Position numbers and translations under genes: made by a program. Of a stretch of DNA of 64,000 bases, positions 1 to 64,000 are shown one piece after another (the stretch's first letter is position 1; each line of letters begins with the position of its first letter). The notes below the pieces were generated by a model. The model worked only from the letters and a program-made list of their open reading frames with translations, did no database searches and had not been told where the DNA came from. This DNA is from Ulota crispa (Eukaryota > Streptophyta > Bryopsida > Orthotrichales > Orthotrichaceae). Location: positions 7,256,501 to 7,320,500 of the forward strand of contig OY987246.1 of NCBI GenBank assembly GCA_963920765.1, in the 5' to 3' direction.

Positions 1-297
1 AAGCATTAGTTTAAGGGTTTTGAACATGATGATTTTTTATAAACATCTAGCAAATTATAGGATCCTGTAAGCAACAAAAAATAATGAGTTTGCACTTTTG
101 AATGTATTATTTGGATATTGTGAGAATATATTGTGAGTTTTTAAAGAGCACACTGCTATTGTACGCATAACCAACACTAAGGTTTCATGTTCACATGTTG
201 TACATCCTTGTAATTACATCTATTTACTTCTACAGATTTTCCAAGATTTTAGAGGCTATTGTTATGGGAACACTAACGCTTACAGGTGTTCCTACCT
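1..297. mobile_element. TA-flanked MITE, family G, cut by left edge
   Basis: The block ends in GGTGTTCCTACCT followed by TA, the terminus shared by the TA-flanked elements of this window. Its body (TTTTGAACATGATG, then AATAATGAGTTTGCACTTTT) recurs at 25751-26063 and, inverted, at 29904-30216. The other end lies outside the window. No coding capacity. Confidence 0.7.
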
Positions 298-299
298 TA

Positions 300-3200
300 C
301 ATGGGTGTATGACCAAGTCACAGAAAGAAAGAAAAAAAAAAAACCATATGGAGAATTAGCTTGAAATATGGGCAGAAATCGAATGAGCTTTCAAGTTTCT
401 TATGTGGACGTTGCAAGCAATCATAGAAGAATTTGACATTGCAAGTAATGCAACAAATGATCCGTGTTGAGCTAAACTAAAGAACTTCTGCAAAGACTAC
501 CACAACAAAGCAGTGCTCTTGCACCCAAAAAAAAATCATGTGAACACCATGTCCTTGGAGCTGAATGCGTATTTTAAGATTTAAGTTTTTAAGAGTGCCA
601 ACTTCAAAATGTGGACAATGACTAGTTTCAAACGCTTATTGTGGGAGTTGCTTGAAAGGAATAAGGTTCATCCAAATATCACAAGATGGCAATGTTTGTT
701 TGCTGTTCAATTTTGTGACTAGTTTGATCATGGATTTGCTTCATGATTTTTGAACAAGGTTTTGAATCAGGCCATGTAGAGATGGAAGTAAACAAAAAAC
801 TTGCAAATTAGAAGATTTTGTTTAAGGAATTGCTTAAACCACACAAAAATTTGACTGGAAAGCTCCAAATCTACATGCTACCCATCTCTTGTGCGCTCTA
901 ATTGTATCTATGCTTTGGGAGGCTTTATCCATGTAAAACTTGCTTGCTCTTCAAGTGAGATGCTTACACAAACTTCTTAAAAGTAGCTATTCTTGATGCA
1001 AAACCTCCTCCCTTGTGGTCCATAGCCAACAAGCTCTTGTTCATTCTCAAGGGCATTTGCACCGTGGTCAAAGTTGAAATGAGATGCTTTTGGCTTCAAC
1101 AACAACTGCATTACGGCATAGCGCCTCAAAAAGTCATTCCAATCCACTCTGGTCCAGCTAGAAAATATCCTTAGGATTGAGAAGATTCGTGGTGTAGCTC
1201 GATTAATGGGCAACACTCGTTGGTGGTGTTTCCAATATCTCTCAAAAAGTGGAACTGCTCCAAAATAGGGTTTTGCAAAAACTAACAGTTGACCCTAAAC
1301 GCCCAAGCCCATATTTTTCAGAAAAACACTGAAGATGGCAATTTTCAGTCGCTTCGTCTCAAGAACAATGTTCTTTTTTATTCTATAAACCAAATTGCCG
1401 GATCTTGCATTAGACCTATGCAAGGAGCTATGGTGAAAGTTACATGGGGTTCAATCATATGGATTAAGGGATATGATCATTTGAAGTTAGTATAAAAAGT
1501 TTTTTTGACCTATGTCCAAAATCTTTAAGCCCCTTTTATCACATATGGTGGACATTTTTTGCACTTTATGTGGGAGAAGATTTGTACAACATGCTCTAAA
1601 TCATGTTAAGCATATTTTCACAAATATTCGTGACCAACAAAGACTTGAAACATGCCCTACTTGGGCCTACATTGCAAACATGTGCTTGGAATTCATGCTA
1701 CACTAAGGTCTTTTGCAAACCAAATTTTTGAGGTCTAATTTTGAATTGTAGAAATAAAAATGGTGTATTGAAAGACTTCATGTTTATTGACAACCATAAA
1801 AACAATTTGAAAAAAAAAAACCAAATCTTTAGTAGTTATTGCATTTCAATTTTTGTATTGATTTAATACAGTAATGTATCTATCTAGTTTCCTTGGACAT
1901 ACTCAAGTGAATGATCATGCCCTCATTGGTTGCCCTTGGGAGAAATCAATGGAAAATGATTTGCCCATGGTCAAGACTAGTGACCAAGAAACAAATTTTT
2001 CATCCATTGATCACCTCCAATAGTGTAAAGTAAAATTACACCAGTCCCTTGGAGATTTGATCATTATTCTACTCTTACCCTTGTTTTCTATTTTTTATTC
2101 TCTTTTCTTTCCTTTCTTTTCAATTCTTAATAAAATTTCATAAATTTGAATGCCAAGAAATAAAGGAGGAGACTTGTAACCAAGAAGAGTACAAGATTTT
2201 ACTATTAAAATTGTAGTAAATAGTGTAATAGTAAAATACAAAGTAAATGACCATGATGTTGTTTAGATGTCTTTTACAATGGAGTCAATTGTAAGAAAAC
2301 TCGATATTAATTGAAATTTATTTGTTACAATAAACACGTCAAGAAATTTGACTCATTGTAGTGATATTCATATTACCACAACAAAAATGTATTTTTTTGT
2401 AATAAAACAACATTTCAGCTATAAAAATTATTTTTGTGGCACAAAAAACTATGCTCACATTAGTTAAACATTCTTAATAGTAAATAGCACTAAAGCTTGA
2501 CAAAAGTAAACCAATCAAAATTCTTGGGATGGCTGGGTCACCCTAAAATTCAATTAGAGAACCTCTTGAGAGTATCTCAACACAAAATTTAAGTAACCAT
2601 TAAATCTTAACCATTTTATGACATGTAAGATTTCATATCATTTTATCATCCTTTTTGAATCTTGGTAACTTTCCAATTTTGAGGCTAGTGTAAAATGAAC
2701 TTGAACCATCCCCTTCTCCCACAATCACAATACTCTAAATGCTTTGGTCACGGCCCTTGGTCACTAGTGTAAGAGCATTCACACTCTTGCACATAACTTG
2801 GAGCTCTCAAAAGCAAGTGTCTAGAGTGCATCACGACCATAGGCTCACTCAAATCTTAGATGCCCACCCTTGCCCTTGAGTAGGTACTAGCAGGCATTGA
2901 GAGCGTATCATAGAGAATGGTTGTTGAGTTTTGATTGTGGGCCTCTTTTATTGACCGATCAGCAAGTTTTGATTGTTTTGGATATGGTCCTATAAGAAAC
3001 CCATGTTTTTTATAATTGATTTTTTTGGATATTTACGTATTTTAATGTTATAATTGATGTTAAAACTAGCACTTGATGTTGTGTTTGATGTCACTGATTG
3101 TTAACATAAGAGCAAGTGGACGTCCAAAAAAATCCGTTCTAAAAAACACAGGTTTCTTATAGTGTGGGCCCATGCTAACGATTCATTAAACCTTGAACGT

Positions 3201-3340
3201 TATAATTTTCAAGCTACAATTGAACAGGTTCTCTCTTGTATAGGGCATTGACACATCTGCAATGCGGCGTGTCAAATAGAACAACCTCACCAAGTGCTCT
3301 TGCGGGGATGTTGAACATGTGTGGGTGTGGATGTTCTAAA
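300..3340. other. Gene-free AT-rich region
   Basis: I see no recognisable gene. Short open frames at 977-1216 (-), 1289-1495 (+) and 1512-1706 (+) match no family I know. The stretch 480-1700 has an uneven, faintly protein-like composition and may be an old degraded transposon. At about 1286 a CCCTAAACGCCCAAG start preceded by TTGA could be a decayed TTAA element, but I see no matching right end. Confidence 0.4.
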
Positions 3341-3351
3341 GAGGCTCTTAG

Positions 3352-4114
3352 AGCATCATCAATGCAAGTATGAGAATGGGGCTGTAAATTCATTTCTTTT
3401 GGTAGGGGCTAGTTGTGTGGGAGAATGATGTACTTTTAAGGCTCCAACGCAACCACAGCAACGCATAACCAGGAGATGGCCCTATCAAATCAACCTCCTT
3501 GGATAGCAAATTTGCTCGTTTCCCAAAGCCCTTGAACTTCCACTACTGCGTTTGCTGCTAGAATGACATATTGCTTGCAACAACTTGCAACTTCTTGGCA
3601 ACGACTCACAAGTACTCACAAGTATCATCTCCAATGCCTAAATCTGCAATGGAAATTGTTTCATAATTAGGAGAATCCATACAACAAAAGGAATTGCAGA
3701 TTTACAAGGACAAGGAGCAACACATGCACATGAGCATCCAATTCCTAGTCCCAAATCCCATGTATGGGTTGATGATGCCCTTAGAGCCTTATCAATGTGT
3801 ACACTTAGAAAGAGACGGGCCTGCATTTTGCTTGGTGGGGGTCACTTTAGCGAGAGGTTTAGGAACTTCTAGGGCTCCAACGTCAACATTAGAACGGAAA
3901 AGCATGACCTGGCCCCATTAGAACCACCTCCTTGGGCGGCATATTTTCTTGTTTCCATGTGCCCTTGCTTGTTTCCTAGTGCGCATTGCGTTTGCTGATG
4001 GAGTGACACATTGGTTGTGATACCCTGCAATTTCTTGGCAACAACTTGCAAGTACTGACATTCTTCTACTACCGTACTTGAATCTGCAACGGGAGTTGCG
4101 TCAGCATTGGGAGG
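3352..4114. repeat. Tandemly duplicated segment, two diverged copies of about 330 bp
   Basis: The two copies are 3352-3680 and 3778-4114. Shared landmarks in order are TTAGAGC near the start, GGCTCCAACG, AACCACCTCCTTGG or AACCTCCTTGG, TTGCGTTTGCTG, CTTCTTGGCAAC or TTTCTTGGCAAC, AAATCTGCAATGG or GAATCTGCAACGG, and AGGAGAATCC or GGGAGGATCTGG. The copies are clearly diverged. The TTAGAGC(A) edges recur near 4268, so this is probably a transposon-derived repeat. Confidence 0.6.
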
Positions 4115-4686
4115 ATCTGGCTTGTGAAAGAATCTACATGAGCGACTACTTCTAAGTTCCATTCACAATGTATACATTGATTATGCTCTTAGTGTTATTG
4201 GTCCAAAATGCAACAAGTGAGCATGACCAGCTACTTCTGAGTCCCATTCGCAGTGTACATTAATTATGCTCTTAGAGCTTCTCTAGCCTTTCTCTGCAAA
4301 CGGAGCACGCCACTCACAAATTGGAGTGCAACTTTTTGTTTGAAGTGCATGGCTCCAGGCTAGAGAGCCAGCCTCTCTCCGCAAATAAGCACCGCAAGTC
4401 TGCTTTCCGAAGTACTTTCCTGCTCTTTTGGACGTGCAAGCAAACCACAGCAAGCCACGTTGCAATAATCAAGCATGTTAAGTTTTAACGAGTGCATTGG
4501 AACTTGGCGCTTGTGGAGCAGATTTTGGTGAGGCCGCTTATCATTTCCCGTTTGACATGTCGTAACTGGACCTATTTTCCAAGGCTTTCAAAGGCTGGGC
4601 CCAGTGCTTCCCAATGTTGCGAGGAAGAGTGGAGGTGTTCTTAGTGTTATTGGTCCAAAACGCAGCAAGTTACATAATTTGAGTAA

Positions 4687-6033
4687 GGGAATTACTACAG
4701 CGACACCCTAAATTGCTAATGGGACACCCCCTCTAAGCATGAAATTTGATAATTTAGTGCTATTTTTTATTTATTATGTGGTCCATCATTCATTCAATCA
4801 CAAAATTATCACCTCCTTGAAAGAAAACATGACAAATACCAAAAAAACTGAAATAATATTGCTCCAGTACTATTTTTTGATAAATCTTTGCTTTAACCCC
4901 TAAAGGACCATGGCCTTTATTTTGTCAAAAGACACTCAAAACTGCCACCTCTATGGCAAAGAGTAAAAAAGTTTGAAAATCAGGCATTTTGCATATCTGA
5001 TCGTAGGATCTTGTGCTAGACTATTAAAAAAATGTTTCATACAAAACTCAAGAACTTTGACCGCACAGATTGGAAGATATTTGCATTTAAAAAGTAAAAA
5101 ACAACTTTTTTTGCACCTTGCTTGACTAGATTTTTTAACTTTGAACATTTTTAACTTAAAATTTTTGCACCATGGAGTTTGGAATTCTATTTTTGCATGG
5201 TGGGAAGTTGAGTTGGGAATCTTGGAAAAAAATTTCAAAAAAGAATACTTAATTTTCATTCTTTAAAAAAACATTAGGTAGAAGAAGGTATGAGATTAAA
5301 CAAAAACTTAAATTGCTAATAACCTTGCAATGGAATTGAAACGCAATAATCCCAATGGTGAGATTGTTCTAGAAAGCAAACTTCACCCTCTCCAACAATT
5401 TTTTTTGAAAAAATGTTAAACCTGCATTCAAAAATGAAGTTTATAAGTTATTTTTTCAAGAAGATGCTTGAATTGCCTAAAAAACAAGATTGTCCATAAC
5501 TTTCTCATAACTAGTCCAAATGGAATGAATCAAAGCTTCAGAAGTAGATAAAGATATAATCTATGAGAAAAAAAATTAATTTTTTTTTCAAGTTTTTATA
5601 AGAATTTTTTTTGGTGCCCCTAGTCCCCAAATTTGTGCTTATTTGGGCATAACTTTTGCTCCCTGGCATCAATTGGAATAAAAATTAGATTCCCCAAAAG
5701 CTAATATGTTTTTCTATCTTCAAAAAAAGTTTCAAAAAATTAGAACAAAATTGAGGCCGTAGGTACTTGCCCGAAATCCCATTTGTCCCTAAAGGGATAA
5801 TGGTCCTTTAGAGGTTAAGTAACTCAAAAATCTTATATTTTAGTTTGAGATTTATGTACAACTATTTTTTTTAGTATAACCTTATAAAAATAAAGGTGAA
5901 ACAAATCTTTTGATCCAAATAAAAAAATCAGCAAAATCAACATTAAAAATCACATTTTCATGCTCAGAGGGGTGTCACGTTAGCAATTTAGGATGTCGCG
6001 TTAGCAATTTAAGGTGTCGCGTTAGCAATTCCC
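4687..6033. mobile_element. Mutator-like MITE (GGGAATT family) interrupted by a TTAA element
   Basis: It begins GGGAATTACTACAGCGACAC and ends GTGTCGCGTTAGCAATTCCC, long inverted termini with a repeated GTTAGCAATTTA-GGTGTCGCG motif. The flanks TTTGAGTAA and TTCGAGTAT agree at 7 of 9 positions, which fits an old 9-bp Mutator-type target duplication. Without the inserted element (4897-5814) the host is about 420 bp. The copy at 60535-61307 lacks that insertion. Non-autonomous. Confidence 0.75.
4897..5814. mobile_element. TTAA-flanked piggyBac-like MITE, family I (918 bp)
   Basis: TTAA at 4893-4896 and 5815-5818 flanks termini CCCCTAAAGGACCA and TGGTCCTTTAGAGG. The sibling at 58880-59805 is inverted and almost the same length (926 bp). 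The Mutator-like copy at 60535-61307 has the unoccupied site (TTAA at 60720-60723), so TTAA is a true target duplication. Internal sequence is AT-rich with no transposase. Confidence 0.85.
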
Positions 6034-6049
6034 TTCGAGTATTAGTGAT

Positions 6050-6888
6050 TTGAACCGCAGTAACTGCACCGAAAAGCGACGGGCAGTTGAGGGCAACGAG
6101 GGAATAACTGAACACGGGGTCACCAATCGTTTTCACTCGGAATGGCCCTCGCTCGCAAGTCTTGCAACCCTGCCGCCGTGGTGGCGGGGTCCGTCCCGCG
6201 GGGACTTCGCGACGGGCGCGCCAGCCGCGCCGGCAGCGACGACGACACAGCAGTCCAAGCGTGGAGCCGCGTGCCTGCGAAGGGAGACGATTTTGCTCGG
6301 CGTGGGTTTCTTTTTCCTTTTCAACAAATTCCACCTCCCCTACAAAGTCGCCTCCGCAATCTTCTCCCCCTCCCCCGCCTCACCTGGTTCTGCGCCCGCC
6401 TGCAATTTCTCCATATCCCCCAGTCACGCACTTCCCTCTCGTATAAACCCCTGCTCGCCCCCACCAGCACTCCTCCCAACTACTCCTCTCCTCTCCTTCT
6501 CTCCCTCCCTCAAAATCCTCTTCCTCAGCTCCTCCTCCATCAACACAATCACCCTTGCTTCAATTTCGAAATTCTCCGAGGTCGGGACGTTGACGCCGTG
6601 CTCGTCACTCCACTTATCTCCGTCTCAGCGTTCCCACCTTCGTGTTGAGGAAAATCTCTGTTCGGGATCCAATTATCTGTAATCTTTAGTTACTTTCTGG
6701 TGAAATTGAAATCAAGAGTGGGGGTGTCGGCCAGCTATGGCGGCGTTGAGCATCATCATCTGATGCAGCAGGAGGGAGGGTAGTGTGAGGAAGAGGCAGC
6801 TGTAGTCATGTATTAGTGACCAGGGTTTTACTGCGATTTTGGGAGCAAAGGGTGATTCTGTCACCGCTAGTTCTGGAAGCGCCGTGCG
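6050..6888 (+). promoter_or_regulatory. Promoter and 5' leader region of the GT47 gene
   Basis: Composition changes sharply from AT-rich repeats to GC/CT-rich DNA. A TATAAA box lies at 6442-6447 in the context CTCGTATAAACCCC, followed by a CT-rich stretch typical of plant leaders. Transcription probably starts near 6470-6480, giving a leader of about 410 bases that contains several upstream ATGs. Open frames here (6050-6682, 6142-6648) are by-products of the high GC content. Confidence 0.5.
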
Positions 6889-8220
6889 ATGTCGACCATA
6901 AGGGAGGCGCCGGGGCCGAAGATTTCCCCGTACATGCAAATTCTGTATGGAATCTTCAATTTCTTGCTACTAGGAGTGATGGTATACAGTTTCTTGAGCG
7001 TAGGAGGGTTCGCAATCCCGTTGAAAACCTCCGTGTCCAACAGTACGACATCGCTGCCTCCCGCAGTGAAGCCAATTCTCCCCGCGGTAGGGTGGCACAC
7101 TCCCACGCGCTTCCCGCAGTGTTCAATGGACGCTTGTTTCAATTACTCCCGTTGCGACGACATAGCCGAGCTTCGAATGTTCCACTACAACACCGGAGCG
7201 TCATGGTACTTCAAGGAGGCTTTCGAGCGAAGCCCGTACTACACCTCCGACCCCGCGAAGGCGTGCCTGTTCCTCGTCACGGTGAATCGACACGACAGGC
7301 CGGAGCTGCAGGCTCTTCCTTACTGGAACCACGGCTTGAACCACGTGGTGATCTCCATCGCCGACAACTGGGTGAAGAAAACGGAGGAGAATTCGATCGA
7401 AATGGCGTCCACAATGTCCTCCATCACGCACCAATCCACGTACCGCGCGGGGTTCGATGTCAGTGCTCCTCTTCCGCAGAAAAAGTTTTACCCTAGGTTG
7501 CAGGGATTGAAGGCTCTTCATAGGAAGTACTTCTTGACGTTCAAAGGTACTCGCTACTTGCAAGATTCCGGAGCCGGCGGGTTTCGTAACAACCCTGTTC
7601 TCCGAGGGATGCACAACAGCCGAGACATTGTTGTCGCCACCACTTGCAAGCAGGTAATTAAATCAATCCCTTCCACTCCAAACCGTAAATTTTCCGAACA
7701 ATTCACGCAATGCTCGATCTTCACCCAAGTTTTGTTGTTGATTTAAGAGGTTTTGTGATTGCAGGCGACGAGTGCGGACGTTGCTGATTGCACCAAGGAT
7801 CAAGACATTTACAACCGATACAAGTTCGATGATTTGATGAATTCCACCTTTGGTTTGGTTCCAGCTGGCAGAGGTCCAAGCTCCTTTCGATTGTTGGAGG
7901 TTTTGTCTGCAGGGTCCATCCCTGTTGTCATCTCGGATAACTTCGTTCTCCCCTTCGACTCGCTCATCGAATGGAGACGTTGCTTGTTCGTGTTTCCGAC
8001 CTCGCAAACTCACAGGATTGTGCCGACCCTTCGAAGTCTTAGTAGAGACGAAATCGAGTACCGACGGGAATACTGCCTCTTCATCTACCGGGAGTTTTTA
8101 ATGGACGATGATAAGATCGTGGCAACGACGGCTATGGCGCTCAAGGCCAGGTTCTTTGGTGTGCTCCCCAAGCTCACCCCTTTCGTTCCCCTTCCTCCTC
8201 GGCACTTCACTTCCCAGTAA
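6889..8220 (+). CDS. EXT1-like exostosin family glycosyltransferase (GT47)
   Basis: Exons 6889-7653 and 7765-8220 (phase 0, GTAATT donor, TTGCAG acceptor) encode 406 residues. Residues 18-38 form one hydrophobic segment after a short N-tail, a type II Golgi anchor. A Cys-rich entry motif (CSMDACFNYSRC, 78-89), DPAKACLFLV (121-130), FDVSAPLP (189-196), FKGTRYL (218-224) and TTCK (251-254) follow. Exon 2 has NSTFGLVPAGRGPSSFRLLE (281-300) and VLPFDSLIEW. The order matches the GT47 half of animal EXT1/EXT2, which polymerise heparan sulfate, more than typical plant GT47 clades such as MUR3 or IRX10. The second EXT domain (GT64) is absent. Donor and acceptor sugars cannot be told from sequence; a role in cell-wall or Golgi glycan synthesis is inferred. 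The start is the first ATG giving a complete anchor. Confidence 0.88.
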
Positions 8221-9747
8221 GCTGAGCACAACTTGCTCTGGTATCTCTACAGAAAAAACTGTTCTAAGTGGCCTTTGTACATTAAAATTTCCACCACTGT
8301 TTTGTATGGTGAGTTCCATTACCAGCTGCAAAGTAAGTGAGTTTTTGAGAATTCCACAGCGGTGAACCTACAGGAATTGTGTTTTGCACAAGCCTTGTCT
8401 TTTAGAGCTTGTGAGGTGTATTATAGTAGAGGATTAGGTATGGATAGTGGACACAGTTTAGAGCGATCTGCATACAAGCTAGATCACCATCTGTTCCATT
8501 TGTGTATTTTTTAAGCATCAGTTCTCAGTAAAGACACCATCCCCAAGTCTCTTCTGAGTACCTCGTTTTTTCCTTTCAAACTTGCATATTGGAAGTTCTC
8601 ACTGTCTGAGTATGACGTGTCTTGAGTTTTGGAGGGTTTTTTTTTTCGTTGTTTCTCGAGTGGGGTTTCTGGTCAATTGTTTTTTTTTGACAAAGACCAG
8701 AAACTTTCAAATGGTTATGAAAGGAAGGAAAACTATTCGCTGCTGTAACGTGGGACAGTGGAAGTACATTTGAATCTTTCAGGTTGGGTTTTGGTCACTG
8801 GTCGTGTGTACGTTCCTAGAAAGGTGAAAGATGTACTCAATGGAATTTATAACTAAGCATATAAAGTCACAAAATAATTATAAATAAGGATTTTGGTCGA
8901 AAGTAATTACTAATATGGGAGTAACCAAAATATTGTGGGAGCTAGGATGAAAATGCAATTGGTGATCAAAGTGCTGTGAAAAGTGCAGAGTAGTGACGCA
9001 ACGCAAGTACATGTGATATTGTTTAGGATAATGAGTGTGGATTACCAAAGGTTTGGTAAGAAATGATAAAGTTGTTGTCGTCCAACAAGCAGTGTGTATA
9101 GTGATGCTTGGATAAAATCTATGACTTGGGCAAGAAAAAAAATGTTGACCATATCCAAAAAATGTTGACCATATCCAAACATTGACCATTAACAAATACT
9201 TCATTTAATTGGGCTTAAAACACACACAAAAAAAGGGAGACCTTGATACTATCCAAAATTATTTTTCTTGCAAAGGTTGATCTTATCCAAGCATCATTGT
9301 AGTGAGTAGCAAAGAACAAGAACAACAACTTAGTAAGTAGTGAGTAGCAAAGAATGATAACAACAAAATTGATGCCATGGCCACACATGCCAAAACAACT
9401 TGTTTGAAATAGATGCCAAAGTGACTTGTATTTTTGGAAAACTAGGCAACAATCACTTTTCCAAGGTTTCATCTACTGTTCTTTGAAAAATAACCTCTCC
9501 ACCATTTTAGGACAAAAGATTTAGGATGCCAATTTGTATGCTCTCAAAAACCTCAAATTTGAATAGACAAGAAAAGTGGGCTTAAAAGATCAAAGAATCA
9601 ACTTTTCCACACAAAAGTAAAAGCTAACATCTTATTTTTACAAAATGCCGGTTTGAAACGCTGATCTACTTTTGTGTGGCCTGACCTTGAGGAATGTGCC
9701 CCTCTTGATGTGCTCTCATGGGGAGTACATTCAAAACTATTTCTTTG
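8221..9747. other. 3' end of GT47 gene and gene-free DNA
   Basis: The first 300 bases or so are probably the GT47 3' untranslated region. Beyond about 8800 the DNA is AT-rich, with an 18-bp motif AAATGTTGACCATATCCA repeated at about 9147-9180 and a duplicated AGTAGTGAGTAGCAAAGAA motif near 9302-9355. No gene recognised. Confidence 0.4.
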
Positions 9748-9750
9748 CAC

Positions 9751-9784
<34 letters not shown>

Positions 9785-9900
9785 CCTTACGGCACGAGCT
9801 GACGACAGCCATGCACCACTTGTGTCCGCGTTCCCGAAGGCACTCCTTTCTCTCAAAAGGATTCACGGCATGTCAAGCCGTGGTAAGGTTCTTTGCCTTG

Positions 9901-9962
<62 letters not shown>

Positions 9963-10085
9963 TTCTTGCAAACGTACTCCCCAGACGGGATACTTAACGC
10001 GTTAGCTTCAGCACTGCACGGGTCGATACACACAACGCTTAGTATCCATCGTTTACGGCTAGGACTTTTGGGATATCTAATCCCG
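9748..10085 (-). pseudogene. Nuclear copy of a plastid 16S rRNA fragment (NUPT)
   Basis: Read on the minus strand, the block runs from GGGATTAGATATCCC through AGCCGTAAACGATGG, AACTCAAAGGAATTGACGG, GCACAAGCGGTGGAGCATGT and TGTCGTCAGCTCGTGCCGT to GTTGCGGG. These are universal 16S landmarks covering roughly E. coli positions 780-1115. GATGGATACTAAGCGTTGTG is close to the plastid form. Differences from the usual plastid sequence, and AT-rich repeat DNA on both sides, show a decayed nuclear insertion, not a functional rRNA gene. Confidence 0.9.
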
Positions 10086-10648
10086 AAATTATTTTGTGGT
10101 TTTGTGCCCTTATTTGTGATGTTCTTTCTCCCTTTCATTCATAGCACCAATAGACTATGAGAATGGAAAACTGTTAAATTTGGGTTTTGAGTCCATTTTG
10201 CGGTGTTTTGTAGTCACTCGGGAGTCAAGACATTGGGAAGACTGCATTTTGTAATGACCACTTTTCAATGTCGACGAGCAATTGAAAAAAGGTTAGATTT
10301 TGCAGATTGGCGGATTGCGATTGGGGGGCAGGTGGTGGCTGACGTGGACCGAATGTTTGTTGCTGGAAACCTAACCTAGTAGTCTCCAGATAGAAGATCG
10401 TCTGCACTGCAGATGAAGATTCTTTGTAGATGAGTACCAGCAAATAATTATCCTTTGCTTTGAGGGTCACTCCTTGCCTTCTCCTGTCAACTTGGCACAC
10501 AATGGAAAGAAATTCTTCTGCCAACTTGGCGCTTAATGGAAGCAATCTAGAGGTGAGTGTTTTTTTTTATTAAACGTAGGGCCCACGCCTGTCTTTTCCT
10601 TGAATTCCATTGTTCCTTTGCTTTGACTTGGGTGAAAATTTTCATCTA
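10086..10648. other. Gene-free spacer with a fragment of the GGGAAAATTAC element
   Basis: Immediately after the plastid fragment, GTGCCCTTATTTGTGATGTTC resembles the terminus of the Mutator-like element at 58387-58818, so a piece of that family abuts the insert. The rest holds short frames only (10225-10545, -) with no recognisable product. Confidence 0.35.
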
Positions 10649-10949
10649 CACTAAATAGAGCATTTGGTTGCCTTGACAATTAGGTTGCCTTATCGTGGTA
10701 AGTTACCTCATGAATCATCACTTGGTCACTTGGAAGCTCATGCAACTCATTAAATATTTAGATTTCACATGGTTTATGTCTTGGAAGCCATTAGTTTGTC
10801 TTTTTTCAGTTTCATAGTTGGTGATAAACCCTCTGAGAATGGTTTGTTGCAGTAATTTTTGATGAAAAACACTATAGCAATAGTAAATATTTATGAAGTG
10901 TGAAATGTGGAGAAATTAGTGTGGGGCAACCTAAACGCAATATTCAGTG
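10649..10949. mobile_element. MITE family F, copy 1
   Basis: The termini CACTAAATAGAGCATTTGGT and GCGTTT-type CGCAATATTCAGTG (in reverse CACTGAATATTGCG) are inverted repeats flanked by TA. The body recurs at 29473-29780 and 30869-31194 (CCTCATGA, TCACTTGGA, TTTCACATGGTTTA, AGAAATTAGTGTG). A second left terminus (CACTAAATAGAGAGAGC) starts at 10952, sharing the TA, and breaks off at a TTAA (10981-10984) followed by CCCTTGAACATAC. CACTA-like ends suggest a CACTA or TA-inserting element; I cannot decide. Confidence 0.6.
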
Positions 10950-11046
10950 TACACTAAATAGAGAGAGCATTTGCGTTACCTTAACCCTTGAACATACAAG
11001 GGGACATTTTTTTGTCCCCTGGATAACAAAAAAATTCTTGTGTAAG

Positions 11047-11750
11047 ATACAAAATTTGCCTAAATTTTATTTCAATTTGATATCATTACATTAAAAAAAT
11101 TGGTGAAAGAATGGATGAAATTTCTAAATCTCTCCTCAAGCAGACACTAGGTTTGCCAAAATTTGGATGAAAATTACTAATACTTATAAATTTTGTGGAT
11201 GAACGTGCATACATTGTTGATTCTGTCTAGTTCAGTTTTTTTATAATTTGCTTGCATGGTTGAGTGCATGTAGCTCTACAAATGAAAAACAAATAAAGAA
11301 CCTTGGTTAAGAGACTGTCAATAAGTCTACTATTAAGAAATTGGATAAAAATGAACAATTACAAAGAAGAGGCAAAACTTTGTCATTTTTCATGTTTGGA
11401 AACAAATGGAGCTTTTTCACACTAGGGTCTATATAATTGGAAAGAGAGGATTCGAAAAAAAGACGGAAGCTAGCCTAAGTTTGGGGTTCTTTTATTATGC
11501 AATTTTTTTTGCCTAAATCTTACCTCAAACTACTTCTGGCTATCACTGCAATAAAAAAAATTGGGTGAAAAAGTGGATGAAATTTCCAAATCCCTCCTTA
11601 AGCCAACACCTAGTTTGTTAAAATTTGGATGAAAGTAGCTTATGTTAGTAGTTTCTTGGATGAACTTGCACACATTGTTCATTTTTTTCCAACTTTAACC
11701 AATTTTTTCTTACCTGCATGCATTATGGGGTGCGGGTTGCTCTACCCTGA
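11047..11750. repeat. Direct duplication of about 230 bp (11047-11280 and 11505-11750)
   Basis: Both units start with TTTGCCTAAAT and share TGGATGAAATTTC, AAATTTGGATGAAA, TTGGATGAAC-type and CATACATTGTT or CACACATTGTT motifs in the same order and orientation, about 460 bp apart. The copies are diverged. Function and family unknown. Confidence 0.55.
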
Positions 11751-12511
11751 CCCAAAAAAAAACCTACTTAGGTTTACTAAAAAAACTCATGTCCAAATCT
11801 AGTTTGCAACATGCATATGCTTATGCTTGGGCTCAAGTTGAACAAGCTTATATTTATATACTAACAAAGATCAAAGGAAAACTCTAGCCGTAGTTTTGGA
11901 GTTGGCTAATATTGTCTGTTTTCAAGACTAGATTGAATCAAGGTCTCTAAATCCATACTTGAATTCCAAGCTTCCAAATTCCATCTTCCGGTGGCAAAAT
12001 TCTAAAATCCAATATTTTTTTGCCAAGTGATAAATCTGAGCTTTTCCACTCCAGACCCACAAAAATGTTTGTGCAGTTGACCAACCCTCACCTGGGCTCT
12101 CCAAGGATTTCTACTTTTTTTTTGCAAATATCATACGTGGCAATTTTGCCATACGTGGCTTGACCTTCCAGTACAGTACCCGGAATGAAATATGAATAAC
12201 TTACTTTGGAATCAGATAAGTTTACAATTTGTCACGTTGAATTTGACAAAGACAAGTACCATGCTTTTAAATACACTTTTGCTACTTTGAATTCATTACA
12301 GATATGTGGTTTGAATGTGCAGTACCTTAAAAGAAATATAAAAGGAATATAAAGGGCGGTTCACCCTACATACCACGTTTCTACAAGTCCCTCCTCAATG
12401 TGAGAATGTGAGATCCCAATTTTGTTGGGTTAGCACTTAGCAAGGGCAAACTGAGTACTAAAAGAAAGTTATGAATATTTTTTGGGCTAAAAGTTGGGTT
12501 TAGTAAAATGA
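11751..12511. other. Gene-free AT-rich spacer
   Basis: Only short frames and no recognised element are seen. AAAGGGCGGTTCACCCTACA at about 12352 resembles the left end of the MITE at 41161-41491, but no partner end was found. Confidence 0.35.
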
Positions 12512-12515
12512 TTAA

Positions 12516-13157
12516 CTCCTAAATGTCCTAGGCACCTAATTTGGGTGCTTACAAAACTTTGAAGATCTATAAAATTTTATCAAATCACTATTTTTTAGAA
12601 AAAAATCAGTTCAACTTTGCTTTGGAATCTATTTTCAACATCAAAAATCTGATTTTGAAGCTAAAAGCCAATAACTTTTCTACTCTTGATTTTGTACAAG
12701 GGTGTCTAGTGCAATGTTGAGGTTTTTAGTGTTGGCAAATATAGAAAATGAGCCTCATATACATCAGAGCTTGGAGAAAAATTCAAACTAGAAATTAATT
12801 TAAAAAATGTATAGGATTAGATTCTGAAGGTCGTAAATTGATTAAAGTTAGACATGTAATGACCTTGAACCTCATTTTTTTGGTGACCAACTTTTTAGAT
12901 TTGACATGTGAAATGAGGATTGGAAGACTTCTTGAAGTCACTTTTGCAGTTTTAAGACCCTCATGTTTAAACATTTTAATCTTTCAAACTATAAGTGACA
13001 CTATTGTGTTTTCTTTTTCAATGTAATCTCTAACATGCTTCATTTATATTTGTACAATTGGAATTTTAAAAATTTGATAAAATATATGAATAAGTTGGTT
13101 GATTGTTCAATTTCATGGAAATTTCAAGAAGCTCAAAAGGCCTTGGGCATTTGGGGA
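12516..13157. mobile_element. TTAA-flanked piggyBac-like MITE, family III (642 bp)
   Basis: TTAA at 12512-12515 and 13158-13161 flanks CTCCTAAATGTCC and TTGGGCATTTGGGG. An inverted copy of exactly the same length lies at 14341-14982, and a third, with a nested insertion, at 21150-22014. The body carries ATTTGACATGTGAAATGAGG and CACTTTTGCAGTTTTAA. The right TTAA is shared with the next element. The open frame at 12838-13026 falls inside the repeat and is not a gene. Confidence 0.8.
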
Positions 13158-13161
13158 TTAA

Positions 13162-13569
13162 CCCTTAAACAATGAGGGCTCTGTCGCACTCTCTCTATAG
13201 AGTAGAGATACGGTTCTTTCTAATCCTCTCTTGTTGTTGAGACAGATCCTCTCCAAAATCGCTTCCATCCAATGCAACGACATTGTTATTGCGATGCAGG
13301 TGCGGACATGCGATTTTGTACTGGAAGATCAGCTTATGGATTTCAAAACTAGCAGATGCTTCAAGTCCTATATTTGTAAAGCAATTCATGTACAAACGCC
13401 TCTAGAATGTTGAGAAATCACCGCTTGCCATCAAAAACTATCTCAAAATGTTGGGAACAAAGCTAATGCGGACGCTACAAAATTTGGATGAAAACCAAGC
13501 TCCTGAAGGTTCTTGAATATGAAAAATACACCGTAAACTAGCCACAGTGGCACGCTTGTTGTTTAAGGG
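13162..13569. mobile_element. TTAA-flanked piggyBac-like MITE (408 bp)
   Basis: It starts CCCTTAAACAA directly at the TTAA (13158-13161) that closes the preceding element and ends TTGTTTAAGGG before TTAA at 13570-13573. The 11-bp ends are perfect inverted repeats. I found no other copy of the interior. Short frames on both strands here are not supported as genes. Confidence 0.7.
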
Positions 13570-14336
13570 TTAACTAAGGCATACCTAGTTTAGACGGGAA
13601 GCTTGAGATGTGAACGTCACCATTGCTTTCTATGTAATTTTTCTTTCTTTCTATGATTTAAGTTTTGTGCATACTTGATGTTGAAGAGACAAAACGGGTA
13701 AGTTTACTCGTGAGTGGCCCTTGGGATGTGGGCTACAAGACCGTATTAGCAAAAAAATACAGTAGCAAGCCAGCGCAAACATTGCATTTCAACCAAGTAA
13801 TACATACGGCCACATAGGGCGTTTGTGCCGTTCAGGGGTTAATAGAGATATTCACTTGAGACACTTTGCCTTAGTAGAATACTCGGTTTAATAGAGATAA
13901 TCACTTGAATGTAGGATATGCAGTCTTAACAAAATAATCTCCCCAATAGAGATACTCACTTGAAACACAATATTAGTTAATTTGGGAAAAACTCTTTCAC
14001 AAAACGGATTTTGGGGACATTGAAATTTGTATTAGTGAGAATATCCTGGTGATTCAAAGTAAGTGGGTTTCTTGATAATTCCTTCAATATTATTCATCAC
14101 TGGTGTAATGTCTTGAAGAAATCATCATAAAATTTACTTTAAATCACCCAAAAAAATTCAAAACCATAAAACTCAAAAGTCCCATAAACACGTTTTTTTC
14201 CCAAATAATTGAATATTTCATTTTGATGTTTGGATTGTTTCAGAACTTTTTGTAGACTGCAAAGTATACCAAAAAAAAAAAAAGTATCTTGACCCTTAGA
14301 GGAGGCTTGTAATAAGTTCCAAAATTATTTTTTCCC
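13570..14336. other. Spacer holding the right end of another TTAA element
   Basis: GCGTTTGTGCCGTTCAGGGG precedes TTAA at 13839-13842. It resembles the right part of 24987-25210 (ACATTCAGGGA then TTAA, and the TACGGCCACATA motif), so a truncated copy ends at 13838; its left end is not visible. The remainder shows repeated GAGATA(T/A)TCACTTGA motifs near 13845, 13893 and 13940 and no gene. Confidence 0.45.
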
Positions 14337-14340
14337 TTAA

Positions 14341-14982
14341 CCCCTAAATGCCCAAGCCCTCTCTCAGCTTCTTGGAATTTCCATGAAACAGAACAATCAA
14401 CCAACCTTTTCATAAATTTCATCAAGTTTTTTTCAGTTGTAATCATACAAATTAAAACTGAACATGTTAGATATTAAATGGGAAATGAAAACACAACAAT
14501 ATCACTTGTACTTTGAAAGATTAAAATGTTTAAACATGAGGGTGTTAAAACTGCAAAAGTGACTTGAAGTCTTCCAATCCTCATTTCACATGTCAAATCT
14601 AAAAAGTTGGTTACCAAAAAAATATGAGGTTTAAGGTCATTACATGTTTAACTTTAATCAATTTATGGCTTTCAAAATCTACTCTTGCCTTTTTAAATGG
14701 ATTTCTAATGTGATTTTTTCTCCAAGCTCTAGTGTATTTGAGGCTCATTTTCAAGATCCTCTAACACTAGAAAACTCAAGATTACACTGGATACCCTAGT
14801 ACAAAATCTTGAATAGAAGAATCATCAACTTTCATTTTCAAATTGGAATTTTGATGCTGAAAATAGATTTTAAAAAAACTTGTATTGAAAAGAAAATTTA
14901 AAAAAAAAAGTGATTCGATAAGATTTTATTCATCTTCAAAGTTTTATTGAGACCCAAATATGGTCACTTGAACATTTAGGGG
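14341..14982. mobile_element. TTAA-flanked piggyBac-like MITE, family III, inverted copy (642 bp)
   Basis: TTAA at 14337-14340 and 14983-14986 flanks CCCCTAAATGCCC and GAACATTTAGGGG. It is the reverse-oriented sibling of 12516-13157, of identical length and about 1.2 kb away. No coding sequence. Confidence 0.85.
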
Positions 14983-14986
14983 TTAA

Positions 14987-15521
14987 AAGAACAAGTAAGT
15001 GCCCAAAAAGCTTGGGATGTACCAAAAAAAAGTTTTTGTGATACTGTTGCCTCCTCCACTACGTTGCTCTAACTAGAAGTTAAGGAATATTTTCTTGCTT
15101 GCTCTACCCCAAACTAAAATTTGAGGTTTTCCATTGTAACTTCTAAATTGTAAGTTGGATTAGCATTAAAATTATATGCACATATGTCTTTGTATTTTGC
15201 ATCATCACAAAAAGTTTCAAAGATCATAACACATATTGACAATGTAAGAGCCTTCTCAAAATCTATTTTGTCCCCCATATGGACAATGAGTACAATCGGA
15301 GACTTTAGATGCATTAATGCATATCTCTTTGACAAATATATTCCTATAAATCACATTGATTGGAGTCTTGTTATGATTATGCAAAAGAACATGAAGGATC
15401 AAAGTATCCAATCTCTTTAGTAGGATTTTGTAAGATTTTACTTATAACTCAAGTAATATAGATTTGTTTGTTGCAACTTGTCCTTTCTCATTTTTTGAAC
15501 TTCCATGGAACCAATACATTT
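14987..15521. other. Gene-free AT-rich spacer
   Basis: Overlapping short frames lie on both strands (15114-15335, 15184-15420). Neither matches a known protein and neither has a GC-richer context as the real genes here do. I see nothing else in it. Confidence 0.3.
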
Positions 15522-15792
15522 TAGGGAAAATTTTATGAATACCCTTAAAGTTTGCCATATTTGTATAGATACCCTTGGTTTTTTCAGAAATTGCACAAAT
15601 ATCCTTGGATCATACTTTTCAAGCATTTTTTTGGTTTGGCATGCTACTTTCTTCATGACCAATGTTAAAGCAATGAGTGCAATAGAATGGAAAAGAAACA
15701 ATGCACACACAAGATAGAAAGAAGTGGCATGCACTATGGAACAAACACTAGAAAATCATGGTCTAAGGGTATTTGTGCAATTTCTGAAAAAC
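15522..15792. mobile_element. Truncated fold-back element related to 56900-57200
   Basis: The left end GGGAAAATTTTATGAATACC and internal repeats of the type GATACCCTTGG / CTAAGGGTATTTGTGCAATT match the fold-back element at 56900-57200, whose full termini are GGAAAAATTTCATGG and CCATGTAATTTTGCC. Here the right terminus is missing. The frames at 15438-15734 (-) and 15505-15717 (+) are opposite readings of this palindrome. Confidence 0.6.
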
Positions 15793-15794
15793 CA

Positions 15795-16126
15795 ACAATT
15801 ATTAGGAAATATATGGGGCTCCAATAAGGCCCTGAGTTTGGAGGGGTCCCTAGCCCTAGGAACTTGGTTCCCAATAAAATCATGCGCAGGCTGAGGTGGC
15901 ATTATTAATGCCACCTTAGCTTTTTCAAAATTTTTATTTAAAAAAAATCAAAAAAGTTTATTATTTTTTCTAAGACTTTTTTTTGATTTTTTTGATTTTT
16001 TTGATTTTTTTAATTAAAATTTTCCAGCCTTTTGCAAGGGCTAGTTCCCCACATTAGGAACAAAACATATGGAAGGCTAGATTTGTTTATAAAGGCCTTA
16101 TGGACCCCCCCCCCATATTTTTCCTA
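15795..16126. mobile_element. MITE-like element with inverted ends
   Basis: The left end TAGGAAATATATGGGGCTCC...AATAAGGCC is matched by the right end GGCCTTATGGACC...CATATTTTTCCTA read in reverse. The middle holds a tract of ATTTTTTTG repeats (about 15960-16020). A poly-C run separates the motifs at the right end. No target duplication could be fixed. Confidence 0.5.
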
Positions 16127-16601
16127 CTGATCTAAAGTAGGAGGCTTGTGAATGGACCATCTAAACGAAAGTGCACTTATGTGGAAAAATCAAGGCAGCT
16201 TGGTAAAATGGAAATATTTTTGGTAGAAAGTCAAAGAAGAGATAGTTTTGTAGGCCATTTAATTTGATTTTTTTGAGTTGCTATGAATTAACTACAATTT
16301 ATCAAAGCAAAAGGTGCATAGATAGCTATTATTGATCATAGGTGGTAGCATTCATGATGCAAAGGCAACTTGTAAATGGAGCACATGAGTCCAAAAAACA
16401 ACCACTATAAAGCCAAGAATGCTCCAATAAGGCTCCTAAAGCATGCAAGCACCCATTCCATATTCTAATACTCAAATCATGATAGAACAAGTTTTCATTT
16501 AATTTAGTATGACATGTGTTTATATTTTATATTGAAAGACAAATCTGAACACAATTATGATTAATAAGCGCACACAACAGTGGCTCATGTCACTCTCTTA
16601 A

Positions 16602-17185
16602 CCCCATTAAATGTGGCTGCAACCATTTTGTGGCTTTTGGATGACTGAAAAGTGCTCTGACGATGGAATAACACTATTTTTCATCCAAAATTCTGTTGGG
16701 ATATGAACAATGCAATCTAGAGCATGTAGATAGATAGCTTTTGCATGCACAATGTTCACAAAAGGGTCCCGCTTGCCAATTGAGTAGTAAATATGCACCA
16801 CCATGTAGTGTATTTTGAATTTTGAGGATCTTTTTACCAAAGCTCAATATGAGATATTAAAATGAAGTGTTTTTAGTTTGAGCATAACTAGCATTAGAAA
16901 GTGTACCAAATCTAGTTTCTCCTTGTACTTTAAGATTTTGAAAAAATTTAAGTTTTGAAATTTGTGTTACTGTCATAAGTTGAGTACCTATTACCATGGA
17001 ATAGTTACTTTTTCTAAATTTACCAACATGGGAAGAAAAATTCCATCATGATGGTCTTCATCATGATTCACATCCATGATTAAAAAATTGGCATAATTGA
17101 ATACATTTTATAATTAATATGAATTTCTTTAGCATTTGCTTCAAAAAATTACAATAATTTCATTTTTTCCCCAAAATGTATGAAC

Positions 17186-17276
<91 letters not shown>

Positions 17277-17426
17277 TTATATGTATATGTATATGTAGTA
17301 TGCATATACCTTCTTCTACTAAAAATATAATATTAAATTTTGATATTGATTATGTTGCCAAAATAAATCCTAGAAGATGATTGCAATTCCATAAAAATCC
17401 ATGGTTGTAGGCCCATCCTTTAAGGG
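16602..17426. mobile_element. TTAA-flanked piggyBac-like MITE nested in family E (825 bp)
   Basis: TTAA at 16598-16601 and 17427-17430 flanks CCCCATTAAATGTGG and CCATCCTTTAAGGG. The unoccupied site is seen in the other family E copy, where CACTCTC-TTTA-GTTCC (26885-26888 for TTTA) replaces CACTCTC-TTAA-element-TTAA-GTTCC. It contains the TA microsatellite at 17189-17269. Confidence 0.85.
17189..17295. repeat. (TA)n microsatellite, about 40 units, then degenerate
   Basis: Alternating TA runs from about 17189 to 17269 and decays into TATTTATATATTTATATGTATATGTA. The predicted frame of Ile-Tyr repeats across it is an artefact. Confidence 0.95.
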
Positions 17427-17667
17427 TTAAGTTCCTAAAACGGTGCATGATCAGTTCAAATGCCTAGTCCAAATTAGAACCTCCTACCTTAGACTATACA
17501 AATATGGCAAACTTCAAGTTATCCATAAAAAATTCCATATGTACATTACAAGACATCTTCAAGTTTGAGACACAATTCAAAACACTAGTTGAAGTGCTTG
17601 TCAAAAATCACCTTTAAAGTTTAGAGGTTCAATAGATCTCACCAAACTTCGTCAATGCTCCGATATA

Positions 17668-18044
17668 ACCCAGTGCACCTGCATCCATAAGCGTTGTGTC
17701 CCCATGCCCGTCTCCTAACAGTGGCAGGGCTAATCAATAAAAAAATAAATGATTGTGGGTGACTAAGTGATGGGTATGGGTGATGAAGTGATGGTTGTGG
17801 GTGACTAGCATGATGGTTTTGAGTACCCATCTCACTATTTAAGAACCAACGAACCTTGTTTTTAGCATCTCTTACACACGGTTCTTACAATTCCAGTGAT
17901 TTTGGACTTTAAAAAATCTTTGTGAACAAATGCTTGCAATTGGAACCTTGAAATTGATGCCACTTACAGTATTTTTTTCAAAGTTAGTCAATTGTTTTAC
18001 CTACTCCAAAACCCTTATTTCCACGCTTATGGGTGCGCCTACCT
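17668..18044. mobile_element. TA-flanked MITE, family A, copy 1
   Basis: The right end ACGCTTATGGGTGCGCCTACCT before TA is clear; the left end is decayed but CCATAAGCGTTGTGTCCCC marks it. The interior (GAGTACCCATCTCACTATTT, AAGAACCAAC, CTTACACA, TTTTGGACTTT) recurs at 32973-33433, 42771-43527 and 60926-61299. TTAA at 17839-17842 is the unoccupied site for the insertion 42941-43312. Confidence 0.8.
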
Positions 18045-18049
18045 TAGTT

Positions 18050-18885
18050 AGGGTTCGCCATGGCGACCTAGTTTCCGTGGACACAAAACACGACATAAAC
18101 CCTAAATCTTCCTGTAAAACATCCCAATGGAAGCATTCATCGGAAAAGAAGTAGAAGAGCGCCACCGGCAACTTGCAGAGCCGGCATTCTTCGGATGCTA
18201 CAACAAACGCAATAGTAAAGTACCAATTCAATGGAATGGAAACAAAACGAGGCAATACCCTAACTCTTGGTGTACAGAGGCAAAACCCTAATTCTTCGTG
18301 CATAGGACGCCGTAATCCACCGGACTGGCAAAGCTGAGCATCACCAGCAAGTTTTGCAGAGGCAGAAGCACGAGGAGAACTCCACAGACGGCGTCACTAC
18401 CGGAAAAGAAGGGAAAAGGAGCGAAGAGGAACACCCGGGAGTTCAAGAAACTAGCGGCAGTTATGGCGGATGAAGCGCTTGCGAGACAGAGATGAAAGCT
18501 ATGCACACGCGACAGTTTCGTACACGAAGTTTGCACAGTGGCAGGGCGGGTTTGGATGTTGATGTTGACCACTGACTACTAAGCGCTTACTAACTTGCCT
18601 TGCCCTAAAGCTGCGGCCTTGGATACTCGCTTCCGCGCAAAGGATATGTCAGAGATTCGCACATTGATGTGATCTTAAATAACAAATATCGCGTATGATT
18701 TTTTAGAGATCTTTGCATCAGGAAAAGTACAAAAACTGCTCCAATCGCTCTTGTTTGCTTGGTATATCTGTTTTCGTCTGATTTTCTCACGTAAGTGAAG
18801 TTACGCGGAGAGCAGTCGCGTCGCAGTGTTTTTTCTGGTTTGCTGCATTGTTTGTTGAGTGAAAGGAGACAGACAGGGTTTCGCG
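18050..18885 (+). promoter_or_regulatory. Upstream region and leader of the Costars gene
   Basis: GC content rises here compared with flanking repeats. Frames on the minus strand (18288-18572, 18605-18892) show no recognisable domain. The motif GCCACCGGCAACTTGCAGAG/CCGGCATTCTTCGG and an AAATAACAAATA stretch near 18673 are the only notable signals. It is most simply read as promoter and 5' leader. Confidence 0.4.
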
Positions 18886-19556
18886 ATGACAATGAACGTG
18901 GATGAGGAGATTGAGCGACTCAAGACCGAGATCATTCGTCTTGGCTCGAAGAATGGCGACGGATCCATTACGGTTAGTATCCCGCTGCATTTCTTGTTGA
19001 AGGTTTCGGTCGATGCACGTTGTTGTTGCCATTCTCTCGATCAAGCACCACATTGTGCAATGCAATCGTTCGGTGTCTGTTTTACGACATGTAGCGCTTC
19101 GTGATGGTGTCTTCACAGTCGTCGTGTGACTGAATTAGGGTTAGGTCTTTGAATTGATCGTTACATTGTTGCGCATCGCTGTCATGGCAATGTAGCGTCT
19201 CCGTCGGTGATGCGTGACGTTAACACTCTGGCAGCATTTTCAAGCATTAGTCTGATTCAGATTTTTGAGTCTTTTTGCAGGTGAAGTTTGGGACGTTGTT
19301 CCACGACGACAGGTGCGCAAACATCTTCGAGGCGCTCGTTGGAACGTTGCGGGCTGCCAAGAAGAGGAAACTCTTGACGTTTGATTCAGAGATGCTGTTT
19401 CAAGGGGTGCATGATAATGTCGACATTGTTCTTGCGAAGCCGAAGGATGTGAATGTCGATGTTGTTGCGCAGCCGAAGGCTGATGTAGCGACTCCCGTGG
19501 AGATCAAGGATGACAAGAAGAAGGTCGATTTGGTTACTCCTCCTGTGGTCACATAG
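18886..19556 (+). CDS. Costars family protein (ABRACL-like)
   Basis: Exons 18886-18972 and 19281-19556 encode 120 residues; donor ACG/GTTAGT, acceptor TTGCAG/GTG, phase 0. The first 83 residues carry the family core: NVDEEIERLKTEIIRLG, GSITVKFGTLFHDDRCANIF, EALVGTLRAAKKRKLL and LFQGVHDNVDIVL. Plant members are usually 80-90 residues. This one adds about 37 residues rich in Lys, Asp, Val and Pro (AKPKDVNVDVVAQPK and after). The family is small, soluble and related to the C-terminal domain of muscle STARS; the Dictyostelium member affects actin organisation. The plant role is not settled. The start is the first ATG; a second in-frame ATG two codons on would give the more usual MNVDEE. Confidence 0.93.
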
Positions 19557-21149
19557 GACGGTAATATGGCACTTGCATTTCGGTGAATCTCTTTCTCTTC
19601 CAACAGACACATTGGTAACCATCACTCAATTTTGAAACTTAGTCCTGTTTTGCTAATGATCTATGACGTCGGCACCGTTTTTGGTCAAACGTTGTGCATG
19701 TGGATTGTCTCGTATCCCTTCCAGCTGTGCACATGGTTAGGTGCTTGCCGTTGCTTTTAGAGAGAGATGAAAAACCTACGTTTGTTGAGTTATCCCTGCA
19801 ACCAAAGCATGACGTCAGGGAAACTCTCATTCTTTTACGCTTGCATACCTGTGATAACTTTTGAAAATTTGAAGGAAGAATCAGTTGTTTTTCTTTGTTG
19901 GTCTTCCTGCTGCAATTTGAACTTCTTGCATGTTATTACTGTAGACCTTCTCGGGTTGCACACACCACTTTGTTCAGATTGTTTTTCAAAGCTTTCCTTT
20001 TCCTGTGTTTTTCTCTGCAATTATGCTGCACTTGCTAAAAGCAATTAACTTAAGTTACCACCGGCCTCCAGGATCTGGAAACAAGGCTTTCAGTCCAGTT
20101 CGAGAATTTCCTTTTTTCAGATTTTTTTGTAGAATATACTTCTTTCTTTCAAAATATTAACCGATTTTCAGATATCTTGATGGTATGCTAGAAACTTGCC
20201 CTCGCTCTTAGAACGAGTGTCGGAGGCTCGAACTCCGCTCACCTCCCAAACGATCTCCGGCAGTACATGTCTCATTCATAGCCTTTCCAGTGGATGTACA
20301 TTTGAGGTGCATTATTTTAGAGCCCTATGACCCTTCCACTTCAAAATATCATAATTAATTTCACATTGCTCTAAAAAATACAAAATAACTTGAGTTGGGT
20401 GCCAATTCCTCTTGACTTTCAAGGAAAATTTACTGAGGAATATTTCAAGAAGTTCTACCACCCCACCCCAAAATTCAGTTTCAGCTCTTAAATGGTCGGT
20501 TTACGAGCCTCTTACCTTAAGAGGATTCCAGTACGAGTTAGGGCGGACTTTCCTGTGCTGGATTTTTTTTGCCAGAGTGATCACTTAAGTGGAGGAATAG
20601 GAATTCCTTGACTAACAAACAAGGAAATAAAAAATGTGTTGAAATCACAATATGTTTCTACGAAGTCTCTAATACAGCCCTCATGTGGAGAATTTATTCA
20701 AATTGGATGCATGATACGTTGTAGGAAAGTTTTCAATAACACCTTACCAATGATATATTACATGCCTCATTTGGAACAAATTTGTGTTTTCTGATGTTTG
20801 ATATAGCAAAGCTCATATTAGTGGTGGCCTTTTTATTGCATAGCAACTTGAATTATCAAATTTGGCTAAGTGCGCAATCAACGTAAACTCTTGAAATATA
20901 AAATTTGTCTTTTTCTTTACGTTGGCCAGGTTTGTGAGGTATTCTTTTACGAATTAGGTGCACTTTTTGCGTAGATATTGATCTACTTTGTCATTGTGGA
21001 TTTACTAAAATCAGCTTAAAATGGTGTCATCCTTCGCAATTTTCCAAATTTACGTAGTGGAAGTTGGTGGTGACCTTTTAAAAAGAGAGCAACGTACCAG
21101 TGATGGTTTATGTGCATTTAATTTTCCTCTGAAGTGTAGGTTAACGGAA
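19557..21149. other. Costars 3' region and gene-free spacer
   Basis: The first few hundred bases are likely 3' untranslated sequence. At 20205-20245 a CGGAG-GCTCGAA-CTCCG hairpin resembles a tRNA T-arm but has no partner arms. Nothing else is recognisable. Confidence 0.35.
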
Positions 21150-22014
21150 ACCCCTAAAACCTCAAGGCACCCAATTTGGGTGTTCACAAATATTTTTAGT
21201 TATCAAGTCACTATTTTTAATTTATATTAACTAATATAAGTTTGTTTTGAAGTCAAATTTTAACATCAAAAGTCTGATTTTGAAAATGAACATTGATGAT
21301 TTTTTTGCTCAAGATTTTGTACAAGGATGTCCAATGCAATCTTGAGTTTTTTAGTGTTGAAAAATCTTGAAAATGATCCTCAAATTCACTAATGGTTGGA
21401 GAAAAATGTACATTAGAAATTCCTTTCAAAAGACTTACAAGAGTAGATTTTGAAAGTTGTAAATTAGTTAAAGGTTGAACATGTAATGATCTTAAACCTT
21501 ATGTTTTTTTGGTGACCAAATTTTTAGATTTGACATGTGAAATTAAGATTGGAAGACTTTAACCCTTGAACGACAGGAAGGCCCTTTGCAGCCAATAGAA
21601 TACAACATATTTTTCTTGTATTTGAAATGGATCCGCACCTCTATTACATTTGAGACTAACAAAGAAGTTGGAGAGTACATCAATGCGGTTCTAGTGAGCT
21701 ACTTGAGATCCCAAATTAAAATTTCTTATTGGTAGAAAATGACAATTTTATGTCAGTGTATATACTATGCCCTATAGGCGTTCAACAGTTGTCACTTTTG
21801 CAATTTTAACACCCTCATGTTCAAACATAATAATCTTTCAAATTATAAGTAATTTTTATGTGTTGTCGTTTTCCATGTAACCTCTAACATGTTTGGTTTA
21901 AATTTGTACGGTTACAACTAAAAAAAACTTGATGAAAGTTATGAAGAGGTTGGTTGATTGTTCAATTTCATGGAAATTACAAGGAGCTTAGAACAGCCTT
22001 GGGCATTTTAGGGG
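21150..22014. mobile_element. TTAA-type piggyBac-like MITE, family III, with a nested element
   Basis: The left end CCCCTAAAACCTCAAGGCAC follows GGAAA (left TTAA lost); the right end GGGCATTTTAGGGG precedes TTAA at 22015-22018. The interior matches 12516-13157. It is split after GGAAGACTT by the small element 21563-21788. Without it the host is about 640 bp, equal to its siblings. Confidence 0.7.
21563..21788. mobile_element. TTAA-flanked MITE, family VI (226 bp), nested
   Basis: TTAA at 21559-21562 precedes CCCTTGAACGACAGG; the right end GGCGTTCAACAG is followed by TTGT, a decayed TTAA. It is related to 24515-24982 and 26066-26300 (CTTTGC(A/G)GCCAATA, TCTTGTATTTG, TTATTACATTTGAGA, GGTTCTAGTGAGCTA). 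The siblings of the host (12940 region and the inverse of 14550 region) read GGAAGACTTC straight into AAGTCACTTTTGC. Confidence 0.7.
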
Positions 22015-22120
22015 TTAAAGTTGTTGACCCAAAGGTAGAATTATGGCTTGCTATGTGGAGTTGCAATGTGAAGACAAAGTTGGGAGGTCTAATTGGTATG
22101 GCAAAAATCAACTTCTTTAA

Positions 22121-22585
22121 CCCTTACATGTTGAGCTAATTACCGTGACCAGCTCGGCTAAAGTTTGCTATAATAGTAGCAAGTGCCTAGCAATTATAAT
22201 ATTATTTCCTGATGCTACAAAAGTCAACAGTGCATGGTGCCCTCATGAAAATTGCAAGAAGAGCAGCTTGGGACCTAATGTCATGTCTCTAAATCTTCTC
22301 ACAACTTGGATTACCTAAAAATATGAGTGCATCTAATGAAATAATTTGTTTCCTTCCATGATGGATCATGTGTTTATGATCAACCAAAATCATTCTTCAT
22401 TTGACATTGAAAGACTTGAGAGACTAGAGCATGCTAGAAACGGGGAGTTAAGGTTAAACTTATAAACTAAAAAAGCTTCCCTTGCTAATAGGCCTAAAAA
22501 AACAAATGAAAAATAGCTTTTTTTTGTTGTACATAATATTTTTTGGAGTTGAAGGACAAAAAACATCCTCCTTGGCGTTTAAGTG
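22121..22585. mobile_element. TTAA-flanked MITE, family IV (465 bp)
   Basis: TTAA at 22117-22120 and 22586-22589 flanks CCCTTACATGTTGAGC and TTGGCGTTTAAGTG. The interior (GTGACCAGCTCGGC, CCTCATGAAAATTGCAAGAAG, CCATGATGGATCATGTGTTTA) is shared with 22590-22965, 42941-43312 and 49158-49584. The right TTAA is shared with the next element. Confidence 0.75.
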
Positions 22586-22589
22586 TTAA

Positions 22590-22965
22590 CTCCTAAAAGT
22601 CAAGTTGATCACCGTGACTGGTGCCGTAGCTGTCTCATTGTCCTTCTACAACAGCCGTATACTCTTCTAGCAAGTGCCCCCATTATAACATTGTTTTCAA
22701 AAAGTGCAAAAGTCAACAATGCATGTTATCCTTATGAAAGTTGCAAGGGCAACATGGGACTTGACATTGTGTTTGTGAATCTTCTCACAATTTGGGTTAC
22801 CTAAGACTATGTTTGCATTTGGCGAGGTTGATTTTGCATTCCATGATGGACCATGTGTTTATGATCACTTCTTAAAAAAATCAAAAGAAAAATATATATT
22901 TTCCATCCTACAAATAATTTTTTGGTTATCTATGGACAAAAAATGTCATCTTCGACTTTTAGGGG
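22590..22965. mobile_element. TTAA-flanked MITE, family IV (376 bp)
   Basis: It starts CTCCTAAAAGTCAAG at the shared TTAA (22586-22589) and ends GACTTTTAGGGG before TTAA at 22966-22969. Same orientation as its left neighbour, to which it is related (GATCACCGTGACTGG, CCATGATGGACCATGTG). The pair is a head-to-tail array. Confidence 0.8.
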
Positions 22966-22987
22966 TTAATTAAGAAATTTCAGTTAA

Positions 22988-23529
22988 CCCCTAAACACCC
23001 AATTGACCATTTTTTGGTCAATGCTGTTTTTGCGGGCTGCCCAAGATGAAAAAAAACATTTTTTGAAAAATTTAAAAACATTTTCATGTAGGAATGCAAG
23101 ATTACTTTCCAACCCAATTTTATTCTTGTCAATCCAAGTTAAACTCCATCAAGGAGAAATTTTCAAAGACAAACATTTCAATATTTGCTAATGTTGCAAA
23201 ATTTACTACTTTGAGAAACAAATGATGTTCCCTCCTCCAAAAATATTGCATTTTTGAGTTTCAAGATGTATAATGTTTATTTTTAACCAATCATACCAAA
23301 TTTTAAATTTTATGAATAAAATTTGTAATTTTGACGAACATTAAAAAGTAAATGCTTCTATACTCATTACATAGAATCGAAAACTTTTTTGAAGGTTCGA
23401 CTGTATGGTAATTAATAAACATCATGATACTTGTTTTCTCTTTTGAAGCAAACTTGATCAAAGTTACAAAAATACTTCGTAACTTATAACGCATATATGT
23501 TTTGCCCTTTCCCCTTGGTCGTTTAGGGG
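22988..23529. mobile_element. TTAA-flanked MITE, family V (542 bp)
   Basis: TTAA at 22984-22987 and 23530-23533 flanks CCCCTAAACACCC and GGTCGTTTAGGGG, near-perfect inverted ends. The inverted sibling is 25215-25747. The interior carries AAGATGAAAAAAAAC and AAGTTACAAAAATAC-type sequence; no gene. Confidence 0.85.
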
Positions 23530-23533
23530 TTAA

Positions 23534-24510
23534 GGCATAAGTGTCAAACTTTGACCTTCTTGTAACTTTTGCATATAATACTCAAAAGTCACTCTAAACT
23601 TCACGTAAGGTTGAAGTCTACAAGGAATTTGTGACTTAAAAAATTGATCTAATCAAAGTTATGGGGGTGATCCAACCTTATTGAAAAGAGATTTTTTGTG
23701 CCACTTGCGTGACGTTGCGTCCATTTCACTGTAGAGCAGTCACAAGAATGCTGTGATTCCAAATCCTATCCCTTCAATTAGGTCACCGAATTCTTCAGTT
23801 GAGGAAACATCTAGAAATATTTTTCACTAAAATAAAATAAAAGTAAACATGAGCGAATAGGAAGAAATCTTTCTGGGCAGGAAAACCCATGATCAAGTCA
23901 AATGGCACATCGTGGCGCTCCTTTCTCAATGGTATCCCAGCAGGCCAGCATTGCGTGTACAAGCCAGTGACGTACGTCCAGTACATATGACGTCAGAAAA
24001 CAAAATCCAAGTCACATTATAAGTGTCACGACCAACCACAAGAAGACACGTTTTAATTTATATAAGATGTTGGGTCTCACTTGGGAAGCCAGGGTCACCG
24101 ACGTGGATAGAAATTTAGGGCCAAGCCACGTGCTTCGATCTGAGGTGGCTGGCTAGCATAGACTCGTTTTCTGCCACGTGGCCGAATGTGAGTGGCCAAA
24201 ATGTTGAAGCTTCTCTTAAAAAATCTAATTTGGTTGGCTTTCATAAAAATTTATGGTGTTTCTGATTTGATGGATGGCTTCGATGAGTGCCACGTGGCTG
24301 TTGGTCATGTCTTTACACCATGAGATGTGTTTGCTGCCAAATGTATCCACCCGTATGTGGATGAAAATCTCAGGGGGGGCCGGGGGTTTCAAGTTCCCCT
24401 TTAATTTTATCAAATTTGGGATATTAGCTGTATCTCAATTTAATTTTACAAAATGGAGTCAGGGGCAGTTCATACAAAGTACCATGTCTCATCTTCGCAA
24501 GGATATCAGG
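23534..24510. promoter_or_regulatory. Promoter-like cluster of ACGT-core motifs without a recognised gene
   Basis: Within 340 bp lie TGACGTACGTC (23968), TGACGTCA (23988-23995), CGACGTGG (24099-24106), GCCACGTGC (24125-24133) and two perfect palindromes GCCACGTGGC (24173-24182 and 24289-24298). These are bZIP-type CRE, as-1 and G-box/ABRE cores. The DNA is GC-richer than its repeat-filled surroundings. Frames at 24274-24558 (+), 24225-24413 (-) and 23795-23986 (-) resemble nothing known. It may drive an unrecognised short or non-coding transcript, or be the remains of a promoter whose gene was lost. Confidence 0.5.
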
Positions 24511-24514
24511 TTAA

Positions 24515-24982
24515 CCCTTAAAGGACCGAGGAGCCTTTGCGGCCAATACAGTATTTAGTATTTTCTTGTATTTGGAATGCATTCACACCTTTATTACATT
24601 TGAGATCAACAAAGAAGTTAGAATATACAGTCAAGCCTCTCTTATTGCATATTTCCTATTTGCATAACTATTTGGAGTTCTTAAATTGCATACTCTCTAT
24701 GTGCATAAAGTGTGGTTCAATAATCATGGATGGAGTTATTTTTGTCAAAGTGGGACCACCAAAGTACAATGTCACCAATAGAAAATGTGCTTGAACCTCT
24801 TTGTGTGCATACTACTAAAAAAAACTCCCCACCGTTCCCATGCAATAAGAGAGGGTTGACTATAGGTCAAAGCGGTTCTAGTGAGCTAGTCTAAATCCCA
24901 AATTAAAACTTTTTATTGGTAGCAAATGCCAATTATATGGCATTGTATTTACTATGTAATACATAGAGTGGTCCTTTAAGGG
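24515..24982. mobile_element. TTAA-flanked MITE, family VI, carrying a pogo-like MITE
   Basis: TTAA at 24511-24514 and 24983-24986 flanks CCCTTAAAGGACC and GGTCCTTTAAGGG, a perfect 13-bp inverted terminus. Removal of the nested element (24628-24862) leaves about 230 bp, equal to its siblings 21563-21788 and 26066-26300. Confidence 0.85.
24628..24862. mobile_element. Pogo/Emigrant-like MITE nested in a TTAA element (235 bp)
   Basis: The ends CAGTCAAGCCTCTCTTATTG and CAATAAGAGAGGGTTGACT(A) are inverted repeats flanked by TA. CAGTCAA(A/G)CCTCTCT-type termini with TA duplications are typical of the pogo/Tigger branch, as in Emigrant of Arabidopsis. The sibling 26066-26300 has the empty site: AGAATATA runs on to GATCA without the insert (TA at 26186-26187 in reverse). 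Frames inside are not genes. Confidence 0.85.
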
Positions 24983-24986
24983 TTAA

Positions 24987-25210
24987 CCCCTGAATGGCAC
25001 CAAAGCCCTTTGCGGCCGTACGTATGGCCATATATGCGTACGTATTTGAGCCATTATGAGGGCTTTCCAAACTTTTTTATGCACCCCCCATCATACAACC
25101 CTTCAATATGTATGGTTGTAACACTTAATTTCTAACTAATTCAAACTTCTAAATACTGGTTGGGACCGTATTTGGTACTGTATCTCCAGAGCCCATGTGA
25201 CATTCAGGGA
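24987..25210. mobile_element. TTAA-flanked MITE (224 bp) in a shared-junction chain
   Basis: It starts CCCCTGAATGGCACC at the TTAA (24983-24986) that closes the previous element and ends GTGACATTCAGGGA before TTAA at 25211-25214. The interior has the palindromic-looking GTACGTATGGCCATATATGC. A truncated relative ends at 13838. Confidence 0.75.
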
Positions 25211-25214
25211 TTAA

Positions 25215-25747
25215 CCTCTAAATGCCCAAGGTGTAAGGGAGAAACATAGATGTGTTATAAAATGGTACTTTTGTAACTTTGATGAAGTTTGCTTCAAAAG
25301 AGAAAATACGAATCATAATGTTTAGTAATCATCCATACACTCAAACACTCAAAAAAAGTTTTGGGTTTTTATGTAATGAATTTAGAAGCATTTATCATTT
25401 AATATTCACCAAAATTACAAATTTTACTCATACATTTCAAAATTTAGTATGATTGGTTAAAAATAGACATTATATCCTAAACTTCAAAAATGCAATCTTT
25501 TGAAAGGAGAACATCATTAGTTTCCCAAAATAGTAAATTTTACAACACTAGCAAATATTGAAGTGTTTGTTTTTGAAAAATTCTCCTTGGTGGAATGTAA
25601 CTTGGATTGACATGATTCAAGTTAAGTTGGAAAGTAGACTTGATTTTCTATTACAAAAAAAAAAAAATTGGAAATTTTTTTTCTCATCTTGGGCAACTTG
25701 AAAAAAATGGGTAGTGACCAGAAAATGGACATTCGGGCGCTCAGGGG
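25215..25747. mobile_element. TTAA-flanked MITE, family V, inverted copy (533 bp)
   Basis: It begins CCTCTAAATGCCC after the shared TTAA (25211-25214) and ends GGGCGCTCAGGGG before TTAA at 25748-25751. It is the inverted sibling of 22988-23529. Confidence 0.8.
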
Positions 25748-25750
25748 TTA

Positions 25751-26063
25751 AGGTATGTACACCTATAAATGCCAAACTAAGGCTTTTGAACATGATGACT
25801 ATCAATAAACAATTAGCAAGTTATAGAATCCTATTAGGAACAAAAAATAATGAGTTTGCACTTTTGAATATATTATTTGGATACTGTGAGAATAAGTTGT
25901 GAATTTTTAAAGAGCAAACTACCACTGCACCCATAATCACTAATAAGATTTCATGTTCACATGTTGTACATCCTTGTCATTACATCTATTCACTTCCATA
26001 GATTTTCCAACATTTTAGAGGTGACGGTTATGGGGACAATGGTGCTCATGTGTGTACATACCT
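25751..26063. mobile_element. TA-flanked MITE, family G, copy 2, inserted at a TTAA junction
   Basis: AGGTATGTACACC and GTGTGTACATACCT are inverted ends flanked by TA (25749-25750 and 26064-26065). The left TA is the middle of the TTAA that closes the previous element, so it landed in that junction. The body matches 1-297 and the reverse of 29904-30216. Confidence 0.8.
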
Positions 26064-26065
26064 TA

Positions 26066-26300
26066 CACCTTAAAGGACCGAGCTACTTTAATACATAGTA
26101 TGTATGCTCTTGTATAACTGGCATTTGCTACCAACAAAAAGTTTCAAATTGGGATCTTGACTACCTCACTAGAACAAAATTGATCTATATTCTAACTTCT
26201 TTGTTGATCCCAAATGTAATAAAGGTGTAGATGCACTCCAAATACAAGAAAAATACCTTGTATTGTATTGGTCACAAAGGGTTGCTTGGTCCTTTAGGAG
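26066..26300. mobile_element. TTAA-flanked MITE, family VI, uninterrupted copy (about 235 bp)
   Basis: CACCTTAAAGGACCGAG at the left is a slightly altered terminus and TTGGTCCTTTAGGAG precedes TTAA at 26301-26304. It is inverted relative to 24515-24982 and shows that element without its pogo-like insert. Its left junction was split by the family G insertion. Confidence 0.75.
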
Positions 26301-26422
26301 TTAACCTGATATCCTTGGGTTGTTAAGTGCAAATAGGCGTACTAAAGAACATTTCATGTAAAAATATTAGTAGAACAATGGGAATTGGGTTGAAAGTTGG
26401 ACCCAACAAAGTAGTTGACTTA

Positions 26423-27024
26423 AGGTAGGAGGCTTGTGAATGGACCATCTAACGAAAAGTGCACTTCTGTGGAAAAATCATGGCAACTTGGTAAAACGAA
26501 AATATTTTTGATAGAAAGCCAAAGAAGAGACGGTTATGTGGCCATTTAATTTGATTTTTTTGAGTTGGTATGAATCAACTATAGTTCATCAAAGTAAAAG
26601 GTGCATAAACAGCTATTATTGATCATAAGTGGTAGCATTCATGATTCAAATGCAACTTATGAATGGAGCACATGAGTCCTAAAAGCAACCAGTACAAAGC
26701 CAAGAATGCTCCAATAAGGCTCTTAAAGCGTGCAAGCACTCATTTCATATTCTAATACTCAAATCATGATTGAGAACACGTTTTCATTTATTTTAGTATA
26801 ACATGTATCTATATTTTAAAGAAAGACAAATCTAAACGCAATTATGATTAATAAGTGCACACAACATTGGCTCATGTCACTCTCTTTAGTTCCTAAAATG
26901 GTGCATACACAAGTACAAATCATGAACATAAAAAATGTGACCCATTTAAGAACCTTTCTGCAACGTTTTTGTGACCCTACATGGTCAGTTCAAAATGCCT
27001 AGTCTGAATTAGAGCCTCTTACCT
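26423..27024. mobile_element. TA-flanked MITE, family E, copy 2 (602 bp)
   Basis: The ends AGGTAGGAGGCTTGTGAATG and ATTAGAGCCTCTTACCT lie between TA dinucleotides, in a wider palindromic context GACTTAAGG / CCTTAAGTC. Uninterrupted sibling of 16135-17489. TTTA at 26885-26888 marks the unoccupied site of that copy's TTAA insertion. Confidence 0.8.
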
Positions 27025-27026
27025 TA

Positions 27027-27748
27027 AGTCTTGAGTGAAGTCCCACCTTCTTAGCCCCAAAATATTCAAATAGTGCCTTTATGTGGATAATTGTTGTCAA
27101 CCAAAGACATGGAACTTGGGACAAAAGAGCATCTCCACAAAGGGGCTTCCCCATCTATGTCAGGATGTAATTCATCAAGACAAGGAAGAACCCTCTCCCA
27201 CCAAGAGCCTCTATCCCCAAATATTTAGAGAATTTGGATGTGAGGGAGCCCCAATTCCCTATACAAAAGGTTAGATAGGGAAATCAAATATAATAAATAG
27301 AATCCTCCTGTTTTCCCAAAAAGTGCTATTTATTACCACATTTCACTCCTTGTTTCTCTCTTGACACACCTTCTCATATGTGCTCCCATTCATCCAAATA
27401 ACGAAAAGGATAGGGAAGCCCTTGGTGGAGATGCTATAATGTGAATTACCAAAGCCCCAACTTTTTACTCTTAAGAAGTAGGTTTCTTATGTTTCAATGG
27501 GATATGGGTTGTAATGTGGACCGCCTCTTCGTCTAAAATTGTTTAATATAAAGACCTTAATTGACTTTGTATGTTTTCAAGTAATTTTTAATTCATTTTT
27601 TATATCGAATTAAAGTTAATATGAATTTGATCTCTATGTGCATAAACCCAAAATAATAATCATATTGGGAACACCAACGGCCAATTGTAGTGACTTTGAG
27701 AACATATTTGTTTTACGATTCAATAATATAGGGCTTGATTTCCTCTTT

Positions 27749-27812
<64 letters not shown>

Positions 27813-27893
27813 TTCAGGTTTCCGAATGTTGACTTTCTAATCCTCAGATTGTGTTTATGAAGCAAACATCTCTAAACATTTGGGAACTTATGG
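27027..27893. other. Gene-free DNA with a (TA)n tract
   Basis: Frames at 27083-27274 and 27638-27832 match no family. A (TA)n microsatellite lies at about 27750-27809. I see no gene. Confidence 0.4.
27750..27809. repeat. (TA)n microsatellite, about 30 units
   Basis: Uninterrupted TA alternation from GGTATATA to TATATTAATTC. Confidence 0.95.
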
Positions 27894-28305
27894 TTAACCC
27901 TAAAGGTCCATTCAAGCGTTTCCGATTTCTTGCTTAACTTTGGGTTGCAACAAAAAGATGAAACAAAACAAACAAAAATACTTTCAAAGTACAAACAAAA
28001 TCATTTCTGGGTTCTTCTGTACATCCCGAAATGCCAACCTCTACCTCCAAAAGAAACTAGTACAAAAAAAATACAAATGTTCTACATTTCTTTTTTTTGA
28101 AAGACCGCTACATATGTTACTTTAACTAATGCCCTTGCATTTATAATGCTTAATCGCACTAATTCAAGAAGTAAGTGACCTTGCAAGGTGTACAAATAAA
28201 GTAATTTGTAGTAATTTTGGTTAATATAATATATTGTGAGTTCCAATATTCAAATACTATCTCAAATAGTGTGATTCAAGTGGCTAAAATTTCAAACAAT
28301 TTCTA
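27894..28305. mobile_element. Left end of a TTAA element, right end not found
   Basis: TTAA (27894-27897) followed by CCCTAAAGGTCCATTC has the standard terminus. No matching right end is visible before the next element begins at TTAA 28306-28309, so the copy is truncated or its end has decayed. Confidence 0.4.
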
Positions 28306-28309
28306 TTAA

Positions 28310-29240
28310 TCCCTAAAGGCCCAAGTCCTTTGTTCTGTGAAAGTCACTAAAATTTGCCACTTTTGAGGGAATGAGTAGAAAGGTAGGAATTTTTTTTGAA
28401 AATCCAACCATAGGATCATGTTTTAAACTATGTGAGGTACTTGTGGAAAAAAAATCAGCTCATTCTAAATGTAGAGGAGTGACATATCCACATTAGAAGT
28501 GAAAAAAAAAATCCGTGCTGCCCAAAATTTTTAAAAGCCTTTGACCGCTCCTAAATTAAAAAAATTGCTCTATGCAAAGTTGAGGTTTATATCTTCCATG
28601 TAGAAGACCAAGTCAAGTAAGTGTGGGAGAATTTTCAAATGAATTGGAGGTGTGAACCATACTTTGTAAAATCTTGCAATGCCGTAAGGCCATGAAATTT
28701 GCATATATACTAGGCAAAATTGGAGGCTTTAGGTTGAGTTCAAAAATTTGAATTACTTTGATCCAAATTGTAAAAACCAAGGAATCTTAGTCTACTACAA
28801 CTTGGAAAAAAAACAAAATAAAAACTAAAAACTAAAGTACCAAATTTTACAAGGGGCAAAAGTAATGGAGGTTTGGGAGTCCCATACCTACCTGCAAACT
28901 AAAACTTCTCACTCATCAATCAAAATTGAATGATTCAAAGCTTCACACATATATAAAAATCTAAAGAACTAATTTCAAAATTTTTATTTTTTTTAAATGC
29001 TACTTTTAAAGAAGTTTTTTGGGCTGCTCAAGCTGCCCGCCCTCCCTATTGTTCAAAATTTCATGCATAACTTCTTCAATAAATGTTGGAATGAAGAAAA
29101 AATTAGATGAGCATAGATAGTACATCTTGGAATTCCCCACCATCCTCAAAAATTTCAGAAAAATCATAAAAATTGGTTAAGTCATAGGTATATGCCCAAG
29201 GTCCATTTGTCCCCCAAGGGGACACTTGGGCCTTTGGGGA
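28310..29240. mobile_element. TTAA-flanked piggyBac-like MITE, family II, inverted (931 bp)
   Basis: TTAA at 28306-28309 and 29241-29244 flanks TCCCTAAAGGCCCAAG and CTTGGGCCTTTGGGGA, 16-bp inverted ends with one or two mismatches. Siblings: 35598-36474, 55555-56487 and the rearranged 53958-55247. Shared interior: GGGGACAAATGG-type segment, GGGCATATACCTATG-type segment, CCTCCCTATTG, and AGTGTGGGAGAATTTTCAAAT. Confidence 0.85.
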
Positions 29241-29472
29241 TTAAACACACATCTCAATAGGAGAGTTTGTAAAGTATGTAGCATTATAGAGGTTGCATCA
29301 TCAAGCTGCTACTTCAGTGGTAGCAAAAGATTACATCCAAAATCCTACTTCAAAAACAATGGCAAAAAGCATGCAACATCTTCAAATTAGTTAAACAAAG
29401 TTCACCCAAATAAGTGTGAAGGGGTTTCACACTATTCAAAGTCTTACACTAATTGACATAGTTAATGTACTA

Positions 29473-29780
29473 CACTGAGTATTGCATTTAAGTTGCTATG
29501 ATAATTCAGTTGCCTTACCTTGGAAGGTTACCTCATGACTTATCATTTGATCACTTGGAGGCACATGCAACTCTCTAGATTTTAGAATTTCACATGGTTT
29601 ACAAGGTGGACACCATTAAAAAAAAATTATGTAGCATCGTTGTTGTTGCCAAGCTCTTGAAAATTTGTTTCCAATAGTCATTATTGATGAAAATTACTAT
29701 AGCGGCTGTAAATATTTATGTAGTGTACAGTACAATGTCAAGAAATTGGTGTGGGCCAACTTAAACATAGTACGCAATGT
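29473..29780. mobile_element. MITE family F, copy 2
   Basis: The left end CACTGAGTATTGCATTTAAG after TA is clear; the right end TTAAACATAGTACGCAATGT is decayed. The interior matches 10649-10949 (GTTGCCTTACCTTGGAAGGT, TTTCACATGGTTTA, GAAATTGGTGTGGGCCAAC). Confidence 0.65.
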
Positions 29781-29903
29781 ATATAATAATGGTGCAAAGA
29801 TACTGCCAAATTTTCTTTTTCTTTTTTGAATTTGTTTTGTGAATCTTGAATATTTAGCCAACTACAAACAAAAAATTACATGCTAAAAATGCATTCAAGC
29901 TTA

Positions 29904-30216
29904 AGGTAGGAACACCCATAAGCGTTAGTATCCCCATAACCGTCACCTCTGAAATTTTGAAAAATCTGTGGAAGTGGATAGATATAATGACAAGGATGTA
30001 CAATATGTGAACATGAAATCTTAAAAGTGGTTATGGGTGCAATGGTAATTTGCTCTTTAAAAATTCACAACTTATTCTCACAGTATCCAAATAATACATT
30101 CAAAAGTATAAATTTGTTTTTTTTTGTTCCTAATAGGATCCTATAATTTGCTAGTTGTTTATTAATAGTCATCATGTTCAAAAGCCTTAGTTTGACATTT
30201 ATGGGTGCTCCTACCT
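29904..30216. mobile_element. TA-flanked MITE, family G, copy 3, inverted
   Basis: AGGTAGGAACACCCATAAGC and ATTTATGGGTGCTCCTACCT are inverted ends between TA dinucleotides. The body is the reverse of 1-297 and 25751-26063. Confidence 0.85.
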
Positions 30217-30218
30217 TA

Positions 30219-30866
30219 TGCACAAAAACTACGTCAATGCCAAACGCTTTGGTGCTTGACTTAGAAGGCAAGCCACTAGTTTTCTCCACCTAGCAACTCA
30301 TCACAACAAATTTTTACACATTGCAAGTTACCTAGTTTGCAAAAGAAAATTTTATACGATTATTTATTAGAACAACTAACTAATTGGATAAGAAAAACTA
30401 CTATTGTCCTTAAGTGCTTCAAAGGCCATATTTGAGATGATGAACAACAATGCTTTAGAAAGGTCATCATTCATCCAAAATTACAATGAAATCTTTTAAA
30501 ATAATGGTCTTTATAAAACCAATTTAATGAAATTGATGTAAACAACACATATGTATAGAGGTGAAAGAAATCATATGCAAAAATCAATTAATAGGATTTT
30601 AATATTGAAGAAGCTATTGGTCCTTCCAAAAGTCTCTTAATTATATGGCCAAAGAAAATTCAAGGGTGGGTTCAAGCATCAACATCGATATCATCCACCA
30701 ATTTCAAAATCTTTCTTACAAATGTTAAGGTTTTTCTTGTGCAAGTTTTAAGACTCTTCTTGCATAATGTTAGGATTTTGTCACACATGCTTAAGGAATT
30801 TTCTTGCAAAACATCATGGTTTTTCGTGCACTAAACTAAAGTTATAAATAAAACTACATTAAATAG
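30219..30866. other. Gene-free AT-rich spacer
   Basis: No gene or element recognised. CTTGCA-type and AATGTTAGG(A/T)TTT motifs repeat loosely near 30720-30830. Confidence 0.3.
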
Positions 30867-30868
30867 TA

Positions 30869-31194
30869 CATTAAATAGTTCATTTAGGTTACCTTAACAA
30901 CTAGATTGCCTTACCTTGAAAAGTTGCCTCATGACACATTGCTTGGCCACTTGAAGTCCCATGCAATTTCTAGATATTAGGATTGCACATGGTTTACAAC
31001 CTGGACACGGCTAATTTGTTCTTTTGCAACTTTATTGTTGTTGACAAGACCTTTAATATTTAATTTCTGCAATAATTATTAATAAAAACTAATGTAGCAC
31101 CAATCAACATTTATCCAGTGTAGAATGATCAACATTTATCCAATGTAGAATGTCAAGAAATTAGTGTGTGCCAATCTAAAAGCACTATTTAGTG
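30869..31194. mobile_element. MITE family F, copy 3
   Basis: It begins CATTAAATAGTTCATTTAGG and ends AGCACTATTTAGTG before TA. The interior is shared with copies 1 and 2. A 25-bp unit CAACATTTATCCA(G/A)TGTAGAATG is tandemly duplicated at about 31103-31151. Confidence 0.65.
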
Positions 31195-31450
31195 TACAAA
31201 TGAAGTTACAAATATCGTAGTGGAAAAGTTACCGCAAAGTTGCATGGAGAGACTGGGGGTGCGTGTGTTGGGCATACTCTATGGGCCTTCATGAGCAACA
31301 CGTGTCAAATTGGGGCAGTTCTATTGGAGAAGAACTTTTTAGTAACATTCAACGGTGCTTAACAAGACAACCACCCCACCTGGCTCGAGGTGATGTCAAA
31401 TCTCACCATTGACCCCAGCCAATGGACCAAATTCACTAAAACAACCCCAT

Positions 31451-31555
31451 GGGTCATGGCCTCATGAGTCATGGCCTCATGGGTCATGGCCTCATGAGTC
31501 ATGGCCTCAAGGGTCATGGCCTCATGGGTCATGGCCTCATGGGTCATGGCCTCAT
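31451..31555. repeat. 15-bp minisatellite, seven units
   Basis: Seven units of GGGTCATGGCCTCAT with G/A changes at position 2 and one T-to-A change. Because 15 is a multiple of three, both strands read open as five-residue repeats (Glu-Ala-Met-Thr-His on the minus strand), producing the frames 31409-31597 and 31359-31676, which I do not regard as genes. Confidence 0.95.
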
Positions 31556-31966
31556 AGGTACATACCCCACTTTGCATACAAGGACACAAAACCCTAGTAA
31601 ATGAAAGTGTGGAGATGGAGCAGCCACTCGTTGTGTTCCGCTCTTTATCAACATGTCTCGAGAGCATTCTAATCACACCCTTAATACCAAAATAGCACGT
31701 GTCACGTTCTTAAAAATCTTAATTTTTTTGGTTTATTTGTTTTCTTTGTATGCACCATGTACTGTATAACATGATGCCCACTAGAAGCAAAAGGGGGCTC
31801 CAAACATAAAATGTGGTCTACAAGTTTCTCACCTCAGAGGGTCCTAGTTCACTAATGAATTATTTTTGTTCACTCACATGCTTAAAGTTTGACACATCCA
31901 TAAGTTTGTAATTAGAGTTTTGTGTACAAGTTGAGATTTGAGCATTTGAGACAATCGAGAGGATGA

Positions 31967-32054
31967 ACCACAACAAGGTGAGTCACTTGTGGAATTCACT
32001 TCTAACATTGATCACGTTAGGAGTGAATTCCAGAGGTGACTCACCTTGTTGTTC
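31967..32054. repeat. Hairpin-forming inverted repeat
   Basis: The arm ACAACAAGGTGAGTCAC(T)TG and on through GGAATTCACT is matched in reverse by AGTGAATTCC...GTGACTCACCTTGTTGT, with arms of about 36 bp and a short ATTGATC loop. A third partial copy, GAATTCATCAAGGTGCATCA, follows. Confidence 0.75.
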
Positions 32055-32972
32055 ACTAGTGAATTCATCAAGGTGCATCACAACAAGAATCACCTAATTT
32101 TTGATGTTTGAAGCCCCTAATCTGGAGGTGAGTTTTTTTAGTAAATGCATGATTTACCTTTATCTTTCCTTCATTCTCTTTTGTTCCTTCCAGTAGATAT
32201 TAAAATTTAGAGAATTTTGTCTTGGAGAATTCAATAACTAATAATGGTAAGTCGAATCTGGAAATTTTGAATTCATCTAATGATTTAGAGACTCTCGAGT
32301 AATTTAACCCAATGAAATTGAGTAAATATATACATTTCCAATTTTCCACAATAGGAGTATATTTGTACTATTTTTCTTGTTAGTAAAGAATATGGGACCT
32401 TCTATGCACGGATTCATGTGAAGGAAAAGAGGTGATTTGAGGAAAGATGGAGGTAGGCCTTGTCTTTATTAAAAAACAAAAGCTCACCTTTGGATGGCTT
32501 TTAAGGTAGGTAGCTCAAATTGTGTCTCCTTTTAGATAAAGTGTCCCATATGTAATTTAAGAATAGATATGAGATGGTTCTTGAGTGCATCCTTCTTAGT
32601 TATAAAAAAAAAGGTGTATTTTATTACAAGAGCCAATCACACTCCTTGATTTCAACTCATGGCAGGGGAACAATGTATGGGAGACCTAAAATCACAAATA
32701 GATGCCTACTACATAAAACTTTGAAAATTCATCAACAATTCAATTACGCTTCAAAAAATATGAAAAAAATTGTGTTACACTTGACATCCATTTCTCTTTG
32801 TCTAAAAACTAGACAAAAAATCTTCTTGTCTAAAATGCCCTTGAAAAGGTAGATCAATCTTTAAAGTGTCGCTTTTCAAGCTACCTACTTTAGTGCAAGC
32901 TTGCATAACATGCATGTAACAATATTCACCTCTTTGAATGAAAAGTTCTTGGAAAATGGTTTATATCATATA
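32055..32972. other. Gene-free AT-rich spacer
   Basis: One frame (32574-32852, +) is found but has no recognisable domain and an AT-rich, Lys-rich composition typical of chance frames here. Nothing else seen. Confidence 0.3.
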
Positions 32973-33433
32973 AGATAGGAACACTTCTCTTTGTGAGTGT
33001 CCCCATCCCTTATACCTACTTGTGTTAGTGATGTTAATGACTGACAATTTTTAAAAAATGCTTATGGGTGACAAAGTAATGGTTTTGGGTGATAAAATGA
33101 TAGTTTTGGGTGACTAGCATGACAATTTCGAGTGCCCCATCTCTGGGCCCATCTCCCTGTTTAAGAACTCGCCAAGTTAGTATTATGAGACTATGAGCAC
33201 ACTAAAGACTTCACTAAGTTGTCTTCTTTAGCATCTCCTACACACAACTATACATTTTTAATGATTTTGGACTTTGAAAAATCTTTGTGAACAAATGTTT
33301 GCTACGGGAACTTTCAAATTGATGCCAATGTTTTTCATTTCCTCTTCCTTACTTAACACTAATTTTTTCAAGTCCATCAATTGCTTTTCCTACTCCAAAA
33401 TCCTTAGTTTCAAGCTTATGGGTGTTCCTACCT
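32973..33433. mobile_element. TA-flanked MITE, family A, copy 2 (461 bp)
   Basis: The ends AGATAGGAACACTT and AAGCTTATGGGTGTTCCTACCT lie between TA dinucleotides. The interior matches family A (GTGCCCCATCTC, TTAAGAACTCGCC, CTCCTACACAC, TTTTGGACTTTGAAAAATC). Confidence 0.8.
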
Positions 33434-33624
33434 TAATGAGGTAAAAGGCTTCCATGACGAAAAACTGGACGGAAACTATGCCTCGAAGGGGGAAAAAGTT
33501 GAAAAAGAAGGTAAAGTTTGCTTGGCCAAGTTTGAATAAAATGACAAAACATCACATATCGTTATTTGTATATAAGGAATGTTGAAATTACTTCAGAGAA
33601 AAACAGTAGGAACGGGGAATTTAA

Positions 33625-34523
33625 CGCCTCAATGCCCAAGGCACCCAATTTGGGTGTCCAAAAAACTTCAAGAGACTTTGAAATCCTGTTGAAGGCATGG
33701 ATTTTATTGTTTTTGTGTTTTTTTTTTGAAAAATTTGTGTGTTGAAGTTAGCTTCATTGTTCAAATTCAACTTCCTTCATATCTTATTTCAATTGTTTTT
33801 GGTGAAAGGTTAACCGCAAGCATACATTTTGGTTTGTGAATAGTGTCGTGCATAGTGTCACAGAGCTTATGAGAAGTTGCCACATTGAAAAGATGGGCAT
33901 CAAGTTCAACAAAAGGTGAAGATTCCCTTTGGGCACTCCCTTGGGCAATAAGGCCCTTTTTACTGAAATTTTGACATCTAACAAAATCTAAAAGAGCTCT
34001 TGGACTAATTTCAATTGGAATATCTTTGTTATATAAATTAGAATCCATTCACCATTGAATTTTCCTTCATTCAAATTGATTTTTGGTCAAGAATTGAAGC
34101 TAAAAAATGTCTTTGTATTAGGTGTTTGCACTTTGATAGTTGCGTTGCAAGCTCATTTGTGAAGTTGTGGTCATGGATTTGGAAGGGGGCCGTTTGTTTT
34201 GAAGTAACAACAATAATCACTAAAGCATCCTAAGTGGCTACTTCCCAATTTTGCATCCAAAAGTTACCAATTTGCATTAAAAGTTTCAGGCAGCTCCAAA
34301 AAAAACAATAAAATCTATACTCATCATCATTTAACCACAAATATTTGAAAATTTGCATGGCCATTTTGGGTTATTTTTAAGGAGCTTCATTTAGAAGATT
34401 TGAAATTCAAGATTCAATGGTTACAATTTTATTTTGATGTTTAATAATGATCATACAAGGACAATTCAAAAACTTCAAAAATGCATTCCAAAAACAAGAA
34501 ATACACCCTTGGGCATTTAGGGG
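33625..34523. mobile_element. TTAA-flanked piggyBac-like MITE (899 bp)
   Basis: TTAA at 33621-33624 and 34524-34527 flanks CGCCTCAATGCCCAAGG and CCTTGGGCATTTAGGGG. The left end CAAGGCACCCAATTTGGGTG is shared with family III, the interior is not. Frames at 33767-34048 and 33784-33984 lie inside and are not supported. Confidence 0.75.
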
Positions 34524-34527
34524 TTAA

Positions 34528-35593
34528 GCCGGAAAACCCCAGAAAAACCCAATAAATGGTACGTAAGCATGGAATTTGGAGGGCAAAACTGTACTAGACT
34601 CCGCCAACAAACATGACTTTGCTGTAAATAGTCACAAATTTGAGAATTGTTTTGCCAGATGAAATCCCATTTTTGATGTAATATTGGATGTATTTGTCAA
34701 ATTTAGATGAAAAGAGCATCTATGAGAGAGGACAGAAACTGGCCCTTTTACCCGCACCCAGTCTTTCTTTCTTTGTTATGGAAATAATGCCATTAAAATC
34801 ATGTAATTGTTCGATTGAACCTCAATGAGCAAAGTTGCTAGATTCTACAATCCTAATTTCTCCTTGTTATCTCTTCCCTCATGTATATTATAAAACCTCA
34901 AGTGTTTATTTATCCGATAACATTCAAAATTTTCTATTAGCACAAGAAGTTCAAAACTCTTTGTTATAAACCATTGAGTGTCAAGCTTCACCCAAAATTT
35001 GAAATTCAAAAAGGAAAAGAGGGAGAAGAAAAGATAGGGAAAGAGAGGATGAAAAATCACCTAACAAATCTTTGGAAATTAAGAGAGGGACAAAGCAAAA
35101 GTGCTTGCAAGGCATACTTATAATATACAAATGAACCATTGATTTCTATCCAAAAAGTACATGATTGTCCAAACATGTTGGTTCATCAAAATACTTGTTC
35201 CAAGATTTTATAATAAGGTAAACATACCTAATCCCGAGAGGCACTCAATTCCACACCCTATATTTGAGGGTTTCATAGTACATTAATGAACCCAAAGTGG
35301 AGTAGTGAATGTTGCTTGCACAAGCAAACTCTGCCACATGTTAGTCACTAAGTTGCTTTGGGAGGGTTGGGATTGGGATTGTCAAGTGCCATTACAAGAA
35401 CACATCCAAGCATTTTTAAGATTAGTCTATAGTTGCTTTTAGAGATCCTATGAGCTGTAACTTTGCTTTAATAATATAAAGTATTCTACAATACTTTTTC
35501 CATGAAAATGACATTTCATGATAGCTTGTTGCAAGGCTAACCCTACCGATTTTTTTTGTGAGATTTTCCCAAACCTTGAAGTACCCTTAACCC
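34528..35593. other. Gene-free AT-rich spacer
   Basis: The frame at 34845-35060 (-) is AT-rich with no known domain. A TAAGGTAAACATACC motif at 35216 resembles a TA-element end without a partner. Confidence 0.3.
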
Positions 35594-35597
35594 TTAA

Positions 35598-36474
35598 CCC
35601 CTAAAGGCCCAATTGTCCCCTTGGGGGACAAATGGATTTTGGGCATGTACCAATAGCTAAACTAGTTTGTGTGATTTTTTGAAACTTTTATTAAAAGTGG
35701 GGAGTTCCAAGACCTACAAGGGCATCTAATTTTTTTTGTCATTTTGACATTTGACAAAGAAGTTATGCAAGAATTTTTGCAACCCGGAGGAGGGAGGGCA
35801 ATCCGGGCAACCCAAAAACTTTTTTAGAAATTGTATTTTTTTTAAATAAAAATCTAAAATTGGTTCTTTAGATTTTTTTTATATGTGGGAAGCTTTGAAT
35901 CATTCAATTTCAATCAATGAGATGAAAGTTATGAGATGTTTTAGTTTGCGGGTAGTTACAGATCCTCCACTCTAAAATTCATTTTGAAGTCGTTTATTTT
36001 CCACAATTTTTAATATTTTGGGAAAAGAACTAAAGGAAGTAGATTTTTTTTAAAACATTATAACCATTGGAATTTGCATTTTTCATTTCAATAATTAAAT
36101 TCAAGATTAACAACTTAGTGATTTACTTCATTCTCTACTTCTTTTTACTTGCAAATTTTTTCCCATGTGTTATATAGTTCCAATTGATTTGAAATTTCTC
36201 CCACACATACCTAACTTGGTTTTCTACATGGAAAAAATAAATCTCTACTTTGTGTAGAGCAATTTTTTTCATGTAAGAGTGGTTAAAGGCTTTTGAAATT
36301 TTTGGACAGCACGGATGATTTGATTTTTTTTCCCACAAGTATCTCTTCTAGTATAAGGCAAGATCCTACGATTGAATTTGCAAAACAAACTTTTTTTCCT
36401 ACTTTTCTACTCATTCCCTCCAAAGTGGCAATTTTCAGTAACTTTTACAAAAAAAAGGACTTGAACCTTTATGG
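35598..36474. mobile_element. TTAA-flanked piggyBac-like MITE, family II (about 877 bp)
   Basis: TTAA at 35594-35597 precedes CCCCTAAAGGCCCAATTG. The right end is decayed (GGACTTGAACCTTTATGG, then TTAT). The interior matches 55555-56487 closely (GGAGGGAGGGCAATCCGGGC, TATATGTGGGAAGC, GAGATGAAAGTTATGAGATG). Confidence 0.75.
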
Positions 36475-36478
36475 TTAT

Positions 36479-37314
36479 TTACTTAGATTTCAATCGATTT
36501 TTTGCACATTTCATTCGGCTGACTTTCTATTGTTTTTCGGCTCTCCCCGTTCATTGGGTAAGGTTACCTTATGACATAAAAGGAAAAAGGAAAAAGAAAA
36601 CTGGGTTCTTGGACCAGTGAAGCCGCAGGGCGGCACCGCTAACTTACTTTGTCATGCAAAAAGGATCCACCAAGCTTGCAAGTCAGTCCAAATCATCCGT
36701 GGCTTTCTCTCACGCTACTCGCCCTCGCCCTCGCCCTCGCCCCCTTCACCAATCACCACACGTTACCGTCCCCGCGACGCTTTCCGCCATTTGCGCTTAT
36801 CTTACTCTTTCTGTACAGTAATGCACTTGCAAATCTCCTCCGCCAGGTTTGCAAAACAGCTCCACAAAAATACCTCGCGTACCGCACTACCGCCTCGCCG
36901 ACCCACAGCGGCAAATCTCTCAGTTTTCCATCTCCAATTCCAGCTGCTTCCAGCAATCCTTTGTTGCTGTTATTGCTGTTCATCTTCTTCTTCTTCTGTT
37001 TCAAGGCTTTGCTTCACGACGGACCAAGCACGCAACCCACTCTTTTTCACGCAACCGACTTTTTCATTCTGCCGATTCAAGCGCTTTGTGTGTGGTGCAA
37101 GTTACCAGCAATCTCACTGGTAGAGTAGCGCAGACATCAATCAACCCTGGTCGACACCAAGAGAGACCCAGCACCCGTCTCGGTGCTTAAAGATCAGAAC
37201 TTTTTTGTGGATTGCCTTCGTTGAAGGATTTTGTGAGGTCGGTGGCGGGTGTTGATTCTACAGCCAGGAAGGGTTTTGAGTGGAGCAGCAACTGACAGTT
37301 GAGAACAGGCAGCC
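36479..37314 (+). promoter_or_regulatory. Promoter and 5' leader region of STAY-GREEN
   Basis: GC content climbs after about 36600. The run of CGCCCT repeats near 36720 and the CT-rich tract with TTCTTCTTCTTCTG near 36985 are typical of plant promoters and leaders. No convincing TATA box. Long frames on both strands (36617-37123, 36649-37128) are composition artefacts. Confidence 0.45.
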
Positions 37315-40300
37315 ATGGCCACGGCGCTGTGCCAACCGGTGACGTCGATCGCGAGTGGGAGGTTCCAAGTGGTCGGAGGGAGGGGCGGAATCTCGAGCTC
37401 GTCGAGGTTTTCTAGCAGCTCGCCCTCGGCGATGGTGTCGTCCGCCATGTACCGAAGGCGCGAGGCCACCAGGCTTTGTAGGGACGCTTCAGTTGCCAGT
37501 CAGATGCATTCATCCTTTTGGAGCAAGAGTAGCCGTGATGGGCTCTTAATGAAGAGCAGTGCAATTCCGTTGGTCGTGTCCCGACCTGGTTCGCATCTAA
37601 TTGTGGTACAAATTCACCCTCCTCTTCTTCTTCTTCGTTTGCTTCCTTGTTGGAAATAACTGAAAAATCCATTGCAAGAAACTGACCTTTTTAGATACGA
37701 GGGTTTAACTCGGAATCTTTTTTTTGCTTCCTTGTTGGAAATAACTAAAAAATCCATTGCAAGAAACTGAACTTTTTAGACACGAGGGCTTTAATTTTGG
37801 AGAAGAAGAGATGTAGAGGAAAGACCCTTGTTTGGTTGAAACGCAAGAATTGCGGCTTTTCGTTTTCCGGTGATTTGAGTTCACGACGAAGATCTTTCAA
37901 GATGGCGAGTTTGTTGACTCGCTTGCTGAGGATTGTTCGCAAGGGGTTTTGGTCCACTGGTGCCGCTTGTGGTCTGGGAAACCTTGGAAGGATTAGGATC
38001 AGTTTGAGAGAGATGGCAGTTTTTCAGAAATTTGGTGTTTGTATTTCATGAAGAACAGAGGTGCTTGATTTGGGCAATGGAACTTTAAACTTCTCCAATC
38101 ATCATACTACTAAAATCACAACGACCTCTGTAACATCACATATCGACCACGACCTCTGTGATATCACATCTCGACCTCTGTAATATCACATATATAGTCT
38201 ATGTGTGATTATCACATCGATACAATTCAAAAACTTACTGAAATCTTCACTTTGTATTCTCTTTTAACATATGAAAATCCTAATAAAATTCTAATGGCGC
38301 TTGCGAGCGTAGCAAGCGCCAACCGCTAGTGGATCTACTGCTTCCAGACAAAAGCTCAGAGGCAGGGTTAGTTTAAGAAACATATGAAAGGGTTATATCT
38401 CTTTGAAAACACTCTGTAACAGACACGTGAGTACTAAACCGTATATATAGAGTTTTTAATTGCATTTGAGAATCAGGTTTCTTGTGGAACAGGAATCTTG
38501 CACCGTGACATTTCTTAGTAATAAGGATTCTAGGTTATTCATTTGTACAGCAGGAATGGAACCATAACTTGGCACAATAAGCGGTTTTAGAAGATGTGGT
38601 TTCTGGATTTTTCAAAATTTTAGACGATTTTTGGCAGTTCGTTTGACAAACCTTTGTGCTTTTACAGGAAGCGAGATTGTTTGGACCTGCTTTATTCGAA
38701 GCTGCCAAGTTGAAAGTGCTGTTTCTGGGCGCAGACAAGGAACACCACGATGATCGCCCTCGTATCTACACCTTGACTCACAGTGATGTCACCTCCAAAA
38801 TTAACTTGGCCATTTCTACAGAGATTAACAAAGCTCAGGTATTGTTGCACTTTCACTAAATACAACCTCAGTATGTAGTTCAGAGAATAGAGAATGTGAA
38901 TTAGAAAATTTCTTATGGTTACCTATCAGAGATTCAAGCTTCAGATTCGTAGGATCTTCAGAGTTGCCATTACTTCTTGAACCTCTCCAAGTGGTTCTTC
39001 CAATCCAATTTAGTGTTGGTAGTTGATCATTTTTCTGCATTTGCCTTGAATTATGGAGTCATCAAAATCTGAATTTAGTGCTGGATTGGTTTTGGTGCAG
39101 TTGAAAGGCTGGTACAGCAGGCTGCAACGGGACGAAGTGGTGGCGGAGTGGAAAAGGGTTCAAGGAAAGATGTCTCTGCACGTGCATTGCCACATCAGTG
39201 GCGGTAATTTTCTGCACAATTTGATCGCCAACCTGCGTTTCTACATCTTCCGGAAAGAATTGCCAGTGGTTTTGGAGGCATTTCGACATGGAGATGAGGA
39301 GCTTCTCAAAGCATACCCAGGTAACCCATCCGTTGCACGTAAACATTGTCCCTGCTCTTGTGCTCATCCATATTTTTAACAGGATCTCAACACTCTGAAA
39401 CGCTTTAAACCAATATCAAATTGGTCAGTTATGAAAATTCCAAAGTTTGGTACATACTCTTCAGTTGTTGTAAATTGTCACATTCACTATGTCCTATATA
39501 TAATCTTGTTAGGAGCAATTACTCAGGTGATGGCTTATCTATGCCCTACTCATGGCATAAGGCATCTTGTAAGAAAGAGCTTGCTACCTTAGATTGACAA
39601 GAAATTAAAATTTGCAATGTAATCGCATAACTAAATTTTCTGTTCATTGAAAGGGATTAGAAGTTTTCATTCACCACGTGTTGATTTATCTTACTTTCTG
39701 GTGGCAGATCTAGACAAGTCCATGGTGTGGGTATATTTCCACTCGAATGTCAAGGAGTACAACCGCGTAGAATGCTGGGGTCCTCTTGAAGAAGCCGCAA
39801 AGGTATTATACATTAATGATCAACTCTCTGTGTCAGCATTCCAGTATTCTCTGATTTCCACTATACTTGTGCTAACTCTTCTTGTACCTAATCAAAACGG
39901 TATCATTCTAAATACTACTATAAGACAATAAAGGTATGTTCACACCTGGTGTTAAAAGTGGTAGTAGCAAAGGAAAATTAGATGCATTTGGACACTCCTC
40001 TAGAGTGCATTCATATTGGTAGTACCCCTCCTAACACCAAGTGTGAACATACCCTAAGCATAGTATTATAGGTATATGATTATCGTGAAAGCACAATTTC
40101 ACTAACCAGTTGTGTGAAACTATGCTGCAGAGTGCAAGTGAGGAAGCCAAGGAAGCCATCCACCACGCAATAGAAGAAATGGAGAAACAATGGCCGAAGC
40201 AACTCTGGCCAGGGAAGGTTTGTGACGAGCCTTGCGAATGCTGCTCACGCCATGGAACCGTGATCCCTTTGCCGAAGACCTTCGACCTTCTCCAGGAGGA

Positions 40301-40319
40301 GCAGAAAATGCAGGGCTAA
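37315..40319 (+). CDS. SGR: STAY-GREEN magnesium dechelatase
   Basis: Five exons, 37315-37605, 38668-38838, 39101-39320, 39708-39802 and 40131-40319, give 321 residues with consistent phases (0, 0, 1, 0) and GT/AG ends. STAY-GREEN removes magnesium from chlorophyll a to form pheophytin a, the committed step of chlorophyll breakdown, in the plastid. Residues 1-97 are Ser/Arg-rich with few acids, a transit peptide plus linker. The core follows: EARLFGPALFEAAKLKVLFL (98-117), YTLTHSDVTSKINLAIS, GWYSRLQRDEVVAEWK, MSLHVHCHISGGNFL, KELPVVLEAF, VWVYFHSNVKEYNRVECWGP. The C-terminal cysteine motif CDEPCECC (Cys 290, 294, 296, 297) is present, with SRHGTVIP where many plant members have FP. It is longer than Arabidopsis SGR1 (268), mostly at the N-terminus. 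Confidence 0.95.
37630..37793 (+). repeat. Tandem duplication in STAY-GREEN intron 1
   Basis: TTGCTTCCTTGTTGGAAATA, AATCCATTGCAAGAAACTG and TTTTTAGA(T/C)ACGAGGG occur twice, at 37630-37697 and 37726-37793, about 96 bp apart, starting just after the exon 1 donor. Few differences, so fairly recent. Confidence 0.85.
38116..38195. repeat. Short imperfect tandem repeat in STAY-GREEN intron 1
   Basis: Units of the type CGACCTCTGTAATATCACAT occur three times with small changes and spacing differences. Confidence 0.7.
39932..40054. mobile_element. PIF/Harbinger-like MITE in STAY-GREEN intron 4 (123 bp)
   Basis: AGGTATGTTCACACCTGGTG and CACCAAGTGTGAACATACCC are inverted ends between TAA triplets (39929-39931, 40055-40057). 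A 3-bp TAA duplication with GG(T/G)-type ends suits PIF/Harbinger. It lies wholly within the intron 39803-40130, well away from both splice sites. Confidence 0.75.
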
Positions 40320-41156
40320 ATACTTCTTCTCCTACACAGGTGCTGCAGAATCTCAGGACCTACTTCCAACATCATGGAAGCTATAAACCGATAACAATAT
40401 ACTCGGGGCTTTGATCATTTCCTCAGCCCTTCGATTTGTCGATTTTCAATCCAGCAATACAGCTGCAGCTAAGGTATAGATTCAGCACAAAAAGCCACAG
40501 CAAAAGAGACACGAGTCACAAACCCGTACGTTATCTTATAGCCTGCACACACATATCGTCAACATCACAAAACAGATTATTACAAATATACTTGTTTTTA
40601 ATACCTGCAATGTGTCATGGTGCTAGCATAATCCTGTAAGCACCTGTGCATGCAGGTTAGAGAGTATTATTTTTTGGTTTTCTCAGGAGAAGGTTACATT
40701 GTACTGCAACCATTCCTGCACTATAATGTAGACTATCTCACAAAAATTATAGCACATGGTGCATAGCAGCAGCAGCATCATCATCAGGAGAGCTTTCTCT
40801 GTGCACCTTATACGTAGTTCATAGAGTGAATTGATTTTCTTGAGACGGTTACATAGTACTGCAACCATTTCTGCACTACACTGTAGATCGTCTCATAATA
40901 GCTTAGCATATGCGTTCCTTATCATTATATGGAGAGAGAACTCTTCTCCATGGTGTACAAATAACATTTTTGTAATATACTTCGCTCGATTTTCTGTAGC
41001 AGCTTAGTTCTGAGATCGCGTTTGTCCGTCAAAGAAAATGTTTGACCTAATTTTTTCTCGGCGCCGATCACCAATATTGATATTGCACTAAAAGCACAAC
41101 TATTCTACTTGTAATTGCCTCAAATTGCAATTGAGAACAGGACGTGTGATGTATAC
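40320..41156. other. STAY-GREEN 3' region with a duplicated segment
   Basis: GAGA(A/C)GGTTACAT(T/A)GTACTGCAACCAT and CTGCACTA(T/C)A(A/C)TGTAGA occur at 40684-40735 and 40843-40895, a direct duplication 160 bp apart. GT-rich 3' untranslated sequence probably ends before 40680. No further gene. Confidence 0.5.
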
Positions 41157-41160
41157 TTAA

Positions 41161-41491
41161 GGGGCGGTTCAGACTACGTCCCACGTCCCATCTGACGAAG
41201 TCTCACGGGAGTGCAAAATCCCATCTTTCTAGGCTAGAAAAGATGGGACTTGGGCTAAAAGATGGGTTGCCAAAATGCTAGACTCAAATTTTGGAGTGAA
41301 GTCCCACTTTTTCTGGCACCAAAATTTGGAAAAGTGCTGCCATGTAGGCTACATGTAAGCAAGTGGGATGTGGAACTTGGGACATAGTCTGACATAAAAA
41401 GTCCCATCTTTTGCCTCTCCGCCAATCAGATCCTCAGATTTCATCAAATTTCAGTGGGACTTGAGACGTGGGACGTAGTCTGAACCGCCCC
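41161..41491. mobile_element. MITE with perfect 27-bp inverted ends, PIF/Harbinger-like (331 bp)
   Basis: It begins GGGGCGGTTCAGACTACGTC and the right end is its perfect complement for 27 bases. It is flanked by TTA (41157-41159, then one extra A) and TTA (41492-41494). The interior alternates GTCCCA and GGGAC motifs. Perfect termini point to recent activity; no transposase inside. Confidence 0.85.
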
Positions 41492-41494
41492 TTA

Positions 41495-42770
41495 CAAAAA
41501 GCAATGAAATTGTAACAATCGCGCTATCTGGTGTCGTGATTACACGCGACAGCGATTTTCTTTGAACATTTCAGAAGAAAAGCAAACATGATAGTTTTAG
41601 GTTGTCTTTGAAAGAGAAAGAAGAGTGTTGGAGCAACGCGCATTGCAAGAATGCTGTAGGAACGTGGAGCAGAGAAGAGAAGGGTGACGTGGACAAACTC
41701 GGACTTGGAGAACAGGAGTATTGGACTCTTGCGGAGCTTATCAGGTTTGGAGCCGTGGAGGGTGTTCATTGGCCTGCGTGGTTTCTGACGCAGACATACG
41801 TCGGCGTTAGTTGTTCGGGTCTCTGCGGCGCACACTACCGGGGGTCGACGGTCGGCTGCGGCGGTCTCAGAAGGTGTGTTTAGGTGCATTCACGGGTAGT
41901 CACGTTTGAGTTTTTGTATTCTCAATTTTCATGGAAAATTGACGTGTCGCGCTGTCCGTGACTGGCGCAAGGCCAGTTCTGTGAAGATTGAGAAAAAAAA
42001 TTCTCCTCCCCCAAGCATGGAAAAATGGACTGAGAAAAAAAATTGCATGAGAACTCTTACCATGGCCTGCCTATTTACTTGCTTGTGAATTGCTTTTCAC
42101 CCTTGCTTTTTCTGCTCCTCCAATCGGTGACCGTGTTGCCTTCCTCTAAGTAAAATATTCTCCATTCTTCATTCTCCATCAGTCACAAAAAGAGTGTTAC
42201 ACCTCCTTCCATGAAGAAGTGCTTCCATTGGCTCCTACATTCACTCAACCATTTCTCAATCTTCACAAAAATTTAAATCTCATACCAACGGTGACTACCC
42301 CTACTCACTTTATGAATGCCTTACAAGGGACTTCACAAGGGACTTTACAAACAAGGGCACGAAACCGCAAAATAAATACAAATAGGGCACACATATCATA
42401 TCATCACATTTTCTCTAGCTTTGAAAGTGGTGTGATTGATTATCGTATAATATATATTTGCAAAAGATGAACTCCATTTCTTGAGAAGAGGAATAAATAA
42501 ATAAACAATTTATCAAACATTTGTTTCTTGTAGACTTGTCTATTATATTTGGGCAAATGTTTTGCATTGTATCTCAACATGGTGACTTGATGTTAGGCTA
42601 GGGCCACTTTTCATGTTGCATTGAAATTGGAGAATTGTAAAAATGATAAAGGAGTTACATAATTAGACATGAACATGGGCTGGAAAACAACGGATTTGGA
42701 AATTCAAAATAGGGGTTCTAACAACCATCTCACAAGGTCAGCCATACAAAAAAAACGGGTGTTTTGTATA
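41495..42770. other. GC-richer patch and spacer without a recognised gene
   Basis: 41590-41890 is GC-rich and open on both strands (41602-41883 +, 41524-41889 -), but neither protein shows a known domain. It may be a promoter remnant or an unrecognised exon. At 42340-42395, AACAAGGGCACGAAACCGCA and AATACAAATAGGGCACA are pieces of the 58387-58818 element family. Confidence 0.35.
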
Positions 42771-43527
42771 AGGTAGGAGCACCCATGGGCGTCACGTCCC
42801 CATGGGCATCACTGATAAAGTCAAGGAGTCAAGAGTAGAAAAGCAAATGGTTATGGATATTTAAGTGATAGTTATTGGTGACAAAGAGATGGTTGTGGGT
42901 GACTGGCGTGACGGTTTTGAGTACCCATCTCACTATTTAACCCTTAAAGGATAGGCCCCAAACCTGCTGCCAACCTAAGGCTCTGATCAAGGAGAATACA
43001 CTGTTCATGGGCAGCAAACAACATATGGCATGTGCCCACTAAAGAGAATATTCTCCTCAAAAGAATGAAAAGTCAATAGTATATGGTGCCCTCTCAAAAA
43101 GGGCAGCAAGGGACCTTGTACATCTCTTCACAAATTGGTGTTTTAAAAAAGATGAAGGCATTGGAAGTGGCTATTTTTGGCATTCAGTGATGTGGCACAT
43201 CACTGTGACCACTTTCAAAAAAAATTGAAATAAACGTTTTTTCCACACTCAGGGTGTTTTTTTGGTATCAAAAGGACAATTTTTGTCCTTTCGGACATTT
43301 AGACTTTAGGGGTTAAGAATCAACAAGCCTTGTTTTTAGCATCTCTTACACATGGTTCCTACAATTTCAGTGATTTGGACTTTGAAAAATATTTGTGAAC
43401 AAATGCTTGTAGTTGGAACCTTGAAATTGATGCCAATATTTTTGGTTTCCACTTCTTTTTTCAAAGTTAGTCAATTGTTTCACCTACTCCAAAACTCTTA
43501 TTTCCATGCTTATGGATGCTCCTACCT
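42771..43527. mobile_element. TA-flanked MITE, family A, copy 3, interrupted by a TTAA element
   Basis: AGGTAGGAGCACCCATGGGC and TGCTTATGGATGCTCCTACCT lie between TA dinucleotides (42769-42770, 43528-43529). The host is split after CTCACTAT by 42941-43312; without it, it is about 380 bp, as in copies 1 and 4. Confidence 0.85.
42941..43312. mobile_element. TTAA-flanked MITE, family IV, nested (372 bp)
   Basis: TTAA at 42937-42940 and 43313-43316 flanks CCCTTAAAGGATAGG and ACATTTAGACTTTAGGGG. Copies 1 and 4 of the host read CTCACTATTTAAGAACCAAC straight through (TTAA at 17839-17842 and 61070-61073). Excising the insert plus one TTAA from this copy restores that sequence exactly at the junction. 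Confidence 0.92.
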
Positions 43528-43529
43528 TA

Positions 43530-44176
43530 AAGTAACTGTTGACACTTCTTTCTATAAAAAGTAAACTCTTTGAATGTTTATGGCTAAATTTCTAGTATGT
43601 TCCAAACTAAAATTTTGAGTGTTCACAAACTGGCATTTCCAACCTCCTGCCCTATCATGGTGAGAGGTTGTCTTTAGTAGAATGACAAATGAAACCTTCA
43701 GCAAAGTGATTGACATCCCCAGTTTTCCAGAGATATAATTAACTTCTTCACTTTTTCCAAACCAGTTGTTTTAGCCTGTGTAGCCCCGGCAATAAGAAGC
43801 ACACAAAAAACTGGGATTTAAGTTTTCCAAAGTTGAAAAACTGTGATCATCGTGTCGAATTCCGATGCAGCATGGAAGTTTGCCCTCAGTATGGAATCTT
43901 GAGAGACATGGAGGAAGTGGTAAGTCTTACCTCCCGGAGTCCCGGGCAATCTAGTGGAAAAATTTGTGCCAAATAAAGAACGTATGAGATGTCTTAAAGG
44001 GTGGGGCACCGCCACGTGGTAATGTCCACTTGGGACGAGCAAATGGGTTCCGTCTCTATCCTCAGCTTGGCTTCACCTGCTTGCCTCATTCGGAAGCTGA
44101 TTTTTCTAAAGAGTTTTGCACTCCGCTGCTTGCCTTGATCTAATTCAGAGTTGCTGTATCTAAAGTTGCTTGCACG
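43530..44176 (+). promoter_or_regulatory. Upstream region of the LEA-like gene, with a G-box
   Basis: GCCACGTGGT at 44011-44020 contains the CACGTG G-box and ACGTGG ABRE core, about 160 bases before the start codon. Seed- and desiccation-type genes commonly carry this element. The surrounding frames are not supported as genes. A frame on the minus strand (43994-44362) covers the exon in reverse. Confidence 0.55.
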
Positions 44177-45855
44177 ATGTCTTCCACTCACGACACCACG
44201 CCTGCTGCAGCTCGGACTCACCAGGACGCCCGCGACGCCGCACTCGTACGTCCCCCCCCCCTTGCTCATGCTCGTATTTCCTCCATAACAATGTTCAGCA
44301 TGTTGGAAGAGCGCCCTTAACCATGCATAAGCGTAGGGGATCAAATGCCTCGGAGAAAACAAGGAGAGAGATCATGTACCTTTCTTTGTACAATACTTTG
44401 TTTGTGGGTGATTACCAATACTTGCAATTTTTCCTTCGAGGTTTTGTGGAGTGAGTGAGTTAAATATTGATGTCAACAACCTTGTTTCATTCTTTTCCTA
44501 TTTTCTTTGTACAAGAATTGGAGGATTAGATGGTGAGTTCTAGGGTATTCTGCCCATAGAGTGTATTTGGACAGTGCATTGGTCCAAATACACTCCATAT
44601 ATAACATGCAACTCCATATTCATCGAATAATATTCATCGAATATGGGGATAGTTCTCTTTACAAGTTTCATTGACATCTTTATTTTGTCATTGCTTGGCG
44701 GATATTCCCGAGCTGTAAAAAGATTTGCAATTCGTGAGCCTTGAGTGAAGAATTTTGTGAGTGTTTTTTTTTGTTGATTGGATTCCGTGGTCGTGGATAG
44801 GATGCCGCTGGGGTGACACAGCAGAAAGCCGGGGAGGCTGGCGCCGTCGCGCAAGACAAAGGAGTCCAAGCGCAGGAGGGAGCTGGCAGTGTGCTTCAAC
44901 AGGTACTCACTCTCCAATTGCACCAACGTTCCCTGCATGTGTTCGCACTTGTACTATAACATAATCCTCTGCCAACGTGGCGCAACCTGATTGGTTCCAA
45001 GCAGACTAGTTCAATATTGATAACCAGATAGACAGCTTTGCCATGGCGCTAAAATTTGAATCACGGAATGACCAGATCAATTGGTAAATTGTCAAGGCTC
45101 AACTACTTTTGGGACATGTTGCTGGTTACTCATGTGACTTGTCACCGATTATGTCTGGTAATTGTTTTGAGGATGCCGGTCATCTACTGAATCCAGTTGC
45201 CATCAAGAGAATATTGGCCAAACTTCCTTGATCTTCTTGACAACTTCATTTCTCCGTTGATAACTAGCATCCTTGAAACAGTTACCTTATACATAAATTG
45301 TCTATACATCACAACATCCAAATGTCAAGTTCTAGATTCCATGTTCCAAGTGTCGTGTTCTAAATGTTCTGTTCTAAATGCATTTAGAAAGTAACCCATT
45401 TGTCCCAATGACCTAAGCTAAGTGGTTCAAACCATATCTCAAGTCTCACTAAATTCTCACATTTTAATCGGTTGAGAGGTTACTTAAAAATACCCGTACT
45501 GTAACAATAATAACTCAAATTGAGAGCTAATTCTCAACAATATCTTTGCATAGCGTATTCAAACCTTTCTTATACTTCTTTTTTGCCCCCTTTACAAGTC
45601 AACAAAATTGGGAAGTAGTGTTGAATTAGGACTTTGAGACTTGTGGAGTTGGGGGACATAACGTGAACTGCCCGCAGTGTTCCTGGAGAGAGTTGAATGT
45701 ATTGAACATTGAGCTATTGATAGATCTGTGCTGGAGGATGTTAATATGGGATGGAATTTTGTGCTGTTGGGAATGGGTGTGCACAGGCTGAAGATGCAAT
45801 CCGCGTTGCCACCAGCAAAGTGACGGACAGCGTGAACCCCAACAAGTCCGGGTGA
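44177..45855 (+). CDS. Small LEA-like hydrophilic protein
   Basis: Three exons, 44177-44245, 44801-44902 and 45787-45855, join in phase 0 to 79 residues. The donors are CTC/GTACGT and CAG/GTACTC, the acceptors ATAG and ACAG. The protein is hydrophilic, rich in Ala, Gln, Asp, Lys and Gly, without Trp, Cys or hydrophobic stretches: MSSTHDTTPAAARTHQDARD, then DAAGVTQQKAGEAGAVAQDK, then AEDAIRVATSKVTDSV. The A(A/G)xxxQQKAGEAxxxAQDKG pattern resembles group 3/4 LEA (late embryogenesis abundant) proteins, which protect cells on drying. I cannot place it in a named family. Splicing is inferred from phase and composition; intron 1 is 555 and intron 2 884 bases. The upstream G-box supports stress control. 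Confidence 0.6.
44559..44595. repeat. Short perfect hairpin in intron 1 of the LEA-like gene
   Basis: GAGTGTATTTGGAC and GTCCAAATACACTC are perfect 14-bp inverted arms separated by nine bases. Confidence 0.8.
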
Positions 45856-47099
45856 AGTGTGTTGTCACTTGTCATGGTGGGTGTGGGTGTGGGGGCATGC
45901 TGCTGTTGGAGGCAGTGTTCAAAACTGTGGCCAAATCTAGCAAATTATTGGCTATGGACCGCAGGCGGGGACGCTTTGCTCTGAGAGAAGCTACGTGAGG
46001 AAGTTTGAGTATTACAAATTTTACTTGAAAATCGTGAAGAAGTTTGAGTGTTACATATATTACTTAAAAAGCAAACCAGAGATAGAGCCTCTTGTTAAGT
46101 AGGTGCTTCTTATTCTTACTAGTACAGTGTTGTAGTGCAAAAAAATGAGCTTTCAGCACACTTACCAGAATTTTTGGCCACTTGAGCTCATTGTGAAACT
46201 TGCCTTGTGATTTCAGGTTGGGTGCGTAGCTTTGTGTTTTAAACGTTGTTTATGTGATTGCCTGCTGTCCTTGCTTGGATAGCCGTCCTGCTCTTGTCGT
46301 GACTTTGAGCAAGGTCTGCAATTTTTATATAACGAACGTGCTTGGAAGAAGAGCCCGTGTTTTTTTTAGTTATGTGAATGGTTTTTTCTTCACATGTATA
46401 TCAAGTCTATAATTTGTAATATTGTAGTTTAAATGTGTTCAGTGTTTGGTCAAAAACATGGGAAAATCAGGTGGTGCATGTTTCAAATAACATGCATCTA
46501 TGGTACAAGAGGTTTTGTTGAGGCTTTGTTGTTGTAGTATGCTTGTTTGTGTAGCACTAGTTTGAGTAAGGTACTTACTCAAATTTGCCTACTATCGTTT
46601 ATAACGCTATGAAACCTCCTACTTTGAAACTAAACAAGAAATTCATACGTACTGATAAAGGTTTGCGCTCATCAGATTTGGTTCTTGTTCTAAAAATGAT
46701 CTCATTCCACAACCCCATGTTGATCTTTCTCATATTTCCATATCCACTTCCCAAAAACCAAAACTCCAGAATATGTTAAGAATATTTAGCTCCACCCAAG
46801 TTCTTCAAGAACATCGAACTTCAATCACTTAATTTACTCACTACTCATGATTTAGCACTCGTTGGGTCAAGGATAGAATAAACCTAAACGTCCAAGTTGG
46901 AGTGTACATATATTCCATACAATAAACAACAGGCCATCTGTTTGAGAAAAATAGCAAAAATAGCAAAAACTTTGAAACATCTACACCGGTATCCCGCTAA
47001 TTAATATGATACACTAATCCCCCGTTTTGTTTATAAGTACCATACTGTGTGTTCTGCATATTAGCATCCGAAAAGCCGTCTCAAAAATAATTTACAAAA
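45856..47099. other. LEA-like gene 3' region and gene-free spacer
   Basis: GTGGGTGTGGGTGTGGGGGC follows the stop. Sequence to about 46550 is T-rich as in plant 3' regions; AAGTTTGAGT(A/G)TTACA(A/T)AT(T/A)TTACTT is repeated at about 46000 and 46040. No gene beyond. Confidence 0.4.
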
Positions 47100-47104
47100 A
47101 TTAT

Positions 47105-47487
47105 CTACAAACAAGGGCATGATAGCACAAAATAATTATAAATATGGCCTAAACAATAATATTGAAATTGCCCACATGCCATTTATTACCCGTTATCTAA
47201 CCCACAGTATTCCCAAAGACCTTTTTCATCAATAGCGTTGCTCACCTGTGCGGGCAGCATGTCTCTTCTTGCCACATATTTTCCTCAAGGCAGTAGATCT
47301 TAGGGTGACACTCTCCTCAACACACTTAATCCTATGCTGCAGCTTTGGAGGCAAACCTTTTTTTTGGTTGCACAATTAGCAAAACAACGGCAGTACTACG
47401 ATTGCGCCCCAATTTGTAATCACTTTCAAAATGTGCCCCTAATTATAATTATTTTATGATTTCATGCCCTTGTTTGTAAGTTCCCCC
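47105..47487. mobile_element. Degraded relative of the 58387-58818 Mutator-like element
   Basis: ACAAACAAGGGCATGATAGC near the left and GCCCTTGTTTGTAAGTTCCCCC at the right are inverted, with AATAATTATAAATATGGCC and GCCCCTAATTATAATTATT as second inverted motifs. The layout matches the better-preserved element at 58387-58818. The left terminal bases are lost. Confidence 0.6.
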
Positions 47488-47794
47488 AAAAGATAATCAC
47501 GATAAAAAAAAAGCAATCACTTGCACTCAGATCAAACCGGATTCTACAACCCTCAAACATATAGGAAGAATATGAGTTTGATTGGTCACATGAGTCAATT
47601 GACCACGCCAAAACTGAGAAAACTGAGAGTTAAACAGCTCATCAGAATGTACAGCTAAATCTACATAAACCAACAACCCCAAAACGCCACCAACTGTCCG
47701 CTTATAAAACAATGTAGTTAATCACAATGGCCATCCTTAAACCCTAATTCCAAAGCATCCATGGTAGGGATAGAGTTAAGTAGAGGAACCGGTC

Positions 47795-48619
47795 TCATGT
47801 ATGCAGATAATTAGCCGCCATCATAAGCTCCAAAGTAATCTCCGGCTCAATGTGGAACTCCATCTCCTTGCCACTGCCAAAGCAAAACACACAAAATAAA
47901 AAAACAATCACATACACAAAAAAACCTACTCTACAGCGAGAAAGAGAAAAAATAAAAGGCAGCAAACTAGAATCCTAACGAAGAATAATCTCACCCGGCA
48001 AATTGCAAAGACCAGTAAAAGTACTGGCACACTTTCTCCAGAATGGGAGTGCTGATTTCTGGAAAATTCACTTCTCCCAATTCCGTTTCGGTAAAGTTTC
48101 CTGATTGAGAACAAGCCACGTTTCAATGATGCAGGAACAAAAAATATATAAGAGACTTCACTACACGCAAAGGACCTGCTCAAGCTATGAAACCCTAACT
48201 TGATCGATCATGATGTGATACACACAATGGATTAAAGTTAAAACTGATAGAGCCAGTGAGAACTTTGTATGTGAAAAGAGAAATAAAATCGAACATAAGA
48301 TAGGCTCGGCTTCTTGAGACATAGCAAATGGAAGGCGACGCAAAGAAAAACAAAACGAAGTGTTAAATTTCGAAAGAAGGGGAAAGAAAGTAAAACACCA
48401 TAATAAGAAAGCGAAAAACGGAGATGAGTAGGCTTGAGGAAAGAAGTAGAGACCAGCAGATGAGAGCATGTTTCGCAACGTGTTGGACACGATAGCAGCT
48501 TTTCGATCGATTATGAACTCGAAACCCTCGGCACTTATAAGCTTCACAGTGCCCGATTTGTACAACATCTTTTCTCCTTCTTCCATCTTTCTCCCCTGCT
48601 TCTCTCCTTCTTCTTCCAT
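47795..48619 (-). CDS. ELC: Elongin C
   Basis: Coding exons 48454-48619, 47995-48100 and 47795-47873 on the minus strand give 116 residues. Residues 1-17 are an Glu/Lys-rich N-terminal extension (MEEEGEKQGRKMEEGEK). The Skp1/BTB-type fold follows: VKLISAEGFEFIIDRKAAIV, SNTLRNMLSSAG, NFTETELGEVNFPEISTPIL, EKVCQYFYWSLQFA, and FHIEPEITLELMMAANYLHT at the end. Elongin C is an adaptor that binds BC-box proteins; in animals it serves cullin-RING ligases and the Elongin transcription factor. In plants it exists as a single conserved protein of about 96 residues. Exon junctions are phase 1 and phase 2; the first donor (GTCTCT) is weak. An internal Met at residue 18 gives the length usual for the family, so it may be the true start. 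Confidence 0.93.
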
Positions 48620-49150
48620 TCCCGGTTCGAAACCCTAGGACCTGCTCGAAGCACGGATTCCTGAACACAAACTCGGGAGTGATTCTCCTGTTCAGTTTTT
48701 CACTCACAATGCAAGGCCTCGTATCATCACAAATCAATGCCCTTGGGAAACTCCGCCGCCGTCTCTCAAAAACACCGTCAATTCATCACACGATTGTTTT
48801 TTGATTAATTAGGGATTTGGATTCACCGAACTTGGCCAAAACGAGAAGCACTGGTATCGCAAGGGAGAAAATCTACCAATTTACAACGACTCACGGCATA
48901 GCCCGTAGAATCTCGGAACTAGAACGAATACCGAGAGCTGCACAGGCGCAATCAGTGCAAACAAATGGAGCATGGGCGTGTGGTACCTCGATCGAAAGCT
49001 GTTTAAATGGGCGCGACGGCGGCGGGGACGCGAATCAGTAATATTGCGCGCGCGCGCAACGAGAATCGACGACAATGACGAAGGTTGAGTAAAAAGGCGC
49101 GGTGCTCCGATGGAATAAGGCGTGGCTGCGAAGGTGATCCTTCTGGCTTG
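48620..49150 (-). promoter_or_regulatory. Upstream region of Elongin C
   Basis: This GC-richer stretch probably holds the leader and promoter of Elongin C (minus strand). It contains a GCGCGCGCGC dinucleotide run at about 49047-49056. Frames in it (48817-49041 +, 48363-48737 -) have no recognisable product. Confidence 0.4.
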
Positions 49151-49157
49151 GCCTTAA

Positions 49158-49584
49158 TCCTTAAAGACGGATGGATCACAGTGGCTTTCCCTGGCTGTAG
49201 TATTCTACAGTATTTTGCACATGGGCATCAATAGTATTGTTTTGAAAAGTTGCAAAAGTCAACAGGCATGGTGTCCTCATGAAAATTGCACATGGGCATC
49301 AATAGTATTGTTTCGAGAAGTTGCAAAAGTCAACAGGCATGGTGTCCTCATGAAAATTGCAAGAAGGACAGCTTGGGAGCTAACATCATGTTTCTGAATC
49401 TTATCACAATTTGAATTACAAAAAAAAATGAATGCATCTCAAGAGGTAATATTTTGTCTTCCATGATGGATCATGTGTTTATGGTCACTTCTGAAAAAAA
49501 TCAAATGAAACACTACTTTTTTCTAAATCACATAATCTTTTTCAGAGCCAAAGGACGTTTTTTGTCCTCCTCAACATTTAGGGG
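49158..49584. mobile_element. TTAA-flanked MITE, family IV, with internal duplication (427 bp)
   Basis: TTAA at 49154-49157 and 49585-49588 flanks TCCTTAAAGACGG and CAACATTTAGGGG. The interior matches 22121-22585 (CCTCATGAAAATTGCAAGAAG, CCATGATGGATCATGTGTTTA). A 71-bp unit starting GCACATGGGCATCAATAGTA is tandemly duplicated at 49217-49358 with only three or so differences. Confidence 0.8.
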
Positions 49585-49683
49585 TTAAACGACACAAAAT
49601 TTACACCGCCTAAAACCCATTATCTACTATTGTTATGCATCTCACCCTAATTCCAGTGTCAAAGTGTTCAAAAGCAATAGGTA

Positions 49684-49885
49684 AGGTAGGCATACCCAAT
49701 CCCAATCATGAACTTGATGCCATCCCTATGTAAATAAGGCATTCATTTTCAAACTCAAATCTAGGTGCATCGTAGATATTTTGAGATAGCTATATATGGG
49801 TCACCTAGATTTGAGTTTGAAAATGAATGTCTTATTTACATAGTGACGGCATTAGCTTCATCCTTGGGGTTGGATATACCTACCT
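49684..49885. mobile_element. TA-flanked fold-back MITE (202 bp)
   Basis: AGGTAGGCATACCCAA(T)CCC and TTGGATATACCTACCT are inverted ends between TA dinucleotides. Almost the whole element is a palindrome: CTATGTAAATAAG(G/A)CATTCA, TTTTCAAACTCAAATCTAGGTG and their complements surround a short centre near 49785. A transcript would fold into one long hairpin. Confidence 0.85.
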
Positions 49886-49887
49886 TA

Positions 49888-52800
49888 GTGGTAATTTAAG
49901 GTTGGTTATGATTCAAACCTTAAGAGCATCTCCATTGTACTCTATAAAAAGGTGATGTTAAAGGAAAACTTCTAAGTCATACCAAATTAGAATTCTAGAA
50001 TGTTGTCAATGGAAGTGCATTGAACAATCATATGGAACAAAAATAGAAAATATAGGCGGTACGTTGAACAACCAAAATATATTTCTCTTGTGAGGATGTC
50101 ATTTGAGTTGTTGGTTTTCATCTCAAGTTGTATTTGGGTTAAAATGTTTGAAGAGTTTTTATTAGAGACCATACTAGCTTGAGTTGTCCATGAATTTGTA
50201 TGGCTCCATATGGACTCTTGGTATTGTGCATTTTTTATGTTGGTTTCCAAATAAAGTAAGATTTTTTTGGATTGTGAGTGAGGGTTCCTTGCAAGTCAAA
50301 AATATTGCAGATTTTTGCTATAGGTCCAATATGAGTAGAAATTGTCGGTGATTTCTATTGATGTCACAAAAATAATGTGTATTGAAATCTATGAACAAAT
50401 TGTAACAATCCTTAAAATGTCGCCTAATTATAAACAAAGCTTGAGAAGCATAAGTGATGGGCTAAGCAAATAATTTATTGAGTGTTAAGGCCACACTTGA
50501 AGAGCAATATATAATTATAGAAGAGGAATATAAAGAAAGAAAATAGAAATTCAAGAGGATTGTCATCCCCCAAGTACTTCAAATGATATTTTTATTTAAA
50601 GTGTGTGAGTGAATACTTGCAAGAAACACCTACCAGTTTTGTCTTAAACAACCTTAAAAAGCCTTAGTACTAATAATACTATGAGCTTTTGGAATAATTT
50701 GTTTTAATAAAATAAAATATGGATAATTTGTAAAGCACTTAAAGTAGCACACTTGTGAAAATTCAAGCCTAGCAAAAAAAATCTAAAAGTTATGCGCAAA
50801 AATAGAGAGACCAAAAACTCCAAGAAAAAGGACATTTTCTTTTTTTCTTTTTAGAAAATAGTGAAAAGTTCAAAAAAATAAACTAAAAATTATCCATTTT
50901 TCCTAACTTGAATGTGCTTCTTTTCCATCAAATTAATTTTTGGGGAAAAAAAATTGTGTTTTGTGCAATTGCACAAAAGTAGTGCACTTTGAGCACACAT
51001 AGAAGGTGGATATTTTACTATTTTTGAAAAATCTTTTACAGAATTGTGTAACATTAGTACAAGAACTTGTTTGTGAATTTGGTTGTCAGATTTGCATTTT
51101 AGGGTCAAAAATAGTACTCAAAACCTCCAAAATGACCAAAGTAGACACCTAATCACGGGCTATTTAAAAATAGCAAACTAATTTTATAAATATTCAAAAA
51201 ATCACTAAATGTTTGTGACTATTACATGTACCTTCATTTCAAATTTTAGTACGAAAAAGTTATGACGCAAAAGTTATAGCCCAAAAAGCACCTGCCAAAG
51301 ACCAAGGGGATAGAAAATAGTACAAGTATTTCTTGCAATCACCCAAATGCATATATGTGGTCACATTTCAAAGTACATACAAGTTAAGATTGTGTTTTTG
51401 CATTGTAGTTTTATATTGTATGCTTTGTTTTAATTGTACATACAATCTTGGGTAGATTTCTTTCTCTAATGTGGTTTTAAAATTCATTGGAAAACTTTTG
51501 GTTGAAGAAAAACCATGAAAGATTTAAAATTTCACGAAAACCAAATGCTGAATGGTTTTTGAACTATTAAAAGCTTTCAAAGTTTTAAAACAAAATTGTA
51601 AGTATGAAAAATCCGTAAATTCCAATATTTATTTCGAAAATAGAAATTTCATGAAAAACTTGCAATGCACTCAATGTTTCAACAAATCACAACCTGTCAA
51701 ATTTCAAGCTAAAAATTCATGGTTGAAAAATGAGTGCAATCAAACCTCCAAACTACTACTTGGCCAAGTTGAATATTTGAAAAGTATGTATTGTATACTA
51801 GTGCTATTGCTTGTTGATTCCTAAATTCTTCAAGTCACCTTTTGATTTGAAATAAAAGCATTACAAACTCATAATTTGTAAAGAGCAACCAGTATTGGTT
51901 TTTAAATCATATCACATTACGTTACATTTTTAATTGTTCTCACCAAGAAAAATCACATAAAATTTGAAACCTGATAATAAAGGTTTCTTCTGAAAAAATC
52001 TAAAGTTTCCGAATAAATTATTTGCTCAAAAAAATTGTACTCATGGAACCACACATGAAGTTACTTTTAAAGTTAAAATATAATATCCTTACAATCCAAA
52101 TTTAAATTTTAAAAAAATCATCACTCACTTTATACGTTCAACACGTATAGGCAATATATATCATTGAGAATTGAACATTTATTGTATATTTTAATTTTAA
52201 AAATGAAAAACTGATTTCATTTCTAAACAAATATTGCAAGAATTTTCAAAAATGCAATCCATCATAATGTAAACCTCTATGATCATCCCACATATGTGGA
52301 ATCTTTACTGGTCTATTTTTCTGTGCATTAACAACAAACATGATTTAGTTCAAGTATAAACATCTTCTTCATTATACATTGTATACATAAACTAGATTGC
52401 TATCCATTTTTTTAAATTACTTCTTAAAATGCCAGACTACATATTGTATTTTTATATTTTTGATTATTCACTTTTTTAATCCACAAGAAATACTTCATTA
52501 GTGGACAAAAAACAAAATTTTCAACAAGTCTCAAACACAATAAAGGCTAAACCAGTAACTTGAAAAAGTATGCAATCATGCTTCCAATATATCAAAATGT
52601 ATATTAAACAAAAATAAACAAACGTAAAAACTCAATCGTTACGTTTGTTTTAATTTTTAGTGTGTATCTATCACTAACCCATGAAATCCATTTTTTAGAT
52701 GATGCATTAGAAGAAAAGAACGATTTCCTTTATTCACAATAGAGACTTAAAACTTAATCTAAATTCACCCAAAAAAAACATTAAAATCTTTAATATTGAA

Positions 52801-53957
52801 AATGCGGCCATATTGACACATTAGAATGGTAAACAATGAGGTTTAATTAGTGAGGGCATCTTACGTAATTACAAGTTTGTGCTTGTTTTTGTTGCTTGAA
52901 TACTTGGCAACTCTTTCGTAAACAAAAACCAATCAATTGATACAATACAATAATTGCAAAGAAACCTCCAAATGCAACAAGTGGATTTTGAAAATAAAAA
53001 ATTGTGGTAGCATAACTTATACCCAAAATTATCAACAATGGCCAATTTGATATTGAAGGAAACGTACAACATTTTCTTATGCGGCTATTTAAGTAATATT
53101 TTATATGAGTAGCACTTGGAATTTGTTGAGGGCAATTATGAACATGTTCTTGATACACTAAGGCTCCACAAGCCATGCAAATTACAAGCATACTTGCCCA
53201 TTCTGCACAAATTGCACACAAATCCTTCATTTTGGCAATAAATACCAATAAAATATTTAGTCATCATTTTAGGGTTGCAAATGTGAACATTTGAATATTT
53301 TTGGTAATGTGTATCTTTTGAGAGCAAAATTGAACTTTGATTGACATAAACCATAATGAAATTTTGTCAAGATAATCAATAAATTGATTAACATTATTGA
53401 TACCTCATCTTTTTTACTAATATGAATTATTGTTTTTTGTAATAGTTTTCAACTTAAATGGTAAAAATGTTTATTCCTGTTTGTTTTGATTTTAGCAGTG
53501 AGATCTTTTACAAAAACTATACTATGTAATTTCATCTCACTACCCATCTTTCTTATGTTGATCATATAGTAATATTAGTCTTTCATTACAAAAATCTTCC
53601 ACTAATTTTTTTGTTGATTAGCGGATAATTTTTAGCATTGAACATACGCAATCATAGTCATAAATTCAAACCCATGATATCCTTGATTTAATAAACCTCT
53701 ATTCATATACATCATTGTCTTTAAAAAAAAACTTGAATTTGACATACCACCTAATGACGCTTCATACTATGTCTTTTGACATCATTTTGTCCTTTCAATA
53801 ATGGTCTCATCAATGGTATAAAATTATTTTGGTTATATTTTTGAACACTAGTGGTAAATTGTTTTATCCAATAATAGAAATGTGTGTTGTGGAACACATA
53901 AAAGCTAGAAAACTACCAAGTTGTAAATTCAAAACTTTTAAAGATAACATATGACTA
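49888..53957. other. 4-kb AT-rich gene desert
   Basis: Very AT-rich DNA with no recognised repeat family except CTTAAGAGCATCTCCATTG near 49920, a common plant MITE-like edge. The longest frame is 52847-53248 (see separate entry). I see no rRNA, tRNA or convincing exon. Confidence 0.4.
52847..53248 (-). CDS. Hypothetical 133-residue membrane-like ORF, doubtful
   Basis: An uninterrupted frame in AT-rich DNA, with two or three hydrophobic stretches (around residues 14-31, 67-85 and 88-106: WPLLIILGISYATTIFYF and LVAFGGFFAIIVLYQLIGF) and ten or more cysteines. I know no family with this layout. Codon use follows local AT bias and an overlapping frame is open too, so it may be chance or a transposon remnant. 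Confidence 0.2.
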   Translation of the reverse strand: MVFIAKMKDLCAICAEWASMLVICMACGALVYQEHVHNCPQQIPSATHIKYYLNSRIRKCCTFPSISNWPLLIILGISYATTIFYFQNPLVAFGGFFAIIVLYQLIGFCLRKSCQVFKQQKQAQTCNYVRCPH

Positions 53958-55247
53958 CCCCTAAAGGACCATTGTTCCCTTTGGGAACAAATAGGATTTT
54001 GGGCATGTACTTATAGCTAAACTACTTTGTGTGATTTTTTGAACTTTTATGGAAGATGGGGAATTCAAAGATCTACGTGGGCATCTAATTGTTCTTCATT
54101 TTGACATTTATTGAGGAAGTTATTGCAAGAGTTTATAAAAACTAGGGGAGGAGGGGCACCTCAGGCAATCCATATAACTTCTTTGAAAATTACATTTCTT
54201 TTTAAAATAAAAATTCAAAATTGGTTCTTTAGAATTACATATATGTGGGAAGTCTTGAATAATTCAATTTCAATTGATGAGATGAAAGTTATCAAGAGTT
54301 TTAGCTTGCAAGTAGCCATGGTTTTGAGAGACTCCATATCTACCCGCAAACTAAAACTCTTGATTAGTTTCATCTCATCAGTTGAAATTGAATTATTCAA
54401 GACTTCCCACATAGAGTCCTAGACATTAAGCAGTAGTCATTTTTAAAACACCTCCTACACATTCAATCCTTTATCAAAATTTAACGTGATTACATATTTG
54501 AAAAGCCAGCTCAAGGGGACAAAATGTACTAGAATTTGAAAGTATATTATTCTAGTTTCATGCTTTTAATCCATGTCAAATGCAATTTTGCACAAATGAG
54601 TATGCCGTATTTATCCAACTTTATCCACATCATCGACATCTTTGTGGCTTTTAACCACCTTTTAGAACTTGAAATTGTCTCAACTCAAGCAAGCCTATCG
54701 TACATTGAGAATAGATTGAGAATATACTAGTGGTAAATTGTTGACAAACTTGTCATGATTTTAAAAGCATTTAAATCATAATTGGATTTTTTTTTTCAAA
54801 TGTTTATTTTTCTAACACTTCTCTTTATTAGATTTACATCAAACTTTAACAAAATTAGCTTTTTTTTCTAAGCTTTTCAAATATGTAATTAGTTTTAGAT
54901 TTGAAAAAGTATTGATAGAGTGAAAAAATTATTAAAAAAAAGACTATGGCTTACTGACCAAGACTCTATATGTAATTCTAAAGAGCCAATTTCAAAAAAA
55001 AATTAAAAAACGTAATTTAAAAAAAAAAAAATTGGAATGCTTGAGCTGCCTCTCCTCCCCTAGTTTTTATAAACTCTTGCACAACTTCTTCAATATATGT
55101 CAAAACAAAGGAACAATTAGATGCCTACATAGATCTTTGAATTCCTCATCTTCCATAAAAATTCAAAAAATCACACAAAGTAGTTTAGCTATAAGTACAT
55201 GCCCAAAATCTCATTTGTCCCCCAAGGGGACAATGGTCCTTTCGGGG
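53958..55247. mobile_element. Rearranged fold-back TTAA-type element, family II (1290 bp)
   Basis: The left end CCCCTAAAGGACCATTG follows GACTA (TTAA decayed); the right end CAATGGTCCTTTCGGGG precedes TTAA at 55248-55251. Outer arms of about 300 bp (53958-54260 and 54950-55247) are inverted copies of the family II end (GGGCATGTACTTATAGCTAA and its complement). A second inverted pair at 54230-54420 surrounds CATGGTTTTGAGAG. The element is a dimer-like palindrome, not the usual 930-bp form. Confidence 0.75.
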
Positions 55248-55489
55248 TTAATAGACAATGTAAGAATGGGCTTATTCAAGATCATGAGAAATAATATACT
55301 CAACACTGTTGTGATAGATTTCATTCATTCATAGAAGGATGATTAGTAAAAGTAATAGGAGATTTCAAAAGTTAAAATTCAACCAATTACAAGTCTTCAT
55401 TACCCTTATTGTTTGTAGACTCATTCTTCCTTGTTATATAGATAACTAGTCTTTAATCATATTGTAAAATACCTTGTTGATAGGTATGG

Positions 55490-56870
55490 TAAGACTCTTA
55501 GCAAAGGTTTGAGCCCTCCAAGAGCCCCATACAAAGTCTCTAAAGGGGTCTTAACCCCTAAAGGCCTAGCTGTCTCCCCGGGGGACAGTTGAGATTTTGG
55601 GCATGTACCTATAGCTAATCTAGTTTTTGTGATATTTTAAAAAATTTATTGAAGGTGGGGAGTTCCAAGACTTATTCGGGAATCTAATTTTTTTGTCATT
55701 CTGACATTTGACAAAGAAGTTATGCAAGAATTTCTGTTGCCCAGGGGAGGGAGGGCAATCCGGGCAACCCAAAAACTTCTTAAAAATTTGTATTTTCTAA
55801 AAATAGAAATATAAAATTGGTTCTTTAGATTTTTTTTATATGTGGAAAGCTCTGAATCATTCAACTTCAATTGATGAGATGAGAGTTATGAGATGTTTTA
55901 GTTTGTGGGCAGTTATAGATTCTCTACTCTAAAATAAACTTTGAAGTCCTTTATTTTCCATAATTTTTAATATTTTGGAAAAAATACTAAACCAAAGGAA
56001 GTAGATTGTTTATCACAACATTATAACCGTTGAGATTTTCATTTTTTCATTTTAATAATTAAATTCTTAACAATTTAGTGATTTGACTCATTCTCTACTT
56101 CTTTTTACTTACTATTTTCCCCCATGTGTTGTATAGTTCCAATTGATTTGAAAATTCTCCCACACATACCTAACTTGGTTTTCTATTTTGGAAAAATAAA
56201 CCTCAACTTTGTGTAGAGTAATTTTTTTCATGTAAGTGTGGACAAAGGCTTCTGAATTTTTTTGGATAGCACAAAAAGAACCCTTTTTTTTTCACTTTAG
56301 ATGTAAATATCTCCCTCCTCTCCATCTAGAATGACATGATTTTTTCCCACAAGTACCTCTTCTAGTCTAAGGCAAGATCTTATGGTTGGATTTGCAAAAC
56401 AAACTTTATTTCCTACTTTCTACTCATTCCCCAAAGTGGCACTTAACAATGACTTTCACTAGAGAAAACTGCTTGGGCCTTTAGGGGTTAAAACACGTAC
56501 TTATTACAACAAACAAATCATTAATCCCCTATTTCTGCTCACTCTTTGAATTCAATGCAATCATGAAAACTATACTATTATGTTGTCCCTATTGGACAAA
56601 AACTATGGGTGCAAATGTACAATTGGACCATAAATTATACTTTTACTCTATTTGAATAGATGAGTGAAGTACTTGGATAATGACTTGAGTACATTTACAT
56701 ATTTTATGAGTGCAATGCCTTTTTTATTATTTTGGATTGTGCATGTGGCTTAGGTCCTTCATACAAGGTAGCAATGCGTATGAGAGCCCTTTTCTTGCAC
56801 TCGCTCTAGCCAATTAATAGCTTGGTTTATCAAACCATAGGGGGCTCTTGGAGGGTTCAAACTTTTGCTA
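55490..56870. mobile_element. Larger element with inverted ends, hosting a TTAA element
   Basis: TTAGCAAAGGTTTGAGCCCT...CCAAGAGCCCC at about 55498-55530 is matched in reverse by GGGGCTCTTGGAGGGTTCAA...CTTTTGCTAA at about 56842-56873. The interior includes 55555-56487. Family and target duplication unknown. Confidence 0.5.
55555..56487. mobile_element. TTAA-flanked piggyBac-like MITE, family II (933 bp)
   Basis: TTAA at 55551-55554 and 56488-56491 flanks CCCCTAAAGGCCTAGC and GCTTGGGCCTTTAGGGG. The internal sequence is close to 35598-36474 and inverse to 28310-29240. Best-preserved copy of its family here. Confidence 0.88.
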
Positions 56871-56899
56871 ATGGTGAATTGAAACATCTTATTATATTT

Positions 56900-57200
56900 G
56901 GAAAAATTTCATGGATACCCCTGAAGTTTGCAATGCCCTTGCTTTTTCATAAATTTCACAGATACCCTTGGACCAAAATTTTCAAGTGTTTTTTTTTGTT
57001 GTGCTTGCCGCTTTCCTTCTTCCTTGTGCGCATGCATAACAAGAAAGATGTAGTGTGCGCACAAAGGGAGAAGGGAAGTGGCATGCACAACAAAAAAATT
57101 GCTTGAAAATTTTGGTCCAAGGGTATCTGTGAAATTTCTGAAAAAGCAGGGGTATCTATGAAATTATTGCATACTTTAGGGGTATCCATGTAATTTTGCC
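56900..57200. mobile_element. Fold-back element with 8-bp target duplication (301 bp)
   Basis: GGAAAAATTTCATGGATACC and GGTATCCATGTAATTTTGCC are inverted ends; TTATATTT flanks both sides (56892-56899, 57201-57208). Inside, TTTCACAGATACCCTTGGACC and its complement form inner arms around TTTTGTTGTGC. The duplication length suits hAT or an imperfect Mutator-type event. Opposite-strand frames here are one palindrome read twice. A truncated relative lies at 15522-15792. Confidence 0.75.
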
Positions 57201-57212
57201 TTATATTTTTAT

Positions 57213-58094
57213 CCATGAAAGACCACGGAGCCCACTTTGGGCTGTTTGGATATTTGGGCAAGCATTCTCCGTGCAAATACTTGAGATAAGAGTATGAAAA
57301 TAAAGTTGTATGTGCTCATATTGAAAAGCTTACATTCCTCCCCAAAAATAGTTGGAATTGAATAATTTATGAGTGAGATACGATACCATACATGATTTAG
57401 GTGTCAACATAGGCACCCCTAAAAAAATCAAAAACAAAGAGATTGGGAAGGATGTTGCCCACAAAGTGTTCAAAAGCACTTTATAATGGCTTGGTCAATG
57501 GGCAAAATTTGCAATCAACTTTCTTTGACTTCATAATAGCTTCTATTTTACTTTTTATTTTTAGTAAAAATTCTTTTGGTAAGTACTCTACTTGATGCTC
57601 TAGGTTTACACCTTGCAAAATTTGTAATTGAGATTTATTATTATTAGATTCCTTGTAAGAATCTCTTCACTAAAGTTTTTCTTAGTGTAATGATAATTTC
57701 AATGAAGTAGTTTCCACTTCTAATTTTTTTCCACTATGTTCTAAGCATTGGATGATCATGAAATTTGTGAGGCATATAGCTAACTTCATGCTCTATAAGA
57801 AATTCAAATTGCACATGAAATTCATGAAGTAGAAGATATCATTTTGGATGACCAATAATAAAAATTGACACTGTAGAGAAGCTTTAAAAAAACTTTTGAT
57901 CCTACTTTGAGTGTTATTATCTAGTTAAATATGTCCTTACAAAGTCTGAAATTTTGAGAGGGTTTACATTAGTAAGCAACAAAATAGATCCTGTGATTGA
58001 ATTTTTGAAAAAAAATATAAAATTTGGTCCACTAATTGTTTCATTGAGAGATTTTCAAACCATTTGAGCATGTAAACATAGAGGAATTTAGGGG
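57213..58094. mobile_element. Probable TTAA-type element with decayed left end
   Basis: The right end GAGGAATTTAGGGG precedes TTAA at 58095-58098. A left end CCATGAAAGACCACGGAGCCC near 57213 is plausible, with TTTGGGCTG nearby as in family III/33625, but the left TTAA is lost. No gene inside. Confidence 0.45.
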
Positions 58095-58386
58095 TTAAAA
58101 AATACCTTGTTTATTTTCTATAATCAACTACAAAAAATACTGTCGGCAGTGACATGTCCAAATTGACTAAAATGTCCAAATTGACAAAATTTTGACAATA
58201 AAATATCCAAATCAGCATGACCTAACTGACATAAAAATGTCCAAATTGACATTATTATCTTGTAGTGATCATTTTCAAAATTTTATTTGCTAATGTTTCA
58301 TTTCATATTCATCCATCAACATTATTGATTCAATTCAAAAAATATACAAAAAATTGCTTATATTGTCATTTGAATTATATATTCAA

Positions 58387-58818
58387 GGGAAAATTACAAA
58401 TAGGGGCATGAAAACGTAAAATATTACAAATAGGGGCGCAGTTTCAAAATAATTGCAAATAGGGGCACAATTTCAAACAAAAAAAGTATTTTTTTGTAAT
58501 TTTTTGTGGTTAGGACATTGGTTGATTTAGATACATCACATTAAATGTTAGCTAACTTCCAAAAAACTAAAATCTCTCCAAATCAAGCCTAAATAAAGAA
58601 ATCTAAATAAATGAGATGGCAATTTTTGAAGATGTTAAAGTTTTTTGGATGTTAGCTAACATTTAATGTGATGTATCTAAATCAACCAATGTCCTAACCA
58701 CAAAAAATTACAAAAAATTACATTTTTTTTAAAATTGTGCCCCTATTAGTAATTATTTTGAAACTATGCCCCTATTTGTAATATTTTACAATTTCATGCC
58801 CCTATTTGTAATTTCCCC
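58387..58818. mobile_element. Mutator-like MITE with long inverted ends and 9-bp duplication (432 bp)
   Basis: A perfect 9-bp direct repeat TATATTCAA (58378-58386 and 58819-58827) flanks GGGAAAATTACAAATAGGGG and CCCCTATTTGTAATTTCCCC. Each arm is about 180 bp; the inner arms (TGTTAGCTAACATTTAATGT region and GGACATTGGTTGATTTAGAT region) are nearly perfect complements. The terminal part repeats ACAAATAGGGGC three times. Long arms plus 9-bp duplication identify it as Mutator-like. Confidence 0.88.
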
Positions 58819-58879
58819 TATATTCAATGTCATAATACATCATTTGTTTATTAACATTGTTTTTGTACTTAGTTATTAA

Positions 58880-59805
58880 CCCCTAAAGGACCATTGTCCA
58901 TTCAAGGGATAAATGAGATTTTATGCAAGTACCTATGGTCTCAATTTTTGTTTTTGTTTTTTGAAACTCTTTTTGAAGATAGGAAAATGCACTAGCTTTT
59001 GGGGGATACAATTTTTATTCCAATAAATGCCAAGGAGCAAAAGTTATGCCCAAATAAGCAAAAGTTTGGGGGGTCTAGGCAGCAAATGAAATTTTGCAAA
59101 AACTTGATTTTTTTTTTTTTTTTGATTTTGTTTGCTTGTAGATTATATCTTTGTTTACATTTAAAGATTTGATTCATTCCATTTGGATTAGTTATGAGGA
59201 AGTTATGGACAATCTTGTTTTTTGGGCAACTCAAGCATCCTCTTGAAAAATAACTTATAAACTTCATTTTTGAATGCAAATTTAACATTTTTGCACAAAA
59301 AACTATTGGAGAGGGTGAAGATTTCTTGCTAGAACAATCTCACCATTGGGATTATTGTGTTTCAATTCCATTGCAAGGATATTAACAATATAAGTTTTTG
59401 TTCAATCTCAAACCTTCTTCTATTTAATGTTTTTTTTAAGAATGAGAATCAAGTATTTTTTGTTTTGGTTTTTTTCTAAAGATTTCCAACTCAATTCCCC
59501 ACCATAAAAAAATAAACCTCAAAACTCCATAGTGCAAAAAATTTAAGTTAAAAAAGTTCAAAGTCAAATATTTTAGTTGTGCAAGGTGCAAAAAAGCTTG
59601 TTTTCTACACTTTAAACACAAATATCTTGCAATTCATGCTGTCAAAGTTTTTAAGTTTAGGATGACACATTCTTTTACAAGTCTAGTACAAGATCTTATG
59701 GTCAAATATGCAAAAAGACCAATTTTCAAACTTTTTTACTCTTTGTCATAGAAGTGGCAGTTTTGAGTCTCTTTTGACAAAATAAAAGCCATGGTCCTTT
59801 AGGGG
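58880..59805. mobile_element. TTAA-flanked piggyBac-like MITE, family I, inverted copy (926 bp)
   Basis: TTAA at 58876-58879 and 59806-59809 flanks CCCCTAAAGGACCATTG and CATGGTCCTTTAGGGG. Full-length inverse sibling of 4897-5814 (TTTTGACAAAATAAA(A)GCCATGG, AAGTTATGGACAATCTTG). No coding sequence. Confidence 0.9.
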
Positions 59806-59856
59806 TTAAACCAAGTATTGAAGATTTATTTATATTTGAAGGAATCTAGTTGCTAT

Positions 59857-60172
59857 TTGTTTGGATCAAAGGATTTGTTTCATCTTTATCATTCTAAAGT
59901 TATACTCAAAAAGAAAAAGGTGTGCTTAAATTTAAAACTAAAAATATAGGACTTCTGTGTTACGTTAAGCAAAAATGCATCAAAAATTAATATTGGTACA
60001 AGAATATTTCAACAAAAATTTGTATTTATCTTATTTTCTTTCAATGAAGTGATAATGTTGTGATTAAATGAATGATGGACCACTTGGATAAATCAAAATC
60101 TGCATTAAAAATCACATTTCATATTCACTGGGTGTCCTATTAACAATTTAAGGTTTCGCGTTAGCAATTCCC
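59857..60172. mobile_element. Truncated Mutator-like MITE (GGGAATT family)
   Basis: The right end TTTCGCGTTAGCAATTCCC and interior (TGGATCAAA(G)GATTTG, AAAATATAGGACTTC, GAATGATGGACCAC) match 60535-61307. The left terminus is missing, so only about 315 bp remain. Confidence 0.7.
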
Positions 60173-60534
60173 TATATATATTACAAGAACAATGAATTAG
60201 TGCATGTATTCGAAAAAGCTGTGAACCCAAGTTGTGCATACAATTCTCACAAATCATCCTTAGACTACATTTAAGTTTAGAAAAATATGTTTATGTATTA
60301 ACTTAAAGAGAACTCATACCTTGTTGATAAACAATCGTGTTTGTCAAAGAAATTTGCTTCATAATAGGTGACCTCATCGTAGAATTGACTTGATGATGAA
60401 GTTACATCAGTACACGCTAATAATGTTAATTTGGGCATTTTTGGTTAATATGGACATGTCAATTTGGATATTTTTTGGATCAATTTAGACATATTTAGTT
60501 AATTTGGACGTGTCACTTTGGATAGTTTTTTGTA

Positions 60535-61307
60535 GGGAATTACTACTGCGACACCCTAAATTGCTAACAAGACACCCCTCATGAGCATGAAGTGTGATTT
60601 TTAATGCTATTTTTTCAATTTGGATCAAAAGATTTGTTTTACCTTTATTATTATAAGGTTACATTCAAAAAAGAAATGTGCTTAAAATTGAAACTAAAAA
60701 TATAGGACTCTTGAATTACTTAAAGCAAAAATACATCAAAAAAGTAGTATTTGTGCAATAATATTTCAATTAAAATTTGTATTTGTCTTGTTTTCTTTCA
60801 AAGAGGTGGTAATGCTGTGATTGAATGAATGATGGACCACGTGATTAAATAAAAAATAACACTAAATTATCAAATTTCATGCTCACAAGAATGTCCCATT
60901 AGCAATTTAGGGTGTCACGATAGTAAGGTAGCCACACTCATGGGCGTGACATCCCCATGGGCGTCACTGACAAAGTCAGGGTGGTTATGGGTACTGAAGT
61001 GATAGTTATGTGTGACAAAGTGATGGTTGTCGGTGACTCCATGACGGTTTTGAGTACCCATCTCACTATTTAAGAACCAACAAGCCTTGTTTTTAGCATC
61101 TCTTACACATGGTTCTTACAATTTCAATGATTTTGGACTTTAAAAAATCTTTGTGGACAAATGCTTAGAGTTGGAATCTTGAGATTGATGCCAATATTTT
61201 TGATTTCCATTTCCTAACATACAGTATTTTTTTCAAAGTTAGTCAATTATTTTACCTACTCCAAAACCCTTTTTTCCACACTTATAGGTGCACGTACCTT
61301 AATTCCC
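60535..61307. mobile_element. Mutator-like MITE (GGGAATT family), hosting a TA element
   Basis: It begins GGGAATTACTACTGCGACAC and, after the insert, ends ATTCCC at 61307. Flanks TTTTTTGTA and TTTTCTATA agree at 7 of 9 positions. The tail is split by the family A element 60926-61299; joined across, TAGTAATTCCC resembles the intact end TTAGCAATTCCC. It preserves the unoccupied TTAA (60720-60723) for the insertion at 4897-5814. Confidence 0.8.
60926..61299. mobile_element. TA-flanked MITE, family A, copy 4 (374 bp)
   Basis: AGGTAGCCACACTCATGGGC and CACTTATAGGTGCACGTACCT lie between TA dinucleotides (60924-60925, 61300-61301). Its CTCACTATTTAAGAACCAAC shows the site without the TTAA insertion found in copy 3. 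Confidence 0.88.
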
Positions 61308-61837
61308 TTTTCTATATTATGCATAATAACAAAATGTGGGTCACGTGCCATGGCTCTATTGAAAGCACCTACAGTTGGCCCACGCACATGTGCCTTAACC
61401 CGAAAATATGGCCCCCTGTTTGGGACTGAGGGTCCTGTACGTGAGAGAACCCTCTCTCACGTACTGGACCCTCCGTCCCAAAAAGGGGCCCAATTCCCGG
61501 GTTAGGGCGCATGTGCGTGGGTCGAGTAATTAACTTACCATGAGGATCAAGAGCTTGGGAGTTGGGACCTGTGCTGACCTCCTGGACGATGAAATGTTCA
61601 TTCTGGGAACATTTCCGGAGAAACATGTTAACATTGGGTACATCTCTTAGGGCGCCCCCAATCCAGAAGCCCGAACTGAACAGGGAGGTGTGCCTTGTTG
61701 CAGCGGATTGCGATGCTTTGAAGGTTTAGGGTTTCGGCTTTTCTAGGATTCAGGCCTCATGTGGTGAGACGAGTGCCAGGCGGTGGCGGAGGGGCTGCTC
61801 TACAGTACGTTGTGATCGATTCGGAAAGCTGGTAGCG
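61308..61837 (+). promoter_or_regulatory. Upstream region and leader of VIP5/RTF1
   Basis: It contains a 146-bp hairpin (61376-61521, separate entry). From about 61640 the GC content rises and CT/GC-rich sequence leads to the start codon at 61838. A frame on the minus strand (61369-61626) is the hairpin read through and not a gene. Confidence 0.4.
61376..61521. repeat. 146-bp fold-back repeat, MITE-like
   Basis: CCCACGCACATGTGCCTTAA and its complement TTAGGGCGCATGTGCGTGGG form the outer arms. Inner arms include GGGACTGAGGGTCC / GGACCCTCCGTCCC and GTACGTGAGAGA / TCTCTCACGTAC around the centre near 61451. No target duplication identified. Confidence 0.8.
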
Positions 61838-63851
61838 ATGGCGGATTACGAGTTAGAGGAGGCGTTGCTGGAAGCTGCAGGTCGGCCTAAAGAAGGCGGG
61901 GGTCGCTCGCACACGCCATCCTCCAACAAGCGGCGGCGTGCTTCGTCCATGAGCTCGGACGACCGCAGCGATTCCAGTCCTGATAACGATGACGAAGACG
62001 ACGATGACGAGTTTGATGACAGAGGAGGCGGGCGTTCTGGCGAGCAGGCCAAAGGTTCCAAAATGCCTCTCAAGAAACGGTACTATATTCCACCGCACTT
62101 TCCACTTCATTGTTGATATAGTGCATGACACTTACAACCAACAACTATTGGCCAAACAAGAAATACTAAGGCACAACACATATACTCATTAGCTCAAAAG
62201 TAGTTTCATAACCAAGTGGGACAAACCCTAAGCTTCATTTTGGTGGACTTAAATTTTTTATAACTTTTTTTTTGACAAAGCCTTAGGCTAACCACTTGAA
62301 TTGGGAGTTGTTGGTTATAAGTGTCATGCACTGTATATCCCTAAGAAATTAAACCTAATCTACACTGTAATCCCCTCGGAGGCTCCATTTCAGTATCTTT
62401 TGAAAGTCTAAAGGTGAAGTCTCGATGAGCATCTCCAAACCCTAAAATTCAATGTGACGACTAATCTGCATGCTCCGAGACATGATTCGTTTGTTGTTAT
62501 TTTAATCGGCAGTACCTGACACGAGTTAGGAGGATTATGTCGCTTAAGCGTCCGAAGATGCGGGATGGCTCGTAGAATCTCAGCGAGCCTTTTAAGTGAG
62601 GGCTCATTTAATATTTTCGTGAAGAATTTTCTATAGCAAGTGTTATGGTTGATAGAGCTTGATTTGAGTTCGATTGTCAATCTGCACATAGTGGAACCCT
62701 AGTATAAGGTTTTGGTTGTGGAAACCTAAAATACAATGCGACGATTAGTTTGCATGCTTCGAGACATATTTCTTGTTAGTTTGATCGGTTTCCTAGCTGT
62801 GCCTGACCCCGGGCGAGGAGGATTATGCTAATTTAGATGCAGGGTTGTTCGTAATACCCGTCCAAAGTGGGAGTCTTTCTCGTGAGCATTTTTTCAATGT
62901 CGGTTTGATGGATTACCCGCAGCTGTTGTTATGATTAGTGGAGCTTGGTTTAGGTCCAGTTGTCAGTTTGCATATGGTGATGTAAGGTTTTGATTGTGAA
63001 AACTTATAAAACTTATAAAACTTTAACCTCTGAAGCACCGAAAGTCCTTGATTGAGATTCACGTAATTTTTTTGCAGTTTTGAAAAGGTCTTCTGGAAAT
63101 TTCGTTTGTTTATTGCTGTTAGTTTTTTTGACTAAGATGCAATGTTCGTCAATGATTCTGGTGATATAGAATTTGGCCTTATCTGATTTTTCTTTTTCAT
63201 TGTATGATCGGTCGAGTTGTTTATCTTAAAACCATGAATCTTTGGTCTTTCAGGGGTTAGTTAACCGACATTTCCTTGTTTAGTGTTGTAAGGGACTAGT
63301 TGTAACTGGATTCTTTCCATGAGAAGTGTGTTCTTTGCATCTGTATGTGGTTTGTTAGTGGTGATTTTGATGGCCAGTCGTGCTTGCAGTTTCGAATCAT
63401 CAGACAAGGATGGAGAGGACGGTCCGAGAGATGATGGTTACAATAGTGAATTTTCTTACGGAAGCGATTTGTACAAAGATGAAGAAGACAGGCACAACTT
63501 GGCGCAAATGACAGAGCTTGAACGTGAGATGGAGTTAGCAGAACGTAGCGAAAAGCGAGACACTTGGCTTGCATTGAGGAAAAGTCGGGGGAACAGACAA
63601 GCCGCAGCTGCTTCGTCAAGACCGAGCCACAGACGAGAGAAAGACCTTGGTCCTCCATCTTCTCGAATGCGTTCATCAGTGAGAGAAGGTACTCGAAGTA
63701 AGAAGGAGAATGCTCTCAATGAGCTTGTGGCCCGGAGACAGAAGGCTCAAGAACCTAGCTCACTACGAAAGAGACGGGATTCAGGTGTGACGCCTAGTAG
63801 GGAGACCCATTCTCCTGGAAGAAAGAAGCCCCGCGAGAGTCCGAGTTACAG
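61838..63851 (+). CDS. VIP5: VIP5/RTF1, PAF1-complex subunit, 5' exons only
   Basis: Two coding exons are inside the window, 61838-62079 and 63390-63851, joined in phase 2 (CG + T gives Arg); the gene continues past the right edge after donor AG/GTGAG. RTF1 belongs to the PAF1 complex, which travels with RNA polymerase II and promotes histone H2B ubiquitylation and H3K4 methylation; the Arabidopsis VIP5 member supports FLC expression. The start MADYELEEALLEAAGR, the Ser/Asp/Glu-rich acidic stretch (SSPDNDDEDDDDEFDD), MPLKKR, and then GSDLYKDEEDRHNLAQMTEL and EREMELAERSEKRD follow the family order. The Plus3 domain lies downstream. The LEAEREDR-type charged segment after PLKKR in Arabidopsis is not present, so it is either lost or on a short exon I did not find in the 1.3-kb intron. 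Confidence 0.9.
62115..62340. mobile_element. MITE in VIP5/RTF1 intron 1 (about 226 bp)
   Basis: GTGCATGACACTTACAACCA and TGGTTATAAGTGTCATGCAC are inverted ends of about 30 bp, with TATA-type sequence outside both. The interior has further inverted pieces (AACCAAGTGG / CTAACCACTT). Family not decided. Confidence 0.75.
63027..63256. mobile_element. TTAA-type piggyBac-like MITE in VIP5/RTF1 intron 1 (230 bp)
   Basis: TTAA at 63023-63026 precedes CCTCTGAAGCACCGAAAG; the right end CTTTGGTCTTTCAGGGG is followed by TTAG, a one-base change from TTAA. It ends about 130 bases before the exon 2 acceptor. Confidence 0.7.
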
Positions 63852-64000
63852 GTGAGACAGAGATACCTCTTTTTTGCATTCAAATGTTAGGTGATGCATA
63901 GGTTTGTTGGAGTTTTGGAGTATTGAATAAGGCAGACGATGCTATTTGCGTCACTTTGTGCATATTAGTATGTAGGACTATGGCTTTTGGGAGATGTATA
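63852..64000 (+). other. Start of VIP5/RTF1 intron 2
   Basis: The sequence after the GTGAGACAG donor is T/G-rich, without a further exon before the window ends. Confidence 0.7.

What the first reader, a model, noticed from the sequence alone, without database searches (positions are those of the whole stretch)
4893..63260. A genome-scale burst of TTAA-flanked, piggyBac-like MITEs in a plant
About 22 elements covering roughly 14 kb of 64 kb start with CCC(C/T)TAAAGG or CCCCTAAATG-like ends, are inverted at the other end, and are flanked by TTAA. They fall into several families by length and interior (about 225, 375-465, 535, 640, 930 bp). TTAA duplications with CCC...GGG ends are the established signature of the piggyBac superfamily, well known in animals and fungi but rarely reported in plants. 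That these are a plant lineage of piggyBac-derived MITEs is inference.
Basis: partly seen in the sequence, partly recalled or inferred. Interest (0 to 1): 0.88.

Follow-up and report, generated by a model that had tools for sequence, protein, structure and literature searches.

The report
piggyBac miniature transposons flooding a plant
This plant, probably a moss, appears to carry tens of thousands of short jumping-gene remnants that sit at TTAA sites and look like offshoots of piggyBac transposons, a group best known from animals and fungi.

Summary
Observation confirmed: 22 paired elements cover 13,354 bp (20.9%) of the window; 16 of 22 have TTAA on both sides. In the window's own 275-Mb assembly TTAAYCCYTAAAKG occurs 28,771 times against 21 for the reversed control, and 73% of YCCYTAAAKG follow TTAA against 0.8% of controls. 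Two window elements have uninterrupted copies of their target. Interpretation supported: the genome gives 120 matches to piggyBac transposase PF13843. In 14 of 28 fetched transposase loci I found both ends: 5.0-6.3 kb elements with TTAA and similar ends. Window element 33621-34527 is an internal-deletion derivative of one of them. For the 650- and 550-bp families the link is 20-52 bp at the ends; for the rest it is TTAA plus end sequence only. A LEAFY gene makes the host a plant; one codon points to a moss. Eight of ten literature searches looked for plant or moss piggyBac and showed no native moss case. Copies differ in age, so several waves fit better than one burst.

The parts
4893..5818 (+). 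MITE A1, 926 bp, TTAA both sides
   Evidence: ends; uninterrupted copies of its target at window 60582-60876 and 59856-60118 and in L017 and L025; 38 of 40 genome rows listed span 1-926 at 94-100%
12512..13161 (+). MITE C1, 650 bp
   Evidence: 80% identical to 14337-14986 inverted; first 36 bp match the left end of L012 (86%), last 21 bp the right end of L028
13158..13573 (.). MITE I1, 416 bp, shares TTAA 13158-13161 with C1
   Evidence: paired TTAA ends
14337..14986 (-). MITE C2, 650 bp
   Evidence: last 52 bp match the left end of L022 at 81%, first 20-21 bp match ends of L022/L028; 37 of 42 genome rows span 1-650 at 81-100%
21147..22018 (+). MITE C3, 872 bp including nested E1; left TTAA decayed (GAAA)
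21559..21792 (.). MITE E1, about 234 bp, nested in C3; right TTAA decayed
   Evidence: (alignment of C1 and C2 to C3 is interrupted here)
22117..22589 (+). MITE G1, 473 bp
22586..22969 (+). MITE G2, 384 bp, shares TTAA 22586-22589 with G1
22984..23533 (+). MITE D1, 550 bp
   Evidence: 78% identical to 25198-25751 inverted; 35- and 22-bp end matches to L022 and L028
24511..24986 (.). MITE E2, 476 bp
24983..25214 (.). MITE K1, 232 bp, shares TTAA with E2 and with D2
25211..25751 (-). MITE D2, 541 bp
26063..26304 (.). MITE E3, 242 bp, left TTAA decayed (TTAC)
28306..29244 (-). MITE B1, 939 bp
33621..34527 (+). H1, 907 bp: internal-deletion derivative of a PF13843 piggyBac element (L012 family)
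   Evidence: first 135 bp 72.6% and last 553 bp 84.3% identical to the two ends of the 5,746-bp L012 element; 29 elements elsewhere with both ends, 904-1064 bp in all
35594..36479 (+). MITE B2, about 886 bp; right end placed by alignment
   Evidence: 86% identical to 55550-56272; genome relatives
42937..43316 (.). MITE F1, 380 bp, TTAA both sides
   Evidence: four uninterrupted copies of its target, each with one TTAA: window 17738-17962 and 60942-61213, L016, L024
49154..49588 (+). MITE G3, 435 bp
53954..55251 (.). MITE B4, 1298 bp, long inverted arms; left TTAA decayed (ACTA)
55551..56491 (+). MITE B3, 941 bp
58876..59809 (-). MITE A2, 934 bp
   Evidence: 83.6% identical to A1 inverted
63023..63260 (.). 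MITE N2, 238 bp, right TTAA decayed (TTAG)

Best explanation
The elements are non-autonomous MITEs of the piggyBac superfamily. A DDD transposase encoded by 5.0-6.3 kb elements elsewhere in the same genome recognises the CCCYT.A..G.C ends, cuts the element out and inserts it into TTAA, duplicating those four bases. Short copies arose by internal deletion of full elements (shown for the 907-bp family, inferred for the others) and were multiplied in several waves, perhaps to tens of thousands of copies and about 9% of the genome (one-window extrapolation). Shown: transposase genes, similar ends, TTAA empty sites, one deletion derivative. Inferred: that this transposase moved every family, and the cut-and-paste chemistry.
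For: PF13843: 120 matches, best E 1.3e-73, 0 of 14 control genomes. Both ends found in 14 of 28 transposase loci, 24 of 28 ends exact TTAA (the search favoured TTAA); their base counts agree with the 44 window ends at positions 1-9, 11, 14, 16 and 18. Homology between copies stops at the TTAA ends, to within a base: L009/L018 (90.5% over 5,029 columns) and L034/L036 (89-93%). Empty sites for two window MITEs (6 of 8 copies with exactly one TTAA), for a locus MITE L017:514-1452, and for the 5,025-bp transposase element L021:2015-7039. Deletion family. L012 transposase pieces match piggyBat 9c0f (1.7e-16) and piggyBac 6x67 (3e-13), with three aspartates aligned (that these are the catalytic ones is recalled). 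Genome-wide TTAA excess.
Against: Position 10 is A in 36 of 44 window ends but in 6 of 28 ends of full elements, and position 12 is A in 43 of 44 but 15 of 28, so the ends are alike, not identical. For families A, B, E, F, G, I, K and N no transposase element with matching sub-terminal sequence was found; tblastn of the element ORFs finds no transposase relic in the 22 elements or in the window. In 14 of 28 loci no convincing pair of ends was found, and 5 of the 14 pairs (L010, L013, L014, L016, L017) rest on the ends alone. One possible empty site, for 55551-56491, has CCAA at the junction at 74% identity.
Confidence: 0.91

Rival explanations
1. Part of the families (A, B and the small ones) belong to another superfamily that also duplicates TTAA, such as Kolobok or Sola3 (their TTAA preference is recalled, not from a call), and only the 907-, 650- and 550-bp families are piggyBac.
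For: Families A, B, E, F, G, I, K, N have no sub-terminal homology to the 16 piggyBac elements compared, and window ends differ from those of the full elements at positions 10 and 12.
Against: The ends agree at positions 1-9, 11, 14, 16 and 18; L039 ends in TTAACCCATTAAGGACC on both sides and L026 in TTAACCCATTAAGGATC and TTGACCCTTTAAGGACC, close to TTAACCCTTAAAGGACC of E2 and TTAACCCCTAAAGGACC of A. No Kolobok or Sola profile was searched.
Confidence: 0.08
2. TTAA is the fixed outer part of the inverted repeat and the true duplication lies elsewhere (as in PIF/Harbinger TTA/TAA or Tc1/mariner TA elements of plants; recalled).
For: TTAA is a palindrome, so it cannot be told from an inverted repeat by the ends alone. 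PIF and mariner transposases were not searched for.
Against: Uninterrupted copies of the target keep exactly one TTAA in 6 of 8 cases, with continuous flanks.
Confidence: 0.01
3. A single recent burst made all the elements, as the title says.
For: 38 of 40 listed relatives of A1 (itself included) are full length at 94-100% on many chromosomes (only 40 of 4,466 candidates were scored).
Against: 8 window pairs differ by K2P 0.16-0.41; the 39 best relatives of B2 are 80-87% and the full-length relatives of C2 81-92%; elements are nested in and chained to one another.
Confidence: 0.1

Closest known systems
piggyBac superfamily (DDE_Tnp_1_7, PF13843), e.g. Trichoplusia ni piggyBac and piggyBat
   Same: Transposase domain with three aligned aspartates, TTAA duplication, ends starting CCC.
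   Different: Plant host; elements 5.0-6.3 kb rather than about 2.5 kb (recalled for insect piggyBac); in 5 of 16 elements a shared upstream stretch without a Pfam match.
TTAA-type piggyBac MITEs of insects and other animals (recalled)
   Same: Short, non-coding, inverted ends, TTAA, many copies of uniform size.
   Different: Plant host, and an extrapolated 40,000 or so copies.
PiggyBac fragments listed for the fern Ceratopteris richardii (PMC6890710, one table passage seen)
   Same: piggyBac annotation in a non-seed plant.
   Different: There 1,230 fragments, 122 kb, 0.00% of the assembly; here full elements and 28,771 exact ends.
Plant Tourist/PIF-Harbinger and Stowaway/mariner MITEs
   Same: Small non-autonomous elements at very high copy number in plants.
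   Different: Those duplicate TTA/TAA or TA (recalled); these duplicate TTAA, and one family has a piggyBac parent.

Membership tests
piggyBac superfamily (full elements in this genome) | DDE_Tnp_1_7 transposase inside the element | tested here: met
   (120 matches); the domain lies between the paired ends in 14 of 28 loci
piggyBac superfamily (full elements in this genome) | TTAA target duplication | tested here: met
   24 of 28 ends, search favoured TTAA; L021:2015-7039 interrupts a tandem repeat of which one uninterrupted copy has TTAA plus two extra bases and the other CTAA
piggyBac superfamily (full elements in this genome) | Terminal inverted repeats starting CCC | tested here: met
   C at positions 5-7 in 27, 25 and 27 of 28 ends
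piggyBac superfamily (full elements in this genome) | DDD catalytic residues | tested here: met
   L012 pieces aligned to piggyBat (first two) and piggyBac (third) at three D positions (catalytic role recalled); L024 has N at the third
piggyBac superfamily (full elements in this genome) | C-terminal cysteine-rich domain | tested here: inconclusive
   a cysteine-rich tail is seen by eye in L012 but no Pfam zinc-finger match
piggyBac superfamily (full elements in this genome) | Footprint-free excision | not testable with these tools
   needs an excision assay
piggyBac-derived MITE: window 33621-34527 (H1) | Both ends homologous to a PF13843 element, interior lost, TTAA | tested here: met
piggyBac-derived MITE: families C and D | Sub-terminal homology to a PF13843 element | tested here: inconclusive
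   20-52 bp at the ends only
piggyBac-derived MITE: families A, B, E, F, G, I, K, N | Sub-terminal homology to a PF13843 element | tested here: not met
   no end match beyond about 21 bp among 16 elements compared; only a part of the PF13843 loci was fetched. Filed as piggyBac-like by ends and TTAA; membership inferred
MITE | Short, non-coding, inverted ends, high copy number, uniform length | tested here: met
   (copy number and length tested for families A, B, C; H)
Kolobok / Sola3 | Their transposase in elements with these ends | not tested
   no profile for them was searched

The most novel reading that the evidence does not exclude
A moss lineage of piggyBac, part of it with its own N-terminal domain (shared by 5 of 16 elements compared; no significant Pfam match in the four tested, no PDB match in the one tested), has been a main builder of the genome through repeated MITE waves that reach about a tenth of the DNA, and was active until recently.
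Probability: 0.35. Interest if true: 0.75.

Novelty: new member of a known kind. Interest (0 to 1): 0.6.

Why it matters
Plant MITE landscapes are usually explained by Tourist, Stowaway, hAT and Mutator relatives (recalled). Here a superfamily best known from animals and fungi seems to supply tens of thousands of MITEs in a plant, with its transposase genes still recognisable in the same genome. That makes testable how piggyBac entered or persisted in land plants, gives bryophyte repeat annotation a class to look for, and may offer a plant-native TTAA transposase.

Tried and rejected
Loose end scoring (76 hits vs 37-46 expected) was dropped. Pairing TTAA ends around transposases by inverted-repeat score alone gives false pairs because MITEs are dense: L009 430-9554, L012 673-7835, L022 2371-9648 and L028 1065-7354 were rejected; the ends of L009, L012 and L022 used instead have support from homology between copies, and L028 keeps a right end only. 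L025 11-7505, L027 493-7328 and L023 723-7409 were left out of the 14 as unconvincing. In one search, 888 candidate pairs were tested by joining flanks; most printed rows are mis-pairings. I accept 4893-5818, 42937-43316, L017:514-1452 and L021:2015-7039; a 74% row for 55551-56491 with CCAA at the junction was not counted. The alignments failed to show the junctions; one search replaced them. tblastn for transposase relics in the window: no hits. Shared-TTAA junctions (204 genome-wide) are about twice the 107 expected if insertion into existing TTAA is random (the genome's TTAA number is extrapolated from the window), so no special self-targeting is claimed. The protein search gave 16 relatives without host names. 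PMC10619864 was a false lead ('expression piggybacking'). Structure prediction was not run, as sequence matches were enough.
Full report
What is in the window. Exact matches to TTAA[CT]CC[CT]TAAA[GT]G number 8 on the forward and 7 on the reverse strand; allowing one mismatch there are 30, against 0.55 in Markov shuffles. From these ends, the inverted partners and the self-comparison I define 22 paired elements of 232-1298 bp covering 13,354 bp (20.9%). 16 of 22 have exact TTAA on both sides and 38 of 44 ends have it; the search favoured TTAA, so this is not an independent test. Neighbouring elements share one TTAA at 13158, 22586, 24983 and 25211, and one element (21559-21792) sits inside another (21147-22018).

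TTAA is the target duplication. The element 4893-5818 lies in a repeat that is present without it at window 60582-60876 and 59856-60118 and in loci L017 and L025; the element 42937-43316 lies in a repeat that is present without it at window 17738-17962 and 60942-61213 and in L016 and L024. In 6 of these 8 copies the junction is exactly one TTAA; in the other two the aligned bases are TATA (L017) and a TTAA shifted by one base (window 59856-60118). The locus element L017:514-1452 shows one TTAA against L009. A weak candidate for 55551-56491 (74% identity) has CCAA and was not counted.

Genome scale. The window is G000:C5:7256501-7320500 of a 274.8-Mb assembly. TTAAYCCYTAAAKG occurs 14,412 + 14,359 times; the reversed pattern 13 + 8 times. 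Without TTAA, YCCYTAAAKG occurs 19,718 + 19,885 times, reversed 1,360 + 1,325. So 28,771 of 39,603 (73%) of the motif, but 21 of 2,685 (0.8%) of the control, stand behind TTAA. Scaling by the window (15 exact ends for 22 elements and 13,354 bp) gives about 42,000 elements and 26 Mb, about 9% of the genome; this is a one-window extrapolation and rough.

Families have uniform lengths and many copies. For 4893-5818 the search scored 40 of 4,466 candidates; 38 of 40 rows span the whole 926 bp, at 94-100% identity, the query itself included. For 14337-14986 it scored 40 of 4,515; 37 of 42 rows span 1-650. For 35594-36479 it scored 40 of 9,573; the 39 best relatives are 80-87% identical. These are the best rows only. 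Eight pairs inside the window differ by K2P 0.16-0.41. Several waves fit better than one burst.

The transposase. PF13843 gives 120 matches, best E 1.3e-73, and none in 14 control genomes (116 of 528 candidates scored). I fetched 28 of these places with flanks. In 14 of 28 I found both ends: L009, L010, L012, L013, L014, L016, L017, L018, L021, L022, L026, L034, L036, L039, 5.0-6.3 kb. Nine have support other than the ends themselves: L009 and L018 are 90.5% identical from 1863 to 6890 and from 1997 to 7023, that is between the TTAA ends to within a base; L034 and L036 are 89-93% identical from 594 to 5901 and 678 to 5907, exactly their ends; L039 and L026 share both terminal stretches; L012 and L022 share both ends, and L028 the right one; L021:2015-7039 interrupts a tandem repeat with two uninterrupted copies, one with TTAA plus two extra bases, one with CTAA. 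L010, L013, L014, L016 and L017 rest on the ends alone. Base counts at the 28 ends agree with those of the 44 window ends at positions 1-9 (TTAACCCYT), A11, G14, C16 and A18; they differ at position 10 (A in 6 of 28 vs 36 of 44) and 12 (A in 15 of 28 vs 43 of 44).

The L012 reading frames match solved piggyBat (9c0f, 1.7e-16) and piggyBac (6x67, 3e-13), and aspartates line up in TVDE, MDN and GVDVADQ; that these are the catalytic ones is recalled. Its frame is interrupted by one stop; 110 of 120 matches contain stops, introns not being allowed for. L009, L014, L024, L026 and L039, 5 of 16 elements compared, share a short upstream coding stretch (e.g. L024/L039 52% over 113 residues; L009/L014 39% over 93; L009/L039 36% over 39) with no significant Pfam match for L009, L014, L024 and L039 and no PDB match for L024.

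From full element to MITE. Window 33621-34527 matches the two ends of the 5,746-bp L012 element: first 135 bp at 72.6%, last 553 bp at 84.3%. With the L012 element as query, 40 of 6,145 candidates were scored: itself, six places related in the transposase region and 33 right-end matches; 29 of the 33 also have the left end in the right orientation, 904-1064 bp in all. This is a MITE family made by internal deletion of a piggyBac element. The 650-bp family matches the same elements over 36-52 bp on one side and 20-27 bp on the other, and the 550-bp family over 35 and 22 bp. The remaining families have only the ends in common.

Host. A LEAFY domain (PF01698) is found with E 1.2e-27 at C4:16275377, with five weaker matches (7.9e-9 to 1.8e-4) elsewhere, so the host is a streptophyte plant (distribution of LEAFY: PMC6588583 passages). 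About 2.0 kb behind that domain, on the same strand, a site reads DYLFDLY. The pattern itself is no better than its control (5 matches, reversed control 8), so only the position tells. In my recollection of LEAFY alignments the second D is residue 312; PMC6588583 (passages seen) says that residues 312, 345 and 387 define the types and that the Bryopsida LEAFY genes studied were type II, but the passages do not print the letters. Moss is therefore likely (about 0.75), not proven.

Literature. Ten searches of an open-access library were used; eight looked for piggyBac in plants, bryophytes or mosses, one for TTAA MITEs with plant terms and one for LEAFY types. I saw no paper on native piggyBac elements or TTAA MITEs in mosses, judged by listings (one search listed 15 of 1,068, 12 of 13) and by passages of PMC9499001, PMC10794571, PMC6890710, PMC10619864, PMC6588583 and PMC13120521. 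Against full novelty: a plant review names PiggyBac among the DNA transposon superfamilies it lists for plants (PMC10794571), PMC9499001 says piggyBac members occur in most eukaryotic lineages, and a fern genome table lists 1,230 PiggyBac fragments at 0.00%. Subscription journals and Repbase were not searched.

Verdict. Observation confirmed; piggyBac reading supported, strongly for the 907-bp family and by ends and TTAA for the rest. It is a known superfamily in an unexpected host and at an unexpected scale.

Noticed in passing
window 13158-13161, 22586-22589, 24983-24986, 25211-25214: Neighbouring elements share one TTAA. Genome-wide 204 exact head-to-head junctions, about twice the 107 expected by chance (expectation uses an extrapolated TTAA number).
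   Followed up: yes
L009, L014, L024, L026, L039 upstream of the transposase: A shared coding stretch of about 40-113 residues upstream of the transposase (motif like LFYRHIAKLLGW), without a significant Pfam match where tested.
   Followed up: partly
G000:C1:1180709-1181995 (L025): A divergent piggyBac transposase match in two pieces with no stop reported in either; could be intron-containing or domesticated.
   Followed up: no
window 29902-30218, 49682-49887, and perhaps 16133-16599 and 26421-26886: Other repeats beginning TAAGGTAGG-like; the first two end in the inverse (CCTACCTTA), not of the CCC type.
   Followed up: no
window 58386-58819, 56894-57206, 61379-61521: Further fold-back repeats without TTAA-CCC ends.
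   Followed up: no
window 6871-8220: An exostosin GT47 gene in two open stretches.
   Followed up: no
G000:C2:36764623-36766446 and 36779232-36781055; C5:10976106 and 10991458; C7:18203169 and 18223004: Pairs of equal-scoring matches in opposite orientation about 15-20 kb apart, suggesting inverted segmental duplications.
   Followed up: no
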